Positions 1 through 64,000 of a DNA stretch of 64,000 bases are shown here, piece by piece. The stretch spans positions 1 through 64,000 of the forward strand of contig NZ_FUZQ01000004.1 in the NCBI RefSeq assembly GCF_900167525.1, read 5' to 3'. Within the stretch, counting starts at the first letter, position 1. Each line of letters starts with the position of its first letter. The notes beneath the pieces are model-generated. The model had not been told where the DNA came from. It was given only the letters and a program-made list of their open reading frames with translations, and ran no database searches. The DNA comes from Krasilnikoviella flava (GTDB taxonomy: Bacteria; Actinomycetota; Actinomycetes; Actinomycetales; Cellulomonadaceae). Position numbers and translations under genes: made by a program.

Positions 1-174
<174 letters not shown>

Positions 175-312
175 CACACACACATCAACACTGTTGATCA
201 ATACATGCTACGCGTCCACTGTGCGGTTCCCGAGAAACGGGCACCACCCCCACCCCCGCGCACCACCAGTGCGCGGGCAAACCAGGGGGGACCAACCCGA
301 AAACTCGATACT

Positions 313-430
313 GTTACGGCGGTCATAGCGTGGGGGAAACGCCCGGTCCCATTCCGAACCCGGAAGCTTAGCCCTTCAGCGCCGATGGTACTGCCCTCGA
401 GAGGGGGTGGGAGAGTAGGACGCCGCCGGA
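313..430 (+). rRNA. rrf: 5S ribosomal RNA
   Basis: About 118 nt with the usual 5S layout. The 5' strand GTTACGGCGGTC pairs with the 3' strand GACGCCGCC. The conserved loop segments CCCATTCCGAACCCGGAAG and GATGGTACTGC are present. It lies ~140 nt after the 23S tail and just before a terminator, so it closes the rRNA operon. Ends may be off by a few bases. Confidence 0.95.
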
Positions 431-440
431 CACCCATTCA

Positions 441-473
441 CGAAAGGCCCACCCCCCCGGGGTGGGCCTTTCG
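441..473 (+). terminator. rRNA operon terminator hairpin
   Basis: A perfect 15-bp stem (441-455 with 459-473) closed by a CCC loop lies 10 nt after 5S. The top of the stem is CCCACCCC/GGGGTGGG and the foot is AAAGG/CCTTT, so the 3' arm ends T-rich. It is placed to end the rrn transcript. Confidence 0.9.
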
Positions 474-1054
474 CATACCCAGAACAAGCCCCGCACAGAC
501 CCCACACGAGTCACCCGACACCCCCCACGCGGGAGTCGAACCCAGCGACCAACCCTCGACCCCACCGCCCGATCCCGGCGACCAACGCATCGCGGCGTTC
601 CGGGTCAGGGCCGGCGTCCGCCGCGGTGATTCCGTCGTCCTGTTCTTGTTCGTGGCCCGTTAGTGCTTTCGTCCCCGCGCCAGTCATCGACCGTGCCGTG
701 CCCGACTGTGACGTCGCCGGCCGTGCCGTCTTCGACCGTGTGAGTTCCGGCCGTGCTGGTATTGCCGTGCCGCGCCGGCTGCGTCCGTCTCCGATCGTGC
801 TGCTACCTGCTGTGCCGCACTCGCTGCGCATCCGAACACCCGCCTGGTGGTGATGGTCCGCCGCCTCTGCCGCGCTCCGCGACGGCCGTCGATTCTTCCG
901 GGCGGCCCGTGCAGGTGCGCCGGCGTGACCGCCACGGTCTTTTACGGCCCTGCCGCGGGCGCCTGTTGGCGGCGTGACCAGAGGCGACACGTCAGATCGA
1001 CCACTGCCGCGATGGTGGCAGGGGGCGCGGCACACCCGATGAGCGCAGACTCAC
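474..1054. other. Intergenic stretch without a convincing gene
   Basis: About 580 nt between the rRNA terminator and the ureide operon promoter. Frames here give only low-complexity Arg/Pro-rich translations with no ribosome site, and I see no tRNA cloverleaf. Positions 689-803 hold a degenerate array of CCGTGC-like words (GACCGTGCCGT, GGCCGTGCCGT, GACCGTGTG, GGCCGTGCTGG, TGCCGTGCCGC, GATCGTGCTG). Its role, if any, is unknown. Confidence 0.6.
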
Positions 1055-1118
1055 TTGACAGCGCGCGCGAGAGAGAGTCAGACTTCACTGAACGGAAACC
1101 CACTTTCGGTGGGTGGAA
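1055..1118 (+). promoter_or_regulatory. uraD operon promoter with tandem regulatory boxes
   Basis: A TTGACA -35 (1055-1060) is followed after 18 bp by CAGACT (1079-1084) as a weak -10. Two 15-bp boxes follow: TTCA-N7-GAAA at 1084-1098 and TTTC-N7-GGAA at 1104-1118, 20 bp apart. The same arrangement recurs before hyi and allE, so these are probably operator sites of the local IclR-family regulator. A six-pair inverted repeat, ACCCAC/GTGGGT (1098-1103/1109-1114), overlaps the second box. Confidence 0.55.
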
Positions 1119-1138
1119 TCTCTGAGGAGGATCGCTCG

Positions 1139-1642
1139 ATGATGAGTGCTGGTCTCGAGGCATTCAACACCGCAGACAGCCCATCTGCGCGGGAGCAGGT
1201 GCTGTCGTGCGCAGCCGTGGCGCGGTGGGCTGACGCGGTGGTCGCGGGCCGGCCGTACCCGGACGTCGATGCGGCCCTTGCCGCTGCCCGCACCGTGGCC
1301 GACCCTTGGAGCGAGGAAGAGATCGACTCCGCGCTCGCCCGTCACCCGCGGATCGGGGAGCGGGCCGAGGGGGCCGACGCCGACGCGGCGCACTCCCGCC
1401 GGGAACAGTCCGGGCTCGGCGAGCTGAGCGGGTCGGTCGAGGAACGCCTGCGTGCCGGCAACCGTGCCTACGAGGAGCGGTTCGGCCACGTCTTCCTCAT
1501 CCGTGCTGCGGGGCGAACCGCCGATGAGATCCTGGCGCAGCTCGAGGTGCGGTTGGCGAACGACCCGGCCGCCGAGCGTCGTATCGCAGGCCAGCAGCTG
1601 CGGGAGATCGCCGTGCTGCGGCTGGAAGGAGAGCTGGCATGA
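1139..1642 (+). CDS. uraD: 2-oxo-4-hydroxy-4-carboxy-5-ureidoimidazoline (OHCU) decarboxylase
   Basis: 167 aa. Decarboxylates OHCU to S-allantoin, the third step after urate oxidation. Family signatures visible are the WADAVVAGRPY stretch, HPRIGER with the catalytic-type His, the SRREQSGL segment and the FGHVFLIRAAGRTADEIL block, which is the classic end of this all-helical family. Start chosen at 1139 because GAGGAGG (1124-1130) sits 8 nt before it; an earlier in-frame ATG at 1055 overlaps the promoter. The stop overlaps the next start (ATGA), so it is translationally coupled to HIU hydrolase. Confidence 0.93.
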   Translation: MMSAGLEAFNTADSPSAREQVLSCAAVARWADAVVAGRPYPDVDAALAAARTVADPWSEEEIDSALARHPRIGERAEGADADAAHSRREQSGLGELSGSVEERLRAGNRAYEERFGHVFLIRAAGRTADEILAQLEVRLANDPAAERRIAGQQLREIAVLRLEGELA

Positions 1643-1977
1643 CCTCGCACATCACGACCCATGTCCTCGACGCCGTCTCGGGCCTGCCTGCGGCGGGCGT
1701 GGCCGTCTCCCTGTGGCGTGTCCGCACCGACAGCGCCGAGCGTATGGCTGACGCCACGACGGACGCCGACGGCCGGGTGAAGGACCTCGGCCCGCAGGTG
1801 CTCGAGCCGGGCACCTACCGCGTCACCTTCGCGACCGGCGACTACTTCGCCGACCGAGGGGTCGCGACCTTCTACCCGTCGATCACGATCGACTTCTCGG
1901 TCGAGGCCGGGCGCGACCACTACCACGTGCCCTGTTTGCTCAGCCCTTTCGCGTACTCGACGTACCGCGGGAGCTGA
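1639..1977 (+). CDS. uraH: 5-hydroxyisourate hydrolase (transthyretin-like)
   Basis: 112 aa, typical size for bacterial HIU hydrolase. Converts 5-hydroxyisourate, the product of urate oxidase, to OHCU. The N-terminal ITTHVLDAVSGLPAAGV motif carries the active-site His and the protein ends in the diagnostic YRGS tetrapeptide. An internal Arg in TYRVTF fits the catalytic Arg. Its start overlaps the uraD stop by 4 nt. A 134-nt gap then separates it from urate oxidase. Confidence 0.95.
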   Translation: MTSHITTHVLDAVSGLPAAGVAVSLWRVRTDSAERMADATTDADGRVKDLGPQVLEPGTYRVTFATGDYFADRGVATFYPSITIDFSVEAGRDHYHVPCLLSPFAYSTYRGS

Positions 1978-2111
1978 CAGGCCCAGGCCCCCCATCACCA
2001 GTCGCGGCAGAGGCGCCGCGGCCTGCGTCATCGTCATCGGAGACGTACCCCCGGGCCACCCTTGCGAGGCGGCCTCGGACAAACGCAACAACAGATGAAG
2101 GAGTCAGCACC

Positions 2112-3056
2112 ATGACTGCCACCGCCACCGACGCCCAGGCCACCACGGGCACGATCGTGCTGGGCGAGAACCAGTACGGCAAGGCCGAGGTCCGTGTCAT
2201 GAAGGTCGACCGCGACCAGGCGCGCCACCGCATCACCGAGCTCTCGGTGACCTCCCAGCTGCGCGGCGACTTCACCGCCGCGCACATCGACGGCGACCAG
2301 GGCCGCGTGGTCCCGACGGACACGCAGAAGAACACGGTGTTCGCGCTCGCCAAGGACGGCATCCCCTCGCCGGAGGAGTTCGCCCTTCGCCTGGGCGAGC
2401 ATTTCGTCTCGAGCTTCGACTGGATCGAGGGCGGCCGCTGGGAGGCCAAGGAGTACACCTGGGAGCACATCCCGTCCTCCCTGACCGCCAACGTCTCCGA
2501 CGGCGAGCACGACCACGCGTTCGTCAAGGGCGGCACGGAGACCCGCACCACCGTCGTCCAGCGCGAGGGCGAGGAGGTGTTCGTCGTCTCCGGTCTCGAG
2601 GACCTCAAGGTCCTCAAGTCGACGGGCTCCGAGTTCCACGGCTTCCCGAAGGACCGCTTCACGACGCTCCAGGAGACCACGGACCGGATCCTCGCGACGT
2701 CGGTCACGGCCCGGTGGCGCTACACGACGCTGGACATCGACTTCAACGCCGTCTATGACGACGTGCGTCGCATCCTGCTCGAGACGTTTGCGGACGTGCA
2801 CTCCCTCGCGCTGCAGCAGACGCTCTACCAGATGGGCAAGCGGGTGCTCGAGGCGCACCCGGAGATCGGCGAGATCAAGTTCTCGATGCCGAACCTGCAC
2901 CACTTCGTCGTGGATTTCGAGCCCTTCGGGCTGGAGAACCCGAACGAGGTCTTCTACGTCGCCGACAGGCCGTACGGGAAGATCGAGGCGGAGGTGAAGC
3001 GGGAGGGCGCGGACCAGGAGCCGCGCGCGTGGGCGACCGTCACGGGGTTCTGCTGA
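2112..3056 (+). CDS. pucL: Urate oxidase (uricase)
   Basis: 314 aa, cofactor-free uricase that oxidises urate to 5-hydroxyisourate with release of H2O2. Two T-fold modules are expected. Lys24 in QYGKAEVRV and Thr69 in PTDTQKNT match the catalytic Lys-Thr pair. The uricase motif FTTLQETTDRILATSV and the NLHHF His near the C terminus (third catalytic residue) are present. A ribosome site (AAGGAG) lies ~10 nt before the ATG. Stand-alone uricase, with the decarboxylase encoded separately just upstream. H2O2 production may explain the peroxiredoxin later in the cluster. Confidence 0.95.
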   Translation: MTATATDAQATTGTIVLGENQYGKAEVRVMKVDRDQARHRITELSVTSQLRGDFTAAHIDGDQGRVVPTDTQKNTVFALAKDGIPSPEEFALRLGEHFVSSFDWIEGGRWEAKEYTWEHIPSSLTANVSDGEHDHAFVKGGTETRTTVVQREGEEVFVVSGLEDLKVLKSTGSEFHGFPKDRFTTLQETTDRILATSVTARWRYTTLDIDFNAVYDDVRRILLETFADVHSLALQQTLYQMGKRVLEAHPEIGEIKFSMPNLHHFVVDFEPFGLENPNEVFYVADRPYGKIEAEVKREGADQEPRAWATVTGFC

Positions 3057-3096
3057 TCAGCGTGACTCCGTGGAGTCGGTTCGAAGGAGCATCGAC

Positions 3097-4776
3097 ATGA
3101 GCACGACGACGATCGACGCGGCCGCGGGGCCGGCCGCGTCGAAGGCCGGTCGACCGGAGGACGAGCGGTACCCGCTCGGCAAGACGTTCCTCTACGGCCT
3201 GCAGCACATCATGACGATGTACGGCGGCGTGATCGCGCCGCCGATCATCGTCGGGCAGGCGGCAGGGCTGACCGGGGCGGAGATCGGGGTCCTCGTCTCG
3301 GCCGCGCTGCTCGTCAGCGGCCTGGCCACCGCGCTCCAGACGCTCGGCATCCGCTTCTTCGGCTCTCAGCTCCCGCTGGTGCAGGGCATCTCGTTCGCCA
3401 CCGTGTCCACGATGGTCGCGGTGGCGAGCGGGGACGGCGGGCTGCCCGCCGTCTTCGGCGCGATCATCGTGGCGGCGGTTGTCGGGCTGGCGATCAGCCC
3501 CTTTTTCGCCCAGGTCGTGCGGTTCTTCCCGCCCGTCGTGACGGGCACGATCATCACGATCATCGGGGTCTCGCTGCTGCCGACGGCGGCCGGCTGGATG
3601 ATGGGCGGCGACGAGGAGGCGGCGGACTGGGGCTCGGTCCCCCACATCACCCTCGCGCTCGGCACGCTCGCCGTGGTGCTCTTCCTCAGCCGGTTCCTGC
3701 AGGGCACGATCTCGCGCCTGTCCATCCTGTTCGGCATCGTCATCGGCACCGTGGCGGCGGTGCCGCTCGGGCTGGCTGACTTCTCGGGGGTCGGTCAGGG
3801 GCCGGCGTTCGAGCTGCCGACGCCGTTCGCCTTCGGCGCCCCCGTCTTCGAGATCGGCGCGATCATCTCGATGACGATCGTGATCCTCGTGATCATGACG
3901 GAGACGACGGCCGACCTGATCGCCATCGGCGAGGTGCTCGACACCGAGGTCGACGCGAAGCGCGTCGGCGACGGGCTGCGGGCCGACATGGCCGCCACGC
4001 TGGTGGCGCCGTTCCTCAACTCGTTCCCCGCCTCCGCCTTCGCGCAGAACGTGGGCCTGGTCGCGATCACCGGCATCCGGTCCCGGTTCGCCGTCGCGGC
4101 GGGCGGCGCCGTCCTGTTCGTGCTGGGCCTGTTCCCGGTGCTGGGCCGCGTGGTCGCGGCGATCCCGCCGCCTGTGCTGGGCGGCGCCGGCATCGTCCTG
4201 TTCGGGTCGGTGGCCGTGTCCGGGATCCGCACGCTGTCGCGCGTCGAGTACGAGGGCAACCTCAACCTCACGCTCGTCGCGGTCGCGCTGGGGTTCGGCA
4301 TCGTCCCGATCGCCGTCCCGGACTTCTACGACCAGTTCCCGACCTGGGTAGGCATGATCTTCCACTCGGGTATCGCGGCGGCAGCCGTGGTCGCCGTCCT
4401 GCTCAACCTCGTGTTCAACGAGATCCGGTGGGGCCGCCGGAGCAAGGACCCGTCGGTGTTCACCGCGGGGTCCTCGGCGCGCCTGGTCGTGACGGAGGAG
4501 CAGGAGCAGCGCCGGGCGGAGTACTTCGCCCGCCTGGACGCGGAACGGCAGGAGGAACGTCGACGCGCCCGCCTCAACGCGGACGTGCGGGCACGGGTGC
4601 GCCACGGCCACGGCCGCCGGTCGGGCTGCGTGTCGGCGATCGACCTGGACGCCGACGGCGTGCCGGACGTGCTGCAGATCCGTGCGGGGGCACGCGCGGC
4701 GGTGGCCGAGCGTCCCGTGGCCCGCGCGCCCGGCGAGCTGGTGCACGCCGGCCGCGCCGAGGCGGGAGACGGGTGA
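3097..4776 (+). CDS. Nucleobase:cation symporter-2 family permease (urate/xanthine/uracil type)
   Basis: 559 aa, integral membrane protein of the NCS2/xanthine-uracil permease family with ~14 membrane spans. Family marks include the GLQHIMTMYGG start of TM1, a QLPLVQGISFA segment and SFPASAFAQNVGLVAITG in the substrate region. Context (directly after uricase) suggests urate or xanthine uptake, but substrate cannot be read from sequence alone. Start 3097 has GAAGGAG 9 nt upstream; the GTG at 3070 is less likely. The C-terminal ~110 residues form a charged cytoplasmic tail containing DLDADGVPD, a calcium-loop-like motif unusual for this family. Confidence 0.88.
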   Translation: MSTTTIDAAAGPAASKAGRPEDERYPLGKTFLYGLQHIMTMYGGVIAPPIIVGQAAGLTGAEIGVLVSAALLVSGLATALQTLGIRFFGSQLPLVQGISFATVSTMVAVASGDGGLPAVFGAIIVAAVVGLAISPFFAQVVRFFPPVVTGTIITIIGVSLLPTAAGWMMGGDEEAADWGSVPHITLALGTLAVVLFLSRFLQGTISRLSILFGIVIGTVAAVPLGLADFSGVGQGPAFELPTPFAFGAPVFEIGAIISMTIVILVIMTETTADLIAIGEVLDTEVDAKRVGDGLRADMAATLVAPFLNSFPASAFAQNVGLVAITGIRSRFAVAAGGAVLFVLGLFPVLGRVVAAIPPPVLGGAGIVLFGSVAVSGIRTLSRVEYEGNLNLTLVAVALGFGIVPIAVPDFYDQFPTWVGMIFHSGIAAAAVVAVLLNLVFNEIRWGRRSKDPSVFTAGSSARLVVTEEQEQRRAEYFARLDAERQEERRRARLNADVRARVRHGHGRRSGCVSAIDLDADGVPDVLQIRAGARAAVAERPVARAPGELVHAGRAEAGDG

Positions 4777-4803
4777 CGACGATGGCCGTCCCGTCACGAC
4801 GCA

Positions 4804-4834
4804 GGGTGCGAGGCGGGAGCCCCGCCTCGCACCC
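4804..4834. terminator. Bidirectional terminator between permease and IclR gene
   Basis: Perfect 14-bp inverted repeat (4804-4817 with 4821-4834) with a 3-nt loop in the 80-nt gap between two convergent genes. No T-run is seen, but symmetry and position fit shared termination. Confidence 0.75.
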
Positions 4835-4856
4835 CGCCTCGGGTCGCGCGCTGCCG

Positions 4857-5606
4857 TCAGGCGGCGAGAAGCTCCTTCGAGATGGTGTCGGCCACCTCGT
4901 GCAGCAGGGGGAGCGCGGCCTCGCCGAACTCGTAGGTCACGCGGGCCGCGGGCCCGGAGACCGAGAGCGCGGTCGGGGTGGGCGCGTCCTTGACGGGGAC
5001 GGCGAAGCACCGCACGCCGATCTCCTGCTCGCCGTCGTCGACGGCGTAGCCCTGCTCGCGGATGGTGCCGATCTCCTTGAGCAGGTCGTCGACGTCCGTG
5101 ATCGACAGGTCGGTGGCGGGCGGCATCCCGACGCGGCCGACGATGTCGCGGACCGTCTGGTCCGGCAGCTCGGCGAGCACCATCTTCCCGACGCCGGTGC
5201 AGTGCGTGTACACGCGCCGTCCCACCTCGGTGAACATCCGCATCGAGTAGGACGACGACGCCTGGGCCACGTAGACGACCATGTCGCGGTCGATCATCGC
5301 GAGGTTGGCGCTCTCGCCGAGCTCGCGGGCGAGGCGCTCCAGGTGGGGGCGCGCGCTGGCGCCGAGCTGGCGCCCGGCGCTCTCGCCCAGCCGGATGAGG
5401 CGCGGGCCCAGGGTGTACCGGCGCGACGGGAGCTGGCGGGCGTAGCCCCGGCCGACGAGCGTCCGCATGAGCCGGTGGATCGTCGGGAGCGGGAGGTTCG
5501 CGGCCGCGGCGAGCTCGCTGAGGGCCGCGTCACCGCCGAGGTCGGTCATGATCTCGAGCAGGTCGATCGCCCGGTCCACCGACTGGACTCCGGTGCCGTT
5601 CGCCAT
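4857..5606 (-). CDS. IclR-family transcriptional regulator (AllR-like)
   Basis: 249 aa. N-terminal winged helix (about residues 5-70: SVDRAIDLLEIM, then LPLPTIHRLMRTLVGRGYA recognition helix region) and a C-terminal IclR effector domain (about 85-245), with THCTGVGKMVLAELP and VDDGEQEIGVRCFAVPV as in glyoxylate/allantoin-type IclR proteins. Placed between the urate permease (convergent) and malic enzyme (divergent). Likely represses the ureide/glyoxylate genes in response to a metabolite such as glyoxylate or allantoin; this is inferred. Candidate operators sit in the divergent intergenic region and before at least three other operons. GTCGCG-rich leader with GAAGGAGGACGCG just before the ATG gives a good ribosome site. 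Confidence 0.88.
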   Translation of the reverse strand: MANGTGVQSVDRAIDLLEIMTDLGGDAALSELAAAANLPLPTIHRLMRTLVGRGYARQLPSRRYTLGPRLIRLGESAGRQLGASARPHLERLARELGESANLAMIDRDMVVYVAQASSSYSMRMFTEVGRRVYTHCTGVGKMVLAELPDQTVRDIVGRVGMPPATDLSITDVDDLLKEIGTIREQGYAVDDGEQEIGVRCFAVPVKDAPTPTALSVSGPAARVTYEFGEAALPLLHEVADTISKELLAA

Positions 5607-5701
5607 GGTCGCGTCCTCCTTCGCCTACGGCCCCGGCTTCGCCGCCGGGCCGTCCGTGCGTGCTCCCACGTCGGCGAGCACTCCGCATTCCCCTGAACCG
5701 T

Positions 5702-5737
5702 GGTCGGTCCCAGGAAGCATCCTTCCACATCTCGGAA
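5702..5737. promoter_or_regulatory. Candidate IclR-type operator between regulator and malic enzyme
   Basis: A perfect TTCC-N7-GGAA box lies at 5723-5737. A right half-site only (GGAA) lies 21 bp upstream in 5702-5716. An overlapping inverted repeat GGAAG-CATC-CTTCC is at 5713-5726. The position between divergent genes fits joint control and autoregulation. No convincing -10/-35 pair is visible for either gene. Confidence 0.5.
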
Positions 5738-5774
5738 CTTCATGACATCAGCAGGACGAAAGGAAACCCAGGCC

Positions 5775-7253
5775 ATGGCGATGCCCAGCCCCAGCTACAC
5801 GATCACCCTCCGCGTCGAGGCGCCCGCGACCCAGCGCGCGACGAGCGAGATCGTCCACGAGATCGCCACGGCCGGCGGCTCGGTGATGGGCGTCGACATC
5901 GCCCAGTCCCACGCCGACACGATCGTCGTCGACGTCACCTGCGACACGGTCGACGCCGAGCACGGGGAGCGGATCGTCGCGGCGCTCGACGCCCTGGACG
6001 GCGTGCGCGTGCTGAAGATGTCGGACTCGACGTTCCTCATGCACCTCGGCGGCAAGATCTCCGTGACCCCGAAGGTGCCGCTCAAGACGCGCCGCGACCT
6101 CTCGCGCGCCTACACCCCGGGCGTCGCCCGCGTGTGCCTCGCGATCGCGGACCGCCCCGAGGACGCGCGCCGTCTCACCATCAAGCGGAACACGGTCGCG
6201 GTGGTCACCGACGGGACGGCGGTGCTCGGCCTCGGCGACATCGGGCCGCAGGCCGCCATGCCGGTCATGGAGGGCAAGGCCGCGCTGTTCAAGCAGTTCG
6301 CGGACGTCGACGCGTGGCCCCTCGCCCTCGACACCACGGACACCGAGGAGATCATCCGGACCGTGAAGGCGATCGCGCCCGGCTTCGGCGGCGTGAACCT
6401 CGAGGACATCTCCGCGCCGCGCTGCTTCGAGATCGAGAAGCGCCTGCGCGAGGAGCTCGACATCCCCGTCTTCCACGACGACCAGCACGGCACAGCCATC
6501 GTCGTGCTCGCGGCGCTCATCAACGCGCTCAAGGTCGTGAACAAGAAGATCGGGGACGTGCGCATCGCGGTGTCGGGCGTCGGCGCCGCGGGGTCGGCCA
6601 TCATCCGGCTGCTGCTGGCGCAGGGCGCCCGGGACATCATCGGCTTCGACCGGCACGGCGCGCTCACCCCCGAGTCGGCGGCCGGCGACGAGAACCGGAC
6701 CTGGATCGTGGAGAGCACGAACCCGTCCGGCTTCACGGGCACGCTCAAGGAGGGCCTGGTCGGGGCCGACGTCTTCGTCGGCGTCTCGGCGGGCAACATC
6801 CTCGTGGGCGCCGACGTGGCGACGATGGCCGACGGTGCCATCGTGTTCGCCCTCGCGAACCCGACGCCCGAGGTCGACCCGATCGCGGCGGGCGAGACGG
6901 CCGCCGTCGTGGCCACCGGCCGCAGCGACTACCCGAACCAGATCAACAACGTGCTGGCGTTCCCCGGCCTGTTCCGGGGGCTGCTCGACGCGGGTGCGAC
7001 GCAGATCACCGACGAGATGCTCCGCGTGGCGGCCGTCGCGATCTCCTCGGTGGTGAGCGAGGACGAGCTCAACCCGGCGTTCATCATCCCCGGCGTGTTC
7101 GACCACCGCGTGGCCGAGGCCGTCGCCGACGCCGTGCGGGCCGAGGGGCTCAAGGAGGTCGCGGTGGCCGAGCAGCGCGCCGAGGACGCCGAGCACCTGG
7201 CCCCCCACCTCGGCCGCGTGCTGCACGCGGACGCCGCGGCGGTGGCCCGATGA
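5775..7253 (+). CDS. NAD(P)-dependent malic enzyme with N-terminal ACT domain
   Basis: 492 aa. Oxidative decarboxylation of malate to pyruvate. Residues ~5-80 form an ACT-like regulatory domain (SYTITLRVEAPA...), followed by the malic enzyme N domain with SRAYTPGVARVC and the NAD-binding domain with GVGAAGSAIIRLLL. FHDDQHGTAIVVLAAL carries metal-ligand acidic residues. In this setting it drains malate made by malate synthase from glyoxylate. Start 5775 chosen because AAAGGA lies ~11 nt upstream; a GTG at 5700 would overlap the operator. Its stop overlaps the next start, so the two genes form an operon. Confidence 0.9.
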   Translation: MAMPSPSYTITLRVEAPATQRATSEIVHEIATAGGSVMGVDIAQSHADTIVVDVTCDTVDAEHGERIVAALDALDGVRVLKMSDSTFLMHLGGKISVTPKVPLKTRRDLSRAYTPGVARVCLAIADRPEDARRLTIKRNTVAVVTDGTAVLGLGDIGPQAAMPVMEGKAALFKQFADVDAWPLALDTTDTEEIIRTVKAIAPGFGGVNLEDISAPRCFEIEKRLREELDIPVFHDDQHGTAIVVLAALINALKVVNKKIGDVRIAVSGVGAAGSAIIRLLLAQGARDIIGFDRHGALTPESAAGDENRTWIVESTNPSGFTGTLKEGLVGADVFVGVSAGNILVGADVATMADGAIVFALANPTPEVDPIAAGETAAVVATGRSDYPNQINNVLAFPGLFRGLLDAGATQITDEMLRVAAVAISSVVSEDELNPAFIIPGVFDHRVAEAVADAVRAEGLKEVAVAEQRAEDAEHLAPHLGRVLHADAAAVAR

Positions 7254-8506
7254 AGGCCTCCCTCGGCCAGGCGACGCTCGACGACGTCGAGCGGCGGCTC
7301 GCCGCGCACGACGCCCACCTCGAGCGCGCCTACCCGGGCGACGACGGCACGCGGCAGCCGGTGCACACCGTGTACGTGCCGGCGCACCGCTACGCGGCCG
7401 GGCTCGCGCAGGACTGGGGTGCCCAGGCCCTCGCCGTGGTCGACGCGCAGGGCACGGACGCGCTCCTGGACGCCGTCGGCGTGCGGGACGACCTGCGCGA
7501 GGCGGTCGCCGCACAGGTGCATCGCAAGCTCGAGGTGGAGCCGATCGAGGACCTGCGGATCGACCTCGAGGACGGGTACGGCACGCACCCGGACGCCGCC
7601 GAGGACGAGGTGACGGCCGCGGCCGCCACCGCGCTGCGCACCGAGCTGGACGCCGGGAGCGCGACGCCGTTCGTCGGCATCCGGTTCAAGTGCTTCGAGC
7701 GGCCCACCCGCGCCCGGGGGCTGCGGACCCTGGACGTGTTCGTCAGCACCCTGGCTGCCTCGGGGAACCTGCCCGCCGGCCTCGTCCTGACCCTGCCGAA
7801 GGTGACCGCCGTCGCGCAGGTCGAGGCGATGGTCGCCGTCTGCGAGCGGCTCGAGGAGGCCAACGGCCTCCCGGCGGGGCGCCTGCGCTTCGAGGTGCAG
7901 GTCGAGACCCCGCAGTCGATCCTCGACGCCGCGGGCACGGCCACGGTGGCACGGATGATCCACGCGGGGGCGGGGCGCGTCAGCGGCCTGCACTACGGGA
8001 CCTACGACTACTCCGCGTCGCTCGGCATCGCCGCGGCGTACCAGTCGATGGAGCACCCGGCCGCGGACCTCGCCAAGGAGGTCATGCAGCTGGCGGCCGC
8101 CGGCACGGGCGTGCGGTTGTCCGACGGTTCGACGAACGTGCTCCCGGTGGGTGAGGACGCGCAGGTGCGCGCCGCATGGGCCAACCACGGGCGCCTCGTG
8201 CGCCGGTCGCTGGAGCGCGGGTTCTACCAGGGCTGGGACCTGCACCCGGCCCAGCTCCCGAGCCGGTTCGCGGCAACGTACGCGTTCTACCGGGAGGGCT
8301 TCGAGCCCGCGACCGAGCGGCTGGCGAACTATGTGAACAGGGTGGAGGGGGCGGTGCTCGACGAACCCGCCACCGCCAAGGCCCTCGCGTGGTACCTCAA
8401 GCGCGGTGTCGACTGCGGCGCGCTGAGCGCCGAGGAGATCGTCGAGCGCGTCGGCCTGCAGCCGGCCGCGCTCACGGCGATGGTGACGCGCCCGCTCGGG
8501 GGCTGA
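7250..8506 (+). CDS. HpcH/HpaI aldolase/citrate lyase-like protein (DUF6986 type)
   Basis: 418 aa. TIM-barrel aldolase of the CitE/HpcH superfamily: RIDLEDGYGTH and RFEVQVETPQSI carry acidic residues like those that hold Mg2+ in the family, and GLHYGTYDYSASLGI resembles the substrate loop. Relatives cleave or form CoA thioesters or 2-keto acids such as malyl-CoA, so glyoxylate could be a substrate, but the reaction is not established. ATG overlaps the malic enzyme stop (ATGA), indicating tight coupling. A strong hairpin follows. I assign superfamily, not function. Confidence 0.75.
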   Translation: MKASLGQATLDDVERRLAAHDAHLERAYPGDDGTRQPVHTVYVPAHRYAAGLAQDWGAQALAVVDAQGTDALLDAVGVRDDLREAVAAQVHRKLEVEPIEDLRIDLEDGYGTHPDAAEDEVTAAAATALRTELDAGSATPFVGIRFKCFERPTRARGLRTLDVFVSTLAASGNLPAGLVLTLPKVTAVAQVEAMVAVCERLEEANGLPAGRLRFEVQVETPQSILDAAGTATVARMIHAGAGRVSGLHYGTYDYSASLGIAAAYQSMEHPAADLAKEVMQLAAAGTGVRLSDGSTNVLPVGEDAQVRAAWANHGRLVRRSLERGFYQGWDLHPAQLPSRFAATYAFYREGFEPATERLANYVNRVEGAVLDEPATAKALAWYLKRGVDCGALSAEEIVERVGLQPAALTAMVTRPLGG

Positions 8507-8538
8507 CGCTCCCGGCACCGGCGCGAAGCGGACCGCCA

Positions 8539-8575
8539 CGACGGCCCGGCAGGACGACGTCCTGCCGGGCCGTCG
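8539..8575 (+). terminator. Terminator hairpin after malic enzyme operon
   Basis: A 17-bp perfect stem (8539-8555 with 8559-8575) with a GAC loop lies 33 nt after the aldolase-like gene. It is GC-rich and without a clear T-run, typical for this genome. It separates this operon from the hyi promoter. Confidence 0.75.
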
Positions 8576-8624
8576 GCGTGTGGGCGGGATCACGACCGCA
8601 CCGCGGGACGGGCCCGGGCAGGGG

Positions 8625-8690
8625 TTGACCGATCGCACCGGGCCGACGTAGCGTTTCCATAACAAGGAACCAATCTTCCATCTGGCGAAA
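8625..8690 (+). promoter_or_regulatory. hyi operon promoter with tandem TTCC-N7-GGAA boxes
   Basis: TTGACC (8625-8630), 18-bp spacer, TAGCGT (8649-8654). Immediately after the -10 comes a perfect TTCC-N7-GGAA box (8655-8669) and, 21 bp on, TTCC-N7-GAAA (8676-8690). Boxes cover the start site and early transcript, a repressor-type geometry matching the uraD and allE promoters. Confidence 0.65.
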
Positions 8691-8701
8691 GCGAGTCAGC
8701 G

Positions 8702-9517
8702 ATGACGGACCAGATCCCTTACACCGTGAACTGCTCGATCCTCCTCACGGACCTGCCGCTCCTGGAGCGCCCGGCGGCCGCGAAGGCGGCCGGCTTCGAC
8801 GGCGTCGAGTTCTGGTGGCCCTTCGCGACGTCGACCCCCGCGGCCGACGAGGTCGATACGTTCGTCGCCGCCCTCGCCGACGCGGGCGTGCAGCTCACCG
8901 GCCTCAACTTCGACGCCGGCAACATGCCGGGCGGCGACCGAGGCCTGATCTCGTGGCCCGAGCGGTCGGCGGACCTGCGCGCCAACCTCGACGTCGTCGC
9001 CCGCATCGGCGAGCGCACCGGCTGCCGCGCGTTCAACGCGCTCTACGGCAACCGCGTGGAGCGCGAGGAGCCGGCCGCGCAGGACGCGCTCGGCGCCGAG
9101 AACCTCGCGCTGGCCGCGAAGGCGGTCGAGCGCATCGGCGGCACGGTGCTGGTGGAGCCCGTCTCGGGCGCCCCCGCCTACCCGCTGACGACGTCGGCCG
9201 ACGCCGTCGCCGTCCTGGACCGCGTCCGCGACGAGCACGGCGCCACGAACCTCGGCCTGCTGTTCGACGTCTACCACCTGTCGGTCAACGGCTCGGACGT
9301 CGACCTCGACCTCAAGACCTACGGCGACCGCATCGCCCACGTGCAGGTGGCCGACGCCCCCGGGCGCGGCGCCCCGGGCAGCGGCGACCTGCCGATCCAG
9401 CGCTGGATCGCCGACCTGCGGGCCGCGGGCTACGCCGGCCCCGTCGGCCTCGAGTACAAGACCGCCGACGTGCACCCGTTCGCCTGGCTGCCGCGCGAGC
9501 AGCGATCCGGTCGCTGA
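8702..9517 (+). CDS. hyi: Hydroxypyruvate isomerase
   Basis: 271 aa, TIM-barrel sugar-isomerase family. Interconverts hydroxypyruvate and tartronate semialdehyde beside the glyoxylate carboligase route. The likely catalytic/metal Glu residues are in VLVEPVSG and near the C terminus in VGLEYKTA, and LLFDVYHLSVNG carries the conserved Asp/His pair. First gene of hyi-glxR-gcl-glycerate kinase-allB. The ribosome site is weak (GCGAG). Length is close to E. coli Hyi (258 aa). Confidence 0.9.
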   Translation: MTDQIPYTVNCSILLTDLPLLERPAAAKAAGFDGVEFWWPFATSTPAADEVDTFVAALADAGVQLTGLNFDAGNMPGGDRGLISWPERSADLRANLDVVARIGERTGCRAFNALYGNRVEREEPAAQDALGAENLALAAKAVERIGGTVLVEPVSGAPAYPLTTSADAVAVLDRVRDEHGATNLGLLFDVYHLSVNGSDVDLDLKTYGDRIAHVQVADAPGRGAPGSGDLPIQRWIADLRAAGYAGPVGLEYKTADVHPFAWLPREQRSGR

Positions 9518-9566
9518 GCCGCGGCCCGACCACGACCTCGTCGACCCTTCCGGAAGGAACACCCCA

Positions 9567-10442
9567 ATGAGCACCATCGCCTTCATCGGCCTCGGCATCA
9601 TGGGCAGCCCGATGGCCGTTCACCTGCAGGACGCCGGGCACGCCGTCGTCGGCTACAACCGCACGGCCGCCAAGGCCCAGCCCCTCGTCGAGGCCGGCGG
9701 CACCGCCGCGTCCTCCGTCGCCGAGGCGGTCAAGGCCGCGGACGTCGTCGCCGTCATGGTGCCGGACTCGCCGGACGTCGAGGGCGTCCTGACCGGGGAC
9801 GACGGCGTCCTCGCGAACGCGCAGCCCGGGACGCTGATCATCGACTTCTCGTCGATCCGCCCCGACGTGACGATCGCGCTGGCCGAGCAGGCGAGGGCCG
9901 CCGGCTTCCGGTACCTCGACGCGCCGGTCTCCGGCGGCGAGGCGGGAGCCCGGAACGCCGCCCTGTCGATCATGGTCGGCGGCGCCCCCGAGGACTTCGC
10001 CGCGGCGTCCGACGTGTTCGACGCCGTCGGCAAGACCGTCGTGCACGTGGGGCCCTCCGGCTCCGGCCAGACCGTCAAGGCGGCCAACCAGCTCATCGTC
10101 GCCGGCAACATCGCGCTCCTGGCAGAGGCCGTCGTCTTCCTCGAGGCGTTCGGCGTCGACACCGAGGCGGCCGTCAAGGTGCTCGGCGGCGGGCTCGCCG
10201 GCTCCGCCGTGCTGAACCAGAAGGCCGAGAAGATGCTCGGCCGCGAGTTCGCGCCGGGCTTCCGGATCGACCTGCACCACAAGGACCTGGGCATCTTCCA
10301 GGCCGCCGCGCGCGAGCAGGGCGTCGTCGCCCCGGTCGGTGCCGTCGTCGCGCAGCTCATGGCCGCGGCCCGCGCCGAGGGAGACGGCTCGCTCGACCAC
10401 TCCGGCCTGTTCAACGCCGTCGCGCGCCTCTCCGGCCGCTGA
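9567..10442 (+). CDS. glxR: 2-hydroxy-3-oxopropionate (tartronate semialdehyde) reductase
   Basis: 291 aa, beta-hydroxyacid dehydrogenase family. Reduces tartronate semialdehyde to D-glycerate. N-terminal Rossmann motif [12 protein letters not shown]; substrate motif [11 protein letters not shown]; catalytic Lys in [17 protein letters not shown] near the C-terminal helix region. A 12-bp palindrome CCTTCCGGAAGG (9546-9557) contains the ribosome site GGAAGG ~9 nt before ATG. Follows hyi by 49 nt. Confidence 0.93.
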
Positions 10443-10480
10443 GCCGACCCCACTTTTCAGAAGACTCGAAGGAGAGCACC

Positions 10481-12256
<1,776 letters not shown>

Positions 12257-12320
12257 CGGGTACCCGAGGACGGCGACGGGAGGGACGATGACGAGGACGG
12301 ACCAGGGAGGTGGAGCGGCG

Positions 12321-13568
12321 ATGACCACGACGACGCGGTCGACGGCACGTCCGACGACGGCCCGGACCGCGCCTGGGCGCGCGCCGCGCGTGCTGCTGGC
12401 CCCGGACAAGTTCAAGGGCTCCCTGACGGCGGGCGAGGTCGCCGCCCACCTGGCGGCCGGCCTGCGCCGCGCGGTGCCCGGCGTCGTCACCTGCGAGCTC
12501 CCCGTGGCCGACGGCGGCGAGGGCACGCTCGAGGCCGCCCTCGCCGCCGGCTTCACCCCGGTGGACCTGGTGGCGGCCGGCGCCCTCGGGGACCCGGTCG
12601 CCACCCGGTACGCCCGGCGCGGCGGCACGGCCGTCGTCGAGATGGCGGCCGTCACCGGGCTCGCCACGGTCATCCCGACCCCTGGCACGGCCCTGGTCGC
12701 GTCCTCCCGCGGGCTCGGCGAGGTGATCGCGCACGCGCTCGACTCCGGCGCCCGGGAGATCGTCGTCGGCGTGGGCGGGTCCGCCAGCACCGACGGCGGG
12801 GCGGGGATGCTGGCGGCGCTGGGCGCACGCCTCACCTCTGGCGCGGGCGACCTCGCCGACGGCGGGGGGCACCTGCACGAGCTGGTCGACGTCGACCTCT
12901 CCGGGCTCCACCCGGCGCTCGCGGAGGCCGAGATCGTCCTCGCGAGCGACGTGGACAACCCGCTGCTCGGCGAGCACGGCGCCGCCGCGGTGTACGGGCC
13001 GCAGAAGGGCGCCGACCCGGGGACCGTGGCCGAGCTCGAGCTCGGCCTGGCAACCTGGGTCGACGTGCTCGCGACCGTCGGCGTCACCGGCGCCCGCGGG
13101 TACGCCGCGGAACCCGGAGCCGGGGCTGCGGGCGGCGTGGGCTTCGCCTGCCTGCTGCTCGGTGCCGAGCGGCGCCCCGGCGTCGAGGAGGTGCTGGCCC
13201 TGACCGGCTTCGCGGACTGCCTCGCCGGGGTCGACCTGGTCGTCACGGGGGAGGGCAGCCTCGACCTGCAGTCCCTGCACGGCAAGACGCCGGTGGGCGT
13301 GGCCGTGGCCGCGGCGGGTGTCCCGACGGTCGCCGTGTGCGGCCGCTCGGCCCTCGACCCCGAGCGGGCGGCCGCCGCCGGGTTCGCGGCCGTGCTCGCC
13401 CTCACCGACATCGAGCCCGACGTCGCCCGCTGCCTCGCCGAGGCGGGACCCTTGCTCGAGACCCTCGCCGTGCGGCTCGTCGAGCACCTGCCGACGGCTG
13501 CGCCCAGGGACCCTGTGACGCCACGCTCCGTGCCGCCCGAGACGACGACCCCGATGGAGAACGCATGA
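12321..13568 (+). CDS. glxK: Glycerate kinase (GlxK/GarK family)
   Basis: 415 aa. Phosphorylates D-glycerate made by GlxR; this family usually gives 2-phosphoglycerate. Family signature [15 protein letters not shown] near the N terminus and [15 protein letters not shown] as nucleotide/substrate loop. Start 12321 chosen for GGGAGGTGGAG with ~10 nt spacing; ATG 12288 leaves only ~3 nt after its purine run. The C-terminal ~20 residues are a low-complexity tail. Stop overlaps the allB start (ATGA). Confidence 0.9.
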
Positions 13569-14908
13569 CCGACACCGCCACCCATGACCTCGTCGTCCGC
13601 GCCGCCCGCGCGCTGACCCCCGACGGTGAGCGCGCCGTCGAGGTCGGCGTGACCGCCGGCCGGATCGAGACGGTCGTCCCGCTCGGTACCGGCCTCGCCG
13701 GCTCCGAGGTGCTGGAGCTGGCCGAGGACGAGGTGCTGCTCCCCGGGCTCGTCGACTCGCACGTGCACGTCAACGAGCCGGGCCGCACCGAGTGGGAGGG
13801 CTTCGCCACCGCCACGCGCGCCGCCGCGGCCGGGGGCGTCACGACCATCGTGGACATGCCGCTGAACTCGCTGCCGCCCACGACCTCGGTCGCGAACCTG
13901 GCGGTCAAGAAGCAGCGCGCCGTGGACCAGGCGTTCGTGGACGTCGGGTTCTGGGGTGGCGCCGTGCCGGGCAACACGGCGGACCTGCGCCCCCTGCACG
14001 ACGCGGGCGTGTTCGGCTTCAAGTGCTTCCTCGCCGACTCGGGCGTGCCGGAGTTCGGCCACCTGGAGGACGCGGAGCTGCGCACGGACCTTGCCGAGCT
14101 GACCTCGTTCGGCGCCATGATGATCGTGCACGCGGAGGACCCGGGCACGCTCGAGGACGCCCCGCAGGAGCCCGGCCCCACCTACAAGCACTTCCTCGCC
14201 TCCCGCCCGGCCAAGGCGGAGTCCACGGCGATCGCCGGGCTCATCGACGCCGCCCGCGTCACGGGCGCCCGCGCGCACGTGCTGCACCTGTCCGACGCCG
14301 ACTCGCTGCCGATGATCGCGGCCGCGCGGGCCGAGGGCGTGCGCCTCACGGTCGAGACCTGCCCGCACTACCTGTCGCTGGACGCCGACCACGTGCCCGA
14401 CGGCGCGACGGCCTACAAGTGCTGCCCGCCGATCCGCGAGCAGGACAACCAGGACCGCCTCTGGCAGGGCCTGCGCGACGGCCTGATCGACGTCGTCGTC
14501 ACCGACCACTCGCCGGCCACCGCCGCGCTCAAGGAGCCGGCGTCGGGCGACTTCGCCGAGGCCTGGGGCGGCGTCGCGTCGCTGCAGCTCGGCCTCGCCG
14601 TGGTGTGGACCGAGGCCCGTCGTCGGGGCGTCCCGCTCGCCGACGTGGTGCGCTGGATGTCCGCGGGCCCGGCCGCGCTGGTCGGCCTGGAGCGCAAGGG
14701 CGGCATCGCGGTCGGCAAGGACGCGGACCTCGCCGTCTTCGCGCCGGAGGCGACCTTCGTCGTCGACCCGACGCGCCTGCACCACAAGAACCCGGTCACG
14801 CCGTACTCCGGCCGTGACCTCACGGGTGTCGTACGACGCACGCTGCTGCGTGGTCGTCCCGTGGGCGACGAGCCCGCCGGCACCCTGCTGCGCCGCGGCG
14901 AGTCCTGA
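13565..14908 (+). CDS. allB: Allantoinase
   Basis: 447 aa, cyclic amidohydrolase that opens allantoin to allantoate. Metal-site elements visible: [17 protein letters not shown] (first HxH), [10 protein letters not shown] with the carbamylated Lys, [17 protein letters not shown] and VVTDHSP with the final Asp. The E-P-G-R-T-E-W-E-G pattern separates allantoinase from dihydroorotase. Translationally coupled to glycerate kinase, so allantoin opening and the end of the glycerate route are co-expressed. Confidence 0.95.
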
Positions 14909-14967
14909 CCCGCCACGGTTCCCTGCCACCGACACGAACGAACGACACGAACGAACGAGGACGCACG

Positions 14968-15462
14968 ATGACGCGACTCCAGCCGGGCGACACCGCCCCC
15001 GACTTCACCCTGCCCGACGCCGCCGGCGCGACCGTGTCCCTCGCGGACGTGCGCGCGGGCGCGGACAAGGGCGTGGTCGTCTACTTCTACCCGAAGGCGG
15101 GCACCCCCGGGTGCACCACCGAGGCGTGCGACTTCCGCGACAACCTCGCCTCGCTCGCGGGGGCGGGGTACGCCGTCGTCGGGGTCTCCGCGGACCCCGT
15201 CGAGGACATCCGCGCCTTCGTCGACGCCGAGCACCTGACGTTCCCCCTGCTGAGCGACGCGGACCACGCGGTGGCCGACGCCTACGGCACGTGGGGCCCC
15301 AAGACGATCGACGGCCGGACGTTCGACGGGGTGCACCGCTGCACCTTCGTCGTCGAGCCGGGCGGGTCGATCCGTTCCGCCGAGTACGACGTCGAGGCCA
15401 CGGGTCACGTGGCCGCGCTGCGCGCGCAGCTCGTGGGTGCCCGAGAGGGCGTGAACCGCTAG
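14968..15462 (+). CDS. bcp: Thioredoxin-dependent peroxiredoxin (BCP/PrxQ type)
   Basis: 164 aa thiol peroxidase. Peroxidatic Cys49 and resolving Cys54 are in AGTPGCTTEACDFRD, the 2-Cys BCP spacing. GVSADPVEDI and the HRCTFVVEPGG strand are typical. It sits 59 nt after allB. In a cluster with uricase, a role in removing the H2O2 from urate oxidation is plausible but inferred. The spacer holds a short duplication of ACACGAACGAACG before the ribosome site. Confidence 0.92.
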   Translation: MTRLQPGDTAPDFTLPDAAGATVSLADVRAGADKGVVVYFYPKAGTPGCTTEACDFRDNLASLAGAGYAVVGVSADPVEDIRAFVDAEHLTFPLLSDADHAVADAYGTWGPKTIDGRTFDGVHRCTFVVEPGGSIRSAEYDVEATGHVAALRAQLVGAREGVNR

Positions 15463-15477
15463 GGTTCCCCCAGAGGT

Positions 15478-15513
15478 TTCCACCAGGCGTAATCAGGATT
15501 CCGCTATGCATCG
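15478..15513 (+). promoter_or_regulatory. Degenerate tandem boxes before malate synthase
   Basis: TTCC-N7-GTAA at 15478-15492 has one mismatch to the TTCC-N7-GGAA box, and a TTCC left half-site lies 21 bp further on at 15499. A TAGGGT hexamer (15460-15465) upstream could serve as -10, without a clear -35. The spacing matches the better tandem boxes, but the sites are weak. Confidence 0.35.
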
Positions 15514-15573
15514 GTTCGCCATGCAGCGTGCAGCACACCCGAACCAGCAGGACAAGAACAAGGAGGGACTGTC

Positions 15574-17163
15574 GTGGAGCTCCCCGACGGCCTGACCATC
15601 ACCGCCGAGATCGGTGAGCGCGACACCGAGGTCCTCACCCCGGCCGCGCTCGACCTCATCGTGACCCTGCAGCGCGAGCTGGGCGGCCGTCGCCTCGAGC
15701 TGCTGGAGGCGCGGCAGCGTCGCCGCCAGGCGCTGGCCGACGGGGGCACGCTCGACTTCCTCCCGGAGACCGCGCACATCCGTGCCGACGACTCCTGGAC
15801 CGTGGCCGCCCCGGCCCCCGGGCTCGTCGACCGCCGCGTGGAGATCACCGGCCCGACGGACCGCAAGATGACCGTCAACGCGCTCAACTCGGGCGCGAAG
15901 TGCTGGCTCGCCGACCAGGAGGACGCGAACACGCCGCAGTGGCGCAGCGTGGTCGGCGGCCAGCTCAACCTGCTCGACGCGATCAACCGCACGATCGACT
16001 TCACCAACGAGGCGAACGGCAAGCGCTACGAGCTCAAGCCGGACGACGAGCTCGCGACGATCATCATGCGCCCCCGCGGGTGGCACATGAACGAGAAGCA
16101 CGTGCTGGTCGACGGCACGGAGGCCTCGGGCTCCCTGGTCGACTTCGCGCTCTACGTCGCGACGGCGGGGCTGCGGCAGATCGAGAAGGGCCTCGGGCCG
16201 TACTTCTACCTGCCGAAGATGGAGTCGCACCTCGAGGCGCGGCTCTGGAACGACGCGTTCGTCCTGGCGCAGGACGCCCTCGGCATCCCGCGCGGCACCA
16301 TCCGTGCCACGGTGCTCATCGAGACCATCCCGGCGGCGTTCGAGATGGAGGAGATCCTCTACGAGCTGCGCGAGCACTCCGCGGGCCTCAACGCCGGCCG
16401 CTGGGACTACCTGTTCTCCGTGGTGAAGAACTTCCGCAAGAGCGGGTCCGCCTACCTGCTGCCCGACCGCAACCAGATCACCATGACGGTGCCGTTCATG
16501 CGGGCCTACACCGAGCTGCTCGTCTCGACGTGCCACCAGCGCGGCGCGCACGCCATCGGCGGCATGGCCGCGTTCATCCCGAGCAAGGACGCCGAGGCCA
16601 ACGAGCAGGCCTACGCCAAGGTGAGCGCCGACAAGGCGCGCGAGGCCGGCGACGGCTTCGACGGCTCCTGGGTGGCGCACCCGGGCATGGTCGCCACCTG
16701 CAAGGAGGCGTTCACCGCCGTGCTCGGCGACCGGCCGAACCAGATCGACCGCAAGCGCGAGGACGTGCGCGTGACGGCCGCCGACCTGCTGTCGGTGGAC
16801 AAGACGCCGGGCACCGTCACCGAGGCGGGCCTGCGCAACAACGTGTCCGTCGGCATCCAGTACCTGCACGCCTGGCTGGGCGGGCTCGGCGCGGTCGCCA
16901 TCTTCGGCCTCATGGAGGACGCCGCGACCGCGGAGATCTCCCGGTCGCAGGTGTGGCAGTGGCTGCACAACGGCGTCGTCCTCGCCGACACGGGCGAGAG
17001 GGTGACCCGCGAGCTGGTGGACCGGCTCGTCGCCGAGGAGGTGGCCAAGCTCCCGGGCGACGCCGCCGACTACGCCGTGGCGCGCAGCACGTTCCTCGAG
17101 GTCGCCGTGGCCGACGAGTACATCGACTTCCTCACGACGGCCGCCTACGAGCGGATGGACTGA
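15574..17163 (+). CDS. aceB: Malate synthase A
   Basis: 529 aa, typical of isoform A (about 530 aa, against about 720 for G). Condenses glyoxylate and acetyl-CoA to malate. The family signature is seen in KNFRKSGSAYLLPDRNQITM and in the GGMAAFIPSKD strand. IMRPRGWHMNEKH carries the catalytic Arg region and AIFGLMEDAATAEISRSQVW the C-terminal catalytic Asp/Glu. GTG start at 15574 with AGGAGGG (15561-15567). No isocitrate lyase is adjacent, so glyoxylate most likely comes from ureides. A strong terminator follows. Confidence 0.95.
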   Translation: MELPDGLTITAEIGERDTEVLTPAALDLIVTLQRELGGRRLELLEARQRRRQALADGGTLDFLPETAHIRADDSWTVAAPAPGLVDRRVEITGPTDRKMTVNALNSGAKCWLADQEDANTPQWRSVVGGQLNLLDAINRTIDFTNEANGKRYELKPDDELATIIMRPRGWHMNEKHVLVDGTEASGSLVDFALYVATAGLRQIEKGLGPYFYLPKMESHLEARLWNDAFVLAQDALGIPRGTIRATVLIETIPAAFEMEEILYELREHSAGLNAGRWDYLFSVVKNFRKSGSAYLLPDRNQITMTVPFMRAYTELLVSTCHQRGAHAIGGMAAFIPSKDAEANEQAYAKVSADKAREAGDGFDGSWVAHPGMVATCKEAFTAVLGDRPNQIDRKREDVRVTAADLLSVDKTPGTVTEAGLRNNVSVGIQYLHAWLGGLGAVAIFGLMEDAATAEISRSQVWQWLHNGVVLADTGERVTRELVDRLVAEEVAKLPGDAADYAVARSTFLEVAVADEYIDFLTTAAYERMD

Positions 17164-17210
17164 GGAACCGGCACGCTCGGCTGCGACGGGGGCGCCGAGC
17201 ACCGCCGGAG

Positions 17211-17256
17211 CGAGACGGCCGGGACCACGTTCTGTGACGTGGTCCCGGCCGTCTCG
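17211..17256 (+). terminator. Strong terminator after malate synthase
   Basis: Perfect 20-bp stem (17211-17230 with 17237-17256) and a 6-nt TCTGTG loop, 47 nt after the aceB stop. It ends the ureide/glyoxylate region before gatCAB. Confidence 0.85.
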
Positions 17257-17318
17257 TCATCGGTGTCCGTCATCTGCGCCGTCACGTGGGGACAACGTCC
17301 CCGACATGTGCCGACCAC

Positions 17319-17324
17319 TAGACT
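17319..17324 (+). promoter_or_regulatory. -10 box of leaderless gatCAB promoter
   Basis: TAGACT ends 7 nt before the gatC ATG, which places the start site at or near the A of the start codon. There is no ribosome site before gatC. This fits leaderless transcription. No clear -35. Confidence 0.55.
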
Positions 17325-17331
17325 GGCGGCC

Positions 17332-17628
17332 ATGTCCACCATCTCCCGAGACGAGGTCGCGCGCGTCGCCGCCCTGGCCCGGATCGACCTGCGCGACGAC
17401 GAGGTCGACCGGCTCGCCGGCGAGCTCGACGTCATCGTCGACTCGATCGCCCGCGTGCGCGAGGTCGCCACCCCTGACGTCCCCGCGACGAGCCACCCGC
17501 TGCCCCTGACCAACGTGTTCCGCGAGGACGTGCCGCAGCCGGCGCTGCCCGTGGCCGACGTGCTGGCCTCCGCGCCGGACGCCCAGGACGGGCGCTTCGC
17601 CGTGCCGCAGATCCTCGGGGAGGAGTGA
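17332..17628 (+). CDS. gatC: Glutamyl/aspartyl-tRNA(Gln/Asn) amidotransferase subunit C
   Basis: 98 aa, the small stabilising subunit of GatCAB that converts Glu-tRNA(Gln) (and/or Asp-tRNA(Asn)) to the amidated form. Start [17 protein letters not shown] and the end [13 protein letters not shown] are the classic GatC features. The ATG at 17332 follows a -10 box by 7 nt; upstream in-frame codons lie in the terminator region. gatA starts 1 nt after its stop. Confidence 0.95.
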
Positions 17629-17629
17629 G

Positions 17630-19150
17630 ATGACGGACCTGACCCGCCTCAGCGCCGCCCGCCTGGCCGAGACGCTGGCCGCCGGCGAGGCCTCCAGTGT
17701 CGAGGTGACCCGCGCGCACCTGGACCGCATCGCCGCCGTCGACGGCGACGTGCACGCCTTCCTGCACGTCAACGAGGACGACGCGCTGGCCACGGCCGCC
17801 GACGTCGACGCCCGTCGCGCGGCCGGCGAGGAGCTGCACGCGCTGGCCGGCGTGCCGATCGCCGTCAAGGACGTCGTCGTGACGAAGGGCATGCCGTCCA
17901 CCGCCGGCTCGAAGATCCTCGAGGGCTGGATCCCGCCCTACGACGCGACCCTCGTCGAGAAGCTCCGCGCCGCGGGCCTGCCGATCCTCGGCAAGACGAA
18001 CATGGACGAGTTCGCGATGGGCTCCTCCACGGAGCACTCGGCCTACGGCGACACGCACAACCCGTGGGACCTCGACCGCATCCCCGGCGGCTCCGGCGGT
18101 GGCTCCGCGGCCGCGGTCGCGGCCTTCGAGGCCCCGCTGGCGATCGGCACCGACACCGGCGGCTCGATCCGCCAGCCGGGCGCCGTCACCGGCACGGTCG
18201 GCGTGAAGCCCACGTACGGCGGCGTCTCGCGCTACGGCCTCATCGCCATGGCGTCCTCGCTCGACCAGGCGGGCCCCGTCACGCGTACCGTGCTGGACTC
18301 CGCGCTGCTGCACGAGCTCATCGGCGGCCACGACCCCCGCGACTCGACGTCCATCCCCGAGCCGCTGCCGCCGCTGGTCGCCGCGGCCCGCCAGGGTGCG
18401 CTGGGCGACCTGTCGGGCCTCAAGGTCGGCGTCGTGACGCAGCTGCAGGGCGAGGGCTATCAGCCGGGCGTGCTCGCGCGGTTCCACGAGTCGCTCGAGC
18501 TGCTGACGAAGGCCGGCGCCGAGGTCGTCGAGGTCTCCTGCCCGAGCTTCGACTACGCGCTCGCGGCGTACTACCTGATCATGCCGGCGGAGGCGTCGAG
18601 CAACCTCGCGAAGTTCGACGGCATGCGGTTCGGCCTGCGGGTCGAGCCCACCGACGGCCCGGTCACCGCCGAGCGCGTCATGGCCGCCACCCGCGGGGCC
18701 GGCTTCGGCGACGAGGTCAAGCGCCGCGTCATCCTGGGCACCTACGCCCTGTCGGCCGGTTACTACGACGCCTACTACGGCAGCGCGCAGAAGGTCCGCA
18801 CGCTCATCCAGCGCGACTTCGCCGCAGCCTTCGCGCAGGCCGACGTGCTGGTCTCGCCCACGGCCCCGACCACGGCGTTCAAGCTGGGGGAGAAGCTGGA
18901 CGACCCGCTGGCGATGTACCTCAACGATGTCGCGACCATCCCGGCCAACCTGGCCGGCGTGCCGGGCATCTCGGTGCCGAACGGCCTTGCTGCGTCGTCG
19001 GAGGGTGGCGCCGACCTGCCCACAGGTTTCCAGATCCTCGCGCCGGCGAAGGCGGACGACCGCCTCTACCGTGTCGGCGCCGCGCTCGAGTCGGCCCTCG
19101 AGTCCACCTGGGGCGCCCCGCTGCTGGCCAGCGCGCCCGAGCTGGGCTGA
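17630..19150 (+). CDS. gatA: Glutamyl/aspartyl-tRNA amidotransferase subunit A (amidase)
   Basis: 506 aa amidase-signature protein; releases ammonia from glutamine for the GatB site. Ser-cisSer-Lys triad elements are visible: Lys in [10 protein letters not shown], the Gly/Ser-rich [17 protein letters not shown], and nucleophile Ser in [16 protein letters not shown]. Tightly spaced within gatCAB (1 nt after gatC). Length agrees with the family (485-510 aa). Confidence 0.96.
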
Positions 19151-19175
19151 CGGCGGAGAACAGGAGAACACCGCT

Positions 19176-20690
19176 GTGACCACGACCACCCATGGGACCC
19201 CTGCTCTCGTCGCCTACGACGACGCCGTGCGCCGCTACGACCCGGTGATCGGCATCGAGGTGCACGTCGAGCTCGGCACCCGCACCAAGATGTTCTGCGC
19301 GGCCGAGCAGTCGTTCGGCGCCGAGCCGAACACGCAGACCACGCCGGTGTCGCTCGGGCTGCCGGGCGCGCTGCCCGTCGTCAACGGCACCGCCGTCGAG
19401 TACGCGATCCGCATCGGCCTGGCGCTCAACTGCCAGATCGCCGAGACCTGCCGCTTCGCCCGGAAGAACTACTTCTACCCGGACGTGCCGAAGAACTTCC
19501 AGACGTCGCAGTACGACGAGCCGATCGCCTTCGAGGGCTTCCTCGACGTCGAGCTCGAGGACGGCACGGTGCACCGCGTCGAGATCGAGCGCGCGCACAT
19601 GGAGGAGGACGCCGGCAAGAACACGCACGTCGGCGGTTCGGCCGGCCGCATCCACGGCGCCGAGTACTCGCTGGTCGACTACAACCGCGCCGGCGTCCCG
19701 CTGGTGGAGATCGTCACCAAGCCGATCACCGGCGCGGGGGAGCGGGCGCCCGAGGTGGCCCGCGCCTACGTGCAGGCGCTGCGCGACATCTTCCGCGTGC
19801 TCGACGTCTCCGAGGCCCGCATGGAGCGCGGCAACGTCCGCGCCGACGTCAACCTCTCGCTGCGCCCGACGCCCGAGTCGCCGCTCGGCACCCGCACCGA
19901 GACGAAGAACGTCAACTCGTTCCGCTCGGTCGAGCGGGCGGTGCGCTACGAGGTCTCGCGCCAGGCCGCGATCCTCGACGCCGGCGGGACGGTGATCCAG
20001 GAGACCCGGCACTTCCACGAGGAGGACGGCTCGACGTCGCCCGGCCGTGTGAAGTCGGACGCCGAGGACTACCGGTACTTCCCGGAGCCCGACCTCGTGC
20101 CCGTCGCGCCCTCGCGCGAGTGGGTCGAGGAGATCCGCGCGACGCTGCCCGAGCTGCCGCAGGCCCGGCGCCGCCGCCTGCACGACGAGTGGGGCTTCGC
20201 GGACGCCGAGATGCGCGACGTCGTCAACGCGGGAGCGCTCGACCTCATCGAGGCGACCGTCGCCGCGGGCGCGACCCCGGCCGCGGCCCGCAAGTGGTGG
20301 ATGGGTGAGCTGGCTCGCCGGGCCAAGCAGGACGAGGTCGAGCTGGCGGATCTCGCGATCACGCCCGCACAGATCGGCGAGCTGCAGCAGCTCGTCGACT
20401 CCGGCCGCATCAACGACAAGATCGCCCGCCAGGTGCTCGACGGCGTGCTCGCCGGCGAGGGCGATCCGGAGGCGGTCGTGGCGGCCCGCGGCCTGGAGGT
20501 CGTCTCGGACGACGGCCCGCTCCTCGAGGCGATCGACGCGGCGCTGGCGGCCCAGCCCGACATCGTGGAGAAGGTCCGCGGGGGCAACCAGGGCCCGGTG
20601 GGCGCCATCATCGGCGCGGTGATGAAGGCGACGAGGGGCCAGGCGGACGCCAAGCGCGTGCGCGAGCTGGTGCTGGAGAGGATCGGCTGA
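19176..20690 (+). CDS. gatB: Glutamyl/aspartyl-tRNA amidotransferase subunit B
   Basis: 504 aa. Binds the misacylated tRNA and performs kinase/amidation chemistry. Conserved [11 protein letters not shown] near the N terminus, [18 protein letters not shown], and the C-terminal YqeY-like tail domain ([18 protein letters not shown]). GTG start at 19176 with AGGAGA (19162-19167). Its TGA shares one base with the ATG of the following acetyltransferase gene. Confidence 0.95.
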
Positions 20691-21274
20691 TGCGGTCGCC
20701 CGTCCTGCACGGGGAGCTCGTGCGCCTGCGCCCGCTCGAGACGCGCGACGCTCACCGGCTCTGGGTGTCGCTGCGCGACCCCGACAGCGGGCGGCTGACG
20801 GGCATGGGCACGAGCGGCGCCTCGACCCGTGCCGAGGTGGACGCGTGGGCCGCACGCGCGGCGGAGCTCCCCGCCCGGTACGACTGGGCGGTCACGTCGG
20901 CCGCCGTGCGCGACGGGGAGCTCGTCAGCGACGACCTGATCGGCGAGATCTCGCTCGACCAGGTGGACCTCGTGCTGCGGTCGGCCAGCCTGCGCCTGCG
21001 GATGATGCCCGACTACCGGGGCCGGGGGTACGGGCGCGAGGCCATCGGTGAGGTGCTGCGGTTCGCGTTCGACGGCGGCGCCGGCCCGGGGCTGCACCGC
21101 GTGAGCCTCGCGGTGATCAGCATCAACCCGCGGGCCCGCGCGCTGTACGACTCGCTCGGGTTCCGCGAGGAGGGGCGCCTGCGCGACGCCTTCCGCGACG
21201 GGAAGGGCTGGGCGGACGCCGTCGTCATGAGCATCCTCGAGGACGAGTTCCGCGCCGGGTCCGGCACGGACTGA
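20690..21274 (+). CDS. GNAT-family N-acetyltransferase (RimJ/RimL-like)
   Basis: 194 aa. N-terminal LVRLRPLETRDA and the acetyl-CoA loop RMMPDYRGRGYGREA place it in the GNAT superfamily, RimJ/RimL branch, with the late INPRARALYDSLGFREEGRLRD block. Substrate unknown. Its start overlaps the gatB stop by one base, so it is the last gene of the gat operon, though a functional link is not obvious. Confidence 0.85.
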   Translation: MRSPVLHGELVRLRPLETRDAHRLWVSLRDPDSGRLTGMGTSGASTRAEVDAWAARAAELPARYDWAVTSAAVRDGELVSDDLIGEISLDQVDLVLRSASLRLRMMPDYRGRGYGREAIGEVLRFAFDGGAGPGLHRVSLAVISINPRARALYDSLGFREEGRLRDAFRDGKGWADAVVMSILEDEFRAGSGTD

Positions 21275-21362
21275 CGACCACCCACGACGACGGCCCACGA
21301 CGCGGCCACGACGCCGGTGACCGCACGCCCGCGGCCACCGGCGTCGTCGTCCACGGGCGTCC

Positions 21363-21425
21363 TTGACACTGTCGCCGCCCGCGCCTTAACTTCATATCGC
21401 AGAAACAGTATTCCAAACTATGGAA
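21363..21425 (+). promoter_or_regulatory. allE promoter with tandem regulatory boxes
   Basis: TTGACA (21363-21368), 18-bp spacer, TAACTT (21387-21392). TTCA-N7-GAAA at 21391-21405 overlaps the -10 end and a perfect TTCC-N7-GGAA lies at 21411-21425, 20 bp later. The 20-bp spacing is identical to the uraD promoter, and the layout relative to -35/-10 is nearly so, linking this distant gene to the ureide regulon. Confidence 0.7.
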
Positions 21426-21463
21426 GAACTGATCGCGTCACCGTCGAGCGAGGAGCGAGATCC

Positions 21464-22291
21464 ATGACCCAGACCACCCGCTACTACACCCCGCAGGGCG
21501 GGCTGCCCGGCCAGGAGGAGCTCCTCACCGACCGTGCGATCGTCACCGAGGCGTACACGGTCATCCCGCGGGGCGTGCTGCGCGACATCGTCACGTCGAA
21601 CCTGCCCGGCTGGTCCAAGACCCGGCTGTGGGTGCTCGCACGGCCGGTCGAGGGCTTCGCCACCACCTTCGCGCAGTACGTCGTGGAGGTCTCCCCGGGC
21701 GGGGGCGCCGACCGCGGCGAGGTCGAGGCGACCGTGCAGTCGGTCGTCTTCGTCACCGAGGGCACGCTGGTGCTCACGGTGGGCGGCGCGGAGCACGTGC
21801 TCGAGCCCGGCGGCTACGCGTACCTCGCCGCAGGCGACCAGTGGTCGCTGCACAACCGCTCGGACGCCAAGGCCGCCTTCCAGTGGGTCCGCAAGGTCTA
21901 CGAGCGCATCGACGGCTACGAGGCGAAGACCTTCGTCACCCGCGAGCAGGACGTCGCGCCGCGACCGATGCCCGACACCGACGGTGCCTGGGCCACCACG
22001 CGCTTCGTCGACCCGGACGACCTCGCCCACGACATGCACGTCAACATCGTGACGTTCCAGCCCGGCGGCTCGATCCCGTTCGCCGAGACGCACATCATGG
22101 AGCACGGCCTGTACGTGCTCGAGGGCAAGGCCGTCTACCGCCTCAACGGCGACTGGGTCGAGGTGCAGGAGGGCGACTTCATGTGGCTCCGCGCCTTCTG
22201 CCCGCAGGCCTGCTACGCCGGCGGCCCGAAGCCGTTCCGCTACCTGCTCTACAAGGACGTCAACCGGCAGGTGAAGCTCGACCGCCGCTGA
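21464..22291 (+). CDS. allE: (S)-ureidoglycine aminohydrolase
   Basis: 275 aa bicupin. Releases ammonia from ureidoglycine to give S-ureidoglycolate in allantoin catabolism. The C-terminal cupin carries the Mn-binding set, visible in IPFAETHIMEHGLYVLEG (Glu, His, His), and a late Gln in FCPQACYAGG. N-terminal TRYYTPQGGLP and PRGVLRDIVTSNLP are typical of the AllE/YlbA family. Start 21464 has GAGGAG upstream. Monocistronic and away from the main cluster, yet its promoter shares the same boxes. The preceding enzyme (allantoate amidohydrolase) is not in the window. Confidence 0.93.
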   Translation: MTQTTRYYTPQGGLPGQEELLTDRAIVTEAYTVIPRGVLRDIVTSNLPGWSKTRLWVLARPVEGFATTFAQYVVEVSPGGGADRGEVEATVQSVVFVTEGTLVLTVGGAEHVLEPGGYAYLAAGDQWSLHNRSDAKAAFQWVRKVYERIDGYEAKTFVTREQDVAPRPMPDTDGAWATTRFVDPDDLAHDMHVNIVTFQPGGSIPFAETHIMEHGLYVLEGKAVYRLNGDWVEVQEGDFMWLRAFCPQACYAGGPKPFRYLLYKDVNRQVKLDRR

Positions 22292-22315
22292 CGGCCCGGG
22301 CGCTCCGGCGGCGCC

Positions 22316-23692
22316 TCAGCGGCGCGCACGCTCGAAGTCGTCGAGCGTGACGCGCCGCTCGTGCGCGTGGTCGACGGCCCGGGCCGGGTAGCCCTCCGGC
22401 GGCGAGGGCAGCTTCCACGGCTCGTGCACGGCGCGGCCGGCGACGTCCCGCAGCTCGGGCACCCAGCGGCGCACGTAGTCGCCGTCCGGGTCGAACTTCT
22501 TCCCCTGGGTCACCGGGTTGAAGACCCGGAAGTAGGGGGCCGCGTCGTGACCCGTGCCCGCCACCCACTGCCAGTTCAGCTGGTTCTGCGACACGTCGCC
22601 GTCCACCAGGTGCGCCATGAAGTGCGCGGCCCCGCGCTGCCAGCGCACGTGCAGGTCCTTGACGAGGAACGACGCGACGACCATCCGGACCCGGTTGTGC
22701 ATCCACCCGGTGGCGAGGAGCTGGCGCATCCCGGCGTCGACGAGCGGGTAGCCGGTGCGGCCCGCGGCCCAGGTCTCGAAGGCGGTGTCGCCGGTCGCGC
22801 CGGTGGCCCAGGAGTCGTCGGGCACCACGGCCCGCAGCGAGCGGGACCGGGCGTCCGGGCGGTGGTGCAGGACGTCGGCGTGGAACTCGCGCCAGGCGAG
22901 CTCGGAGCGGTACGTCGCGACGTCGGCCTCGGGCGCCCCGCCGGCCTGCGCCCGGCCGAGGTCGGCCAGCAGCGTCCGCGGGTGGACCTCGCCCCAGCGC
23001 AGGTGCGCGGACATCGCCGAGGTGCCCGCGAGGTCCGGCCGGTCCCGGTTCGTCCCGTAGCCCGCGAGGCCGTCGCGCAGGAACGCGTGCCACCGGCGCC
23101 GCGCGGCGTCCTCGCCGGCACGGGGCAGGCGCTCCGCCGTCGGCGCGGCGTCGGGCAGGTCGTCCGTGCGCAGCGACGCCCAGGGGATCTCGCGCGGCCG
23201 CGGCGCCGGCGCCCGCCAGCCGTGCTCCAGCCACGCGCCGCGGAACGGCGTGAACACCTGGTAGGGCGTGCCCGCGCCGGTGCGCAGCCGGCCCGGGGAG
23301 ACGGCGTACGCGGAACCGGTGCGGACCAGGCGCGCACCGGTCGAGGCAAGGGCGGCCTCCGCGGCGTCGTCCCGGCGCCGGCCGTACGGCTCGTGGCTCG
23401 CGGCCACGTGCACCTCGCCGGCCCCCACGGTCCGGGCGACGGCGGGCACCGCGTCGCGCGGGTCGCCGCGGCGCACCACCAGCCGGCCGTCGCAGGCGGC
23501 GTCGAGGGCGCGGAGCGAGGCGGTCAGGTAGGCCAGGCGGTTGGCTCCCGCCGCGGACCACAGGGCGTCGTCCAGGACGTAGAGCCCCACGACCTCGCCG
23601 CCGTCGGAGCGGGCCGCCTCCACGGCAGCCACGAGAGCAGGGTTGTCGGCGAGGCGCAGGTCGCGCCGGAACCAGATCACGGTCGTCGACAT
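22316..23692 (-). CDS. phr: Deoxyribodipyrimidine photolyase (cryptochrome/photolyase class I)
   Basis: 458 aa. Light-driven repair of UV cyclobutane dimers. N-terminal antenna-binding Rossmann domain (VIWFRRDLRLADNPAL) and C-terminal FAD domain with GYPLVDAGMRQLLATGWMHN and QNQLNWQWVAGTG followed by RVFNPVTQGKKFDP, matching CPD photolyases. Convergent with allE. The ATG follows a TACGGT hexamer by 6 nt on the minus strand, so it may be leaderless. Confidence 0.95.
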   Translation of the reverse strand: MSTTVIWFRRDLRLADNPALVAAVEAARSDGGEVVGLYVLDDALWSAAGANRLAYLTASLRALDAACDGRLVVRRGDPRDAVPAVARTVGAGEVHVAASHEPYGRRRDDAAEAALASTGARLVRTGSAYAVSPGRLRTGAGTPYQVFTPFRGAWLEHGWRAPAPRPREIPWASLRTDDLPDAAPTAERLPRAGEDAARRRWHAFLRDGLAGYGTNRDRPDLAGTSAMSAHLRWGEVHPRTLLADLGRAQAGGAPEADVATYRSELAWREFHADVLHHRPDARSRSLRAVVPDDSWATGATGDTAFETWAAGRTGYPLVDAGMRQLLATGWMHNRVRMVVASFLVKDLHVRWQRGAAHFMAHLVDGDVSQNQLNWQWVAGTGHDAAPYFRVFNPVTQGKKFDPDGDYVRRWVPELRDVAGRAVHEPWKLPSPPEGYPARAVDHAHERRVTLDDFERARR

Positions 23693-23799
23693 CCGACCAC
23701 CGTACGTTCCCGTTCCGGCCCCGGCCGAGGACGGACGTGGCGGGTGGAAGCCACCACCACCGGTCGCAGATCCCCGACCCCGGTGTCACAGTCGTGTCC

Positions 23800-25320
23800 A
23801 TGACCGATCAGGCGGCAGCGTCGGCGCCGCACCCGGAGCACGAGGGGGACCGCGCCTTCTTCGGCCACCCGCGCGGGCTGATGACGCTCGCCACGACGGA
23901 GGCCTGGGAGCGGTTCAGCTACTACGGCATGCGGGCGATCCTGCTGCTGTACCTGACGGACACCGTCGCCAACGGTGGGCTCGGGATGGACGAGACGACG
24001 GGCGCCGCGTTCGTCTCCATCTACGGCACGTCGGTCTACCTGCTGTCGGTCGTGGGCGGCTGGCTCGCCGACCGGGTGATCGGGGCGCGGCGCTCGGTGC
24101 TGTACGGCGGGATCATCATCGCCGCCGGGCACGTGGCGCTCACGGTGCCCACCTACGCCTTCTCGATGCTCGGCATCGGCATGGTCGCGTTCGGCACCGG
24201 CCTGCTCAAGCCGAACGTCTCCTCGATGGTCGGCGAGCTCTACTCCCGCGACGACCCGCGCCGCGACCCGGCGTTCTCGATCTTCTACATGGGGATCAAC
24301 CTGGGGTCGTTCTTCTCGCCCTTCATCGTCGGCTTCGTCCAGCGCATGTGGGGCTACCACGCGGGATTCTCGGTCGCGGCCGTCGGCATGGCGATCGCGC
24401 TGGTCTTCTTCGTCGCCGGCTACCGGTACCTGGGCGACGCCGGCACGGACGTCCCCAACCCGATCCGGCCGCAGGACCGGCCGGCCGTCGTCCGCCTCGG
24501 CCTCATCGTCCTCGGGGCGATCGCCCTGGCGACGGCGCTCGCCGTCGTCCTCGCCGGAGGCTGGGCGGTCGAGACCTTCATCGACGCGGTGTCGTACCTG
24601 GCCCTGGCGACCCCGGTCGTGCTGCTGACCGTGATGTACCGCTCGAAGCGGGTGACCGACGCCGAGCGGCCCCGCGTGCTGGCCTACGTGCCGCTGTTCG
24701 TCTCGGCGATGCTGTTCTGGATGATCTTCGAGCAGGCGGCGACCACGCTCACGCAGTTCGCCGCGGACCGGACCGAGCTCCAGCTGTTCGGCATCGAGCT
24801 GTCGCCGGCGTTCTTCCAGTCGATCAACCCGGCGACGATCATCGTCCTGGCGCCGGTGTTCGCGTGGATCTGGACCAGGACGGGGGACCGCCCGCCCACC
24901 GCGTACAAGTTCGTCATGGGGCTGACCCTGGCCGCCCTGTCGTTCCTGTTCCTCGCGGGGATGTCCGAGGTCTTCGCCGAGGAGCTCGCCCCGCCGTGGG
25001 TGCTCGGGGTCGTCTACGTCATCCAGACGCTCGGCGAGCTGTGCCTCTCGCCGGTGGGCATCGCGGCGACGACGCTGCTGGCCCCGCGGGCGTTCCGTGG
25101 GCAGGCGATGGCGCTGTGGTTCCTGTCGTCGGCCGCCGGGCAGGCGATCACGGCGCAGACGATCGAGGCGACCGAGGGCGTCTCGGACACCGCCTACTTC
25201 GGGGGGATCGGCGTCGTGGCGCTGGTGTTCGCGGGGCTCCTGCTGCTGCTCGCCCCGTGGGTCACGCGGCACATCCGGCGCGCCGACGAGATGGAGCACA
25301 CCCACAGCGCCGGCGCCTGA
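23800..25320 (+). CDS. POT-family proton-dependent oligopeptide transporter
   Basis: 506 aa, ~14 membrane spans. The ExxERFxYY motif of the family is present as EAWERFSYYGMRA, followed by GGWLADRVIGARRS in the TM2-3 loop. Imports di/tripeptides with protons, a prediction from family. ATG at 23800 follows a CACAGT hexamer by 7 nt, without a ribosome site, suggesting a leaderless transcript. Divergent from phr. Confidence 0.92.
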   Translation: MTDQAAASAPHPEHEGDRAFFGHPRGLMTLATTEAWERFSYYGMRAILLLYLTDTVANGGLGMDETTGAAFVSIYGTSVYLLSVVGGWLADRVIGARRSVLYGGIIIAAGHVALTVPTYAFSMLGIGMVAFGTGLLKPNVSSMVGELYSRDDPRRDPAFSIFYMGINLGSFFSPFIVGFVQRMWGYHAGFSVAAVGMAIALVFFVAGYRYLGDAGTDVPNPIRPQDRPAVVRLGLIVLGAIALATALAVVLAGGWAVETFIDAVSYLALATPVVLLTVMYRSKRVTDAERPRVLAYVPLFVSAMLFWMIFEQAATTLTQFAADRTELQLFGIELSPAFFQSINPATIIVLAPVFAWIWTRTGDRPPTAYKFVMGLTLAALSFLFLAGMSEVFAEELAPPWVLGVVYVIQTLGELCLSPVGIAATTLLAPRAFRGQAMALWFLSSAAGQAITAQTIEATEGVSDTAYFGGIGVVALVFAGLLLLLAPWVTRHIRRADEMEHTHSAGA

Positions 25321-25357
25321 GCGCGCCGGCGCCGCGGGTGCTGCCCCAGCGCCCCGG

Positions 25358-25933
25358 TCAGCGCAGCCAGGTGGCGCTGCCGGGCACGGGCGAGGCGGCC
25401 CAGGCGCGGCCGAGGCCCCAGGTGTCGCCGGCGCGGGTGAGCGCGAGGGCGGCCAGGAGCGCCGTGAACACGAGGTGCTGGTCGACGACGGGGTTCTGCG
25501 AGCCCGCCGCGAAGGGCCAGGTCGAGAGCCACAGGCTCAGCATGAGGATGCCGCCGGCCACGGCCGCGACGCGCAGCCCGATACCGAGCAGCAGGGCCAG
25601 GCCCGTGCCGAGCATCCCCAGCATGAACAGCCAGTCGACGGCGGGGCCGCTCAGCGTGGCGAAGCCGCCGGCGAGCGGGCTCTCGATCGAGCCCAGGTAG
25701 CCGGCTGTGGGGGAGCTGCCCTCCACCCATGCGCGCTCGGCGGGGGTGGCGTAGCCGAGGCCGAAGGTCTTGTCGGCCACGGGCCACAGGAACACCCCTG
25801 CGAGGAGGATGCGACACAGCGCCAGCGCGCGGCGCGCGGCCGGCAGGGTCACGACGCCCGTCGCGTCGTCGTCGGTCCGGGTGCGGTCGGTGGGGGTCGT
25901 GCCGATCGTGCTGCCTGCGGCGGTCGCGGTCAT
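25358..25933 (-). CDS. DoxX-family membrane protein
   Basis: 191 aa with four predicted membrane helices after a ~40-residue Thr/Asp-rich N terminus (RILLAGVFLWPVADK; WLFMLGMLGTGLALLLGIG; AAVAGGILMLSLWLSTWPF; LVFTALLAALALTR). The pattern fits DoxX/thiosulfate:quinone oxidoreductase-like membrane proteins of unknown detailed role. The start ATG has AGGGAGC upstream on the minus strand. Convergent with the POT transporter. Confidence 0.75.
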   Translation of the reverse strand: MTATAAGSTIGTTPTDRTRTDDDATGVVTLPAARRALALCRILLAGVFLWPVADKTFGLGYATPAERAWVEGSSPTAGYLGSIESPLAGGFATLSGPAVDWLFMLGMLGTGLALLLGIGLRVAAVAGGILMLSLWLSTWPFAAGSQNPVVDQHLVFTALLAALALTRAGDTWGLGRAWAASPVPGSATWLR

Positions 25934-26253
25934 GAGTGTGCTCCCTGATCGTGGTGCGCTGCGTGGTGCTGAGGTCGGTGACTCCGTGGCGGCGCTGCCC
26001 GGAGGCGGGTCGCTGCTGGTGATGCGGTTCGCCGTGGACCTCCGGTTGATCCGGTTTGTCCGCAAAACTGGTTGAACCGTGGACAACATGCCCCTGGTTG
26101 CTCGGGGATCGCAACCTGTCCGTGACCTTCGGATCGTTTCGTCGGGCAAATCGACCACTGGGCGGACGGGTGCCCGCGATCCGGGACGGCGGGCGTAGCG
26201 TGCCCGTGCGCGTCGTCCGCGACGGCGCGGCAGAACTCGTCGAAGGAGCTGAC
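25934..26253. other. Divergent intergenic region before ilvD
   Basis: 320 nt between the DoxX gene (leftward) and ilvD (rightward). It contains several short inverted repeats: GGTTGAACC (26070-26078) and GGTTGC/GCAACC (26096-26101/26111-26116). They may be operator or RNA structures. A TAGCGT hexamer (26196-26201) is a possible -10 for ilvD without a clear -35. No leader peptide rich in Ile/Leu/Val codons and no gene was found. Confidence 0.45.
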
Positions 26254-28116
26254 ATGAGCCGTCCCCTGCGCTCTCGGACGTCCACCCACGGCCGCAACAT
26301 GGCCGGTGCCCGCGCGCTGTGGCGCGCCACCGGGATGGGAGCGGGCGACTTCGGCAAACCGATCATCGCGATCGCGAACTCGTACACGCAGTTCGTCCCC
26401 GGGCACGTGCACCTCAAGGACATGGGCGACCTCGTCGCGTCCGCGATCCAGGAGGCCGGCGGCGTCGCGAAGGAGTTCAACACCATCGCGGTGGACGACG
26501 GCATCGCGATGGGCCACGGCGGCATGCTCTACTCGCTGCCCAGCCGCGACCTCATCGCCGACTCGGTCGAGTACATGGTCAACGCGCACTGCGCCGACGC
26601 CCTCGTGTGCATCTCCAACTGCGACAAGATCACGCCCGGCATGCTCAACGCCGCGCTGCGCCTCAACATCCCCGTGATCTTCGTGTCCGGGGGCCCGATG
26701 GAGGCCGGCAAGGCGATCGTCGCGGACGGCGTCGCGAAGACTCCTCTCAACCTCGTCAACGCGATCAACTACTCGGCCGACGACAACGTGTCCGACGACG
26801 CGCTCGCCCAGGTCGAGGAGAACGCCTGCCCCACGTGCGGGTCGTGCTCCGGGATGTTCACGGCGAACTCGATGAACTGCCTCACCGAGGCGCTCGGCCT
26901 GTCGCTGCCCGGCAACGGCTCCACGCTGGCCACGCACTCCGCCCGCAAGGAGCTCTTCCTCGAGGCGGGGCGCACCATCGTCGACCTGGCCAAGCGCTAC
27001 TACGACGACGAGGACGACTCGGCGGCGCCCCGGTCGATCGCGACCAAGGCGGCGTTCTCCAACGCGATGGCCCTCGACGTGGCGATGGGCGGTTCCACCA
27101 ACACGGTGCTGCACATCCTCGCGGGCGCCCAGGAGGGCGAGGTCGACTTCGACCTCACCGACATCGAGCAGATCAGCCGCCGCGTGCCGTGCCTGAGCAA
27201 GGTCGCGCCGAACCACCCGAACTTCCACATGGAGGACGTGCACCGGGCCGGTGGCATCCCCGCCCTGCTGGGCGAGCTGGACCGCGCCGGCCTGCTCGAC
27301 CACGACGTCACCTCCGTGCACACGCCCACGCTGCGCGCGTGGCTCGACGACTGGGACGTCCGCGGCGGCAAGGCCACCGACAGGGCGAAGGAGCTGTTCC
27401 TCGCCGCCCCCGGCGGGGTGCGCACCACCCAGGCCTTCTCGACGTCCAACGTCTGGGAGAGCCTCGACACCGACGCCGCCGAGGGCTGCATCCGCGACCT
27501 CGAGCACGCGTACACGGTGGAGGGCGGCCTGGCCGTGCTCCGCGGCAACCTCGCCGAGGACGGCGCCGTGTTCAAGACGGCGGGCGTCGACCCGGACGTC
27601 TTCCACTTCGTCGGCAAGGCCCTGGTCTGCGAGTCGCAGGAGGACGCCGTCGAGAAGATCCTCACCAAGCAGGTGCAGCCGGGGCACGTCGTGGTCGTGC
27701 GCTACGAGGGCCCCGCCGGCGGCCCGGGCATGCAGGAGATGCTCTACCCGACGTCGTTCATCAAGGGCCGAGGCCTGGGCAAGGTGTGCGCGCTCATCAC
27801 CGACGGCCGGTTCTCCGGCGGGTCGAGCGGCATCTCGGTCGGCCACGTGTCGCCCGAGGCGGCCGCGGGCGGCGTCATCGGCCTGGTCGAGGACGGCGAC
27901 GAGATCGAGATCGACGTCGACACCCGGCTCATCCGGCTCAACGTCGCGGACGAGGTGCTCGCCGAGCGTCGCGCCAAGATGGAGGCCCGGGAGAACCCGT
28001 GGCAGCCCGAGAACCGCGACCGGTACGTCTCCCCGGCGCTGCAGGCGTACGCGGCGATGGCGACCTCCGCCGACCGCGGCGCCGTGCGCGACGTGTCGCT
28101 CATCGCGCGCCGCTGA
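26254..28116 (+). CDS. ilvD: Dihydroxy-acid dehydratase (long, E. coli-type)
   Basis: 620 aa, matching E. coli IlvD (616). Dehydrates 2,3-dihydroxy-isovalerate/3-methylvalerate in Val, Leu and Ile synthesis. Fe-S cluster Cys are visible in [16 protein letters not shown] and [18 protein letters not shown]; the C-terminal [19 protein letters not shown] motif is diagnostic. GAAGGAG lies 6 nt before the ATG. A second, shorter IlvD-like gene lies 4 kb downstream. Confidence 0.95.
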
Positions 28117-28197
28117 CCGGAGTGTCACCGTGGCGCCCGTCCGGACCCGTGTTGCGGGATCTGGGCGGGCGTCACGTTCGTGACATATGCTCCGGGC

Positions 28198-29106
28198 ATG
28201 GTCGACCAGCCCGGGCCCGCCGCCGCGCGCGCCGACTCGCCCAACGAGCGCGAGCTCGAGCCGGAGATCGTCACCGACCTGCGGGAGCGGATGACGTACG
28301 GCTCCTACCTGCACCTGGACACGCTGCTGGCGGCCCAGGAGCCGATCAGCACGCCGGTGCACCACGACGAGATGCTGTTCATCGTGCAGCACCAGACGAC
28401 GGAGCTGTGGCTCAAGCTGGTGCTGCACGAGCTCGTCTCCGCGCGTGACCTGCTCGCCGCGGACGAGCTGGGGGCGGCGCTCAAGCGCATCGCGCGCGTC
28501 AAACACGTGCAGCGCACGCTCACCGAGCAGTGGTCGGTGCTCGCCACGCTCACGCCCAGCGAGTACGCCCAGTTCCGCGGGTTCCTCGGGAACGCGTCCG
28601 GGTTCCAGTCGTGGCAGTACCGGGCGGTCGAGTTCCTGCTCGGCAACAAGAACGCCCGCATGCTGGCCGTCTTCGACGCCGAGCCCGAGGCCCGCGCCGA
28701 GCTCGCGCGGCTGCTCGCCGAGCCGAGCGTGTACGACGAGTTCCTGCGCTACCTCGCCCGGCACGGCCACGACGTGCCGCAGCGGGTGCTCGACCGCGAC
28801 GTCACGACCGCGCACACGCTCGACGACGACCTGGTCGAGGTGTTCCGCCGCATCTACGCCGATCCGTCGGGCCACTGGTCCGCCTACGAGACGTGCGAGG
28901 AGCTGGTCGACCTCGAGGACAACTTCCAGCTCTGGCGCTTCCGCCACATGAAGACCGTGCTGCGCATCATCGGCACCAAGCGCGGCACCGGTGGGTCCAG
29001 CGGTGTCGGCTTCCTCCAGCGGGCCCTCGACCTGACGTTCTTCCCGGAGCTGTTCGCCGTGCGCACGGAGATCGGCGCCACCGCCGGGCCTGGCGCGCGG
29101 TCGTGA
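28198..29106 (+). CDS. kynA: Tryptophan 2,3-dioxygenase
   Basis: 302 aa heme dioxygenase forming N-formylkynurenine from tryptophan. [19 protein letters not shown] in the N-terminal part and the heme-ligand His in [14 protein letters not shown] are diagnostic; the [11 protein letters not shown] loop follows. Start chosen at ATG 28198, 6 nt after TATGCT (28186-28191), a leaderless arrangement; GTG at 28180 is in frame but lies across that -10. First gene of kynA-amidohydrolase-kynU-paaX, joined by 4-nt overlaps. Confidence 0.95.
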
Positions 29107-30128
29107 CCGGCCCGCTGGTCGTGCCCCCGGGCGTCGCCCCGGTCGCCCTCCCCGCCGACGTCCCGCCGGAGGTGCGGCGCCGGCTGGGGGAGTGCGGGAC
29201 CCTGCTGCCGCCGTTCACCGACGCCCACGTGCACCTGGGTCTCGTGGACCCGGCGCCGCTGCGTGCCCACGGCGTGGCGGCCGTCCACGACCTCGGCTGG
29301 GTCTCCGGGGCCGCCGCCGCGTGGGCGGACGACCCCGCCCTCCCGCGCGTCCTGTACGCGGGCGCCTTCCTCACCGCGCCGGGCGGGTACCCGTCCGACC
29401 GGGCGTGGGCACCCGCAGGCGCGGTCGAGGAGGTCGCCGACCCGGACGCCGCGGCCGCGGCCGTGGACCGGCAGGTCGCCGCGGGGGCGTCGTTCGTGAA
29501 GGTCGCCCTGCACGGCACGGCGGGGCCGGTGCCCGACGACGCCACCCTGGCCGCCGTCGTCGGCCGGGCGCACGCGCGCGGGTGCGACGTCGTCGCGCAC
29601 GCCGAGGGGCCGGGTCAGGTGGCGCGAGCGTTCGAGGCGGGCGTCGACCGCCTGGCGCACGCCCCGTTCAGCGAGCGCCTGCCCGACGAGCTGCTCGCGG
29701 CCATGGCCGCCCGCGGGGCGACGCGACGGCCGATGACGTGGCTCAGCACGCTCGACATCCACGGCTGGGGCACCCCGACGCCCGAGCACGCCGTCGCGCT
29801 CGACAACCTGGGCCGCTTCGCCGTGGCGGGCGGCCGGGTCCGCTACGGCACCGACCTGGGCAACGGCCCGTTGCCGGTGGGCCTGAACGCCCGCGAGCTC
29901 GCCGCCCTCGCGGCCGCCGGGCTCGGCCGGCGATCGCTGCTCACGGCGCTGGTGGGCGACGACCCGCCGGCCGGCCTGGTGTCGTTCGTGCCGGGTCCGG
30001 CCCCCGCGCGGGCCGACGACGGCGCCGTCCACGCCGCCTGGCTCGCCCGTGCCACCGTGCTCGACCTCGCCGACCTGCGGGACCCCGCATTCGTCCCGCC
30101 TGCCGCCGCACCCGGAGGAGCCGCATGA
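29103..30128 (+). CDS. Amidohydrolase-superfamily protein in kynurenine operon (candidate formylkynurenine formamidase)
   Basis: 341 aa. Metal-dependent hydrolase elements are visible: DAHVHLGL (HxH), a Lys in [28 protein letters not shown] and a late Asp in YGTDLGNGP. It lies between kynA and kynU and overlaps both by 4 nt (GTGA, ATGA), exactly where the formamidase step is needed. No classical KynB or alpha/beta-hydrolase formamidase is nearby, so it may hydrolyse N-formylkynurenine. That function is inferred from context. Confidence 0.7.
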
Positions 30129-31387
30129 CCGAGAACACCGCCGTCGACCGCGCCGCCGCGCTCGACGCCGCCGACCCGCTGGCCCGGTTCCGGGCGGCGT
30201 TCGTCGCCTCGGACGAGGTGACCGCCTACCTGGACGGCAACTCGCTCGGCCGCCCCACCCACGCGTCGGCCGAGCGCCTCGCCCGGTTCGCGCCCGACGT
30301 GTGGGGCGCCCGGTTGATCCGGGGCTGGGACGAGGAGTGGTACGACCTGCCGCTGCGCGTCGGCGACCGGATCGGCGCCGTCGCGGTCGGGGCGGCGCCC
30401 GGCCAGACGTTCGTCGGCGACTCGACGACCGTGATCCTGTACAAGCTCGTGCGGGCCGCGCTGTCGTCGCCGCGGGTGGCGGGGCGCGACGAGATCGTCC
30501 TCGACTCCGGCAACTTCCCGACCGACCGTTTCGTGCTGGAGGGGGTGGCGCGCGAGCACGGCGCCACGCTGCGCTGGATCGCCCCCGACCGTGACGGCGG
30601 CGTGACGCCCGAGCAGGTCTCCGCCGTGCTCACCGATCGCACCGCGCTCGTCGTGCTCAGCCACGTCGCCTACCGCTCCGGCTACGTGAGCGACGCCGCC
30701 GAGATCACGCGCCGCGCCCACGCCTCCGGCGCCTTGGTGCTGTGGGACCTGTGCCACTCCGCGGGCGCGGTACCGGTCGCGCTCGACGCATGGGGCGCGG
30801 ACCTCGCTGCCGGGTGCACGTACAAGTACCTCAACGGCGGGCCGGGCTCGCCGGCCTTCGGGTACGTGCGCGCGGACCTCCAGGACGAGCTGGTCCAGCC
30901 GATCCAGGGCTGGATGGGCAGCGCCGAGCCGTTCGAGATGGGGCCCGCGTACGCCCCGCACGCGGGGGTGCGGAGGTTCCTGTCCGGCACGCCGGCGATC
31001 GTGGGCATGCTCGCCATGCAGGACACGCTCGACCTCCTCGCCGACGCCGGCCTCGACGTCGTCCGGGCGAAGTCGGTGGCGCTCACCCGGTTCGCGCTCG
31101 AGCTGGTGGACGACCTGCTGGTGCCGCTCGGGGTCCGGGTCGCGTCGCCGCGCGACGACGAGCGGCGGGGCAGCCACGTGACGGTCGACCACGACGCGTT
31201 CGCCGACACACTGCCGCTGCTGTGGTCCCGCGGCGTCATCCCCGACTTCCGTCGCCCGAACGGCCTCCGGCTCGGCCTCTCGCCGCTGTCGACGTCCTTC
31301 GGCGAGGTGCGGGTCGGCGTCGAGGCGGTGCGCGACGCGCTGGTCGAGGTCACCGGGGAGGCCGGGGTGCGCGGGGCCCGGCCGTGA
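30125..31387 (+). CDS. kynU: Kynureninase
   Basis: 420 aa PLP enzyme that cleaves kynurenine to anthranilate and alanine. PLP Lys234 lies in GCTYKYLNGGPGSPAF; YLDGNSLGRP near the N terminus and LWDLCHSAGAVPV (Asp holding the PLP nitrogen) fit kynureninase. Overlaps both neighbours by 4 nt. With kynA it would give anthranilate; no downstream nicotinate genes are in the window, so the route may serve degradation. Confidence 0.95.
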   Translation: MTENTAVDRAAALDAADPLARFRAAFVASDEVTAYLDGNSLGRPTHASAERLARFAPDVWGARLIRGWDEEWYDLPLRVGDRIGAVAVGAAPGQTFVGDSTTVILYKLVRAALSSPRVAGRDEIVLDSGNFPTDRFVLEGVAREHGATLRWIAPDRDGGVTPEQVSAVLTDRTALVVLSHVAYRSGYVSDAAEITRRAHASGALVLWDLCHSAGAVPVALDAWGADLAAGCTYKYLNGGPGSPAFGYVRADLQDELVQPIQGWMGSAEPFEMGPAYAPHAGVRRFLSGTPAIVGMLAMQDTLDLLADAGLDVVRAKSVALTRFALELVDDLLVPLGVRVASPRDDERRGSHVTVDHDAFADTLPLLWSRGVIPDFRRPNGLRLGLSPLSTSFGEVRVGVEAVRDALVEVTGEAGVRGARP

Positions 31388-32214
31388 TTCTCGACGACCT
31401 GGACGCCCGCCCGGGCAGCGCCACCTCGCTGCTGCGGACCGTCGTCGGGCTGTACGCCCGCGACCTCGGCGGCTGGGTGGCCGCTGCGGACCTGGTCGCG
31501 CTGCTCGGCGCGGCCGGCGTCGCGCCCGGGGCCGCGCGGTCGGCGGTGTCCCGGGCCAAGGGGAGGGGCCTGCTCGACGGCGAGGAGTCCGGCGGCCGGG
31601 CGGGGTACCGCCTCGCGCCGGGCGCGGCGGCCATGCTCGAGCGCGGCGACCGGCGCATCTTCGCCTACCGGCAGCAGGCCGCCGACGACCCCTGGTGCCT
31701 CGTGTCGTTCTCGATCCCCGAGGCGCGGCGCGACGCGCGCCACCAGCTGCGGCGGCACCTGGCCGGCATCGGCTGCGGCACCGTCGCGGACGGGCTGTGG
31801 ATCTGCCCGGGACACCTGGCCGATGAGGTCGAGGACATCCTCGAGGGGCTGGGCCTGCGCGACGTCGCGACGGTGTTCGTGGCGGGGACGCCCCGCGTGG
31901 CCGGGTCGCTCGCGGACGCCGTCGCCCGCTGGTGGGACCTCCCGCGCCTCGCGGCGATGCACCGGGACTTCCTGGCGGCGCACGCCGACCCGGACGGCGT
32001 CGGGTCGGGCGTCGGGTCAGGCGACGCGTTCGCCCGCTGGGTGCGCGCCGTCGACGACTGGCGCCCGCTGCCGTACCTCGACCCGGGGCTGCCGCCGGAC
32101 GTGCTGCCCGCGGCCTGGCCGGGGACCGCGGGGGTCGCGCGGTTCGCCGCGCTGCAGGGCGCGCTTGCCGCGCCCGCGGCGGCGTACGTGCGCGAGGTCG
32201 TCGCCCGGGCCTGA
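31384..32214 (+). CDS. PaaX-family transcriptional regulator
   Basis: 276 aa. N-terminal winged-helix domain ([21 protein letters not shown], then [19 protein letters not shown]) and a central/C-terminal PaaX-like region ([51 protein letters not shown]). PaaX proteins repress aromatic catabolism and sense CoA thioesters. As last gene of the kyn operon (GTG overlaps the kynU stop) it probably controls this operon; its effector is unknown. [12 protein letters not shown] repeat marks a linker. Confidence 0.85.
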
Positions 32215-32278
32215 GCAGGGTGGTCGGACCGCGCGCGTCGGGGAGCCACCGGCGCCGGTCGTGCCTAGGCTCGGGTCC

Positions 32279-33988
32279 ATGAGCGCCGACGCCGCAGCCA
32301 CCCCGGACCTCAAGCCCCGCTCCCGCCAGGTCACCGACGGCATGGAGGCGACCGCGTCGCGCGGCATGCTGCGCGCCGTCGGCATGACCGACGACGACTG
32401 GGTGAAGCCGCAGATCGGCGTCGCGAGCTCGTGGAACGAGATCACGCCGTGCAACCTCTCGCTCGACCGGCTCGCGGACGCGGTCAAGGGCGGGGTGCAC
32501 GCCGGCGGGGGCTATCCGCTCGAGTTCGGCACGATCTCCGTGTCCGACGGCATCTCGATGGGGCACGAGGGGATGCACTTCTCGCTGGTGAGCCGCGACG
32601 TCATCGCGGACTCGGTCGAGACGGTGATGCAGGCGGAGCGCCTGGACGGCTCCGTGCTTCTCGCCGGGTGCGACAAGTCGCTGCCGGGGATGCTCATGGC
32701 GGCCGCGCGGCTCGACCTGGCGAGCGTGTTCCTCTACGCCGGCTCGATCATGCCCGGCTGGGTGAAGCTGTCGGACGGCACCGAGCGGGACGTCACGCTC
32801 ATCGACGCGTTCGAGGCGGTCGGGGCGTGCGCCCGCGGGCTCATGAGCACCGAGGACCTCGACCGCATCGAGCGGGCGATCTGCCCGGGCGAGGGCGCCT
32901 GCGGCGGGATGTACACCGCGAACACGATGGCGTCGGTGGCCGAGGCCATGGGCATGTCCCTGCCCGGCTCGGCGGCGCCGCCGTCGGCCGACCGCCGCCG
33001 CGACGGGTTCGCGCACGCCTCGGGCGAGGCCGTCGTCGAGCTGCTGCGGCGAGGCATCACGGCGCGGCAGATCATGACCAAGGAGGCGTTCGAGAACGCC
33101 ATCGCGGTGGTGATGGCGTTCGGCGGATCCACCAACGCGGTGCTGCACCTGCTCGCCATCGCGCACGAGGCGGAGGTGGAGCTCACGCTCGACGACTTCT
33201 CGCGCGTGGCCGACCGCGTGCCGCACCTCGGCGACCTCAAGCCGTTCGGCCGGTACGTGATGAACGACGTCGACCGCATCGGCGGAGTGCCGGTGGTGAT
33301 GAAGGCGCTGCTCGACGCGGGCCTGCTGCACGGCGACTGCCCCACCGTCACCGGCCGCACGGTGGCCGAGAACCTCGCGGAGATCGACCCGCCCGACCCC
33401 GACGGGAAGATCCTGCGCGCCCTGGACCGGCCGATCCACCCGACGGGCGGCATCACGATCCTGCACGGGTCGCTCGCCCCCGAGGGCGCCGTGGTGAAGT
33501 CGGCCGGGTTCGACTCCGACGTCTTCGAGGGCACCGCCCGCGTGTTCGAGCGCGAGCGCGGCGCCCTCGACGCGCTCGAGGACGGCACGATCACCGCGGG
33601 CGACGTCGTCGTGATCCGCTACGAGGGCCCCAAGGGCGGCCCGGGCATGCGGGAGATGCTCGCCATCACCGGCGCGATCAAGGGGGCCGGGCTCGGCAAG
33701 GACGTGCTGCTCATCACCGACGGGCGGTTCTCCGGGGGCACCACCGGGCTGTGCGTCGGGCACATCGCGCCCGAGGCCGTCGACGCCGGGCCGATCGCTT
33801 TCGTGCGCGACGGCGACCGCATCCGGCTCGACGTCGCCCGCAAGACGCTCGACCTGCTGGTCGACGACGCCGAGCTCGACGCCCGCCGCGACGGCTGGGC
33901 CCCGCTGTCCCACGGCTACACGCGCGGGGTGCTGGCCAAGTACACGAAGCTCGTGGGCTCGGCGTCGCGAGGCGCCGTGCTCGGCTGA
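32279..33988 (+). CDS. ilvD: Dihydroxy-acid dehydratase (short type, second paralog)
   Basis: 569 aa, IlvD/Edd family, similar in length to plant and mycobacterial DHAD. Cluster Cys are in [22 protein letters not shown] and [20 protein letters not shown]; the C-terminal [19 protein letters not shown] motif is intact. Whether it makes branched-chain amino acids or acts on sugar acids is not decided by sequence. ATG 32279 sits 7 nt after TAGGCT (32266-32271), so it is likely leaderless. It belongs to a different subgroup than the 620-aa paralog. Confidence 0.9.
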
Positions 33989-34049
33989 GCACCGGACCAC
34001 GCGCCGAACACCGTCGACCGTGCCGGCGGCCGCCGGGCAGGATGCCCGG

Positions 34050-34625
34050 ATGGGTACAGTGCACCCGGCCGTCGACGGCCGCCTCCGGACCTTCATCGAG
34101 TCGCAGCACGTCTTCTTCGTCGCGACCGCCCCGCTGGCGGGCGACGGGCGGGTCAACCTGTCCCCGAAGGGCGTCGACGGGTCGTTCGTGGTGGTCGACG
34201 AGCACACCGTCGCCTACCTGGACATCACGGCGTCCGGCGCGGAGACCATCGCGCACCTGCGCGAGAACGGCCGGATCACCCTGATGTTCTGCGCCTTCGA
34301 CGGGCCGCCGAACATCGTCCGCCTGCACGGTCGGGGGCGCGTCGTGACCCTGTACGACGACGAGTTCGCGGCGTGGGCGGAGCGGTTTCCGGAGCGGCGG
34401 GGCGCCCGCGCGGTGATCGTGGTGGACGTCGACCGGGTGTCGGACTCCTGCGGCTACGGGGTGCCGCTGCTCGACTACGTGGGCGAGCGCGACCTGCTGC
34501 CGCAGTTCATGGACCGCAAGGGACCCGAGGGCCAGGCCGACTACCGGCGGCGCAAGAACCGCACGAGCATCGACGGCCTCCCGGCGTTCGACGACGACCC
34601 GGACCCGGCGCCGGTCGCCGGCTGA
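34050..34625 (+). CDS. Pyridoxamine 5'-phosphate oxidase-like FMN/F420-binding protein
   Basis: 191 aa split-barrel flavin-binding family. FFVATAPLAGDGRVNLSPKG and the YLDITASGAETIAHLRENGRITLMF strands match small PNPOx-like proteins of unknown substrate. It ends in a charged, probably unstructured tail. ATG lies 6 nt after CAGGAT (34038-34043), a pattern shared by several small genes here and suggestive of leaderless expression. Not a vitamin B6 enzyme with confidence. Confidence 0.8.
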   Translation: MGTVHPAVDGRLRTFIESQHVFFVATAPLAGDGRVNLSPKGVDGSFVVVDEHTVAYLDITASGAETIAHLRENGRITLMFCAFDGPPNIVRLHGRGRVVTLYDDEFAAWAERFPERRGARAVIVVDVDRVSDSCGYGVPLLDYVGERDLLPQFMDRKGPEGQADYRRRKNRTSIDGLPAFDDDPDPAPVAG

Positions 34626-34669
34626 AGCGCCGGCGGGCGAGGCGCGCCGTGGCGGGCGATGCTGGGCGC

Positions 34670-34984
34670 ATGACCGACTCGATCACCTCGCGACAGTTCG
34701 CCCACGCCAACGGCGTCGCCGACTGGCACGCCGACGACGGCTCCGCCTGGGCAGTGTTCCGCACCGGGTCGTTCGCGGCCGGGGCACGGTTCGTGGACGC
34801 GATCGCCGAGATCGCGGACGCGGTGAACCACCACCCCGACGTGGACCTGCGCTACTCCACGGTGACGGTCCGCACCTCGTCTCACGACGCCGGCGGGCTG
34901 ACGACGCGCGACGTGGACCTGGCCCGGCGGATCAGCGACGCCGCCCGTGAGCTGGAGCTCCCTGCGGAGGAGCAGCGGCACTGA
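34670..34984 (+). CDS. 4a-hydroxytetrahydrobiopterin dehydratase-like protein
   Basis: 104 aa, standard length for pterin-4a-carbinolamine dehydratase (PCD). Active-site His54-His55 in NHHPDVDL and the SSHDAGGLTTRDVDLARRI block are intact. It would recycle an oxidised pterin, but no pterin-dependent hydroxylase lies nearby. A GATGCT hexamer ends 6 nt before the ATG. It is homologous to the first domain of the next gene, indicating local duplication. Confidence 0.85.
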   Translation: MTDSITSRQFAHANGVADWHADDGSAWAVFRTGSFAAGARFVDAIAEIADAVNHHPDVDLRYSTVTVRTSSHDAGGLTTRDVDLARRISDAARELELPAEEQRH

Positions 34985-35034
34985 CCGCCTCGGGCGGCGA
35001 GCACGACGCCACCGGCGACGGACGAGGGAGGGCC

Positions 35035-36351
35035 ATGTCCGACGAGATCACCGCGGCCGGGTTCGAGGCCGCCCCTGGTACTGACGACTGGCGCGCCCTC
35101 TCCCTGGGGGCGAGCGCCCTGTTCCGCACCCGCGCGCCGGGCGAGGGCGCGGTGCTCCTCGAGCGCGTCCGCGTGCTCGCCGACGGTGCGGACCACCACC
35201 CGGACGTCGACCTGCGCCCGGACGGCGTCGTCGTGCGCGTGTCGTCGCACGACGTCGACGGCCTCTGCCGTCGTGACGTCGCCCTGGCCCGCGAGATCTC
35301 CGCCGCCGCGGCCGACCTCGGGCTCGCCGCCGACCCCGCGGGGGTGCAGGAGGTGGAGCTGACGATCGACGCCGCGGACCGCGAGCGGGTCATGCCGTTC
35401 TGGGGCGCGGTGCTCGGCCACCGGCGCGAGGACGAGGACCTCGTGGACCCCCACGGGCGGTGGCCCGGCATCTGGTTCCAGGGGATGGACGAGCCGCGCC
35501 CGCTGCGCAACCGCCTGCACCTGGACGTCTTCGTGCCCCACGACGTGCGGCAGGCGCGCGTCGACGCGGCGCTCGCGGCCGGCGGCCGCGTCACGACCGA
35601 GGAGTTCGTGCCGCACTGGTGGACCCTCGCGGACCACGAGGGGAACGAGGCCGACGTCGTGGCCTGGGAGGGTTTCGACGAGGACCTGGCCGACGGCCTG
35701 CTCACCCCCGAGGAGTTCCGGGCGGCGGGCGGCGCGGACGACTGGCGGGTGCTGCAGGGCGCCAGCGCCTACTACGCGACGGGCGGCTTCGACGCGGGCG
35801 TCGAGCTGGTCGCGCGGGCGGCCCGCGCCGCGGAGGAGGCGGGCGTGCCCCTGTTCGCCGACCTGCGGTACTCGGGCGCGACCCTGCGCGTCGGGCCGCC
35901 CGAGGACGGCTGGATCGACGCCGCCCGGCTCGGGGTGGCGAGGCGGGTGCAGTCCGCGGCCCGCGACCTCGGGCTGCGCGCCGACCCGGCGGTGCTTCGC
36001 GACGTGCAGCTCACGTTCGACGCGCTCGACGTCGACGCGGTGCGGCGGTTCTGGGCGGCGGCACTCGGGTACGCCACGCGCGGGGCGACGGACCTGTACG
36101 ACCCGCTGCTGCGCGGCCCGTCGGTGTTCCTCCAGCCGCTCGACGCCCCGCGCGAGCAGCGCAACCGGATCCACGTGGACGTCATGGTCCCCGCCGACGT
36201 CGCCGACGCCCGCGTGGCGGCCGCGATCGCGGCGGGCGGCACCGTGGTGCGGGACGCCGAGGCGCCCTTCTGGCGCACCGTGGCGGATCCCGAGGGCAAC
36301 GAGGTGGACATCGCGGTCGTCCCGGGACGCGCGGAGGCGTGGGGCGGGTGA
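35035..36351 (+). CDS. PCD-VOC-PCD-VOC fusion protein
   Basis: 438 aa built of two similar halves. Residues ~1-100 resemble pterin dehydratase (His54-His55 in DHHPDVDL, then SSHDVDGL); ~105-215 form a glyoxalase/VOC-like domain (RLHLDVFVPHDV, TLADHEGNEADVV); ~220-325 are a second PCD-like domain that lacks the HHPD pair; ~330-432 a second VOC-like domain (RIHVDVMVPADV, TVADPEGNEVDIA). Function unknown. GAGGGAGG precedes the ATG. Confidence 0.8.
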   Translation: MSDEITAAGFEAAPGTDDWRALSLGASALFRTRAPGEGAVLLERVRVLADGADHHPDVDLRPDGVVVRVSSHDVDGLCRRDVALAREISAAAADLGLAADPAGVQEVELTIDAADRERVMPFWGAVLGHRREDEDLVDPHGRWPGIWFQGMDEPRPLRNRLHLDVFVPHDVRQARVDAALAAGGRVTTEEFVPHWWTLADHEGNEADVVAWEGFDEDLADGLLTPEEFRAAGGADDWRVLQGASAYYATGGFDAGVELVARAARAAEEAGVPLFADLRYSGATLRVGPPEDGWIDAARLGVARRVQSAARDLGLRADPAVLRDVQLTFDALDVDAVRRFWAAALGYATRGATDLYDPLLRGPSVFLQPLDAPREQRNRIHVDVMVPADVADARVAAAIAAGGTVVRDAEAPFWRTVADPEGNEVDIAVVPGRAEAWGG

Positions 36352-36506
36352 TCGACCCGGCCCGCGGGTGAGACCTGGGTCCTCGCTGGTCGTCCCCGGT
36401 GCGCCTGCACCATGCCGCCTGGCCTGCCGCTATGCTCCGGGGCGCGCGCCGGAGCGACCGGGGCGAGACCCGGCCCCGGTGACGCCGCGGCCACGAGGAG
36501 GTGGCG

Positions 36507-37547
36507 GTGAGCGTGCCAGGCGGCGGAGACCTCGCGATCGAGACGCGAGGGCTGCGCAAGACGTACCGCAGCGCGCGGGGAAGGTCGGTCGGGGTGGAGG
36601 GCCTCGACCTGCAGGTACCGGTGGGCGGGGTGCACGGCTTCCTCGGCCCCAACGGCTCCGGCAAGACGACGACGATCCGGATGCTGCTCGGCCTGGTCCG
36701 GCCCGACCGCGGCACGGCCACGATCTTCGGGCACGAGGTGCCCCGGCGGCTGCCGGAGGTGGTGGGTCGGGTGGGCGCGATCGTGGAGAGCCCCAAGTTC
36801 TTCCCCGCGTTCAGCGCGCGGCGGAACCTGCGGCTGCTCGCCGACGCGATCGGTGCGCCGACGGGCCGCGTGGACGCCGTCATCGACGAGGTCGGGCTCA
36901 CCGGGCGCTCCAAGGACCGGTACAAGGGGTACTCGCTCGGGATGAAGCAGCGGCTCGCGATCGCCGCGACCCTGCTCAAGGACCCCGACCTGCTGATCTT
37001 CGACGAGCCCACCAACGGCCTCGACCCCGCAGGCATCCGCGAGATCCGGCAGACCATGCGCGGTCTGGCCGACCAGGGCAAGACTGTCCTCGTCTCCAGC
37101 CACATCCTCGCCGAGGTGGAGCAGATCGCGGACACGGTGTCGATCGTGGCCCGCGGGCGCCTTGTCGCGGCGGGGCGGGTGGCGGACCTCGTGGGCGCCG
37201 GTTCCGCCGCGCGCTCGGTGCGCCTGCGGGTCGCCGCCCCCGACCTCACCATCGCCACCAGCGTGCTCGAGACGGGCGGGCTGCTCGTGCGCCGCGAGCA
37301 CGACGCGCTCGTCGTCGACGGCGCGGCCGACGCCGCCCAGGTCAACCGCGCGCTCGGCGAGCGTGGGGTGTGGGTGCATGAGCTCACCCCGCTCCAGGCC
37401 GACCTGGAGTCCGTCTTCCTCGGCCTCACCGCACACGAGACCCCGGGTGGTCACACCCACAAGGGCGGGCGCACCAAGCGGGGCGGGCCGCCGCCGGAGC
37501 CCGCGCACGCGGCGGCGCAGGCACCGATCTCGGAGGGGGAGGCATGA
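36507..37547 (+). CDS. ABC transporter ATP-binding protein
   Basis: 346 aa. Walker A GPNGSGKTTTIRML, signature YSLGMKQRLAIA, Walker B LLIFDEPTNGLDP and switch His in LVSSHILAE make a complete ABC ATPase, in the CcmA/NatA-like exporter class. The C-terminal ~100 residues form an accessory region plus a Gly/Pro/His-rich tail. GTG 36507 chosen because AGGAGG (36496-36501) lies 5 nt upstream; GTG 36501 or 36513 are alternatives. Coupled by ATGA to its permease. Confidence 0.92.
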   Translation: MSVPGGGDLAIETRGLRKTYRSARGRSVGVEGLDLQVPVGGVHGFLGPNGSGKTTTIRMLLGLVRPDRGTATIFGHEVPRRLPEVVGRVGAIVESPKFFPAFSARRNLRLLADAIGAPTGRVDAVIDEVGLTGRSKDRYKGYSLGMKQRLAIAATLLKDPDLLIFDEPTNGLDPAGIREIRQTMRGLADQGKTVLVSSHILAEVEQIADTVSIVARGRLVAAGRVADLVGAGSAARSVRLRVAAPDLTIATSVLETGGLLVRREHDALVVDGAADAAQVNRALGERGVWVHELTPLQADLESVFLGLTAHETPGGHTHKGGRTKRGGPPPEPAHAAAQAPISEGEA

Positions 37548-38632
37548 GCCGCCTGCTCCGCGTCGAGCTGCGCCGGCTGTGGGCGCGTCAGATCACCCGC
37601 TGGGCGTGCGTCGGGGTGCTGGCGCTGGCGGCGATCAGCGGCCTGGCGGTGTACCTGTCGGCGCCGCCGCCGAGCGCCCAGGAGGTCGCGAACGCCCAGG
37701 AGATGTTCGCGGCCGACCAGGAGGCCTGGGAGACGGACGGCGAGCAGCAGGTCGCCAGCTGCGAGGCCGACGCGGAGGCCGAGGGGCGCACCCCCGAGGA
37801 GTGGGGCTGCGACCAGATGGCGCCCCGCCTGGAGTACTACCTGCCGCCCACGCAGACCTTCGTCCCCGACGCGACCCAGCAGGAGCTGATGTTCGGCGCG
37901 GAGGAGGTCGACGCGGACGACGACGCGACGGCCGCAGCGGTGGAGGAGATCCGCGGCTCCGTGTGGAACGGGTGGGCGGGGCTGGCCTCCCTCGACGACG
38001 TGGCCGTCCTGCTGGTCCTCGTCGCGCTGGTCGTCGGCGTCAGCTTCGTGACGGCCGAGATCAACAGCGGGTCGCTGGGCATGTGGCTCACCTTCGAGCC
38101 GCGGCGGCAACGGGTGTACTGGGCCAAGGCCGCGGCGGCCGCCCTCGGCACCGTCCCGCTGGTGCTGGTCGGGTTCGCGCTCCTGGTCGCCGCCTCGTAC
38201 GCGGTGTACGCCTCGTTCGGCACGCTGGGCGGCCTTACGGGCGCCGTCTGGCTGGAGGTCGCGGCGTTCACCGGCCGGCTGGTCGCGGCCGGCGCGGCGC
38301 TCGCCGCGGTGGGGGTGGCCCTGGGCGTGCTGTTCAAGCACGCGGCGGCGGCGGTCGGCGTCGTCGGCGTCGTCGCGTGGGGGTCCCTGGTCTTCGGCTT
38401 CGGCCTCGGGGAGCTGCAGCGCTGGCTGCCGACGACGGCGCTCACGGCATGGCTGCAGGGCGGCTCGGTCTTCAGCACGGAGCGGTGCACGCCCAGCGCC
38501 GACGGCGTCTTCGAGTGCCTCCCGGTGGACCACGTCGTGACCACGACGCAGGGCGGGCTCACGCTGCTGGCGGTCACGGCCGTGCTCACGCTGCTCGCCG
38601 CGCTGGTGTTCCGGCGGCGCGACGTGAGCTGA
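37544..38632 (+). CDS. ABC transporter permease (ABC-2 type)
   Basis: 362 aa. One N-terminal helix (ACVGVLALAAISGLAVYLS), a ~120-residue acidic extracytoplasmic segment with paired Cys, then about five helices and a short basic C terminus (VFRRRDVS). The arrangement fits ABC-2 exporter permeases, with the partner ATPase encoded just upstream and overlapping. The substrate is unknown. A 22-bp terminator hairpin follows. Confidence 0.85.
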   Translation: MSRLLRVELRRLWARQITRWACVGVLALAAISGLAVYLSAPPPSAQEVANAQEMFAADQEAWETDGEQQVASCEADAEAEGRTPEEWGCDQMAPRLEYYLPPTQTFVPDATQQELMFGAEEVDADDDATAAAVEEIRGSVWNGWAGLASLDDVAVLLVLVALVVGVSFVTAEINSGSLGMWLTFEPRRQRVYWAKAAAAALGTVPLVLVGFALLVAASYAVYASFGTLGGLTGAVWLEVAAFTGRLVAAGAALAAVGVALGVLFKHAAAAVGVVGVVAWGSLVFGFGLGELQRWLPTTALTAWLQGGSVFSTERCTPSADGVFECLPVDHVVTTTQGGLTLLAVTAVLTLLAALVFRRRDVS

Positions 38633-38647
38633 CCCGCCGTCGCGCTG

Positions 38648-38698
38648 CACGTCGTGAGCCCGGTGTCCCGCATGGTGGGACACCGGGCTCACGACGTG
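38648..38698 (+). terminator. Terminator after ABC exporter
   Basis: Perfect 22-bp inverted repeat (38648-38669 with 38677-38698), 7-nt loop GCATGGT, 15 nt after the permease stop. Its 3' arm touches the -35 of the ilv promoter. Confidence 0.85.
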
Positions 38699-38724
38699 AC
38701 ATCGCGGAGTCGCGGGCGTAACGT
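38696..38724 (+). promoter_or_regulatory. ilvB leader promoter
   Basis: GTGACA (38696-38701), a 17-bp spacer and TAACGT (38719-38724), a good match to a housekeeping promoter. The GTG of the leader peptide begins 7 nt after the -10, so the leader transcript is probably leaderless. The -35 overlaps the end of the preceding terminator arm. Confidence 0.75.
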
Positions 38725-38731
38725 TCGATCC

Positions 38732-38776
38732 GTGCAGACGATCCTCGTAGTACTTCTTCCCGGGCGCGCCGACTAG
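38732..38776 (+). CDS. ilvB leader peptide (attenuation)
   Basis: A 14-codon ORF reading [14 protein letters not shown]. Six consecutive branched-chain codons (Ile-Leu-Val-Val-Leu-Leu) lie at residues 4-9, the hallmark of an attenuation leader that senses charged Ile/Leu/Val tRNA. It begins 7 nt after a -10 box and ends ~40 nt before a terminator with a T-run, upstream of ilvBN. Ribosome stalling would favour readthrough into ilvB. Inferred from known actinobacterial ilv leaders. Confidence 0.85.
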
Positions 38777-38817
38777 GCCCACGCACCAGGCTTCGTCAGC
38801 GCGCTCACCCCTCGTCA

Positions 38818-38847
38818 GTCCCGTCATCCCGGGACCGGGGGGTTTTT
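38818..38847 (+). terminator. ilvB attenuator terminator
   Basis: GTCCCG (38818-38823) pairs with CGGGAC (38830-38835) over a 6-nt loop. CCCC/GGGG pairing may extend it with bulges. A G-run and five T (38843-38847) follow. It lies between the leader peptide and ilvB, so it can end transcription when branched-chain amino acids are plentiful. Confidence 0.75.
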
Positions 38848-38907
38848 CATTGCAGCGACACCCTCGCCAGACCCTTCGCCCGCAAGACCGACCGGCAGGA
38901 GAGACCG

Positions 38908-40734
38908 ATGGTCCAGCCGAACCCGACCCCCGCCCAGGTGGCCGCCCGCACCGCGTCGCGCCCCACCGACCGACCCGTGTCCGGTGAGGAGGTCACCGGC
39001 GCCGAGTCGATCGTCCGCTCCCTCGAGTCGGTCGGCGTCGAGGACGTCTTCGGCATCCCGGGCGGTGCGATCCTCCCGCTCTACGACCCGCTCATGGACT
39101 CGAAGCAGATCCGCCACATCCTCGTGCGGCACGAGCAGGGCGGCGGCCACGCGGCCGAGGGCTACGCGCACGCGACGGGCAAGGTCGGCGTCACGATGGC
39201 GACCTCGGGGCCGGGTGCGACCAACCTGGTGACGCCCCTCGCGGACGCCCACATGGACTCCGTCCCGCTGGTCGCGATCACCGGCCAGGTCGCCGAGTCG
39301 CTCATCGGCACCGACGGCTTCCAGGAGGCCGACATCGTCGGCATCACCATGCCGATCACCAAGCACTCCTACCTGGTCACCGACCCGGCGGAGATCCCGC
39401 GCACGATCGCCGAGGCGTTCCACATCGCGTCGACCGGGCGGCCGGGGCCCGTGCTGGTGGACATCGCGAAGTCCGCGATGCAGGCCAGCACCACCTTCTC
39501 CTGGCCGCAGGAGCTCTCGCTGCCCGGCTACCACCCGGTGACGAAGCCGCACGCCAAGCAGATCCGCGAGGCCGCGAAGCTCCTCGCCACGGCTCGCCGT
39601 CCTGTGCTGTACGTGGGCGGCGGCGTCGTCCGTGCGGGCGCGTCCGCGGCGCTGCGCCGCCTGGTCGACACGTCCGGGGCGGCCGTCGTCACGACGCTGA
39701 CCGCCCGCGGCGCGGTCCCCGACAGCCACCCGCAGCAGCTGGGGATGCCCGGCATGCACGGCACGGTCCCGGCGGTGGCCGCGCTGCAGAAGGCCGACCT
39801 CGTGGTGGCGCTCGGCGCCCGCTTCGACGACCGGGTGACCGGCCGGCTGTCGAGCTTCGCGCCGCAGGCCGCCGTCGTGCACGCCGACATCGACCCCGCC
39901 GAGATCGGCAAGAACCGACCCGTGGACGTGCCCATCGTCGGCGACCTGCGCGAGGTCATCGCCGACCTGGTGCCGGCCCTCGAGGCCGAGCACGCCAAGG
40001 TGGGCAAGCCTGACCTGGCGGCGTGGTGGCACCAGCTCGACACGTGGCGCGAGACCTACCCGCTCGGCTTCTCGCCCACGGACGACGGGCACCTGGCGCC
40101 GCAGCACGTGATCTCCCGCCTGGGCGAGCTGGCCGGGCCGGACGCGATCTACGCCGCGGGCGTGGGCCAGCACCAGATGTGGGCGGCGCAGTTCATCCGC
40201 TACGAGCGTCCGCGCACCTGGCTGAACTCCGCGGGCCTGGGCACGATGGGCTTCGCGGTGCCGGCCGCGATGGGCGCCAAGGTGGGCGAGCCCGACCGCG
40301 AGGTGTGGGCGATCGACGGCGACGGCTGCTTCCAGATGACCAACCAGGAGCTCGCGACCTGCGCGATCAACGACATCCCGATCAAGGTGGCGCTGATCAA
40401 CAACAGCTCGCTCGGCATGGTGCGGCAGTGGCAGACGCTCTTCTACGACGAGCGGTACTCCAACACCGACCTGCACACCGGGCACGGGACCCGACGCATC
40501 CCCGACTTCGTCAAGCTCGCCGACGCGTACGGGTGCGAGGGCATCCGTGTCGAGCGCGCGGATGAGATCGACGCCGCGATCAAGCGTGCCCAGGAGATCG
40601 ACGACCGCCCCGTGGTCATCGACTTCCAGGTCTCGCGCGACGCCATGGTGTGGCCGATGGTCGCCGCCGGCGTGCCGAACGACGACATCCAGTACGCGCG
40701 CGGCATCTCGCCCGCGTGGGACCGCGAAGACTGA
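38908..40734 (+). CDS. ilvB: Acetolactate synthase, large (catalytic) subunit
   Basis: 608 aa ThDP enzyme making 2-acetolactate and 2-aceto-2-hydroxybutyrate, first common step of Val/Leu/Ile synthesis. The activating Glu is present in [14 protein letters not shown], unlike the Val in Gcl. The ThDP/Mg motif is [19 protein letters not shown] and the C-terminal VWPMVAAG block is typical. AGGAGA (38897-38902) precedes the ATG. The upstream leader peptide and terminator indicate attenuation control. Confidence 0.96.
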
Positions 40735-40766
40735 CCGGCCGACGAGCAGAGACGGAGCCACACCCC

Positions 40767-41288
40767 ATGTCGCGTCACACCCTGTCCGTGCTGGTCGAGA
40801 ACAAGCCGGGCGTCCTCACCCGCGTCTCGGCGCTCTTCGCTCGCCGGGCGTTCAACATCCACTCCCTGGCCGTGGGCCCCACCGAGCACGAGGAGATCTC
40901 GCGCATCACCGTGGTGGTCGACGTCGAGGAGCACCCGCTCGAGCACGTGACCAAGCAGCTCAACAAGCTGGTCAACGTCATCAAGATCGTCGAGCTCGAC
41001 CCTGGGTCGTCCGTGCAGCGTGAGCTCCTGCTCGTCAAGGTGCGGGCCGACGCGGCCACGCGGTCCGGGGTGCTCGAGGTCGTCGACCTCTTCCGCGCCC
41101 ACGTCGTGGACGTCGTGCCCGACACCGTCGTCATCGAGGCGACCGGCACCGACGCCAAGCTGTCCGCCCTGCTCGCAGCCCTGGAGCCGTACGGCGTCCG
41201 CGAGATCGTCAAGTCCGGCACCCTCGCGGTGGGCCGCGGATCGCGGTCCATCACCGACCGAGCGCTGGAGCGCGTGCGCACGGCCTGA
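40767..41288 (+). CDS. ilvN: Acetolactate synthase, small (regulatory) subunit
   Basis: 173 aa with N-terminal ACT domain (TLSVLVENKPGVLTRVSALF, FNIHSLAVGPTEHEEISRIT) that binds valine for feedback control, and a C-terminal IlvH-type domain (RELLLVKVRADAATRSGVLEVVDLFRA). Lies 32 nt after ilvB with GACGGAG as ribosome site. Length matches IlvN/IlvH proteins (~165-175 aa). Confidence 0.95.
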   Translation: MSRHTLSVLVENKPGVLTRVSALFARRAFNIHSLAVGPTEHEEISRITVVVDVEEHPLEHVTKQLNKLVNVIKIVELDPGSSVQRELLLVKVRADAATRSGVLEVVDLFRAHVVDVVPDTVVIEATGTDAKLSALLAALEPYGVREIVKSGTLAVGRGSRSITDRALERVRTA

Positions 41289-42434
<1,146 letters not shown>

Positions 42435-42458
42435 CCCACACCGTCAGCAGCGACGCGC

Positions 42459-42495
42459 GCGGCCGCCGCCCGGGAGACCCCCGGCCGGCGGCCGC
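42459..42495 (+). terminator. Terminator after ilvC
   Basis: 10-bp perfect stem (42459-42468 with 42486-42495), then one mismatch and five more pairs to a small loop, 25 nt after the ilvC stop. GC-rich without T-run. Ends the ilvBNC unit. Confidence 0.7.
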
Positions 42496-42591
42496 ACGTG
42501 CGTCCGGGGACGGCGCGGCCTCCCGCGGGCCGCGCACGGACACGGACCGGCCGGGCGAGCTGTAGCCAGCCCGCCAGGCAGGATGTCCGGC

Positions 42592-43158
42592 ATGTGCGAC
42601 GACACGACCCGGCCCCCGACCGACGACTCGCAGGACGGGACGGGCGGGGCGATCCACGACGAGGCGCACGCCGAGCGCATCGCGGAGTTCTGGGACGCCG
42701 CCCGCCCGAGCGCCGGGAGCATCAGCCAGGGCGGGGCGGCGGGGGAGCGGTCGGAGAACGTCGAGCGACCGTCCGCGTGGGCGTTCGGGGACTCGCCCGG
42801 GCTCGCCGACGAGCTGCTCGCCCTGGTGCTCGGGGGGCGCAAGACGGCCGCGGCGTCGCTGGTCGTCGAGTTCGAGGACGTCGCCGATCCGGTGCCTGCC
42901 GCCGGGGACCTGTCGATCGTCCTGGACGGCCAGGGCGAGCCGCGCGCGCTGATCCGGACCACGCAGGTCGAGATCGTGCCGTTCGCGGAGGTCACGGCCG
43001 TGCACGCCTCCCTCGAGGGCGAAGGCGACCGCACCGTGGAGGCGTGGCGCACCGAGCACGAGCGGGCCTGGCGCGGCACGCTCGAGTCCCTCGGGCGCGA
43101 GTTCGATCCGTCGATGCTGGTGGTGTGCGAGCGGTTCACGGTGCTCTACTCGGCATGA
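42592..43158 (+). CDS. ASCH-domain protein (paralog 1)
   Basis: 188 aa. The block GERSENVERPSAWAFGDSPGLADELLALVLGG, GDLSIVLDGQGEPRALIRTT and a late VVCERFTVLY fit the ASCH (YhfF-like) fold, which binds RNA or modified nucleosides; substrate unknown. About 60% similar to the paralog at 43714. The ATG at 42592 follows CAGGAT (42579-42584) by 7 nt, so it is preferred over ATG 42583. Separated from its paralog by a Nudix gene on the other strand. Confidence 0.8.
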   Translation: MCDDTTRPPTDDSQDGTGGAIHDEAHAERIAEFWDAARPSAGSISQGGAAGERSENVERPSAWAFGDSPGLADELLALVLGGRKTAAASLVVEFEDVADPVPAAGDLSIVLDGQGEPRALIRTTQVEIVPFAEVTAVHASLEGEGDRTVEAWRTEHERAWRGTLESLGREFDPSMLVVCERFTVLYSA

Positions 43159-43219
43159 CGACGGCCGAGCGTACGCGTCCGCCCCCGGGGGCATGGGGCG
43201 ACCCGCAGGGAGTGCTTGC

Positions 43220-43654
43220 TCAGCCGATCAGGCCCGCCATGCGGCGGCCGACGTCCACCAGGTCGACCCGGTCCAGGGCGTCGACGTCGGGCAGCCGGTG
43301 CCAGGCGACGGCGTCGGTGCTGCCGTCCGCCTCGACGGTCAGCTCGCCGCCGACGACGCGTGCGCGGTAGACGATCCGGATCCCGTGCAGCGGTTCCGTG
43401 GGCGGCGTGCCGTTCACCGCGAACCGGCGTTCCGCGGGCACGACGATGCTGTCGACGCCGAGCAGGCCGTCGAGCACGACGTCGTAGCCGGTCTCCTCGC
43501 GCAGCTCGCGGACGGCGGCGGCCTCCGGGTGCTCGCCGGGGTCGATGCCGCCACCGGGCAGCGTCCAGCCGGACCCGCCGCCCTCGTTCCAGTGGGGGAG
43601 GAGGATCTGGTCGTCGTCGACCACGACGGCGTAGGCGGCGATGCGCGTGAACAT
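43220..43654 (-). CDS. Nudix hydrolase
   Basis: 144 aa. Complete Nudix box GGIDPGEHPEAAAVRELREETGYDV (GX5EX7REUXEEXGU shape, positions ~36-58). Hydrolyses a nucleoside diphosphate linked to another group, substrate unknown. On the minus strand the ATG follows CAGGAT by 6 nt, like its ASCH neighbours. Flanked by two ASCH paralogs, so nucleotide clean-up together is possible but unproven. Confidence 0.92.
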   Translation of the reverse strand: MFTRIAAYAVVVDDDQILLPHWNEGGGSGWTLPGGGIDPGEHPEAAAVRELREETGYDVVLDGLLGVDSIVVPAERRFAVNGTPPTEPLHGIRIVYRARVVGGELTVEADGSTDAVAWHRLPDVDALDRVDLVDVGRRMAGLIG

Positions 43655-43713
43655 CCGGACATCCTGACAGGCGGCGCCTGACGAGGGCGGCGTGACCTGG
43701 CAGGATGGCGCGC

Positions 43714-44241
43714 ATGACCGACGACGCGAACCCCGGGCTGGACGCCGAGCAGGCCGACCTGATCACGCAGTTCTGGGACGTCGCGCGCCCGAGCGCCGGC
43801 CGCACCAGCCACGGCGGCGCGGTGGGGGAGCGCTCGGAGAACGTGGTGCCGCCGCCGGCCTGGTCGTTCGGGGACTCGCCCGAGCTGGCCGACGAGCTGC
43901 TGGCCCTCGTGGTCGACGGGGTGAAGACCGGCACCGCGGCCGCCGTCTGGGAGTACGAGGCCGCCGACGAGCCGTTGCCGCGCAAGGGTGACCTGTCCAT
44001 CGTGCTCGACGGCGGGGGCGCGCCGCGCCTCCTCATCAGGACCACGCAGGTCGACACCGTCCCGTTCGAGGAGGTGACCGCCGAGCACGCCGCCGCGGAG
44101 GGTGAGGGCGACCGCTCCCTCGCCGACTGGCGCGCGGGCCACGAGCGCTACTGGCGGCGCACGCTGGCGCAGATCGGCCGCGAGTTCGACCCGACGATGC
44201 CGGTGGTCTGCGAGCGGTTCAAGGTGCTCTTCCGCGCCTGA
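43714..44241 (+). CDS. ASCH-domain protein (paralog 2)
   Basis: 175 aa. Same motifs as paralog 1: GERSENVVPPPAWSFGDSP, ADELLALVVDGVKTGTAA, KGDLSIVLDGGG, VVCERFKVLFRA. ATG 43714 follows CAGGAT (43701-43706) by 7 nt; an in-frame ATG at 43705 overlaps the hexamer and is less likely. Duplication of an ASCH gene around an inverted Nudix gene explains the layout. Confidence 0.8.
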   Translation: MTDDANPGLDAEQADLITQFWDVARPSAGRTSHGGAVGERSENVVPPPAWSFGDSPELADELLALVVDGVKTGTAAAVWEYEAADEPLPRKGDLSIVLDGGGAPRLLIRTTQVDTVPFEEVTAEHAAAEGEGDRSLADWRAGHERYWRRTLAQIGREFDPTMPVVCERFKVLFRA

Positions 44242-44301
44242 CCCGCGTCCCGGTGTCGGGGCAGCGTGCGTCCGGTGGCCGACATCGGGCACGATGGCGC
44301 G

Positions 44302-44817
44302 ATGCCCGCCGCGCCGCCGCCCGCCCCGCTGCCGCCCGCCACGATCCGACCCGCCACGCCCGAGGACGCGCCGGGGTGCGCGATCGTGCACCACACGTCG
44401 TGGGTCGAGACGTACGGCGGCCTGCTCCCCGCGGAGCACTGGGAGACCGACACGCTCGAGGCGCGCACCGCGACCTGGCGGCGCTGGCTCGCCGGTGAGC
44501 TGACGGCGGTCGTGGCGGAGCTCGACGGGCGGGTCGTCGGCGTCGCCTTTGCCGACAGGGGGCGGGAGGTGGGCGGCCATGCGCCGGTGCGCGACCGCGA
44601 GCTCTGGCTCCTCTACGTGCTGGCGGAGCACCACGGGACGGGCATCGGTCAGGCGCTGCTGGGCGCCGTCGTGCCGCCAGGGGTGCCCGCCCAGCTCTGG
44701 GTCGTGGAGGAGAACCCGCGGGCACGTCGGTTCTACGAGCGCCACGGGTTCGTCCCCGACGGCGCCCGCTTCGTCGACGAGCGGTTGGACCTCGCCGAGG
44801 TCCGGCACGTGCGCTGA
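44302..44817 (+). CDS. GNAT-family N-acetyltransferase
   Basis: 171 aa. TIRPATPEDAPGCAIVHHTSWVETYGGLLP is typical of small GNAT enzymes (YP_ family akin to PhnO/RimI-like), with the acetyl-CoA loop LAEHHGTGIGQALLGAVV and VEENPRARRFYERHGFVPDG. Substrate unknown. ATG 44302 sits 6 nt after CACGAT (44290-44295). The short hairpin GTGACCT-GCG-AGGTCAC (44824-44840) follows the stop. Confidence 0.85.
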   Translation: MPAAPPPAPLPPATIRPATPEDAPGCAIVHHTSWVETYGGLLPAEHWETDTLEARTATWRRWLAGELTAVVAELDGRVVGVAFADRGREVGGHAPVRDRELWLLYVLAEHHGTGIGQALLGAVVPPGVPAQLWVVEENPRARRFYERHGFVPDGARFVDERLDLAEVRHVR

Positions 44818-44907
44818 CCACGCGTGACCTGCGAGGTCACGGCCCCGTCCGTCCGAGGAATGAGATCTCTGTCCGCATCATGACCCCGCGGGCTTAGGCT
44901 CGGCCCC

Positions 44908-45951
44908 ATGACGCGGAGCATCGACCTGGCAGTGGTGGCCGGCGACGGCATCGGCACGGAAGTCGTGGAGCAGGGCCTGGCGGTCCTCGAGGCGGCCGTG
45001 GCCGGCTCGGACGTCAAGATCTCCACCACCGAGTTCGACCTGGGGGCGCGCCGCTGGCATGCCACGGGCGAGACCCTCACCGACGCCGACCTCGAGGCCA
45101 TCAAGGGCCACGACGCGATCCTGCTGGGCGCCATCGGCGACCCCAGCGTCCCGTCGGGCGTCCTCGAGCGCGGGCTGCTGCTCAAGCTCCGCTTCTCGCT
45201 GGACCACTACGTGAACCTGCGCCCGGGCAAGCTGTACCCCGGCGTGACCAGCCCGCTGGCCAACCCCGGCGACGTCGACTTCGTCGTCGTGCGCGAGGGC
45301 ACCGAGGGCCCGTACGTCGGCAACGGCGGCGCGCTGCGCGTCGGTACCCCGCACGAGATCGCCACCGAGGTGTCGGTCAACACCGCGTTCGGCGTCGAGC
45401 GCGTGGTCCGCGACGCCTTCGCCCGCGCCCAGGCCCGCCCGCGCAAGCACCTCACGCTGGTGCACAAGCACAACGTGCTCGTGCACGCCGGCCACCTGTG
45501 GCGCCGCACGGTCGAGGCCGTCAACGCCGACTTCCCGGACGTCACCACGGACTACCTGCACGTGGACGCCGCCACGATCTTCCTCACGACGAACCCGTCG
45601 CGCTTCGACGTGATCGTCACCGACAACCTGTTCGGCGACATCCTCACCGACCAGGCCGCCGCGATCACCGGCGGTATCGGCCTCGCCGCGTCGGCGAACA
45701 TCAACCCGGACCGCACGGCGCCGTCCATGTTCGAGCCGGTGCACGGCTCCGCGCCGGACATCGCCGGCCAGGGCAAGGCCGACCCGACCGCCACCGTGCT
45801 GTCGGTGTCCCTCCTGCTCGACCACCTCGGCCTCACCGAGGAGAGCAAGCGCGTGGAGGCCGCGGTCGCGGCCGACCTCGTCGAGCGCGGCGACCGAGTA
45901 CGCACGACGGCCGAGGTCGGGCGCGACCTCGCCGCTCGCGTCAACGGCTGA
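44908..45951 (+). CDS. leuB: 3-isopropylmalate dehydrogenase
   Basis: 347 aa. NAD-dependent oxidative decarboxylation in leucine synthesis (also acts on methylmalate in the citramalate route). [13 protein letters not shown] at the N terminus, [14 protein letters not shown], and the metal motif [40 protein letters not shown] is the NAD-specificity segment. ATG follows TAGGCT (44895-44900) by 7 nt, leaderless. A terminator hairpin follows. leuC/leuD/leuA are not in the window. Confidence 0.95.
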
Positions 45952-45974
45952 CGACGCCCCGCGCGTCGCCACCG

Positions 45975-46005
45975 GACGGCGCGGCGCCACCTGCGCCGCG
46001 CCGTC
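45975..46005 (+). terminator. Terminator after leuB
   Basis: 13-bp perfect stem (45975-45987 with 45993-46005) with a CACCT loop, 24 nt after the leuB stop. It separates leuB from ilvE. Confidence 0.75.
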
Positions 46006-46170
46006 GGACGTGTCGTCCGAGCCACCGCCCGCCCCGGCCGTCGTCCCCTGTCGATCACCCGACGATCTCTCTATCGTCCGGGTGGCCGCTGTGGTCGGCA
46101 CGACGCCGGTGCCCACGCGCTGCGCGGTCGTGGAAAACTACAGGGGTCACCCGGTGAAAGGCCCCCGATC

Positions 46171-47331
46171 ATGACCACTTCCAGCACCACCTCCTCCGCC
46201 GCGAGCGCCGACGGGTCGGGCATCCTCCCGGCCGAGCTCGAGGATCTCGTCACCCTCTTCGACGTCCGTGCCACGGACAGCCCCACCCCGGACGCCGAGC
46301 GCGAGGCCGCGCTGCAGGCGCCGAAGTTCGGCACCGTGTTCACGGACCACATGGCCCGCATCAGCTGGCGCCAGGGCGACGGCTGGCTCGACCGCCGCAT
46401 CGAGAAGTACGGCCCGCTGCAGCTCGACCCCGCGACCGCCGTCCTGCACTACGCGCAGGAGATCTTCGAGGGGATGAAGGCGTACCGGCACGCGGACGGC
46501 TCGGTCTGGACGTTCCGTCCGGACGCCAACGCGGCCCGGTTCGCGCGCTCGGCGCACCGACTGGCGCTGCCCGCGCTGTCGGTCGACGACTTCATCGGCT
46601 CCATCGCGGCGCTCGTGCGCGCCGACATCGACTGGGTGCCGTCCGGCGAGGACTTCAGCCTCTACCTGCGGCCCTTCACCTTCGCGTCGGAGGCGTTCCT
46701 CGGGGTACGTCCCACCGCCGAGGCCGAGTACCTCGTCATCGCCTCTCCCGTCGGCCCGTACTTCGCCGGCGGCGTGAAGCCGGTGTCGATCTGGATCGAC
46801 GAGCACTACCACCGCTCCGGGCCGGGGGGCACGGGCGACGCGAAGTACGGCGGCAACTACGCGGCGAGCCTGCTGCCGCAGCAGCTCGCCGCCGAGAAGG
46901 GCTTCGACCAGGTCTGCTACCTCGACGCGACGACGAACACGTCGCTCGAGGAGCTCGGCGGGATGAACGTCTTCGTCGTCATGGCGGACGGCTCGGTGCA
47001 CACCCCGGAGCTCACCGGCTCGTTCCTCGAGGGCGTCACCCGCTCGTCCATCCTGCAGCTCGCCGCGGACCGCGGTCACCAGGCCGTCGAGCGTCGTCTC
47101 CCGCTCGCCGAGGTCGTCGCCGGCCTCCAGGACGGCACGGTGCGCGAGATCTTCGCCTGCGGCACGGCGGCGGTCATCACCCCGGTCGGCCGGCTCGCGG
47201 GCGACGAGTTCGACCTGCAGGTCTCGGGCGGGGAACCGGGGGAGCTCACGATGGCGATCCGCGAGGAGCTCACCGACATCCAGTACGGTCGGGCCGCGGA
47301 CCGGCACGGCTGGATGCGCCGGCTCGCCTGA
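46171..47331 (+). CDS. ilvE: Branched-chain amino acid aminotransferase
   Basis: 386 aa class IV PLP aminotransferase, the final step to Val/Leu/Ile. PLP Lys225 is in GDAKYGGNYAASLLPQ; YAQEIFEGMKAYRHADG and EELGGMNVFVVMADG match the long actinobacterial form. ATG 46171 follows a GGTGAAAGG segment. The upstream 219-nt gap holds the leuB terminator; no leader peptide was seen. Confidence 0.95.
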   Translation: MTTSSTTSSAASADGSGILPAELEDLVTLFDVRATDSPTPDAEREAALQAPKFGTVFTDHMARISWRQGDGWLDRRIEKYGPLQLDPATAVLHYAQEIFEGMKAYRHADGSVWTFRPDANAARFARSAHRLALPALSVDDFIGSIAALVRADIDWVPSGEDFSLYLRPFTFASEAFLGVRPTAEAEYLVIASPVGPYFAGGVKPVSIWIDEHYHRSGPGGTGDAKYGGNYAASLLPQQLAAEKGFDQVCYLDATTNTSLEELGGMNVFVVMADGSVHTPELTGSFLEGVTRSSILQLAADRGHQAVERRLPLAEVVAGLQDGTVREIFACGTAAVITPVGRLAGDEFDLQVSGGEPGELTMAIREELTDIQYGRAADRHGWMRRLA

Positions 47332-47401
47332 GCCGCGCCGCGGTCGTCGCGGCACGCAGCTCGGGCGGGCTCGGCCACGACCACGGACGGAGGCTCCCCG
47401 C

Positions 47402-48580
47402 ATGGCGACCCCGATCACGGCCGACGAGGTCAACCGCACCACGCTCGCGCGCCAGCAGCTGCTCGCCCGCTCCGACGACGACGTCCCCGCCGTCGTCGGG
47501 CGGGTGGGCGGCCTGCAGGCCCAGCACGCCGACATGCCCTACGTCGCACTCTGGGCGCGGCGGGCCGGGCAGACGATCGGTGCGCTCGAGGACGCCCTCA
47601 CCGACGGCGACGTCGTGAAGGCGACCGTCATGAGGTCCACGCTGCACGTCGTGCCGAGCGCGGACTGGCCGCTGCTCGACGCCGTCTCCGCGGAGCAGCG
47701 GTTGGCGGCCTGGCGTGCGAGCGCCCGGCGGGCGGGGGTCGACCTGACCGGGCTCAACGCCGCCGTGCGCGCGTTCTGCGCCGAGCCCCGCACCCTCGAC
47801 GAGGTGGAGGCCTTCGCCGCCGACCAGTACCCCGGCGTCGACGCCGTGGCGGCGATCCCGGGCGGCGTGAGCCGCGCCTGGTGGCGCCTCGCGAGCGCGG
47901 GTGGCGGCCTCGTGCACGTGCCGCCGAGCGGCCTGTGGGGCTCCCACGTCGCGGCGCGCTACCAGGACGGGTCGCGCTGGCTGGCCGACCGGGTGTCGCA
48001 CCCGCTGCCCGTGGTGCCTCCGGACGAGGCCCGCGCCCGGGTCGTCGAGATGTACCTGCGCGCGTTCGGGCCGGCATCGGTGCGCGACGTCGCGCGGGGG
48101 ATCGGCGTCCGGGGCGTCGGGTCGATGAAGCGCGCGCTCGCGCTCCTGGAGCTGCGGGCGTACGTCGCGCCCGACGGCCGCGAGCTGCTCGACCTGGCCG
48201 ACGCGGCTGTGGTGCCCGGGGACACGCCCGCGCCGGTGCGGCTCCTGCCGCGCTGGGACCAGCTGCTCGTGGCGCTCGACGAGCGGTCGCGGATCGTCGA
48301 CGCCGAGCACGTCGGCCGCGTCTACCGGCGCAACGCCGACGTGCTCCCCACCCTCTGGGTGGACGGCCGGGTCGCCGGGACGTGGTCCCTGGACGTCGAC
48401 GCGCGCCGCGCCACCGTGCACCTCGAGCCCTTCACCGGTGACGCCTGGGCGCACCACCGCGACGCGCTGGAGGCGGAGGCGGGCGCCCTGCTCGACCTCG
48501 CCGCGGCGGACGCCCCCGAGCGCGAGATCACCTGGTCGGCCGAGCCGGCCGCACGAGAGTCCGGCCGAGCACACCGTTGA
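47402..48580 (+). CDS. Winged-helix DNA-binding protein, AlkZ/YcaQ-like
   Basis: 392 aa of the HTH_42 (winged-helix domain-containing) family that includes AlkZ/YcaQ DNA glycosylases. The QAQ motif in GLQAQHADMPYVALWARR resembles the Q-x-Q catalytic motif of AlkZ relatives; RSTLHVVPSADWP and RLLPRWDQLLVAL are conserved in the family. A role in unhooking or repairing alkylated bases is possible. Its 3' end overlaps the convergent membrane protein gene by 53 nt. Confidence 0.78.
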   Translation: MATPITADEVNRTTLARQQLLARSDDDVPAVVGRVGGLQAQHADMPYVALWARRAGQTIGALEDALTDGDVVKATVMRSTLHVVPSADWPLLDAVSAEQRLAAWRASARRAGVDLTGLNAAVRAFCAEPRTLDEVEAFAADQYPGVDAVAAIPGGVSRAWWRLASAGGGLVHVPPSGLWGSHVAARYQDGSRWLADRVSHPLPVVPPDEARARVVEMYLRAFGPASVRDVARGIGVRGVGSMKRALALLELRAYVAPDGRELLDLADAAVVPGDTPAPVRLLPRWDQLLVALDERSRIVDAEHVGRVYRRNADVLPTLWVDGRVAGTWSLDVDARRATVHLEPFTGDAWAHHRDALEAEAGALLDLAAADAPEREITWSAEPAARESGRAHR

Positions 48581-49121
48581 GCATCGCGGAGACCGCCACC
48601 CCGACCACGACCCAGACCAGGGCGGTCACCACCGCCGAGGCGGCGTCGCCGGTGCCCGTGAACGCGAGGGCGGCGAGGATCACGGTGACCAGCGCGACCA
48701 ACCAGCCGAAGAACATCCGTGGCCGCGGCACCACGCGCACGAGCAGCTGGAGGACCACGGCCGCGAGCAGGGCGAACACGGCCCCGGTCAGCGCCCACGC
48801 CAGCGCGGGCGCGCCGGGCACCAGCCGGGACGGGCCGAGCAGGCCCACGTCGAACGCGCTGTCGAAGACCACCGATGCCGCGAGGCCGAGGACGGCGCAC
48901 ACCACCACGGTGACGGCGGCCCCGGACCAGTAGCGGCGGCGGTCCAGGGCGAGCAGCCCGCGTGACGTGGGTGGTGGTGCGTCCCAGGCGTCGACGGGCT
49001 CCGCCGTCGGCACGGGGTGCGTGACGTGGCCGGCTCCGGGCGAGATGCCGGGCGAGATACCGGGCGGTGGTCCGGCGGGCTCGGTGGGCCAGGTGGGCCC
49101 GGTCGGTCGCGGGTCGGTCAT
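48528..49121 (-). CDS. Small four-helix membrane protein
   Basis: 197 aa. A ~60-residue Pro/Gly-rich N terminus (with an ISPG repeat) precedes four membrane helices (AAVTVVVCAVLGLAASVVF; ALTGAVFALLAAVVLQLLV; WLVALVTVILAALAFTG; VTALVWVVVGVAVSAML). No family recognised. Start has AGGAGG 9 nt upstream. Its last 53 nt overlap the end of the winged-helix gene on the other strand, an unusual convergent overlap. Confidence 0.7.
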   Translation of the reverse strand: MTDPRPTGPTWPTEPAGPPPGISPGISPGAGHVTHPVPTAEPVDAWDAPPPTSRGLLALDRRRYWSGAAVTVVVCAVLGLAASVVFDSAFDVGLLGPSRLVPGAPALAWALTGAVFALLAAVVLQLLVRVVPRPRMFFGWLVALVTVILAALAFTGTGDAASAVVTALVWVVVGVAVSAMLNGVLGRTLVRPARPTR

Positions 49122-49262
49122 CGGTGCTGCCTCCTGACCTCGGTGACGGTGCCAGCCGACCACACCCCGGGCTCGGTCGCACGGCCGCCCGACGCGGGAC
49201 GTGCGGGGCCACGGCGTGGACGGCCTGTCCGTCCGCCGCGAGGGTGTGGCACCATGTGGCCC

Positions 49263-49307
49263 ATGACACGCCTCGCCCATCAGCGTCGCTCGCTCATCAT
49301 TCGGTAG
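49263..49307 (+). CDS. cimA leader peptide (attenuation)
   Basis: A 14-codon ORF reading MTRLAHQRRSLIIR, with Leu-Ile-Ile codons near its end. It starts 7 nt after a CACCAT hexamer (49250-49255). An 11-bp hairpin and a T-run terminator follow before cimA. Adjacent Ile codons fit control of citramalate synthase, the entry to isoleucine. The arrangement parallels the ilvB leader 10 kb upstream. Inferred. Confidence 0.75.
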   Translation: MTRLAHQRRSLIIR

Positions 49308-49364
49308 CGCGTCCGGCACACCCGCCGGACGCGCAGACCTTCCGTACCCCGGGGGGTCTTTTTT
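49307..49364 (+). terminator. cimA attenuator: hairpin plus terminator
   Basis: First hairpin: perfect 11-bp stem 49307-49317/49324-49334 with a 6-nt loop, starting at the leader stop codon. The second structure pairs AGACC (49335-49339) with GGTCT (49355-49359) and runs into six T (49359-49364). The two together fit pause/terminator elements of an attenuator. Confidence 0.75.
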
Positions 49365-49407
49365 GTTGACCAGAACGCCCAGAGCTTCTCGACGTGGGGA
49401 GTCCCGC

Positions 49408-51057
49408 ATGACCGCCACCCCGTTCCACGTGTACGACACCACCCTGCGCGACGGCGCGCAGCAGGAGGGCATGAACCTCTCGGTGGCGGACAAGCTGGCG
49501 ATCGCGCCGCTGCTGGACGAGCTGGGTGTCGGCTTCATCGAGGGAGGCTGGCCGGGGGCCGTCCCCAAGGACACGGAGTTCTTCCGGCGGGCCGCCAAGG
49601 AGCTCTCCCTGCGGAACGCGGTGCTCGCGGCGTTCGGGGCCACCCGCAAGGCGGGCACGCGCGCCTGGGATGACCCGCAGGTGCGCGCGCTGCTCGACTC
49701 CGAGGCACCGGTCGTCACCCTGGTGGCCAAGTCGGACGTGCGGCACGTGGAACGCGCGCTGCGCACCACCCCCGACGAGGGGCTGGCGATGATCTCCGAC
49801 ACCGTGGCGTTCCTCGTGGGCGAGGGGCGCCGGGTCGTGGTGGACGCCGAGCACTTCTTCGACGGCTACCGGTTCGACCCGGCGTACTCCCGGGCCGCGG
49901 CCGAGGCGGCGTTCACCGCGGGCGCGGAGGTCGTCGTGCTGTGCGACACGAACGGGGGGATGCTGCCGCACTGGGTGACCGACGTCGTCACCGAGGTGCG
50001 CGGCGCGCTGGGCGTGCCGCACGGACGCGACGCCGCCGCGGGCGACCACCTCCTGGGCGTGCACGCGCACAACGACTCGGGCTGCGCCGTGGGGAACACC
50101 CTGGCCGCCGTCGCGTCCGGCGCGTGGCACGTGCAGGGCACCGTGAACGGCTACGGCGAGCGCACCGGCAACGTGGACCTGGTGACCGTCGTCGCGAACC
50201 TCGAGCTCAAGCACGGCCTGCGCACCCTGGCCGGCGAGGGCCTCGCGGAGGCGACGCGCATCGCACACGCCGTCGCCGAGATCACCAACATCTCCCCGTA
50301 CGCGCGCCAGCCGTACGTCGGGGCCAGCGCGTTCGCGCACAAGGCGGGGCTGCATGCCAGCGCCATCAAGGTGGACCCGGACCTGTATCAGCACATCGAC
50401 CCGACGGCCGTGGGCAACGACATGCGCATGCTGGTGTCGGACATGGCGGGCCGCGCATCCATCGAGCTCAAGGGTCGCGAGCTGGGATACGACCTCAGCG
50501 GACAGGGCGAGCTGCTCACCCGCGTCATGACGCGCGTCAAGGACGCCGAGGCGCAGGGCTACACGTTCGACGCCGCCGACGCGTCCTTCGAGCTGCTGCT
50601 GCGCGAGGAGCTCACCGGCACGCGGCAGACGTACTTCCGGGTGGAGAGCTGGCGGACCATCGTCGAGACGACCGCCGGCACGGCCGGCCACGATGCCGCG
50701 AGCCGGGACGCCGACGCGGTCGCGGAGGCGACGGTGAAGCTGCACGCCGGCGGCGAGCGCGTCGTCGCGACAGGGGAGGGCAACGGCCCGGTGAACGCCC
50801 TCGACCAGGCGCTGCGCAGCGCGCTGACCCGCGTGTACCCGCAGATGGAGAAGTTCGAGCTCATCGACTTCAAGGTGCGCATCCTCGACGCCCAGCAGGG
50901 CACGGACGCCACCACCCGCGTGCTGGTGGAGACGACGGACGGGCAGCACTCGTGGTCCACCGTGGGCGTGGGACCCAACGTCATCGAGGCGGCCTGGGAG
51001 TCGCTCATCGACGCGTACGTGTACGGCCTGGTGCACGCGGGCGTCGAGCCGCGCTGA
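49408..51057 (+). CDS. cimA: Citramalate synthase
   Basis: 549 aa, LeuA-like family. Condenses pyruvate with acetyl-CoA to (R)-citramalate, giving 2-oxobutyrate for isoleucine. Start YDTTLRDGAQQEGMNLSV, LGVGFIEGGWPG, catalytic VHAHNDSGCAVGNTLAAV and the C-terminal allosteric LeuA dimer domain (VNALDQALRSALTRVYP, DFKVRILDAQQGTDATTRV). Start 49408 with GGGGAG upstream; 49363 is TTG in frame. The leader peptide and attenuator suggest Ile control. It ends 1 nt before the convergent rpiR-type gene. Confidence 0.92.
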   Translation: MTATPFHVYDTTLRDGAQQEGMNLSVADKLAIAPLLDELGVGFIEGGWPGAVPKDTEFFRRAAKELSLRNAVLAAFGATRKAGTRAWDDPQVRALLDSEAPVVTLVAKSDVRHVERALRTTPDEGLAMISDTVAFLVGEGRRVVVDAEHFFDGYRFDPAYSRAAAEAAFTAGAEVVVLCDTNGGMLPHWVTDVVTEVRGALGVPHGRDAAAGDHLLGVHAHNDSGCAVGNTLAAVASGAWHVQGTVNGYGERTGNVDLVTVVANLELKHGLRTLAGEGLAEATRIAHAVAEITNISPYARQPYVGASAFAHKAGLHASAIKVDPDLYQHIDPTAVGNDMRMLVSDMAGRASIELKGRELGYDLSGQGELLTRVMTRVKDAEAQGYTFDAADASFELLLREELTGTRQTYFRVESWRTIVETTAGTAGHDAASRDADAVAEATVKLHAGGERVVATGEGNGPVNALDQALRSALTRVYPQMEKFELIDFKVRILDAQQGTDATTRVLVETTDGQHSWSTVGVGPNVIEAAWESLIDAYVYGLVHAGVEPR

Positions 51058-51058
51058 C

Positions 51059-51943
51059 CTACCGTGGGTTCCGGCCGCTCGTGAGCCGGTGGGGCCGGAC
51101 GGCCTCGTACGTCGCCTTGAGGGCGGCGGTGGTCCGGTCGTAGCGGCGCTGCGCCACGCGGACGAAGAGGAAGTCGACGACGGCGAGCTGGGCGATGCGG
51201 CTCGACATCGCGCCGGAGCGGAACTGCGTCTCGCGCGCCGTCGTCGCGAGGACGACGTCGGCGAGCTCGGCGAGCGGCGAGGCCGGGAAGTTCGTCACGG
51301 CCACGGTGGTGGCGCCCGCGTCGCGCGCGAGCGTGAGCGCCTGCACGGTCTCCACCGTGGTGCCGGTGTGCGACACGGCCACGGCGACGCAGCCCTCGCC
51401 GAGCAGCGCCGCGGACTGGAGCTGGCCGTGCAGGTCCACGGGGGCGAAGCACGCGATGCCGATGCGGGTGAGCTTCTGGCCGAGGTCCTGTGCCGTGAGG
51501 CCGCTCGACCCGGCGCCGTAGACGTCGACGCGCGGGGCGGCCGCCACGGCGTCGACGGCGCGCTCGAGCGCGTCGAGGTCGAGCATGCGCGCCGTCTCCT
51601 CGATCGTCCGGGCCTCGTGGAACGCGATCTTGGACACGACGTCGGTGGCGGTGTCGGTCCGGTTGATCTCGCCCTCGGCGATGCCGGAGCGCTCGAGCTC
51701 GACGGCGCGGCGGCTCGTGGCCTGCGCGAGGTCGATGCGGAACTCGGGGTACCCGGCGTAGCCGACGGCCCGGCAGAACCGCACGACCGTCGCCTGCGAG
51801 GTCCCGGCGCGGGCGGCGAGCTCGGTGATGGTGGCGCCGACGACGCCGGGCGGGTCGTCGAGGACGACGGCGGCGATGCGCGCCTCGGCGGGGCGGAGCG
51901 TGGGCAGTGTCTGGCGGAGCCGGACGAGGACGTCACCGTTCAT
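51059..51943 (-). CDS. RpiR/MurR-family transcriptional regulator
   Basis: 294 aa. N-terminal HTH (ITELAARAGTSQATVVRFCRAVGY) and C-terminal SIS sugar-phosphate-binding domain (VDVYGAGSSGLTAQDLGQKLTRIG, VSHTGTTVETVQALTLAR). Known relatives such as MurR sense MurNAc-6-P. It overlaps the stop of the upstream kinase by 4 nt (ATGA) on the minus strand, and MurQ/AnmK/NagZ follow on the plus strand, so it likely controls amino-sugar salvage. Effector is inferred. Confidence 0.88.
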   Translation of the reverse strand: MNGDVLVRLRQTLPTLRPAEARIAAVVLDDPPGVVGATITELAARAGTSQATVVRFCRAVGYAGYPEFRIDLAQATSRRAVELERSGIAEGEINRTDTATDVVSKIAFHEARTIEETARMLDLDALERAVDAVAAAPRVDVYGAGSSGLTAQDLGQKLTRIGIACFAPVDLHGQLQSAALLGEGCVAVAVSHTGTTVETVQALTLARDAGATTVAVTNFPASPLAELADVVLATTARETQFRSGAMSSRIAQLAVVDFLFVRVAQRRYDRTTAALKATYEAVRPHRLTSGRNPR

Positions 51944-53046
51944 GCGCGGGTCTCCTTCCCGGCGGGGGCGCCGGCGGTCGAGGGGGCGGTGCTGGCCGGG
52001 ATCGTGCCGGCGGGGCCTGCGGTCCGGCGGACCGTCAGCCAGGTGTCGTGGGGCTCGACGAGAGCGCCGTCCCCGGGGCGTTCGTCGAGGAGGGAGCGGG
52101 CGAGCCGCAGGGCGCCGTCGAGGGGGCTCCCGTCCGCCGGCACGAGCCGCACGTCGGGGCGCAGGGCGGACAGGCGTGCCTCGAGCGGCGTGGTCACGGG
52201 CGCGCCGATCTGCAGCACGCCGCCCGTCACGGCCGCGAGCGGCGGGATCCCGGGGCGCAGCGCGGCGGCGATGCTCTCCGCGAGGTGGGTGCCGGCGTCG
52301 TGCAGGAGGCGCGTCGCGACGAGGTCGCCCGCGCGGGCGGCGTCGGCGACGGCGGGAGTGAACGAGGCGAGGACGTGCGCGCGGTCGGGGCGCCCGTAGA
52401 GCGCGGCGGGCCAGCCGTCGACGGGGCCGAAGCGCTCCAGCGCGGCGGCGAGCAGGGTGGGCGAGGCGGGGCCGGGTCGCCCGTCGTGCGTGGCGATCGC
52501 CGCCCGCAGCCCGTGCGCGCCGATCCAGGAGCCGGAGCCGAGGTCGCCGAGCAGGTGGCCCCACCCGTCCGCGCGATGCCAGCGCCGCCGCAGGTCGGTG
52601 GCGAGCACGATCGCGCCCGTGCCGACGGCGGCGACCGCGCCCGGCCGTCCGCCGAGGGCGCCGAGGTGGGCGGCGAGCGCGTCGGCGGCGACGGCGGTCG
52701 CCCCTGCGCCCGCGTCGTGCAGCACGTCGTGCAGGGCGCCGGGCTCCGGGACGAGCGACGGGAGGCCGGTGACCGACACGGCGGCGGCGGCGAGGCGCAG
52801 GCCGGGACGCTGACGGGTGAGCGTGTCGACGAGCTCGGCCACCACGTCGGCCGCGTCGCTCCCGGCGGTCGTGATGCGCACGGGGCGGCCCGAGAGGGTC
52901 ATCGCGCCCGCGGGCCCCGGCGCTCCGTCGGGGTCGGCAGCGGGCGGGCGGTGGCGCGGCACGGCGACCAGCCGGGCGCCGGAGCCGCCGACGTCCACGG
53001 CGACGACGTGCTCGGGAGCGGCGGTCGGGGCGTCGGGGCCGGTCAC
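51940..53046 (-). CDS. BadF/BadG/NagK-type sugar kinase (candidate GlcNAc/MurNAc kinase)
   Basis: 368 aa ASKHA-fold kinase. AVDVGGSGARLVAV is the phosphate-1 motif, VGTGAIVLATDL and GWGHLLGDLGSGSWIGAHGL match the BadF/BadG N-acetylglucosamine kinase family, and the late LAAVTGGV fits the adenosine motif. Probably phosphorylates GlcNAc or MurNAc freed by NagZ. GTG start at 53046; CACACT ends 7 nt upstream on the minus strand, so it may be leaderless. Coupled to the rpiR-type regulator. Confidence 0.82.
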   Translation of the reverse strand: MTGPDAPTAAPEHVVAVDVGGSGARLVAVPRHRPPAADPDGAPGPAGAMTLSGRPVRITTAGSDAADVVAELVDTLTRQRPGLRLAAAAVSVTGLPSLVPEPGALHDVLHDAGAGATAVAADALAAHLGALGGRPGAVAAVGTGAIVLATDLRRRWHRADGWGHLLGDLGSGSWIGAHGLRAAIATHDGRPGPASPTLLAAALERFGPVDGWPAALYGRPDRAHVLASFTPAVADAARAGDLVATRLLHDAGTHLAESIAAALRPGIPPLAAVTGGVLQIGAPVTTPLEARLSALRPDVRLVPADGSPLDGALRLARSLLDERPGDGALVEPHDTWLTVRRTAGPAGTIPASTAPSTAGAPAGKETRA

Positions 53047-53053
53047 GGGAACC

Positions 53054-53099
53054 AGTGTGGCAGTGATTTTCTCAGGCTGGACACCTCACAAAAAGAATC
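53054..53099 (-). promoter_or_regulatory. Kinase promoter with candidate operator
   Basis: On the minus strand CACACT (53054-53059) lies 7 nt before the GTG. Upstream lies an imperfect inverted repeat with arms GATTTTCTCAGG (53065-53076) and CCTCACAAAAAGAATC (53084-53099), AT-rich in an otherwise GC-rich area, across the -35 to -10 spacer. It could be a binding site for the RpiR-type protein. Weakly supported. Confidence 0.35.
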
Positions 53100-53173
53100 T
53101 CGCCCGCTCGGGGCGCGGCCGGTGTGACCGACGCCGCCTCCGCCTCCGGGCGCGGCACGGCTACCGTGGAGAC

Positions 53174-54250
53174 GTGCATGGTGAGTACAAGGTTCCCGGT
53201 GGCAAGCTCGTGACGGTCGACCTCGACGTGCGCGACGGGCTGCTCGCCGACGTCCGGCTCAGCGGCGACTTCTTCCTGGAGCCCGACGACGCCCTCGAGG
53301 TCATCGACGACGCGCTCGTCGGCCTGCCGCGCGAGACGTCCACGAGCGAGCTCGCCCGCGCCGTCGACGAGGGGCTGCGCGTCGCCGAGGAGGACGGCCG
53401 CGTGACGGGCGGCGTGACGATGGTCGGCTTCGACGCGTGGGCGGTCGCGGTCGCGGTGCGTCGCGCGCTGGGCCTGGCCACGACGTGGGACGACCACACG
53501 TTCGAGGTGCTGCGGCCCGGCCCGCTGCCCCCGGCGACGCTCGCCGCCCTGGACCAGGTGCTCACCGAGGAGCTCGCCGCGGGCCGGCGCGGCCCCACGC
53601 TGCGGTTCTGGGACTGGAACGAGCGCGCGGTGTTCATCGGGTCGTTCCAGTCGCTGCGCAACGAGGTGGACCCGGTGGGCGTGCGCGAGCACGACGTGAC
53701 GGTCGTGCGGCGCATCTCCGGCGGTGGGGCCATGTTCATGGAGGCCGGCAACTGCGTGACGTTCTCGCTGGTGGTGCCGGCCTCGCTCGTGGACGGCCTG
53801 TCGTTCGAGCAGTCCTACGCGTTCCTCGACTCGTGGGTGCTGGGTGCCCTGCAGGACGTCGGCGTCGAGGCCTATTTCTCCGGCATGAACGACGTCGCCT
53901 CGCCGGCGGGCAAGCTCGCCGGCTCCGCGCAGAAGCGGCTGGCCGGCGGGGCCGTGCTGCACCACATGACGATGGCGTACGACATCGACAGCGCGAAGAT
54001 GCTCGAGGTGCTGCGCATCGGCCGCGAGAAGCTCTCGGACAAGGGCACCACCAGTGCCAACAAGCGGGTGGACCCGCTGCGGTCGCAGACCGGCATGTCG
54101 CGCGACGAGATCATCGACGCGTTCGAGGCGCACTTCAGGTCGCACCACCGCACCGCCGACTCGGAGCTGCGGCCCGAGGAGCTGGCGCGCGCCGACGAGC
54201 TGGTGCGGACCAAGTTCGGCAACCCGACCTGGATCAACCGGGTGCCCTGA
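53174..54250 (+). CDS. lplA: Lipoate-protein ligase with permuted domain order
   Basis: 358 aa. The N-terminal ~90 residues (YKVPGGKLVTVDLDVRDG, LADVRLSGDFFLEP) resemble the LplA C-terminal accessory domain, here placed first. The catalytic BPL/LplA domain follows with VVRRISGGGAMFMEAGN, SGMNDVASPAGKLAGSAQKRL and the lipoyl-AMP Lys in KLAGSA. It attaches lipoate to dehydrogenase subunits. GTG 53174 follows TACCGT (53162-53167) by 6 nt, leaderless. Divergent from the kinase operon. Confidence 0.85.
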   Translation: MHGEYKVPGGKLVTVDLDVRDGLLADVRLSGDFFLEPDDALEVIDDALVGLPRETSTSELARAVDEGLRVAEEDGRVTGGVTMVGFDAWAVAVAVRRALGLATTWDDHTFEVLRPGPLPPATLAALDQVLTEELAAGRRGPTLRFWDWNERAVFIGSFQSLRNEVDPVGVREHDVTVVRRISGGGAMFMEAGNCVTFSLVVPASLVDGLSFEQSYAFLDSWVLGALQDVGVEAYFSGMNDVASPAGKLAGSAQKRLAGGAVLHHMTMAYDIDSAKMLEVLRIGREKLSDKGTTSANKRVDPLRSQTGMSRDEIIDAFEAHFRSHHRTADSELRPEELARADELVRTKFGNPTWINRVP

Positions 54251-54573
54251 CCCCCGCGTCGTCCCCCCGCGCGCCGACCGTGACGCGCCGTCGAGGTCAC
54301 CGTCCTGTCACGAATCGGGGCGGTGGCTTTCGTCATCCGTGCTCGGTCAGTAATCTTCCCCACGAAGCGACGCCCCGGAACTTCCTTTCAGGACCGGGGT
54401 GCCGCCGCACGCAGCGATCACCACAGCGATCAGCAGGACAGCGAGACGACGACGTCACGCCGGACGACGAGGGCGTCGGCAGGACATGACCGCGAGGACG
54501 GCGCACGACCGCGAGAACGGCGGCGCCGCGCACCACGGAGGGCGGCCCAGCGGGCCGCCGGGGGAGGACGACG
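54251..54573 (+). other. Long 5' region of the sugar ABC operon
   Basis: 323 nt without a gene. TAATCT (54351-54356) with TTTCGT (54328-54333) 17 bp upstream is the best promoter candidate, giving a ~210-nt leader. Within it are direct repeats (ACAGCGATC twice near 54423; ACCGCGAGNACGGCG twice near 54490-54525). A perfect 8-bp hairpin GGCGGCCC-AGC-GGGCCGCC (54541-54559) abuts the GGGGAGG ribosome site and could affect translation. Confidence 0.45.
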
Positions 54574-55890
54574 ATGCGTCGAGACATGTGGACCCGGAAG
54601 AACGTGGGGGCCGTGGCCACCGCGGCGCTGGTGGCGCTCGGCGTCGCCGCCTGCGGCAGCGGCTCCGACGGCTCGGACGGGGGCGACGGCACGGTCGACG
54701 GCGAGGGCAAGACCCTGGACGTCTGGATCATGCAGGGCACCAACCCCAGCGCCGACACCTTCTTCGACGAGGTCTCCACGGCGTTCAAGGAGGAGACGGG
54801 CGCCGACCTCAACGTCGAGTTCGTCGAGTGGGCCGACGCGCACGACAGGTTCGTCACCTCGATCGCGGGCAACGCCACGCCCGACGTGGCGGAGACGGGC
54901 ACCACCTGGACCCCGGAGCTCGCCGACGCCGGCGCGCTCGCGCCGCTGGACGACTTCGTCGCCGAGGCGGGCCTGGGCGACGACCTGGTGGACGGGCTCG
55001 TCGAGGCGGGCACGTACGACGAGCAGCTGTACGGCATGCCCTGGTACGCGGGCGTCCGCTCGCTCGTGTACAACACGGAGATCTTCGAGAAGGCCGGCGT
55101 CGAGCCGCCCACGACCTGGGCGGAGATCGAGTCGGCGGCCGAGGCCATCAAGGCCGAGTTCCCGGACAAGACCGCGATCGCGGTGCCGGGCGACGCCGAG
55201 TTCACGGTGTACCCGTGGGTGTGGGGCGCCGGCGGCGACGTCGCGACGCAGGACGGCGACACGTGGACCTCGGGCCTCGACAGCCCCGAGGCGCAGGAGG
55301 GCCTGAGCTTCTGGACCGGCCTGGCGAAGGACGGCTACTCGTCGGCCGGCGCCACGACGTGGCGCGAGACGGACGTGCTCGACGCCTTCGCCCAGGGCGA
55401 CGTCGGCATGGCGGTCATGGGCTCCTGGACGCCGGGCGCCATCGTCGAGGCGAACAAGGACATGGAGGGCAAGTTCGCGGCCGTGCCGATCCCGGGCAAG
55501 GACGGCGGGATGTCGCCGTCGGTCCTGGGCGGCTCGCACCTGAGCATGTTCTCCACGGCCGAGGACCAGGACCTCGCGTTCGCGTTCATCGAGATGATGA
55601 CGACCGGCGACTTCGCCACGAAGTGGGGCGAGCAGGCCGGGTACTTCCCGGGCCAGAAGTCGCTGCTGGACGAGACGCTGAAGAGCACCGACCCGCTCGT
55701 GGCCCCGTTCGCGAAGCAGTTCGTCGAGGGCGGCGCGTCCGTGCCGGTCTCGCCCGAGTTCGGCGCCGTGCAGGCCAAGCTGACGACCAGCACGATGATG
55801 CAGTCGATCCTGTCCGGGAGCGAGGACGTCCCGACCGCGAGCACGAAGGCGGCCGAGGAGATGACGTCGCTGCTCAACGGTGGCAGCTGA
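54574..55890 (+). CDS. ABC sugar transporter substrate-binding lipoprotein
   Basis: 438 aa. Lipoprotein signal with lipobox VAAC at Cys27 (residues 1-26 signal), followed by a Gly/Ser/Asp linker and a family 1 extracellular solute-binding domain (LDVWIMQGTNPSADTF, YGMPWYAGVRSLVYNTEIFEKAG). It binds a sugar or oligosaccharide, which context suggests is GlcNAc- or MurNAc-related. First gene of SBP-permease-permease-NagZ-AnmK-MurQ. No ATPase is encoded in the operon. Confidence 0.93.
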   Translation: MRRDMWTRKNVGAVATAALVALGVAACGSGSDGSDGGDGTVDGEGKTLDVWIMQGTNPSADTFFDEVSTAFKEETGADLNVEFVEWADAHDRFVTSIAGNATPDVAETGTTWTPELADAGALAPLDDFVAEAGLGDDLVDGLVEAGTYDEQLYGMPWYAGVRSLVYNTEIFEKAGVEPPTTWAEIESAAEAIKAEFPDKTAIAVPGDAEFTVYPWVWGAGGDVATQDGDTWTSGLDSPEAQEGLSFWTGLAKDGYSSAGATTWRETDVLDAFAQGDVGMAVMGSWTPGAIVEANKDMEGKFAAVPIPGKDGGMSPSVLGGSHLSMFSTAEDQDLAFAFIEMMTTGDFATKWGEQAGYFPGQKSLLDETLKSTDPLVAPFAKQFVEGGASVPVSPEFGAVQAKLTTSTMMQSILSGSEDVPTASTKAAEEMTSLLNGGS

Positions 55891-55893
55891 CGG

Positions 55894-56865
55894 ATGACGA
55901 GCACCCTCCCCGTCGCGGCCCCCGCCGGGCCCGGGCAGTCGCCCGGGCCCGGCGGGCGTCGCCCGTTCGGTAAGTCCGTCCTCGCGCGGGTGCGGCCGTG
56001 GATGCTGCTGACGCCCGCGCTGCTCGTGCTGGCCGTGCTGCTCCTGTGGCCGCTGGTGCGGGTCGCGCTGTTCTCCCTGCAGGACTACGGCCTGAAGGAG
56101 ATCGTCTCGGGCGAGCGGAACTGGATCGGCTTCGCCAACTTCGTCGAGATCTTCACCTCCGAGCAGCTGTGGGCCGTGGTGCTGCCGAACACGGTGGTGT
56201 TCGCGGTGCTGTCCGTGGCGTGCACGGTGGTGTTCGGCACCGCGGTGGCCGTGCTGCTCGCCTCCCTCGGACGCGTCTGGCGCACGATCGTGTCCAGCGC
56301 GATCATGGCGGCCTGGGCGATGCCCGCCGTCACCGGCACCTACGTGTGGGTCTGGATCTTCGACGCCGACCGCGGCGTGTTCAACCATGTGCTGCAGGCG
56401 CTGGGGCTGCAGGACGCCCCCGTCAACTGGTTCACCGACCGCTGGTCGTTCTACGCCATCGTGCTGCTCAACGTGGTGCACCACGGCTTCCCGTTCGTGG
56501 CCATCACCGTGCTCGCCGGCCTGCTCGGCGTGCCGAAGGAGCTGCTGGAGGCGGCGGAGATCGACGGCGCCGGCGCCTGGCGGCGGTTCTTCGCGGTGAT
56601 CGTGCCCCAGCTGAAGCAGATCTTCGCCGTCGTGATCATCCTGTCGACCATCTGGGACTTCAAGATCTTCGCGCAGGTCTACCTCATGCCCGGCGGCGCC
56701 GGCAGCAACCGCGACGTGCTCAACCTCGGCGTGTGGTCGTACACGGAGTCCTTCGGGCAGAACCGGTACGGCTTCGGCTCCGCCATCGCGGTGCTGCTCA
56801 CCCTGCTGCTGCTCGGCATCACCGTCGTGTACGTGCGCACCATCCTGAAGGAGGAGGAGCTGTGA
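55894..56865 (+). CDS. Sugar ABC transporter permease 1 (MalF-like)
   Basis: 323 aa. Six membrane helices (LLTPALLVLAVLLLWPLVRVALF, WAVVLPNTVVFAVLSVACTVVF and later), with the EAA loop LLEAAEIDGAGAWRRFFAVIVPQL that docks the ATPase. Pairs with the next gene. It lies 3 nt after the SBP stop and its stop overlaps the next GTG by 4 nt. Confidence 0.92.
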   Translation: MTSTLPVAAPAGPGQSPGPGGRRPFGKSVLARVRPWMLLTPALLVLAVLLLWPLVRVALFSLQDYGLKEIVSGERNWIGFANFVEIFTSEQLWAVVLPNTVVFAVLSVACTVVFGTAVAVLLASLGRVWRTIVSSAIMAAWAMPAVTGTYVWVWIFDADRGVFNHVLQALGLQDAPVNWFTDRWSFYAIVLLNVVHHGFPFVAITVLAGLLGVPKELLEAAEIDGAGAWRRFFAVIVPQLKQIFAVVIILSTIWDFKIFAQVYLMPGGAGSNRDVLNLGVWSYTESFGQNRYGFGSAIAVLLTLLLLGITVVYVRTILKEEEL

Positions 56866-57767
56866 GCACCGCGACCGGCACCGACCGACGACCCGTCCGG
56901 ACGTCGACGGCTGGCGGCACGGCGGCCCGCCGACGCGGCTCCCGCCGTCCCTCCGCCGGTGTCCGCGTCGGCAAGGGGGTGGCCGTCGCGCTGCTCCTGC
57001 TCTTCACCCTCTTCCCCGCGTACTGGATGCTCGTCAGCGCGCTCGACGGCAACGCGGGGCGCGGTTCGTCCTTCGTGCCCGCCGAGCCGACGCTCGAGCA
57101 CTTCGAGTTCGTGCTCACCGACGGCGGGTTCGACGTCTTCCTGCGCAACTCCCTGCTCGTGGCCCTCACGACCGTGCTCATCTCGTCGCTGCTCGCGCTG
57201 CTGGCGTCCGTGGCGGTCGCGCGGTTCCGCTTCAAGCTCCGCACGCAGGTGCTCATGCTGGTGCTCGTCGTGCAGATGGTGCCGCTCGAGGCGCTCGTGA
57301 TTCCGCTGTTCGTGCAGGTGCGCAACCTGGAGCTGCTCGGCACCCTGACCGGTCTGATCGTGGTGTACGTGGCGCTCGCGCTGCCGTTCGGCATCTGGAT
57401 GCTGCGCGGCTTCGTGGCCGCCGTGCCCGTGGAGCTCGAGGAGGCCGCGTACCTCGACGGCGCCACCTGGGGCCGGATGTTCCGGTCGATCCTGCTGCCG
57501 CTGGTCGCGCCGGGCCTGGTGGCCACGAGCATCTTCGGCTTCATCACCGCCTGGAACGAGTTCGTCTTCGCGATGACCCTGCTCGGGGGCGAGACCCAGA
57601 ACTACACGGTGGCCATCGGCCTGCGGTCGTTCTTCGGGCAGCACTCCAACGACTGGGGCGCGATCATGGCGGCGTCGACCGTCATCACGGTGCCGGTGAT
57701 GGTCTTCTTCATCCTCGTGCAGCGGCGCCTCGCCTCCGGCCTGACCTCCGGGGCGGTGAAGGGATGA
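56862..57767 (+). CDS. Sugar ABC transporter permease 2 (MalG-like)
   Basis: 301 aa. Six helices after a ~40-residue Arg-rich N terminus, with the EAA loop ELEEAAYLDGATWGRMFRSILLPL. Together with permease 1 it forms the membrane channel; the ATPase is probably a shared MsiK-type protein encoded elsewhere, as is common in actinobacteria. The GTG start overlaps the first permease stop; its own stop overlaps nagZ (ATGA). Confidence 0.92.
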   Translation: MSTATGTDRRPVRTSTAGGTAARRRGSRRPSAGVRVGKGVAVALLLLFTLFPAYWMLVSALDGNAGRGSSFVPAEPTLEHFEFVLTDGGFDVFLRNSLLVALTTVLISSLLALLASVAVARFRFKLRTQVLMLVLVVQMVPLEALVIPLFVQVRNLELLGTLTGLIVVYVALALPFGIWMLRGFVAAVPVELEEAAYLDGATWGRMFRSILLPLVAPGLVATSIFGFITAWNEFVFAMTLLGGETQNYTVAIGLRSFFGQHSNDWGAIMAASTVITVPVMVFFILVQRRLASGLTSGAVKG

Positions 57768-59470
57768 CCGCCACCGACCCGGTCACCGGCAACGGCATCG
57801 ACACGGACGCCGACGCCGACGCCGTCCGGCGGGCGGTGCTCGGGGTGCTGCTGCCCGGCTTCACGGGCACCACGCCTCCCGGCTGGCTCCTCGACGCCGC
57901 GCGGTCCGGGCTGGGCGGGGTGGTCCTCTTCGCGCACAACACGCCGGACCTGGCGACGACGGCCGCCCTCACGGCGCACCTGCACGCCGCCGCGCCGGCC
58001 CTCCTCGTCGCGACCGACGAGGAGGGCGGGGACGTCTCCCGGCTCGAGGCCGCGGCAGGTTCGTCGCTGCCCGGCGCGGCCGCGCTCGGGGCGGTGGACG
58101 ACGAGCGCCTCACCGGTGCCGCCGGCGAGGCGCTGGGGCGGCTGCTCGCCGCCGCCGGCGTGGACCTCGACCTGGCGCCGGTGCTCGACGTCGACTCGCC
58201 GGGCAACCCGGTGATCGGCGTCCGCGCCTTCGGCCCCGACCCCGACGCCGTCGCCCGGCACGGCGTCGCGTTCGCCCGCGGTCTGCAGCGCGGCGGCGTC
58301 GGCACGTGCGCCAAGCACTTCCCGGGGCACGGGTCCACCACGGTCGACTCGCACCTCGCGCTGCCCGTCGTCGACGCCGACCTCGAGGCCCTGCGCGGGC
58401 GCGACCTCGTGCCGTTCGCGGCCGCTTTCGCCGGGGACGCCCGGTCCGGCGACGCCCGGTCCGGCGACGCCCGGTCCGGCGAGACCGGGTCGGACGGCGG
58501 GCCCGCGGCCGACGCACTGATGACGGCGCACGTCGTCGTGCCCGCCCTCGGCCCCGCGCCGGCATCCCTCGAGCCGGCGGTCGAGACGCTCGCCCGGCAG
58601 CTCGGCCACGCCGGCCCGATCGTCACCGACGCGCTCGACATGCGGGCCGTCTCCGACGGCGCGGACGTCGGCGAGGCCGCGGTGCGCGCCGTCGAGGGCG
58701 GCGCGGACCTGTTGTGCCTGGGCACGACCACGGGCCGCGACGACGAGTCGCTGTTCCGGTCCGCCGTCGACGCCCTCGTGGCCGCCGTCGGCACCGGGCG
58801 GGTGGACCTGGACCGGCTCGCCGCGTCCCGGCGGCGTACGGACGCCCTGGTCCGCCGGCTGCACGACCGGCGCTCGGCCGTGGGCGCGACCACGGGTGCC
58901 GTCCCGGCCGAGCATGCGCGGGAGGCGCTCGCGGCCGTGGGCGCCGAGGTCGCCCGCCGGGCGGTGCGCGTCGTCGGCCCAGCCCCCGTGCTCGCGGGTG
59001 CGCCCGACGTCGTCGACCTGCGGCTGCGGCTCGACCACGCCGCCGGGCGCACCGCGCAGCACGTGCAGCGTGCCGTCGCCGACCGCTGGGCGGGGGCCGT
59101 GCTGCATCCCGGGCGAGAGCACCCCGTGCTCGACGATGCGGCCTTCGCCGCGCTGCTGCGCGGGCTCGCGGGCGGGGCCGACGGGGCCGTGCGCCCGCTC
59201 GTCGTCGTGACGCGCGAGCCGGCCCCCGGCGGCGCGGAGCACGCCCGGCTGGCCGAGCTGCAGTCGGCGCGGCCGGACCTGGTCGTCGTGCACACGGGCG
59301 TCCCGGACGCGGGGGAGCGCTGGCTCGCCGCGCTCCCGGGCGGCCTGCCGACCACGGTGCTCGCCTGCGGCACGGGCCGGGCGAACGCGGAGGCGGCCGT
59401 CGCGCTCCTCGCCGGTCACGTCGGCACCGGTCGTGTCGGCACGGGTCACGACACGGAGGTGTGGCGATGA
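57764..59470 (+). CDS. nagZ: GH3 beta-N-acetylhexosaminidase (NagZ-like)
   Basis: 568 aa glycoside hydrolase family 3. KHFPGHGSTTVDSHLALP at 184-201 gives the NagZ Asp195-His197 acid/base pair, and TDALDM holds the likely nucleophile Asp289. It would remove GlcNAc from muropeptides or chitin fragments. It has no secretion signal, so it acts in the cytoplasm on imported sugars. A GDARS tandem repeat (224-238) and a GHVGTGRVGTGHD C-terminal tail are oddities. Longer than NagZ of E. coli (341 aa), with an extra C-terminal domain. Confidence 0.85.
   Translation: MTATDPVTGNGIDTDADADAVRRAVLGVLLPGFTGTTPPGWLLDAARSGLGGVVLFAHNTPDLATTAALTAHLHAAAPALLVATDEEGGDVSRLEAAAGSSLPGAAALGAVDDERLTGAAGEALGRLLAAAGVDLDLAPVLDVDSPGNPVIGVRAFGPDPDAVARHGVAFARGLQRGGVGTCAKHFPGHGSTTVDSHLALPVVDADLEALRGRDLVPFAAAFAGDARSGDARSGDARSGETGSDGGPAADALMTAHVVVPALGPAPASLEPAVETLARQLGHAGPIVTDALDMRAVSDGADVGEAAVRAVEGGADLLCLGTTTGRDDESLFRSAVDALVAAVGTGRVDLDRLAASRRRTDALVRRLHDRRSAVGATTGAVPAEHAREALAAVGAEVARRAVRVVGPAPVLAGAPDVVDLRLRLDHAAGRTAQHVQRAVADRWAGAVLHPGREHPVLDDAAFAALLRGLAGGADGAVRPLVVVTREPAPGGAEHARLAELQSARPDLVVVHTGVPDAGERWLAALPGGLPTTVLACGTGRANAEAAVALLAGHVGTGRVGTGHDTEVWR
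58436..58480 (+). repeat. 15-bp tandem repeat within nagZ
   Basis: Three identical copies of GACGCCCGGTCCGGC (58436-58450, 58451-58465, 58466-58480) and a degenerate fourth, coding GDARS three times in frame. It may vary in copy number among strains. Confidence 0.9.
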
Positions 59471-60777
59471 TCGTCATCGGCATCTCGTCCGGCACCAGCG
59501 TCGACGCGATCGACGCGGCCGCCGCCGACCTTGACCTGCGCCCGGACGGCACCCTGTACCTGCGCCCGCTGGGCCACGCCGAGTACGCCTGGCCCGACCA
59601 CCTGCGCCGCCGGATCCTCGCCGCCCTGCCGCCCGCCGCGGTGGACCTGGGCGAGGTGTGCCAGCTCGACACGCTCGTCGGGCAGGAGTTCGGCGCGGCC
59701 GCCCGCAGCGCCGTCGACGACCTCGCGGGCGGCGACGCGGACCTCGTCGCGTCGCACGGGCAGACCCTGCACCACTGGGTGGTGGCCGGCCGCGCGCGCG
59801 GCACGCTGCAGCTCGGAAACCCGGCCTGGATCGCGGAACGGTCGCGGCGCCCGGTGGTGAACGACTTCCGGGTCGCCGACGTCGCCGCCGGCGGCCAGGG
59901 CGCGCCGCTCGTGAGCGTGCTGGACGCGCTGTGGCTCGGGCACGACGGCCCGGCCGGCGCGGCGAGCACCGCGGCGCTCAACGTGGGCGGCATCGCGAAC
60001 GTGACGATCGTCGGCTCGCGCGACGAGCCCGTGCTGGGCTGGGACACCGGCCCCGGCAACTGCCTGCTGGACGCCGCCGTGCAGCGCCTCACCGGTGAGC
60101 CGTTCGACCGCGACGGGGAGCTCGCCGCCCAGGGCGTCGTCGACCGCGAGGCCCTGGACGCGCTGCTCGACGACCCGTACTACGCCCTGCCCGTGCCGCG
60201 CTCCACCGGCCGAGAGCTCTACGACGGCGAGTACGTCGGGGAGCGCCTCGCCGCCGCGGGGGTGCGGGCCGACCGCCTGAGCACCCCGGACCTGGTCGCC
60301 ACGCTCGTCGAGCTCACCGCGGCCACGGTGGCGCGGTCGATCGCCGACCACGCGCCCCCCGGCGGCGTCGAGCGGGTGGTGATCTCCGGCGGCGGTGCCC
60401 GCAACCCCGTGCTGCGCGACCGGTTGCGCGCGCTGCTCCCGGCCACGACCGCCCTCGTCACCGCCGACGAGCTGGGGCTGCCCGCGGACGGCAAGGAGGC
60501 GTACCTCTTCGCGCTGCTCGGCTTCCTCGGCGTGCACGGGGTCCCTGGCACCGCGGCGGGCCCGCACCGACGGCAGGCCACCGGGGCCCGACGCCCCGTG
60601 GTGCTGGGGTCCCTCACCCCGCCCACGCCTCTGCCCCTGGCCGCCGTCCGCGGCCCCGTGCGGCGCCTCGTGCTGACCACGGCGCCGAGCCCGCGCACGG
60701 CACCACGCGACCTGGCGGCCCCGAGCCACCTGACGACTCCGAACCACCTGACGACTCCGAGAGGAAGCATCCGATGA
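59467..60777 (+). CDS. anmK: Anhydro-N-acetylmuramic acid kinase
   Basis: 436 aa. Phosphorylates and opens anhMurNAc to MurNAc-6-P. Marks include GISSGTSVDAIDAAAADL at the N terminus, VASHGQTLHHWV, LNVGGIANVTIVG and the catalytic Asp in GWDTGPGNCLLDAA. Length exceeds E. coli AnmK (369 aa) because of a low-complexity ~50-residue C-terminal tail encoded partly by a 17-nt repeat at 60726-60742 and 60744-60760. Overlaps nagZ and murQ by 4 nt. Confidence 0.92.
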   Translation: MIVIGISSGTSVDAIDAAAADLDLRPDGTLYLRPLGHAEYAWPDHLRRRILAALPPAAVDLGEVCQLDTLVGQEFGAAARSAVDDLAGGDADLVASHGQTLHHWVVAGRARGTLQLGNPAWIAERSRRPVVNDFRVADVAAGGQGAPLVSVLDALWLGHDGPAGAASTAALNVGGIANVTIVGSRDEPVLGWDTGPGNCLLDAAVQRLTGEPFDRDGELAAQGVVDREALDALLDDPYYALPVPRSTGRELYDGEYVGERLAAAGVRADRLSTPDLVATLVELTAATVARSIADHAPPGGVERVVISGGGARNPVLRDRLRALLPATTALVTADELGLPADGKEAYLFALLGFLGVHGVPGTAAGPHRRQATGARRPVVLGSLTPPTPLPLAAVRGPVRRLVLTTAPSPRTAPRDLAAPSHLTTPNHLTTPRGSIR

Positions 60778-61733
60778 GCGGAGCGACCGTCCCCGACCCC
60801 GGCGGAAGCACGGACGACGTGCTCGCCGTCGCGCGCCTCGTCTCGCCGACGGAGGAGCGCAACCCCCGCACCACCGACATCGACCTGCTCCCGGCGGCCG
60901 AGGTGGTGCGCCTGATCCTCGACGAGGACGCCGGCGTCGCAAGCGTCGTGCGCGCCGAGCGCTTCCGCGTGACCCAGGCGGTGGAGCTCGCCGTCGAGGC
61001 GATCCGCGCGGGCGGGCGGGTGCACTACGCCGGTGCGGGCACGTCGGGCCGGCTGGGTGTGCTGGACGCGGTCGAGCTGCTGCCCACCTACGGCGTCGGG
61101 TCCGAGTGGTTCGACGCGCACCTCGCCGGCGGGCCCGACGCGATGACCCTCTCCGTCGAGGGGGCCGAGGACGACGCCGAGGCCGGGCGTCGCGACCTCG
61201 ACGACGTGGGCCCGCACGACCTCGTCGTCGGGCTGGCGGCGAGCGGTCGCACGCCGTACGTCGCGGGTGCGCTGGACGTGGCCCGCGAGCGCGGGGCGCG
61301 CACCGCGCTGGTCAGCGCCAACCCGGCCGCGCCGCTCGCCGACCGGGTGGACGTCGCGATCCTGCTCGACACCGGCCCCGAGGCGGTCACCGGCTCGACC
61401 CGCATGAAGGCCGCCAGCGCGCAGAAGATCGTGCTCAACACGCTCTCGACGGCCACCATGATCCGGCTCGGCAAGACGTACTCGAACCTCATGGTCGACG
61501 TCCGCGCCACCAACGCGAAGCTGCGCGCCCGCCTCGTGCGGCTGCTCGGCCAGGCGACGGGGCTCGCGCCGGAGGTGTGCGCGCCCGTCCTCGCCGACGC
61601 GGGCGGGGAGGTGCAGGTCGCGCTGGTCATGCTGCTCGCCGGGGTCGACGCCGCGCCCGCCCGCGCCGCGCTGGACGGCCCCGACGGCGTCCGCGGAGCC
61701 CTCGCCCGGCTGGGCGCCGCCCCGCCGAGGTAG
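60774..61733 (+). CDS. murQ: N-acetylmuramic acid 6-phosphate etherase
   Basis: 319 aa SIS-domain protein. Cleaves the lactyl ether of MurNAc-6-P to GlcNAc-6-P and D-lactate. Signatures: TEERNPRTTDID, RVHYAGAGTSGRLGVLDA, SVEGAEDD and TGSTRMKAASAQKIVLNTLST (conserved MurQ block), with YSNLMVDVRATNAKLRARL. Last gene of the importer-NagZ-AnmK operon. Its TAG stop lies in the first copy of a repeat shared with the convergent YggS gene. Confidence 0.95.
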   Translation: MSGATVPDPGGSTDDVLAVARLVSPTEERNPRTTDIDLLPAAEVVRLILDEDAGVASVVRAERFRVTQAVELAVEAIRAGGRVHYAGAGTSGRLGVLDAVELLPTYGVGSEWFDAHLAGGPDAMTLSVEGAEDDAEAGRRDLDDVGPHDLVVGLAASGRTPYVAGALDVARERGARTALVSANPAAPLADRVDVAILLDTGPEAVTGSTRMKAASAQKIVLNTLSTATMIRLGKTYSNLMVDVRATNAKLRARLVRLLGQATGLAPEVCAPVLADAGGEVQVALVMLLAGVDAAPARAALDGPDGVRGALARLGAAPPR

Positions 61734-61840
61734 TCCGAATCTCCGCGAGGTAGTCCGACCCGCGCCGAGGTAGTTCGGACTATTCGAACAATCTGGTCAG
61801 GACTCGCACTACCTCGCGAAGGTTTGAACTACCTCGCGGG
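61726..61840. repeat. CGAGGTAGT repeat cluster between murQ and yggS
   Basis: Nine-base word CGAGGTAGT occurs three times forward (61726, 61746, 61766; the first two as CGAGGTAGTCCGA) and twice inverted as ACTACCTCG (61808, 61828), in 115 nt. TAGTTCGGACTA in the third copy is nearly self-complementary. The TAG stops of murQ (61731-61733) and yggS (61829-61831, minus) both lie within repeat copies. It may act as a bidirectional terminator or be a small repetitive element. Confidence 0.85.
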
Positions 61841-62593
61841 GGTGGGGCGCGCCCCGAAGACGGCGGTGCCGACGCGGACGACAGTGGCCCCCTCGGCGAC
61901 GGCGAGCTCGAGGTCGCCGGTCATGCCCATGGAGAGCTCGCGGGCGTCGCGGGTCCCGGGCGCGCCGCTCGCGAGGACGGCGTCGCGCACGGCGCGCAGC
62001 CGGGCGAAGCCGGCACGCACGAGCGCCTCGTCGTCGGAGCGCGCGCCGATCGTCATGAACCCCGCCAGGCGCAGGCCGGGCAGGGCGGCGACGTCGACGG
62101 CGAGCGCGCCGGCCTCGTCCGGCGCGACGCCGGACTTGCTCGCCTCGCCCGAGACGTTGACCTGCACCAGGACGTCGAGCGCGCGACCGTCGCGCTGGCA
62201 GCGGGTGGACAGGGCGGTCGCCAGGGCGAGGGAGTCCACGGAGTCGACCGCGGTGGCGGCAGCGAGCACCTGGTTGACCTTGTTCTTCTGCAGGTGGCCG
62301 ATGAGGTGCGCCTCGACCTTCCCGGCACCGACGAGGTCCGCCAGGGCGGGCGCCTTCGCGACGAGCTCCTGGACCCGGTTCTCGCCCACCAGCACCGGCC
62401 GGACGTCGCCCGCCGCGGCGGCGAGGTCGACGGCGGCCCGCACGCCGGCGAGCACGGTCTCGGCGTCCTGGGTCTTGGTGGCCAGCAGGACGCGGACCTC
62501 CCGCGGGTCGCGCCCCGCCGCGCGGGCGGCGTCGGCGACGCGGTCGTGGACGGCGGCCAGGCGTGCGGGGATCCCGGGACACTCGGTGGGCAT
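61829..62593 (-). CDS. yggS: YggS-family pyridoxal phosphate homeostasis protein
   Basis: 254 aa, PLP-binding alanine racemase fold without racemase activity. PLP Lys in LLATKTQDAETV, then LVGENRVQELVAKA and AHLIGHLQKNKVNQVL, and LSMGMTGDLELAVAEGATVVRVGTAVFG are hallmark stretches. It keeps PLP levels and vitamin B6 balance. Here it stands alone, convergent to murQ, away from the ftsZ region where it is often found; the stop falls in the repeat cluster. Confidence 0.93.
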   Translation of the reverse strand: MPTECPGIPARLAAVHDRVADAARAAGRDPREVRVLLATKTQDAETVLAGVRAAVDLAAAAGDVRPVLVGENRVQELVAKAPALADLVGAGKVEAHLIGHLQKNKVNQVLAAATAVDSVDSLALATALSTRCQRDGRALDVLVQVNVSGEASKSGVAPDEAGALAVDVAALPGLRLAGFMTIGARSDDEALVRAGFARLRAVRDAVLASGAPGTRDARELSMGMTGDLELAVAEGATVVRVGTAVFGARPTPAR

Positions 62594-62681
62594 GGCGTCA
62601 GTCTACGAACCGCCCGGCCAGGGTCGGTTTCAGGGTTGTCCCGGGTGGTGCCGCGCGGGTCGGTGAGGCGAGGATGGACGG

Positions 62682-63080
62682 GTGAAAGCCCTGCTCAACA
62701 TCATCTGGCTCGTCTTCGGCGGCTTCTGGCTCGCGCTCGGCTACGCCGCGGCGGGCATCCTGTGCTGCATCACGATCGTCGCCATCCCGTGGGGCATCGC
62801 CTCGTTCCGGATCGCGGGCTACGCGCTGTGGCCGTTCGGGCGCACCGTCGTGGACAAGGCGGAGGCCGGCGGCTGGTCCGTGCTCGGCAACATCATCTGG
62901 ATCGTGTTCGCCGGCATCGGGCTCACCATCGGGCACATCACCACGGCGATCGCCCAGGCGATCACGATCATCGGTATCCCGCTGGCGATCGCCAACGTCA
63001 AGATGATCCCGATCTCGCTGCTGCCGCTCGGCAAGGACATCGTGCCCAGCGACGCCCGGTACCCGACGTACCAGCACTGA
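62682..63080 (+). CDS. YccF-family inner membrane protein (DUF307)
   Basis: 132 aa with two repeated halves of two helices each (LLNIIWLVFGGFWLALGYA and VLGNIIWIVFAGIGLTIGH), then ITIIGIPLAIANVKM and the conserved PLGKDIVPSD ending. This matches YccF (PF03733), of unknown role. The GTG start follows GAGGAT (62670-62675) by 6 nt, so it is probably leaderless. Confidence 0.9.
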   Translation: MKALLNIIWLVFGGFWLALGYAAAGILCCITIVAIPWGIASFRIAGYALWPFGRTVVDKAEAGGWSVLGNIIWIVFAGIGLTIGHITTAIAQAITIIGIPLAIANVKMIPISLLPLGKDIVPSDARYPTYQH

Positions 63081-63103
63081 CCGGCCCCGCCGGCCGGGCG
63101 CCG

Positions 63104-63604
63104 TCAGGCGCGCGCGATGGGCGCCGCCCGGCCGCCGGTGAGGCGGAGCAGGTCGTCGGGGGCGAGCGAGACGTCGAGCCCGCGACGCCCGCCCGACACG
63201 TAGACGACGTCGAACCGTGCGGCGGACTCGTCGAGCACCGTCGCGTGCCGCTGCTTCTGCCCGATCGGGGAGATCCCGCCGACGACGTAGCCGGTGGCGC
63301 GCTGCGCCGCGGCCGGGTCGGCCATCGCCGCCCGCTTGCCGCCGACGGCGCGGGCCAGCGCCTTGAGGTCGAGGCTGCCGTCCACGGGAACGATGCCGAC
63401 CACGAGCGACCCGTCGACGTCGGCCAGGAGCGTCTTGAAGACCTGCGCCGGGTCGGCGCCCAGCGCCTCGGCGGCCTCCATGCCGTAGCTCAGCTCCGAC
63501 GCCGGGTCGTGGCCGTACGTGTGCAGCCCGTAGGCGACCCCGGCCCGGTCGAGCGCGACCACCGCGGGCGTCCCGTGCGAGGCGTGCGTCCTCTTCTTCG
63601 ACAC
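63104..63604 (-). CDS. ybaK: YbaK/EbsC-type Cys-tRNA(Pro) deacylase
   Basis: 166 aa editing-domain protein. Lys in FKTLLADVDGSLVVGIVPVD is the catalytic Lys region, and GYVVGGISPIGQKQRHATVLDE is the YbaK signature. It hydrolyses mischarged Cys-tRNA(Pro). GTG start (63604) with CAGAAT 7 nt upstream on the minus strand, so leaderless. Convergent with the yccF gene. Confidence 0.92.
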   Translation of the reverse strand: MSKKRTHASHGTPAVVALDRAGVAYGLHTYGHDPASELSYGMEAAEALGADPAQVFKTLLADVDGSLVVGIVPVDGSLDLKALARAVGGKRAAMADPAAAQRATGYVVGGISPIGQKQRHATVLDESAARFDVVYVSGGRRGLDVSLAPDDLLRLTGGRAAPIARA

Positions 63605-63635
63605 GGGGCCGATTCTGCCTGAGTAGGGTGGTGCG

Positions 63636-64000
63636 GTGCTCCTCCTCCTCGTTCTCGCGATCCTGGTGGGAGGGGCTCTCCAGCGCGTCACGGGGATGGG
63701 CTTCGGACTCGTCGCCGGCCCGTTCATCGTGCTCGTCGCGGGCCCGCTGGAAGGCGTGCTGTTCGTCAACCTCGCCGGCGCGATCGCGTCCGCGCTCATC
63801 CTGGGCCGCGTCGTGCGGGACGTGGACTGGCGGCGGTACGCCTGGCTGGCCGCCACCTCGGTGGCGGTGATGATTCCCGCCGCCCTGCTGTTGCGCGACG
63901 CGAGCACGGCGGCGCTGGAGATCACGGTCGGCGCCCTCGTCGTCGCCGCGATGACGCTCGCGGTCGTCACCGCCCGGCTGCGGCGCGGCGGCCGCCACCC
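63636..64000 (+). CDS. TauE/SafE (TSUP) family permease, partial
   Basis: At least 121 aa; the gene runs off the window. Hydrophobic start LLLLVLAILVGGALQRVTGMGFGLVAGPFIVL is typical of the TSUP family (the RVTGMGFGLVAGP region), with further helices. Transports sulfur-containing or organic anions, substrate unknown. GTG 63636 follows TAGGGT (63624-63629) by 6 nt. The divergent ybaK promoter overlaps its own. Confidence 0.8.
   Translation, partial: MLLLLVLAILVGGALQRVTGMGFGLVAGPFIVLVAGPLEGVLFVNLAGAIASALILGRVVRDVDWRRYAWLAATSVAVMIPAALLLRDASTAALEITVGALVVAAMTLAVVTARLRRGGRH

What the first reader, a model, noticed from the sequence alone, without database searches (positions are those of the whole stretch)
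1055..21425. Shared tandem operator architecture across the ureide/glyoxylate regulon
A 15-bp box TTCC/A-N7-GRAA occurs in pairs 20-21 bp apart just downstream of the -10 at uraD (1084-1098, 1104-1118), hyi (8655-8669, 8676-8690) and allE (21391-21405, 21411-21425). There is a weaker pair at aceB (15478, 15499) and one perfect site in the iclR/malic enzyme intergenic region (5723-5737). The -35 to first-box distance is 28-30 bp in the three best cases. The IclR-family gene at 4857-5606 is the only local candidate. Seen: the sites and geometry. Known: IclR proteins bind short palindromes. Inferred: which protein binds.
Basis: partly seen in the sequence, partly recalled or inferred. Interest (0 to 1): 0.72.

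Follow-up and report, generated by a model that had tools for sequence, protein, structure and literature searches.

The report
AllR repressor operators for purine breakdown
The repeated DNA boxes are real and conserved, and are most likely the landing sites of an AllR-type repressor (a sequence inference, not shown by binding) that switches purine-breakdown and glyoxylate-disposal genes together, a kind of control already known in related bacteria.

Summary
The window is from Isoptericola, an actinobacterium. TTCC-N7-GGAA boxes occur in pairs at the heads of the uraD, hyi and allE units, with weaker pairs at malic enzyme and aceB. The window has 3 perfect boxes against 0.2 expected; the genome has 13. 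In 80 loci with an orthologous IclR gene, spacer N7 and pair distance 21 stand far above other spacers and distances. Across five Isoptericola genomes half-sites stay while interiors, linkers and flanks drift. Malic-enzyme genes of six regulator-less congeners lack the boxes; a seventh has one. The 4857-5606 protein is therefore very probably the binder, an actinobacterial AllR with four of five glyoxylate-contacting residues kept. One conserved unlinked target appears: a xanthine-permease-like gene beside 8-oxoguanine deaminase. The architecture is not new: tandem IclR-family sites 18-22 bp apart are described for 94 ortholog groups, and AllR control of allantoin genes is published for Streptomyces coelicolor (title and citing sentence). 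No binding was measured.

The parts
1055..1060 (+). -35-like TTGACA of the uraD-uraH-uox-uacT unit
   Evidence: sequence; TTGACA at the same distance from box 1, to within one base, in the five Isoptericola rows
1104..1118 (+). uraD operator box 2, TTTCGGTGGGTGGAA; one mismatch here, perfect in the other four Isoptericola
1139..1642 (+). uraD (OHCU decarboxylase), first gene of the urate-to-allantoin unit
   Evidence: start codon 1139 or 1142
4857..5606 (-). IclR-family regulator, actinobacterial AllR; the inferred binding protein
5702..5716 (+). weak candidate partner box of the malic-enzyme operator, GGTCGGTCCCAGGAA
   Evidence: 21 bp from 5723; 2-3 mismatches in the five Isoptericola
5723..5737 (+). 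malic-enzyme / allR intergenic operator box, TTCCACATCTCGGAA
   Evidence: at most one mismatch in 5 of 5 AllR-bearing Isoptericola
5775..7253 (+). malic enzyme (maeB-like), likely start at 5775
8625..8630 (+). -35-like TTGACC of the hyi unit
8655..8669 (+). hyi operator box 1, TTCCATAACAAGGAA
8676..8690 (+). hyi operator box 2, TTCCATCTGGCGAAA
8702..14908 (+). hyi-glxR-gcl-glxK-allB unit (glyoxylate to glycerate route and allantoinase); the internal heads checked (glxR, gcl, allB) carry no pair
15478..15492 (+). aceB operator box 1, TTCCACCAGGCGTAA
   Evidence: one mismatch; present in 4 of 5 Isoptericola
15499..15513 (+). aceB box 2, left half only (TTCC)
   Evidence: TTCC at +21 in the 4 Isoptericola aligned
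15574..17163 (+). malate synthase aceB (cluster copy)
21363..21368 (+). -35-like TTGACA of allE
21411..21425 (+). allE operator box 2, TTCCAAACTATGGAA
21464..22291 (+). ureidoglycine aminohydrolase (allE-like; also passes the NCBIfam cut-off for 'bifunctional allantoicase/(S)-ureidoglycine aminohydrolase')

Best explanation
These are operators of an actinobacterial AllR, the IclR-family protein encoded at 4857-5606. Two AllR dimers (a tetramer) sit side by side on one face of the DNA on two palindromes 21 bp apart. At uraD, hyi and allE the pair begins at the end of a weak -10 and covers the likely transcription start, so bound AllR would keep RNA polymerase off or block it. Glyoxylate, the end product of ureide breakdown, would release it, switching on together urate and allantoin breakdown (uraD unit, allE, allB), both glyoxylate outlets (gcl route; malate synthase plus malic enzyme) and an unlinked purine permease. 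Shown here: sites, spacing, conservation, absence from most malic-enzyme genes of regulator-less congeners, four of five effector residues kept. Inferred: binding, tetramer, repression, glyoxylate as effector.
For: Three perfect boxes against 0.2 expected. In the 80 best loci around relatives of the regulator (558 were found), TTCC-N7-GGAA occurs 151 times against 4-23 for the other 15 spacers, and 103 neighbours of perfect boxes lie at 21 bp against 5 at 20 and 1 at 22. In 23 stretches outside Streptomyces, chosen by hand to drop near-duplicates, N7 gives 36 against 1-10, and distance 21 occurs 21 times against 4 at 20. Upstream of allR, pairs at 21 against 25 bp: 46 against 4 of 56 (Streptomyces-type; reversed motif at 21 bp: 5) and 16 against 1 of 24 (others; reversed: 0). 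Across five Isoptericola genomes and five promoters, 66 of 80 half-site columns are invariant, 43 of 100 interior and linker columns, 32 of 215 flank columns (Fisher P = 4e-8 for the first two). allR and allE occur in the same 7 of 22 genomes. Malic-enzyme boxes: 5 of 5 Isoptericola with AllR, 0 of 6 congeners without AllR at 76-80% identity (one of these, G014, has an in-frame stop); the unlinked malate synthase copy of the five AllR-bearing Isoptericola has none in 5 of 5. PTIHRL of the recognition stretch is kept in all 12 actinobacterial sequences aligned. Of five oxygen-contacting effector residues listed in PMC11323563, four are identical and Ala is Val, by my hand reading.
Against: No binding or expression data. 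The half-site is shared: GenR is listed as ATTCC-N7(5)-GGAAT in PMC8222616, and a 20-bp pair lies upstream of a TRAP-transporter gene near another IclR gene in the same genome. Whole-genome pair counts alone discriminate poorly: with at most two mismatches at 21 bp, 24 hits in 9 of 22 genomes against 18 control hits in 12 of 22; all 7 AllR genomes and 2 of 15 others have a hit, but in G019 none of its 5 hits is on the allR contig. One AllR-less congener (G004, malic enzyme 90% identical with an in-frame stop) has a perfect single box in an unrelated promoter. Outside Isoptericola, AllR-bearing G019 and G020 have no box at their aceB copies (0 of 3), and allE heads show no pair in 6 of 6. Among the Streptomyces-type loci the few urate genes present show no pair (uraD 0 of 4, uox 0 of 8, uraH 0 of 7). 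The pyruvate-contacting hydrophobic patch is mostly changed (hand reading). NCBIfam's E. coli AllR model is far below its cut-off (94 against 406 bits). 56 of the 80 loci are Streptomyces-type, so counts are not independent.
Confidence: 0.89

Rival explanations
1. Another IclR-family paralogue in the genome binds these boxes, alone or together with AllR.
For: The genome has seven further IclR-like matches and the half-site is shared with at least GenR (PMC8222616).
Against: The boxes accompany relatives of the 4857-5606 gene across genera, often in the region upstream of allR itself. Paralogues are 36% identical or less, and the three whose recognition stretch I could read differ from AllR there.
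Confidence: 0.07
2. AllR acts here as an activator, or as activator at some units and repressor at others, as reported for the related BhcR.
For: BhcR (best NCBIfam hit, below its cut-off) activates its cluster in vivo (PMC11323563). No TTGAC-type -35 was found before the malic-enzyme and aceB boxes.
Against: At uraD, hyi and allE the pair starts at or just after the -10, a position that suits repression. The S. coelicolor homologue is described as a repressor in PMC12772271.
Confidence: 0.12
3. The boxes are chance or a compositional by-product in a 73% G+C genome.
For: Boxes with one mismatch are common (13 with at most one mismatch against 8.3 expected), and whole-genome pair counts are close to their controls.
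Against: Perfect boxes, spacing controls in the allR loci, and footprinting.
Confidence: 0.01

Closest known systems
AllR of Streptomyces coelicolor (Navone et al. 2015; I saw only its title in a reference list and one citing sentence)
   Same: IclR-family regulator tied to allantoin genes; in most Streptomyces loci fetched the relative lies beside allB and near aceB, with the same boxes 21 bp apart.
   Different: Here the predicted set also includes the urate unit, hyi-gcl, a malic enzyme, allE and an unlinked purine permease. I could not compare operators or targets with the paper's own.
IclR-family tandem operators, 18-22 nt between centres, 94 ortholog groups (PMC8222616, passages read)
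   Same: Palindromic boxes, 21-bp centre distance, half-sites of the group consensus GKTYCRYW3-4RYGRAMC.
   Different: Nothing in principle; this is one more instance. I could not see whether its supplement lists this group.
Escherichia coli AllR
   Same: Same pathway, IclR family, four of five glyoxylate-contacting residues shared.
   Different: Different listed operator (KTTGGAAWAWTWTTCCAAC); our protein is well below the NCBIfam equivalog cut-off.
GenR of Corynebacterium glutamicum
   Same: Listed motif ATTCC-N7(5)-GGAAT, the same half-site and spacer.
   Different: Controls 3-hydroxybenzoate and gentisate use.

Membership tests
IclR-family transcription factor | HTH_IclR and IclR_C domains | tested here: met
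   PF09339 and PF01614 above gathering scores
IclR-family tandem operators (PMC8222616) | two palindromes with 18-22 nt between centres | tested here: met
   21 bp at uraD, hyi and allE in five Isoptericola; the maeB partner is weak and aceB box 2 is a half
IclR-family group motif GKTYCRYW3-4RYGRAMC | half-sites in that order and spacing | tested here: met
   TTCC-N7-GGAA fits the W3 form at the half-sites; interior positions vary
E. coli-type AllR (NF007548) | score above the equivalog cut-off | tested here: not met
   94.3 bits against 406
Actinobacterial AllR (S. coelicolor type) | orthology by identity, synteny and operator | tested here: inconclusive
   60-65% identity to Streptomyces proteins, mostly in allB-allR-aceB loci with the same boxes; the S. 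coelicolor sequence itself was not compared
Actinobacterial AllR (S. coelicolor type) | binds the operators and is released by an effector | not testable with these tools
   needs the protein; four of five effector residues kept

The most novel reading that the evidence does not exclude
One glyoxylate-sensing AllR governs a whole purine-to-pyruvate programme in Isoptericola: purine uptake at an unlinked locus, urate and ureide breakdown, and two glyoxylate outlets, including a dedicated malate synthase plus malic enzyme distinct from the unlinked malate synthase copy, through 21-bp tandem operators.
Probability: 0.6. Interest if true: 0.35.

Novelty: new member of a known kind. Interest (0 to 1): 0.27.

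Why it matters
It gives a clean, testable regulon for purine use and glyoxylate disposal in Isoptericola. It proposes that a malic enzyme, one of two malate synthases and an unlinked purine permease belong to it, and it fixes the likely operator register at 21 bp. It does not change what is known about IclR-family control.

Tried and rejected
Rejected: a 20-bp register at uraD and allE (conservation favours 21). A second unlinked purine permease (contig C2, pair with 3 mismatches) as a target: its orthologues in G010 and G005 show no pair. The two perfect boxes on contig C5, 404 bp apart, lie inside two tRNA-Val genes. The uraD hairpin ACCCAC-loop-GTGGGT (1098-1114) is not kept in L136 and L138. 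A control pattern that also stands out in the 80 loci, CCTT-N4-AAGG with 88 copies in 56 loci, is 58 times one of two 12-mers, so I take it for recurring sequence of related loci; I did not pursue it. Structure prediction was not run. Literature: the S. coelicolor AllR paper is not held; searches for 'SCO6246', 'Isoptericola' with 'allantoin', and a five-term regulon search returned nothing; I make no claim that this regulon is unpublished.

Weak points: upstream regions of divergent genes overlap, so the allR and allB counts are largely the same pairs. In one search box 1 was placed by its best motif match, so its invariance is biased upward, while box 2 followed at a fixed +21; aceB was left out of that count; columns are not independent. 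The 23 stretches leave out L005, L017, L018, L021 and L025 by hand, and two of the 23 (L141, L142) overlap. Genomes were called AllR-less at E 1e-60. G005, G003 and G013 have contig lengths equal to L005, L006 and L007, so they are the same genomes; one search lists both. In one search I did not examine the fragmentary malic enzyme of G006, that of G017, or second copies in three genomes. The permease pair was not found within 250 bases in G019 and G020.
Full report
What was checked. In the 64-kb window there are 3 perfect TTCC-N7-GGAA sites against 0.2 expected, and four promoters supply all 8 pair rows with at most 3 mismatches in total at 18-22 bp, against 0.32 expected. The whole genome of 4,846,016 bases has 13 perfect sites, reversed control 7; three of 13 falling in 20.4 kb has P = 2e-5, the stretch being chosen after the fact. 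So the pairs are concentrated here but not exclusive.

Identity of the genes. NCBIfam names OHCU decarboxylase (uraD), hydroxyisourate hydrolase, urate oxidase, a xanthine-permease-like transporter, glyoxylate carboligase, tartronate semialdehyde reductase, glycerate kinase, allantoinase, malate synthase A and ureidoglycine aminohydrolase above their cut-offs; hydroxypyruvate isomerase and malic enzyme match below theirs. The 4857-5606 protein has HTH_IclR and IclR_C domains. The 80 loci kept (of 558 with a relative) are from Isoptericola, Georgenia, Promicromonospora, Ruania and others, then mostly Streptomyces, at 98% down to 60% identity.

Comparative evidence. In those 80 loci (1.43 Mb), TTCC-Nk-GGAA was counted for k = 0-15: N7 gives 151, the others 4-23. 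From perfect boxes, neighbours with at most two mismatches lie at 21 bp in 103 cases, at 20 bp in 5 and at 22 bp in 1; 42 bp, a double step, has 21. 72 of 80 loci have at least one perfect box. Of the reversed control patterns, CCTT-N4-AAGG also stands out with 88, mostly two recurring 12-mers. In 23 hand-picked stretches outside Streptomyces: N7 36, others 1-10; distance 21 in 21 cases, 20 in 4. By gene head, within 400 bp and with at most 3 mismatches per pair, 21-bp against 25-bp pairs are 46 against 4 of 56 (allR, Streptomyces-type; reversed motif at 21 bp: 5), 42 against 1 of 51 (aceB, Streptomyces-type), 16 against 1 of 24 (allR, others), 11 against 1 of 16 (aceB), 8 against 0 of 11 (uraD), 11 against 0 of 11 (hyi) and 5 against 0 of 12 (maeB). 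Genes inside units, glxR, gcl, uox, uraH and bcp, have 0 pairs in 10, 9, 11, 11 and 5; gcl and uox have a single box with at most one mismatch in 2 loci each. Streptomyces-type uraD, uox and uraH heads have no pair in 4, 8 and 7. In the narrower scan the internal heads show no pair except uacT of L011.

Footprint. Five Isoptericola genomes were aligned at five promoters (uraD, hyi, allE, maeB and an unlinked permease). Half-site columns invariant: 30 of 40 in box 1, 36 of 40 in box 2. Interiors: 18 of 35 and 13 of 35. Linker: 12 of 30. Flanks: 26 of 160 and 6 of 55. At uraD the TTGACA keeps its distance to within one base while the spacer is replaced. This points to selection on the half-sites and on their 21-bp phase. 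The aceB pair, left out of that count, keeps TTCC-21-TTCC and AGGCGTAA in the four genomes aligned; G010 has no such box.

With and without the regulator. Of 22 genomes searched (own, 14 of the same genus, 7 of the same order), 7 have allR at E 1e-60 or better, and the same 7 have allE. Genome-wide pairs at 21 bp with at most two mismatches occur in all 7 and in 2 of 15 without allR, but the reversed control occurs in 12 of 22, and in G019 none of the hits is on the allR contig, so this count by itself is weak. Upstream of malic enzyme, a box with at most one mismatch is present in 5 of 5 AllR-bearing Isoptericola and in 0 of 6 AllR-less congeners at 76-80% identity, one of which (G014) has an in-frame stop; three AllR-less genomes of other genera (G015, G016, G018) have none. 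A seventh AllR-less congener (G004) has a 90% identical gene with a stop and a perfect single box in a different upstream sequence near a contig end; I cannot explain it. The unlinked malate synthase copy of the five AllR-bearing Isoptericola has no box in 5 of 5; in nine AllR-less congeners one (G004) has a single box with one mismatch. Outside the genus, the AllR-bearing G019 and G020 have no box at their three aceB genes.

A new target. The 21-bp genome hit at contig C8:173457 lies just upstream of a xanthine-permease-like gene whose neighbour is 8-oxoguanine deaminase (684.6 bits, cut-off 532). Its pair is present in 5 of 5 AllR-bearing Isoptericola, always at 21 bp, with interiors that differ in box 2. 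It was not found within 250 bases in G019 and G020.

How it probably works. From the -35, box 1 starts 27-30 bases on, at the end of a weak -10, and box 2 follows two turns later, over the likely start of transcription (positions by hand). This suits repression by blocking polymerase. PMC8222616 (abstract and passages read) reports tandem IclR-family sites mainly 19-21 nt apart and links them to tetramers with dimers on one face. PMC11323563 (passages read) lists five residues that hold the oxygens of glyoxylate or pyruvate in IclR; in our protein Gly, Asp, Ser and Ser are kept and Ala is Val, while the patch that contacts the methyl group of pyruvate is mostly changed, by my hand reading. Glyoxylate is therefore the most likely inducer, which makes sense for units that lead to or from it. 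These last steps are inference.

Known or new. The kind is known: IclR-family tandem operators and AllR control of allantoin genes. PMC12772271 (two passages read) cites the S. coelicolor work, whose title I saw only in its reference list. What this window adds is a further member with a longer predicted unit list.

Noticed in passing
L143:8454-8488 (own genome C9:53453-53487): A 20-bp pair GTCCGTCACACGGAA / TTCTGTCATACGGAA lies upstream of a TRAP-transporter binding-protein gene, about 4 kb from a different IclR gene beside kduI- and kduD-like genes: possibly a second IclR-family regulon with the same architecture.
   Followed up: partly
L146:4458-4493 (own genome C8:173457-173492): Conserved AllR-type pair upstream of an unlinked xanthine-permease-like gene next to 8-oxoguanine deaminase.
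   Followed up: yes
L186 (own genome C8:588638-590236): A second malate synthase, 62% identical to the cluster copy, without boxes; nine of ten same-genus genomes without allR have one such gene at 60-63% identity, the tenth (74% complete) none.
   Followed up: partly
L196:1-420 (G004:C5): In a congener without allR, a 90% identical malic enzyme with an in-frame stop sits near a contig end and has a perfect single box in an unrelated promoter.
   Followed up: no
L144:5178-5252 and 5582-5656 (own genome C5): Two of the genome's 13 perfect TTCC-N7-GGAA matches lie inside two tRNA-Val(gac) genes, so they are not operators.
   Followed up: yes
21464-22291: The allE product also passes the NCBIfam cut-off for 'bifunctional allantoicase/(S)-ureidoglycine aminohydrolase'; I did not look for a separate allantoate-degrading gene.
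   Followed up: no
7256-8506: A protein between malic enzyme and hyi with only a weak match to malyl-CoA lyase (37 bits, cut-off 500); probably co-transcribed with malic enzyme, role unclear.
   Followed up: no
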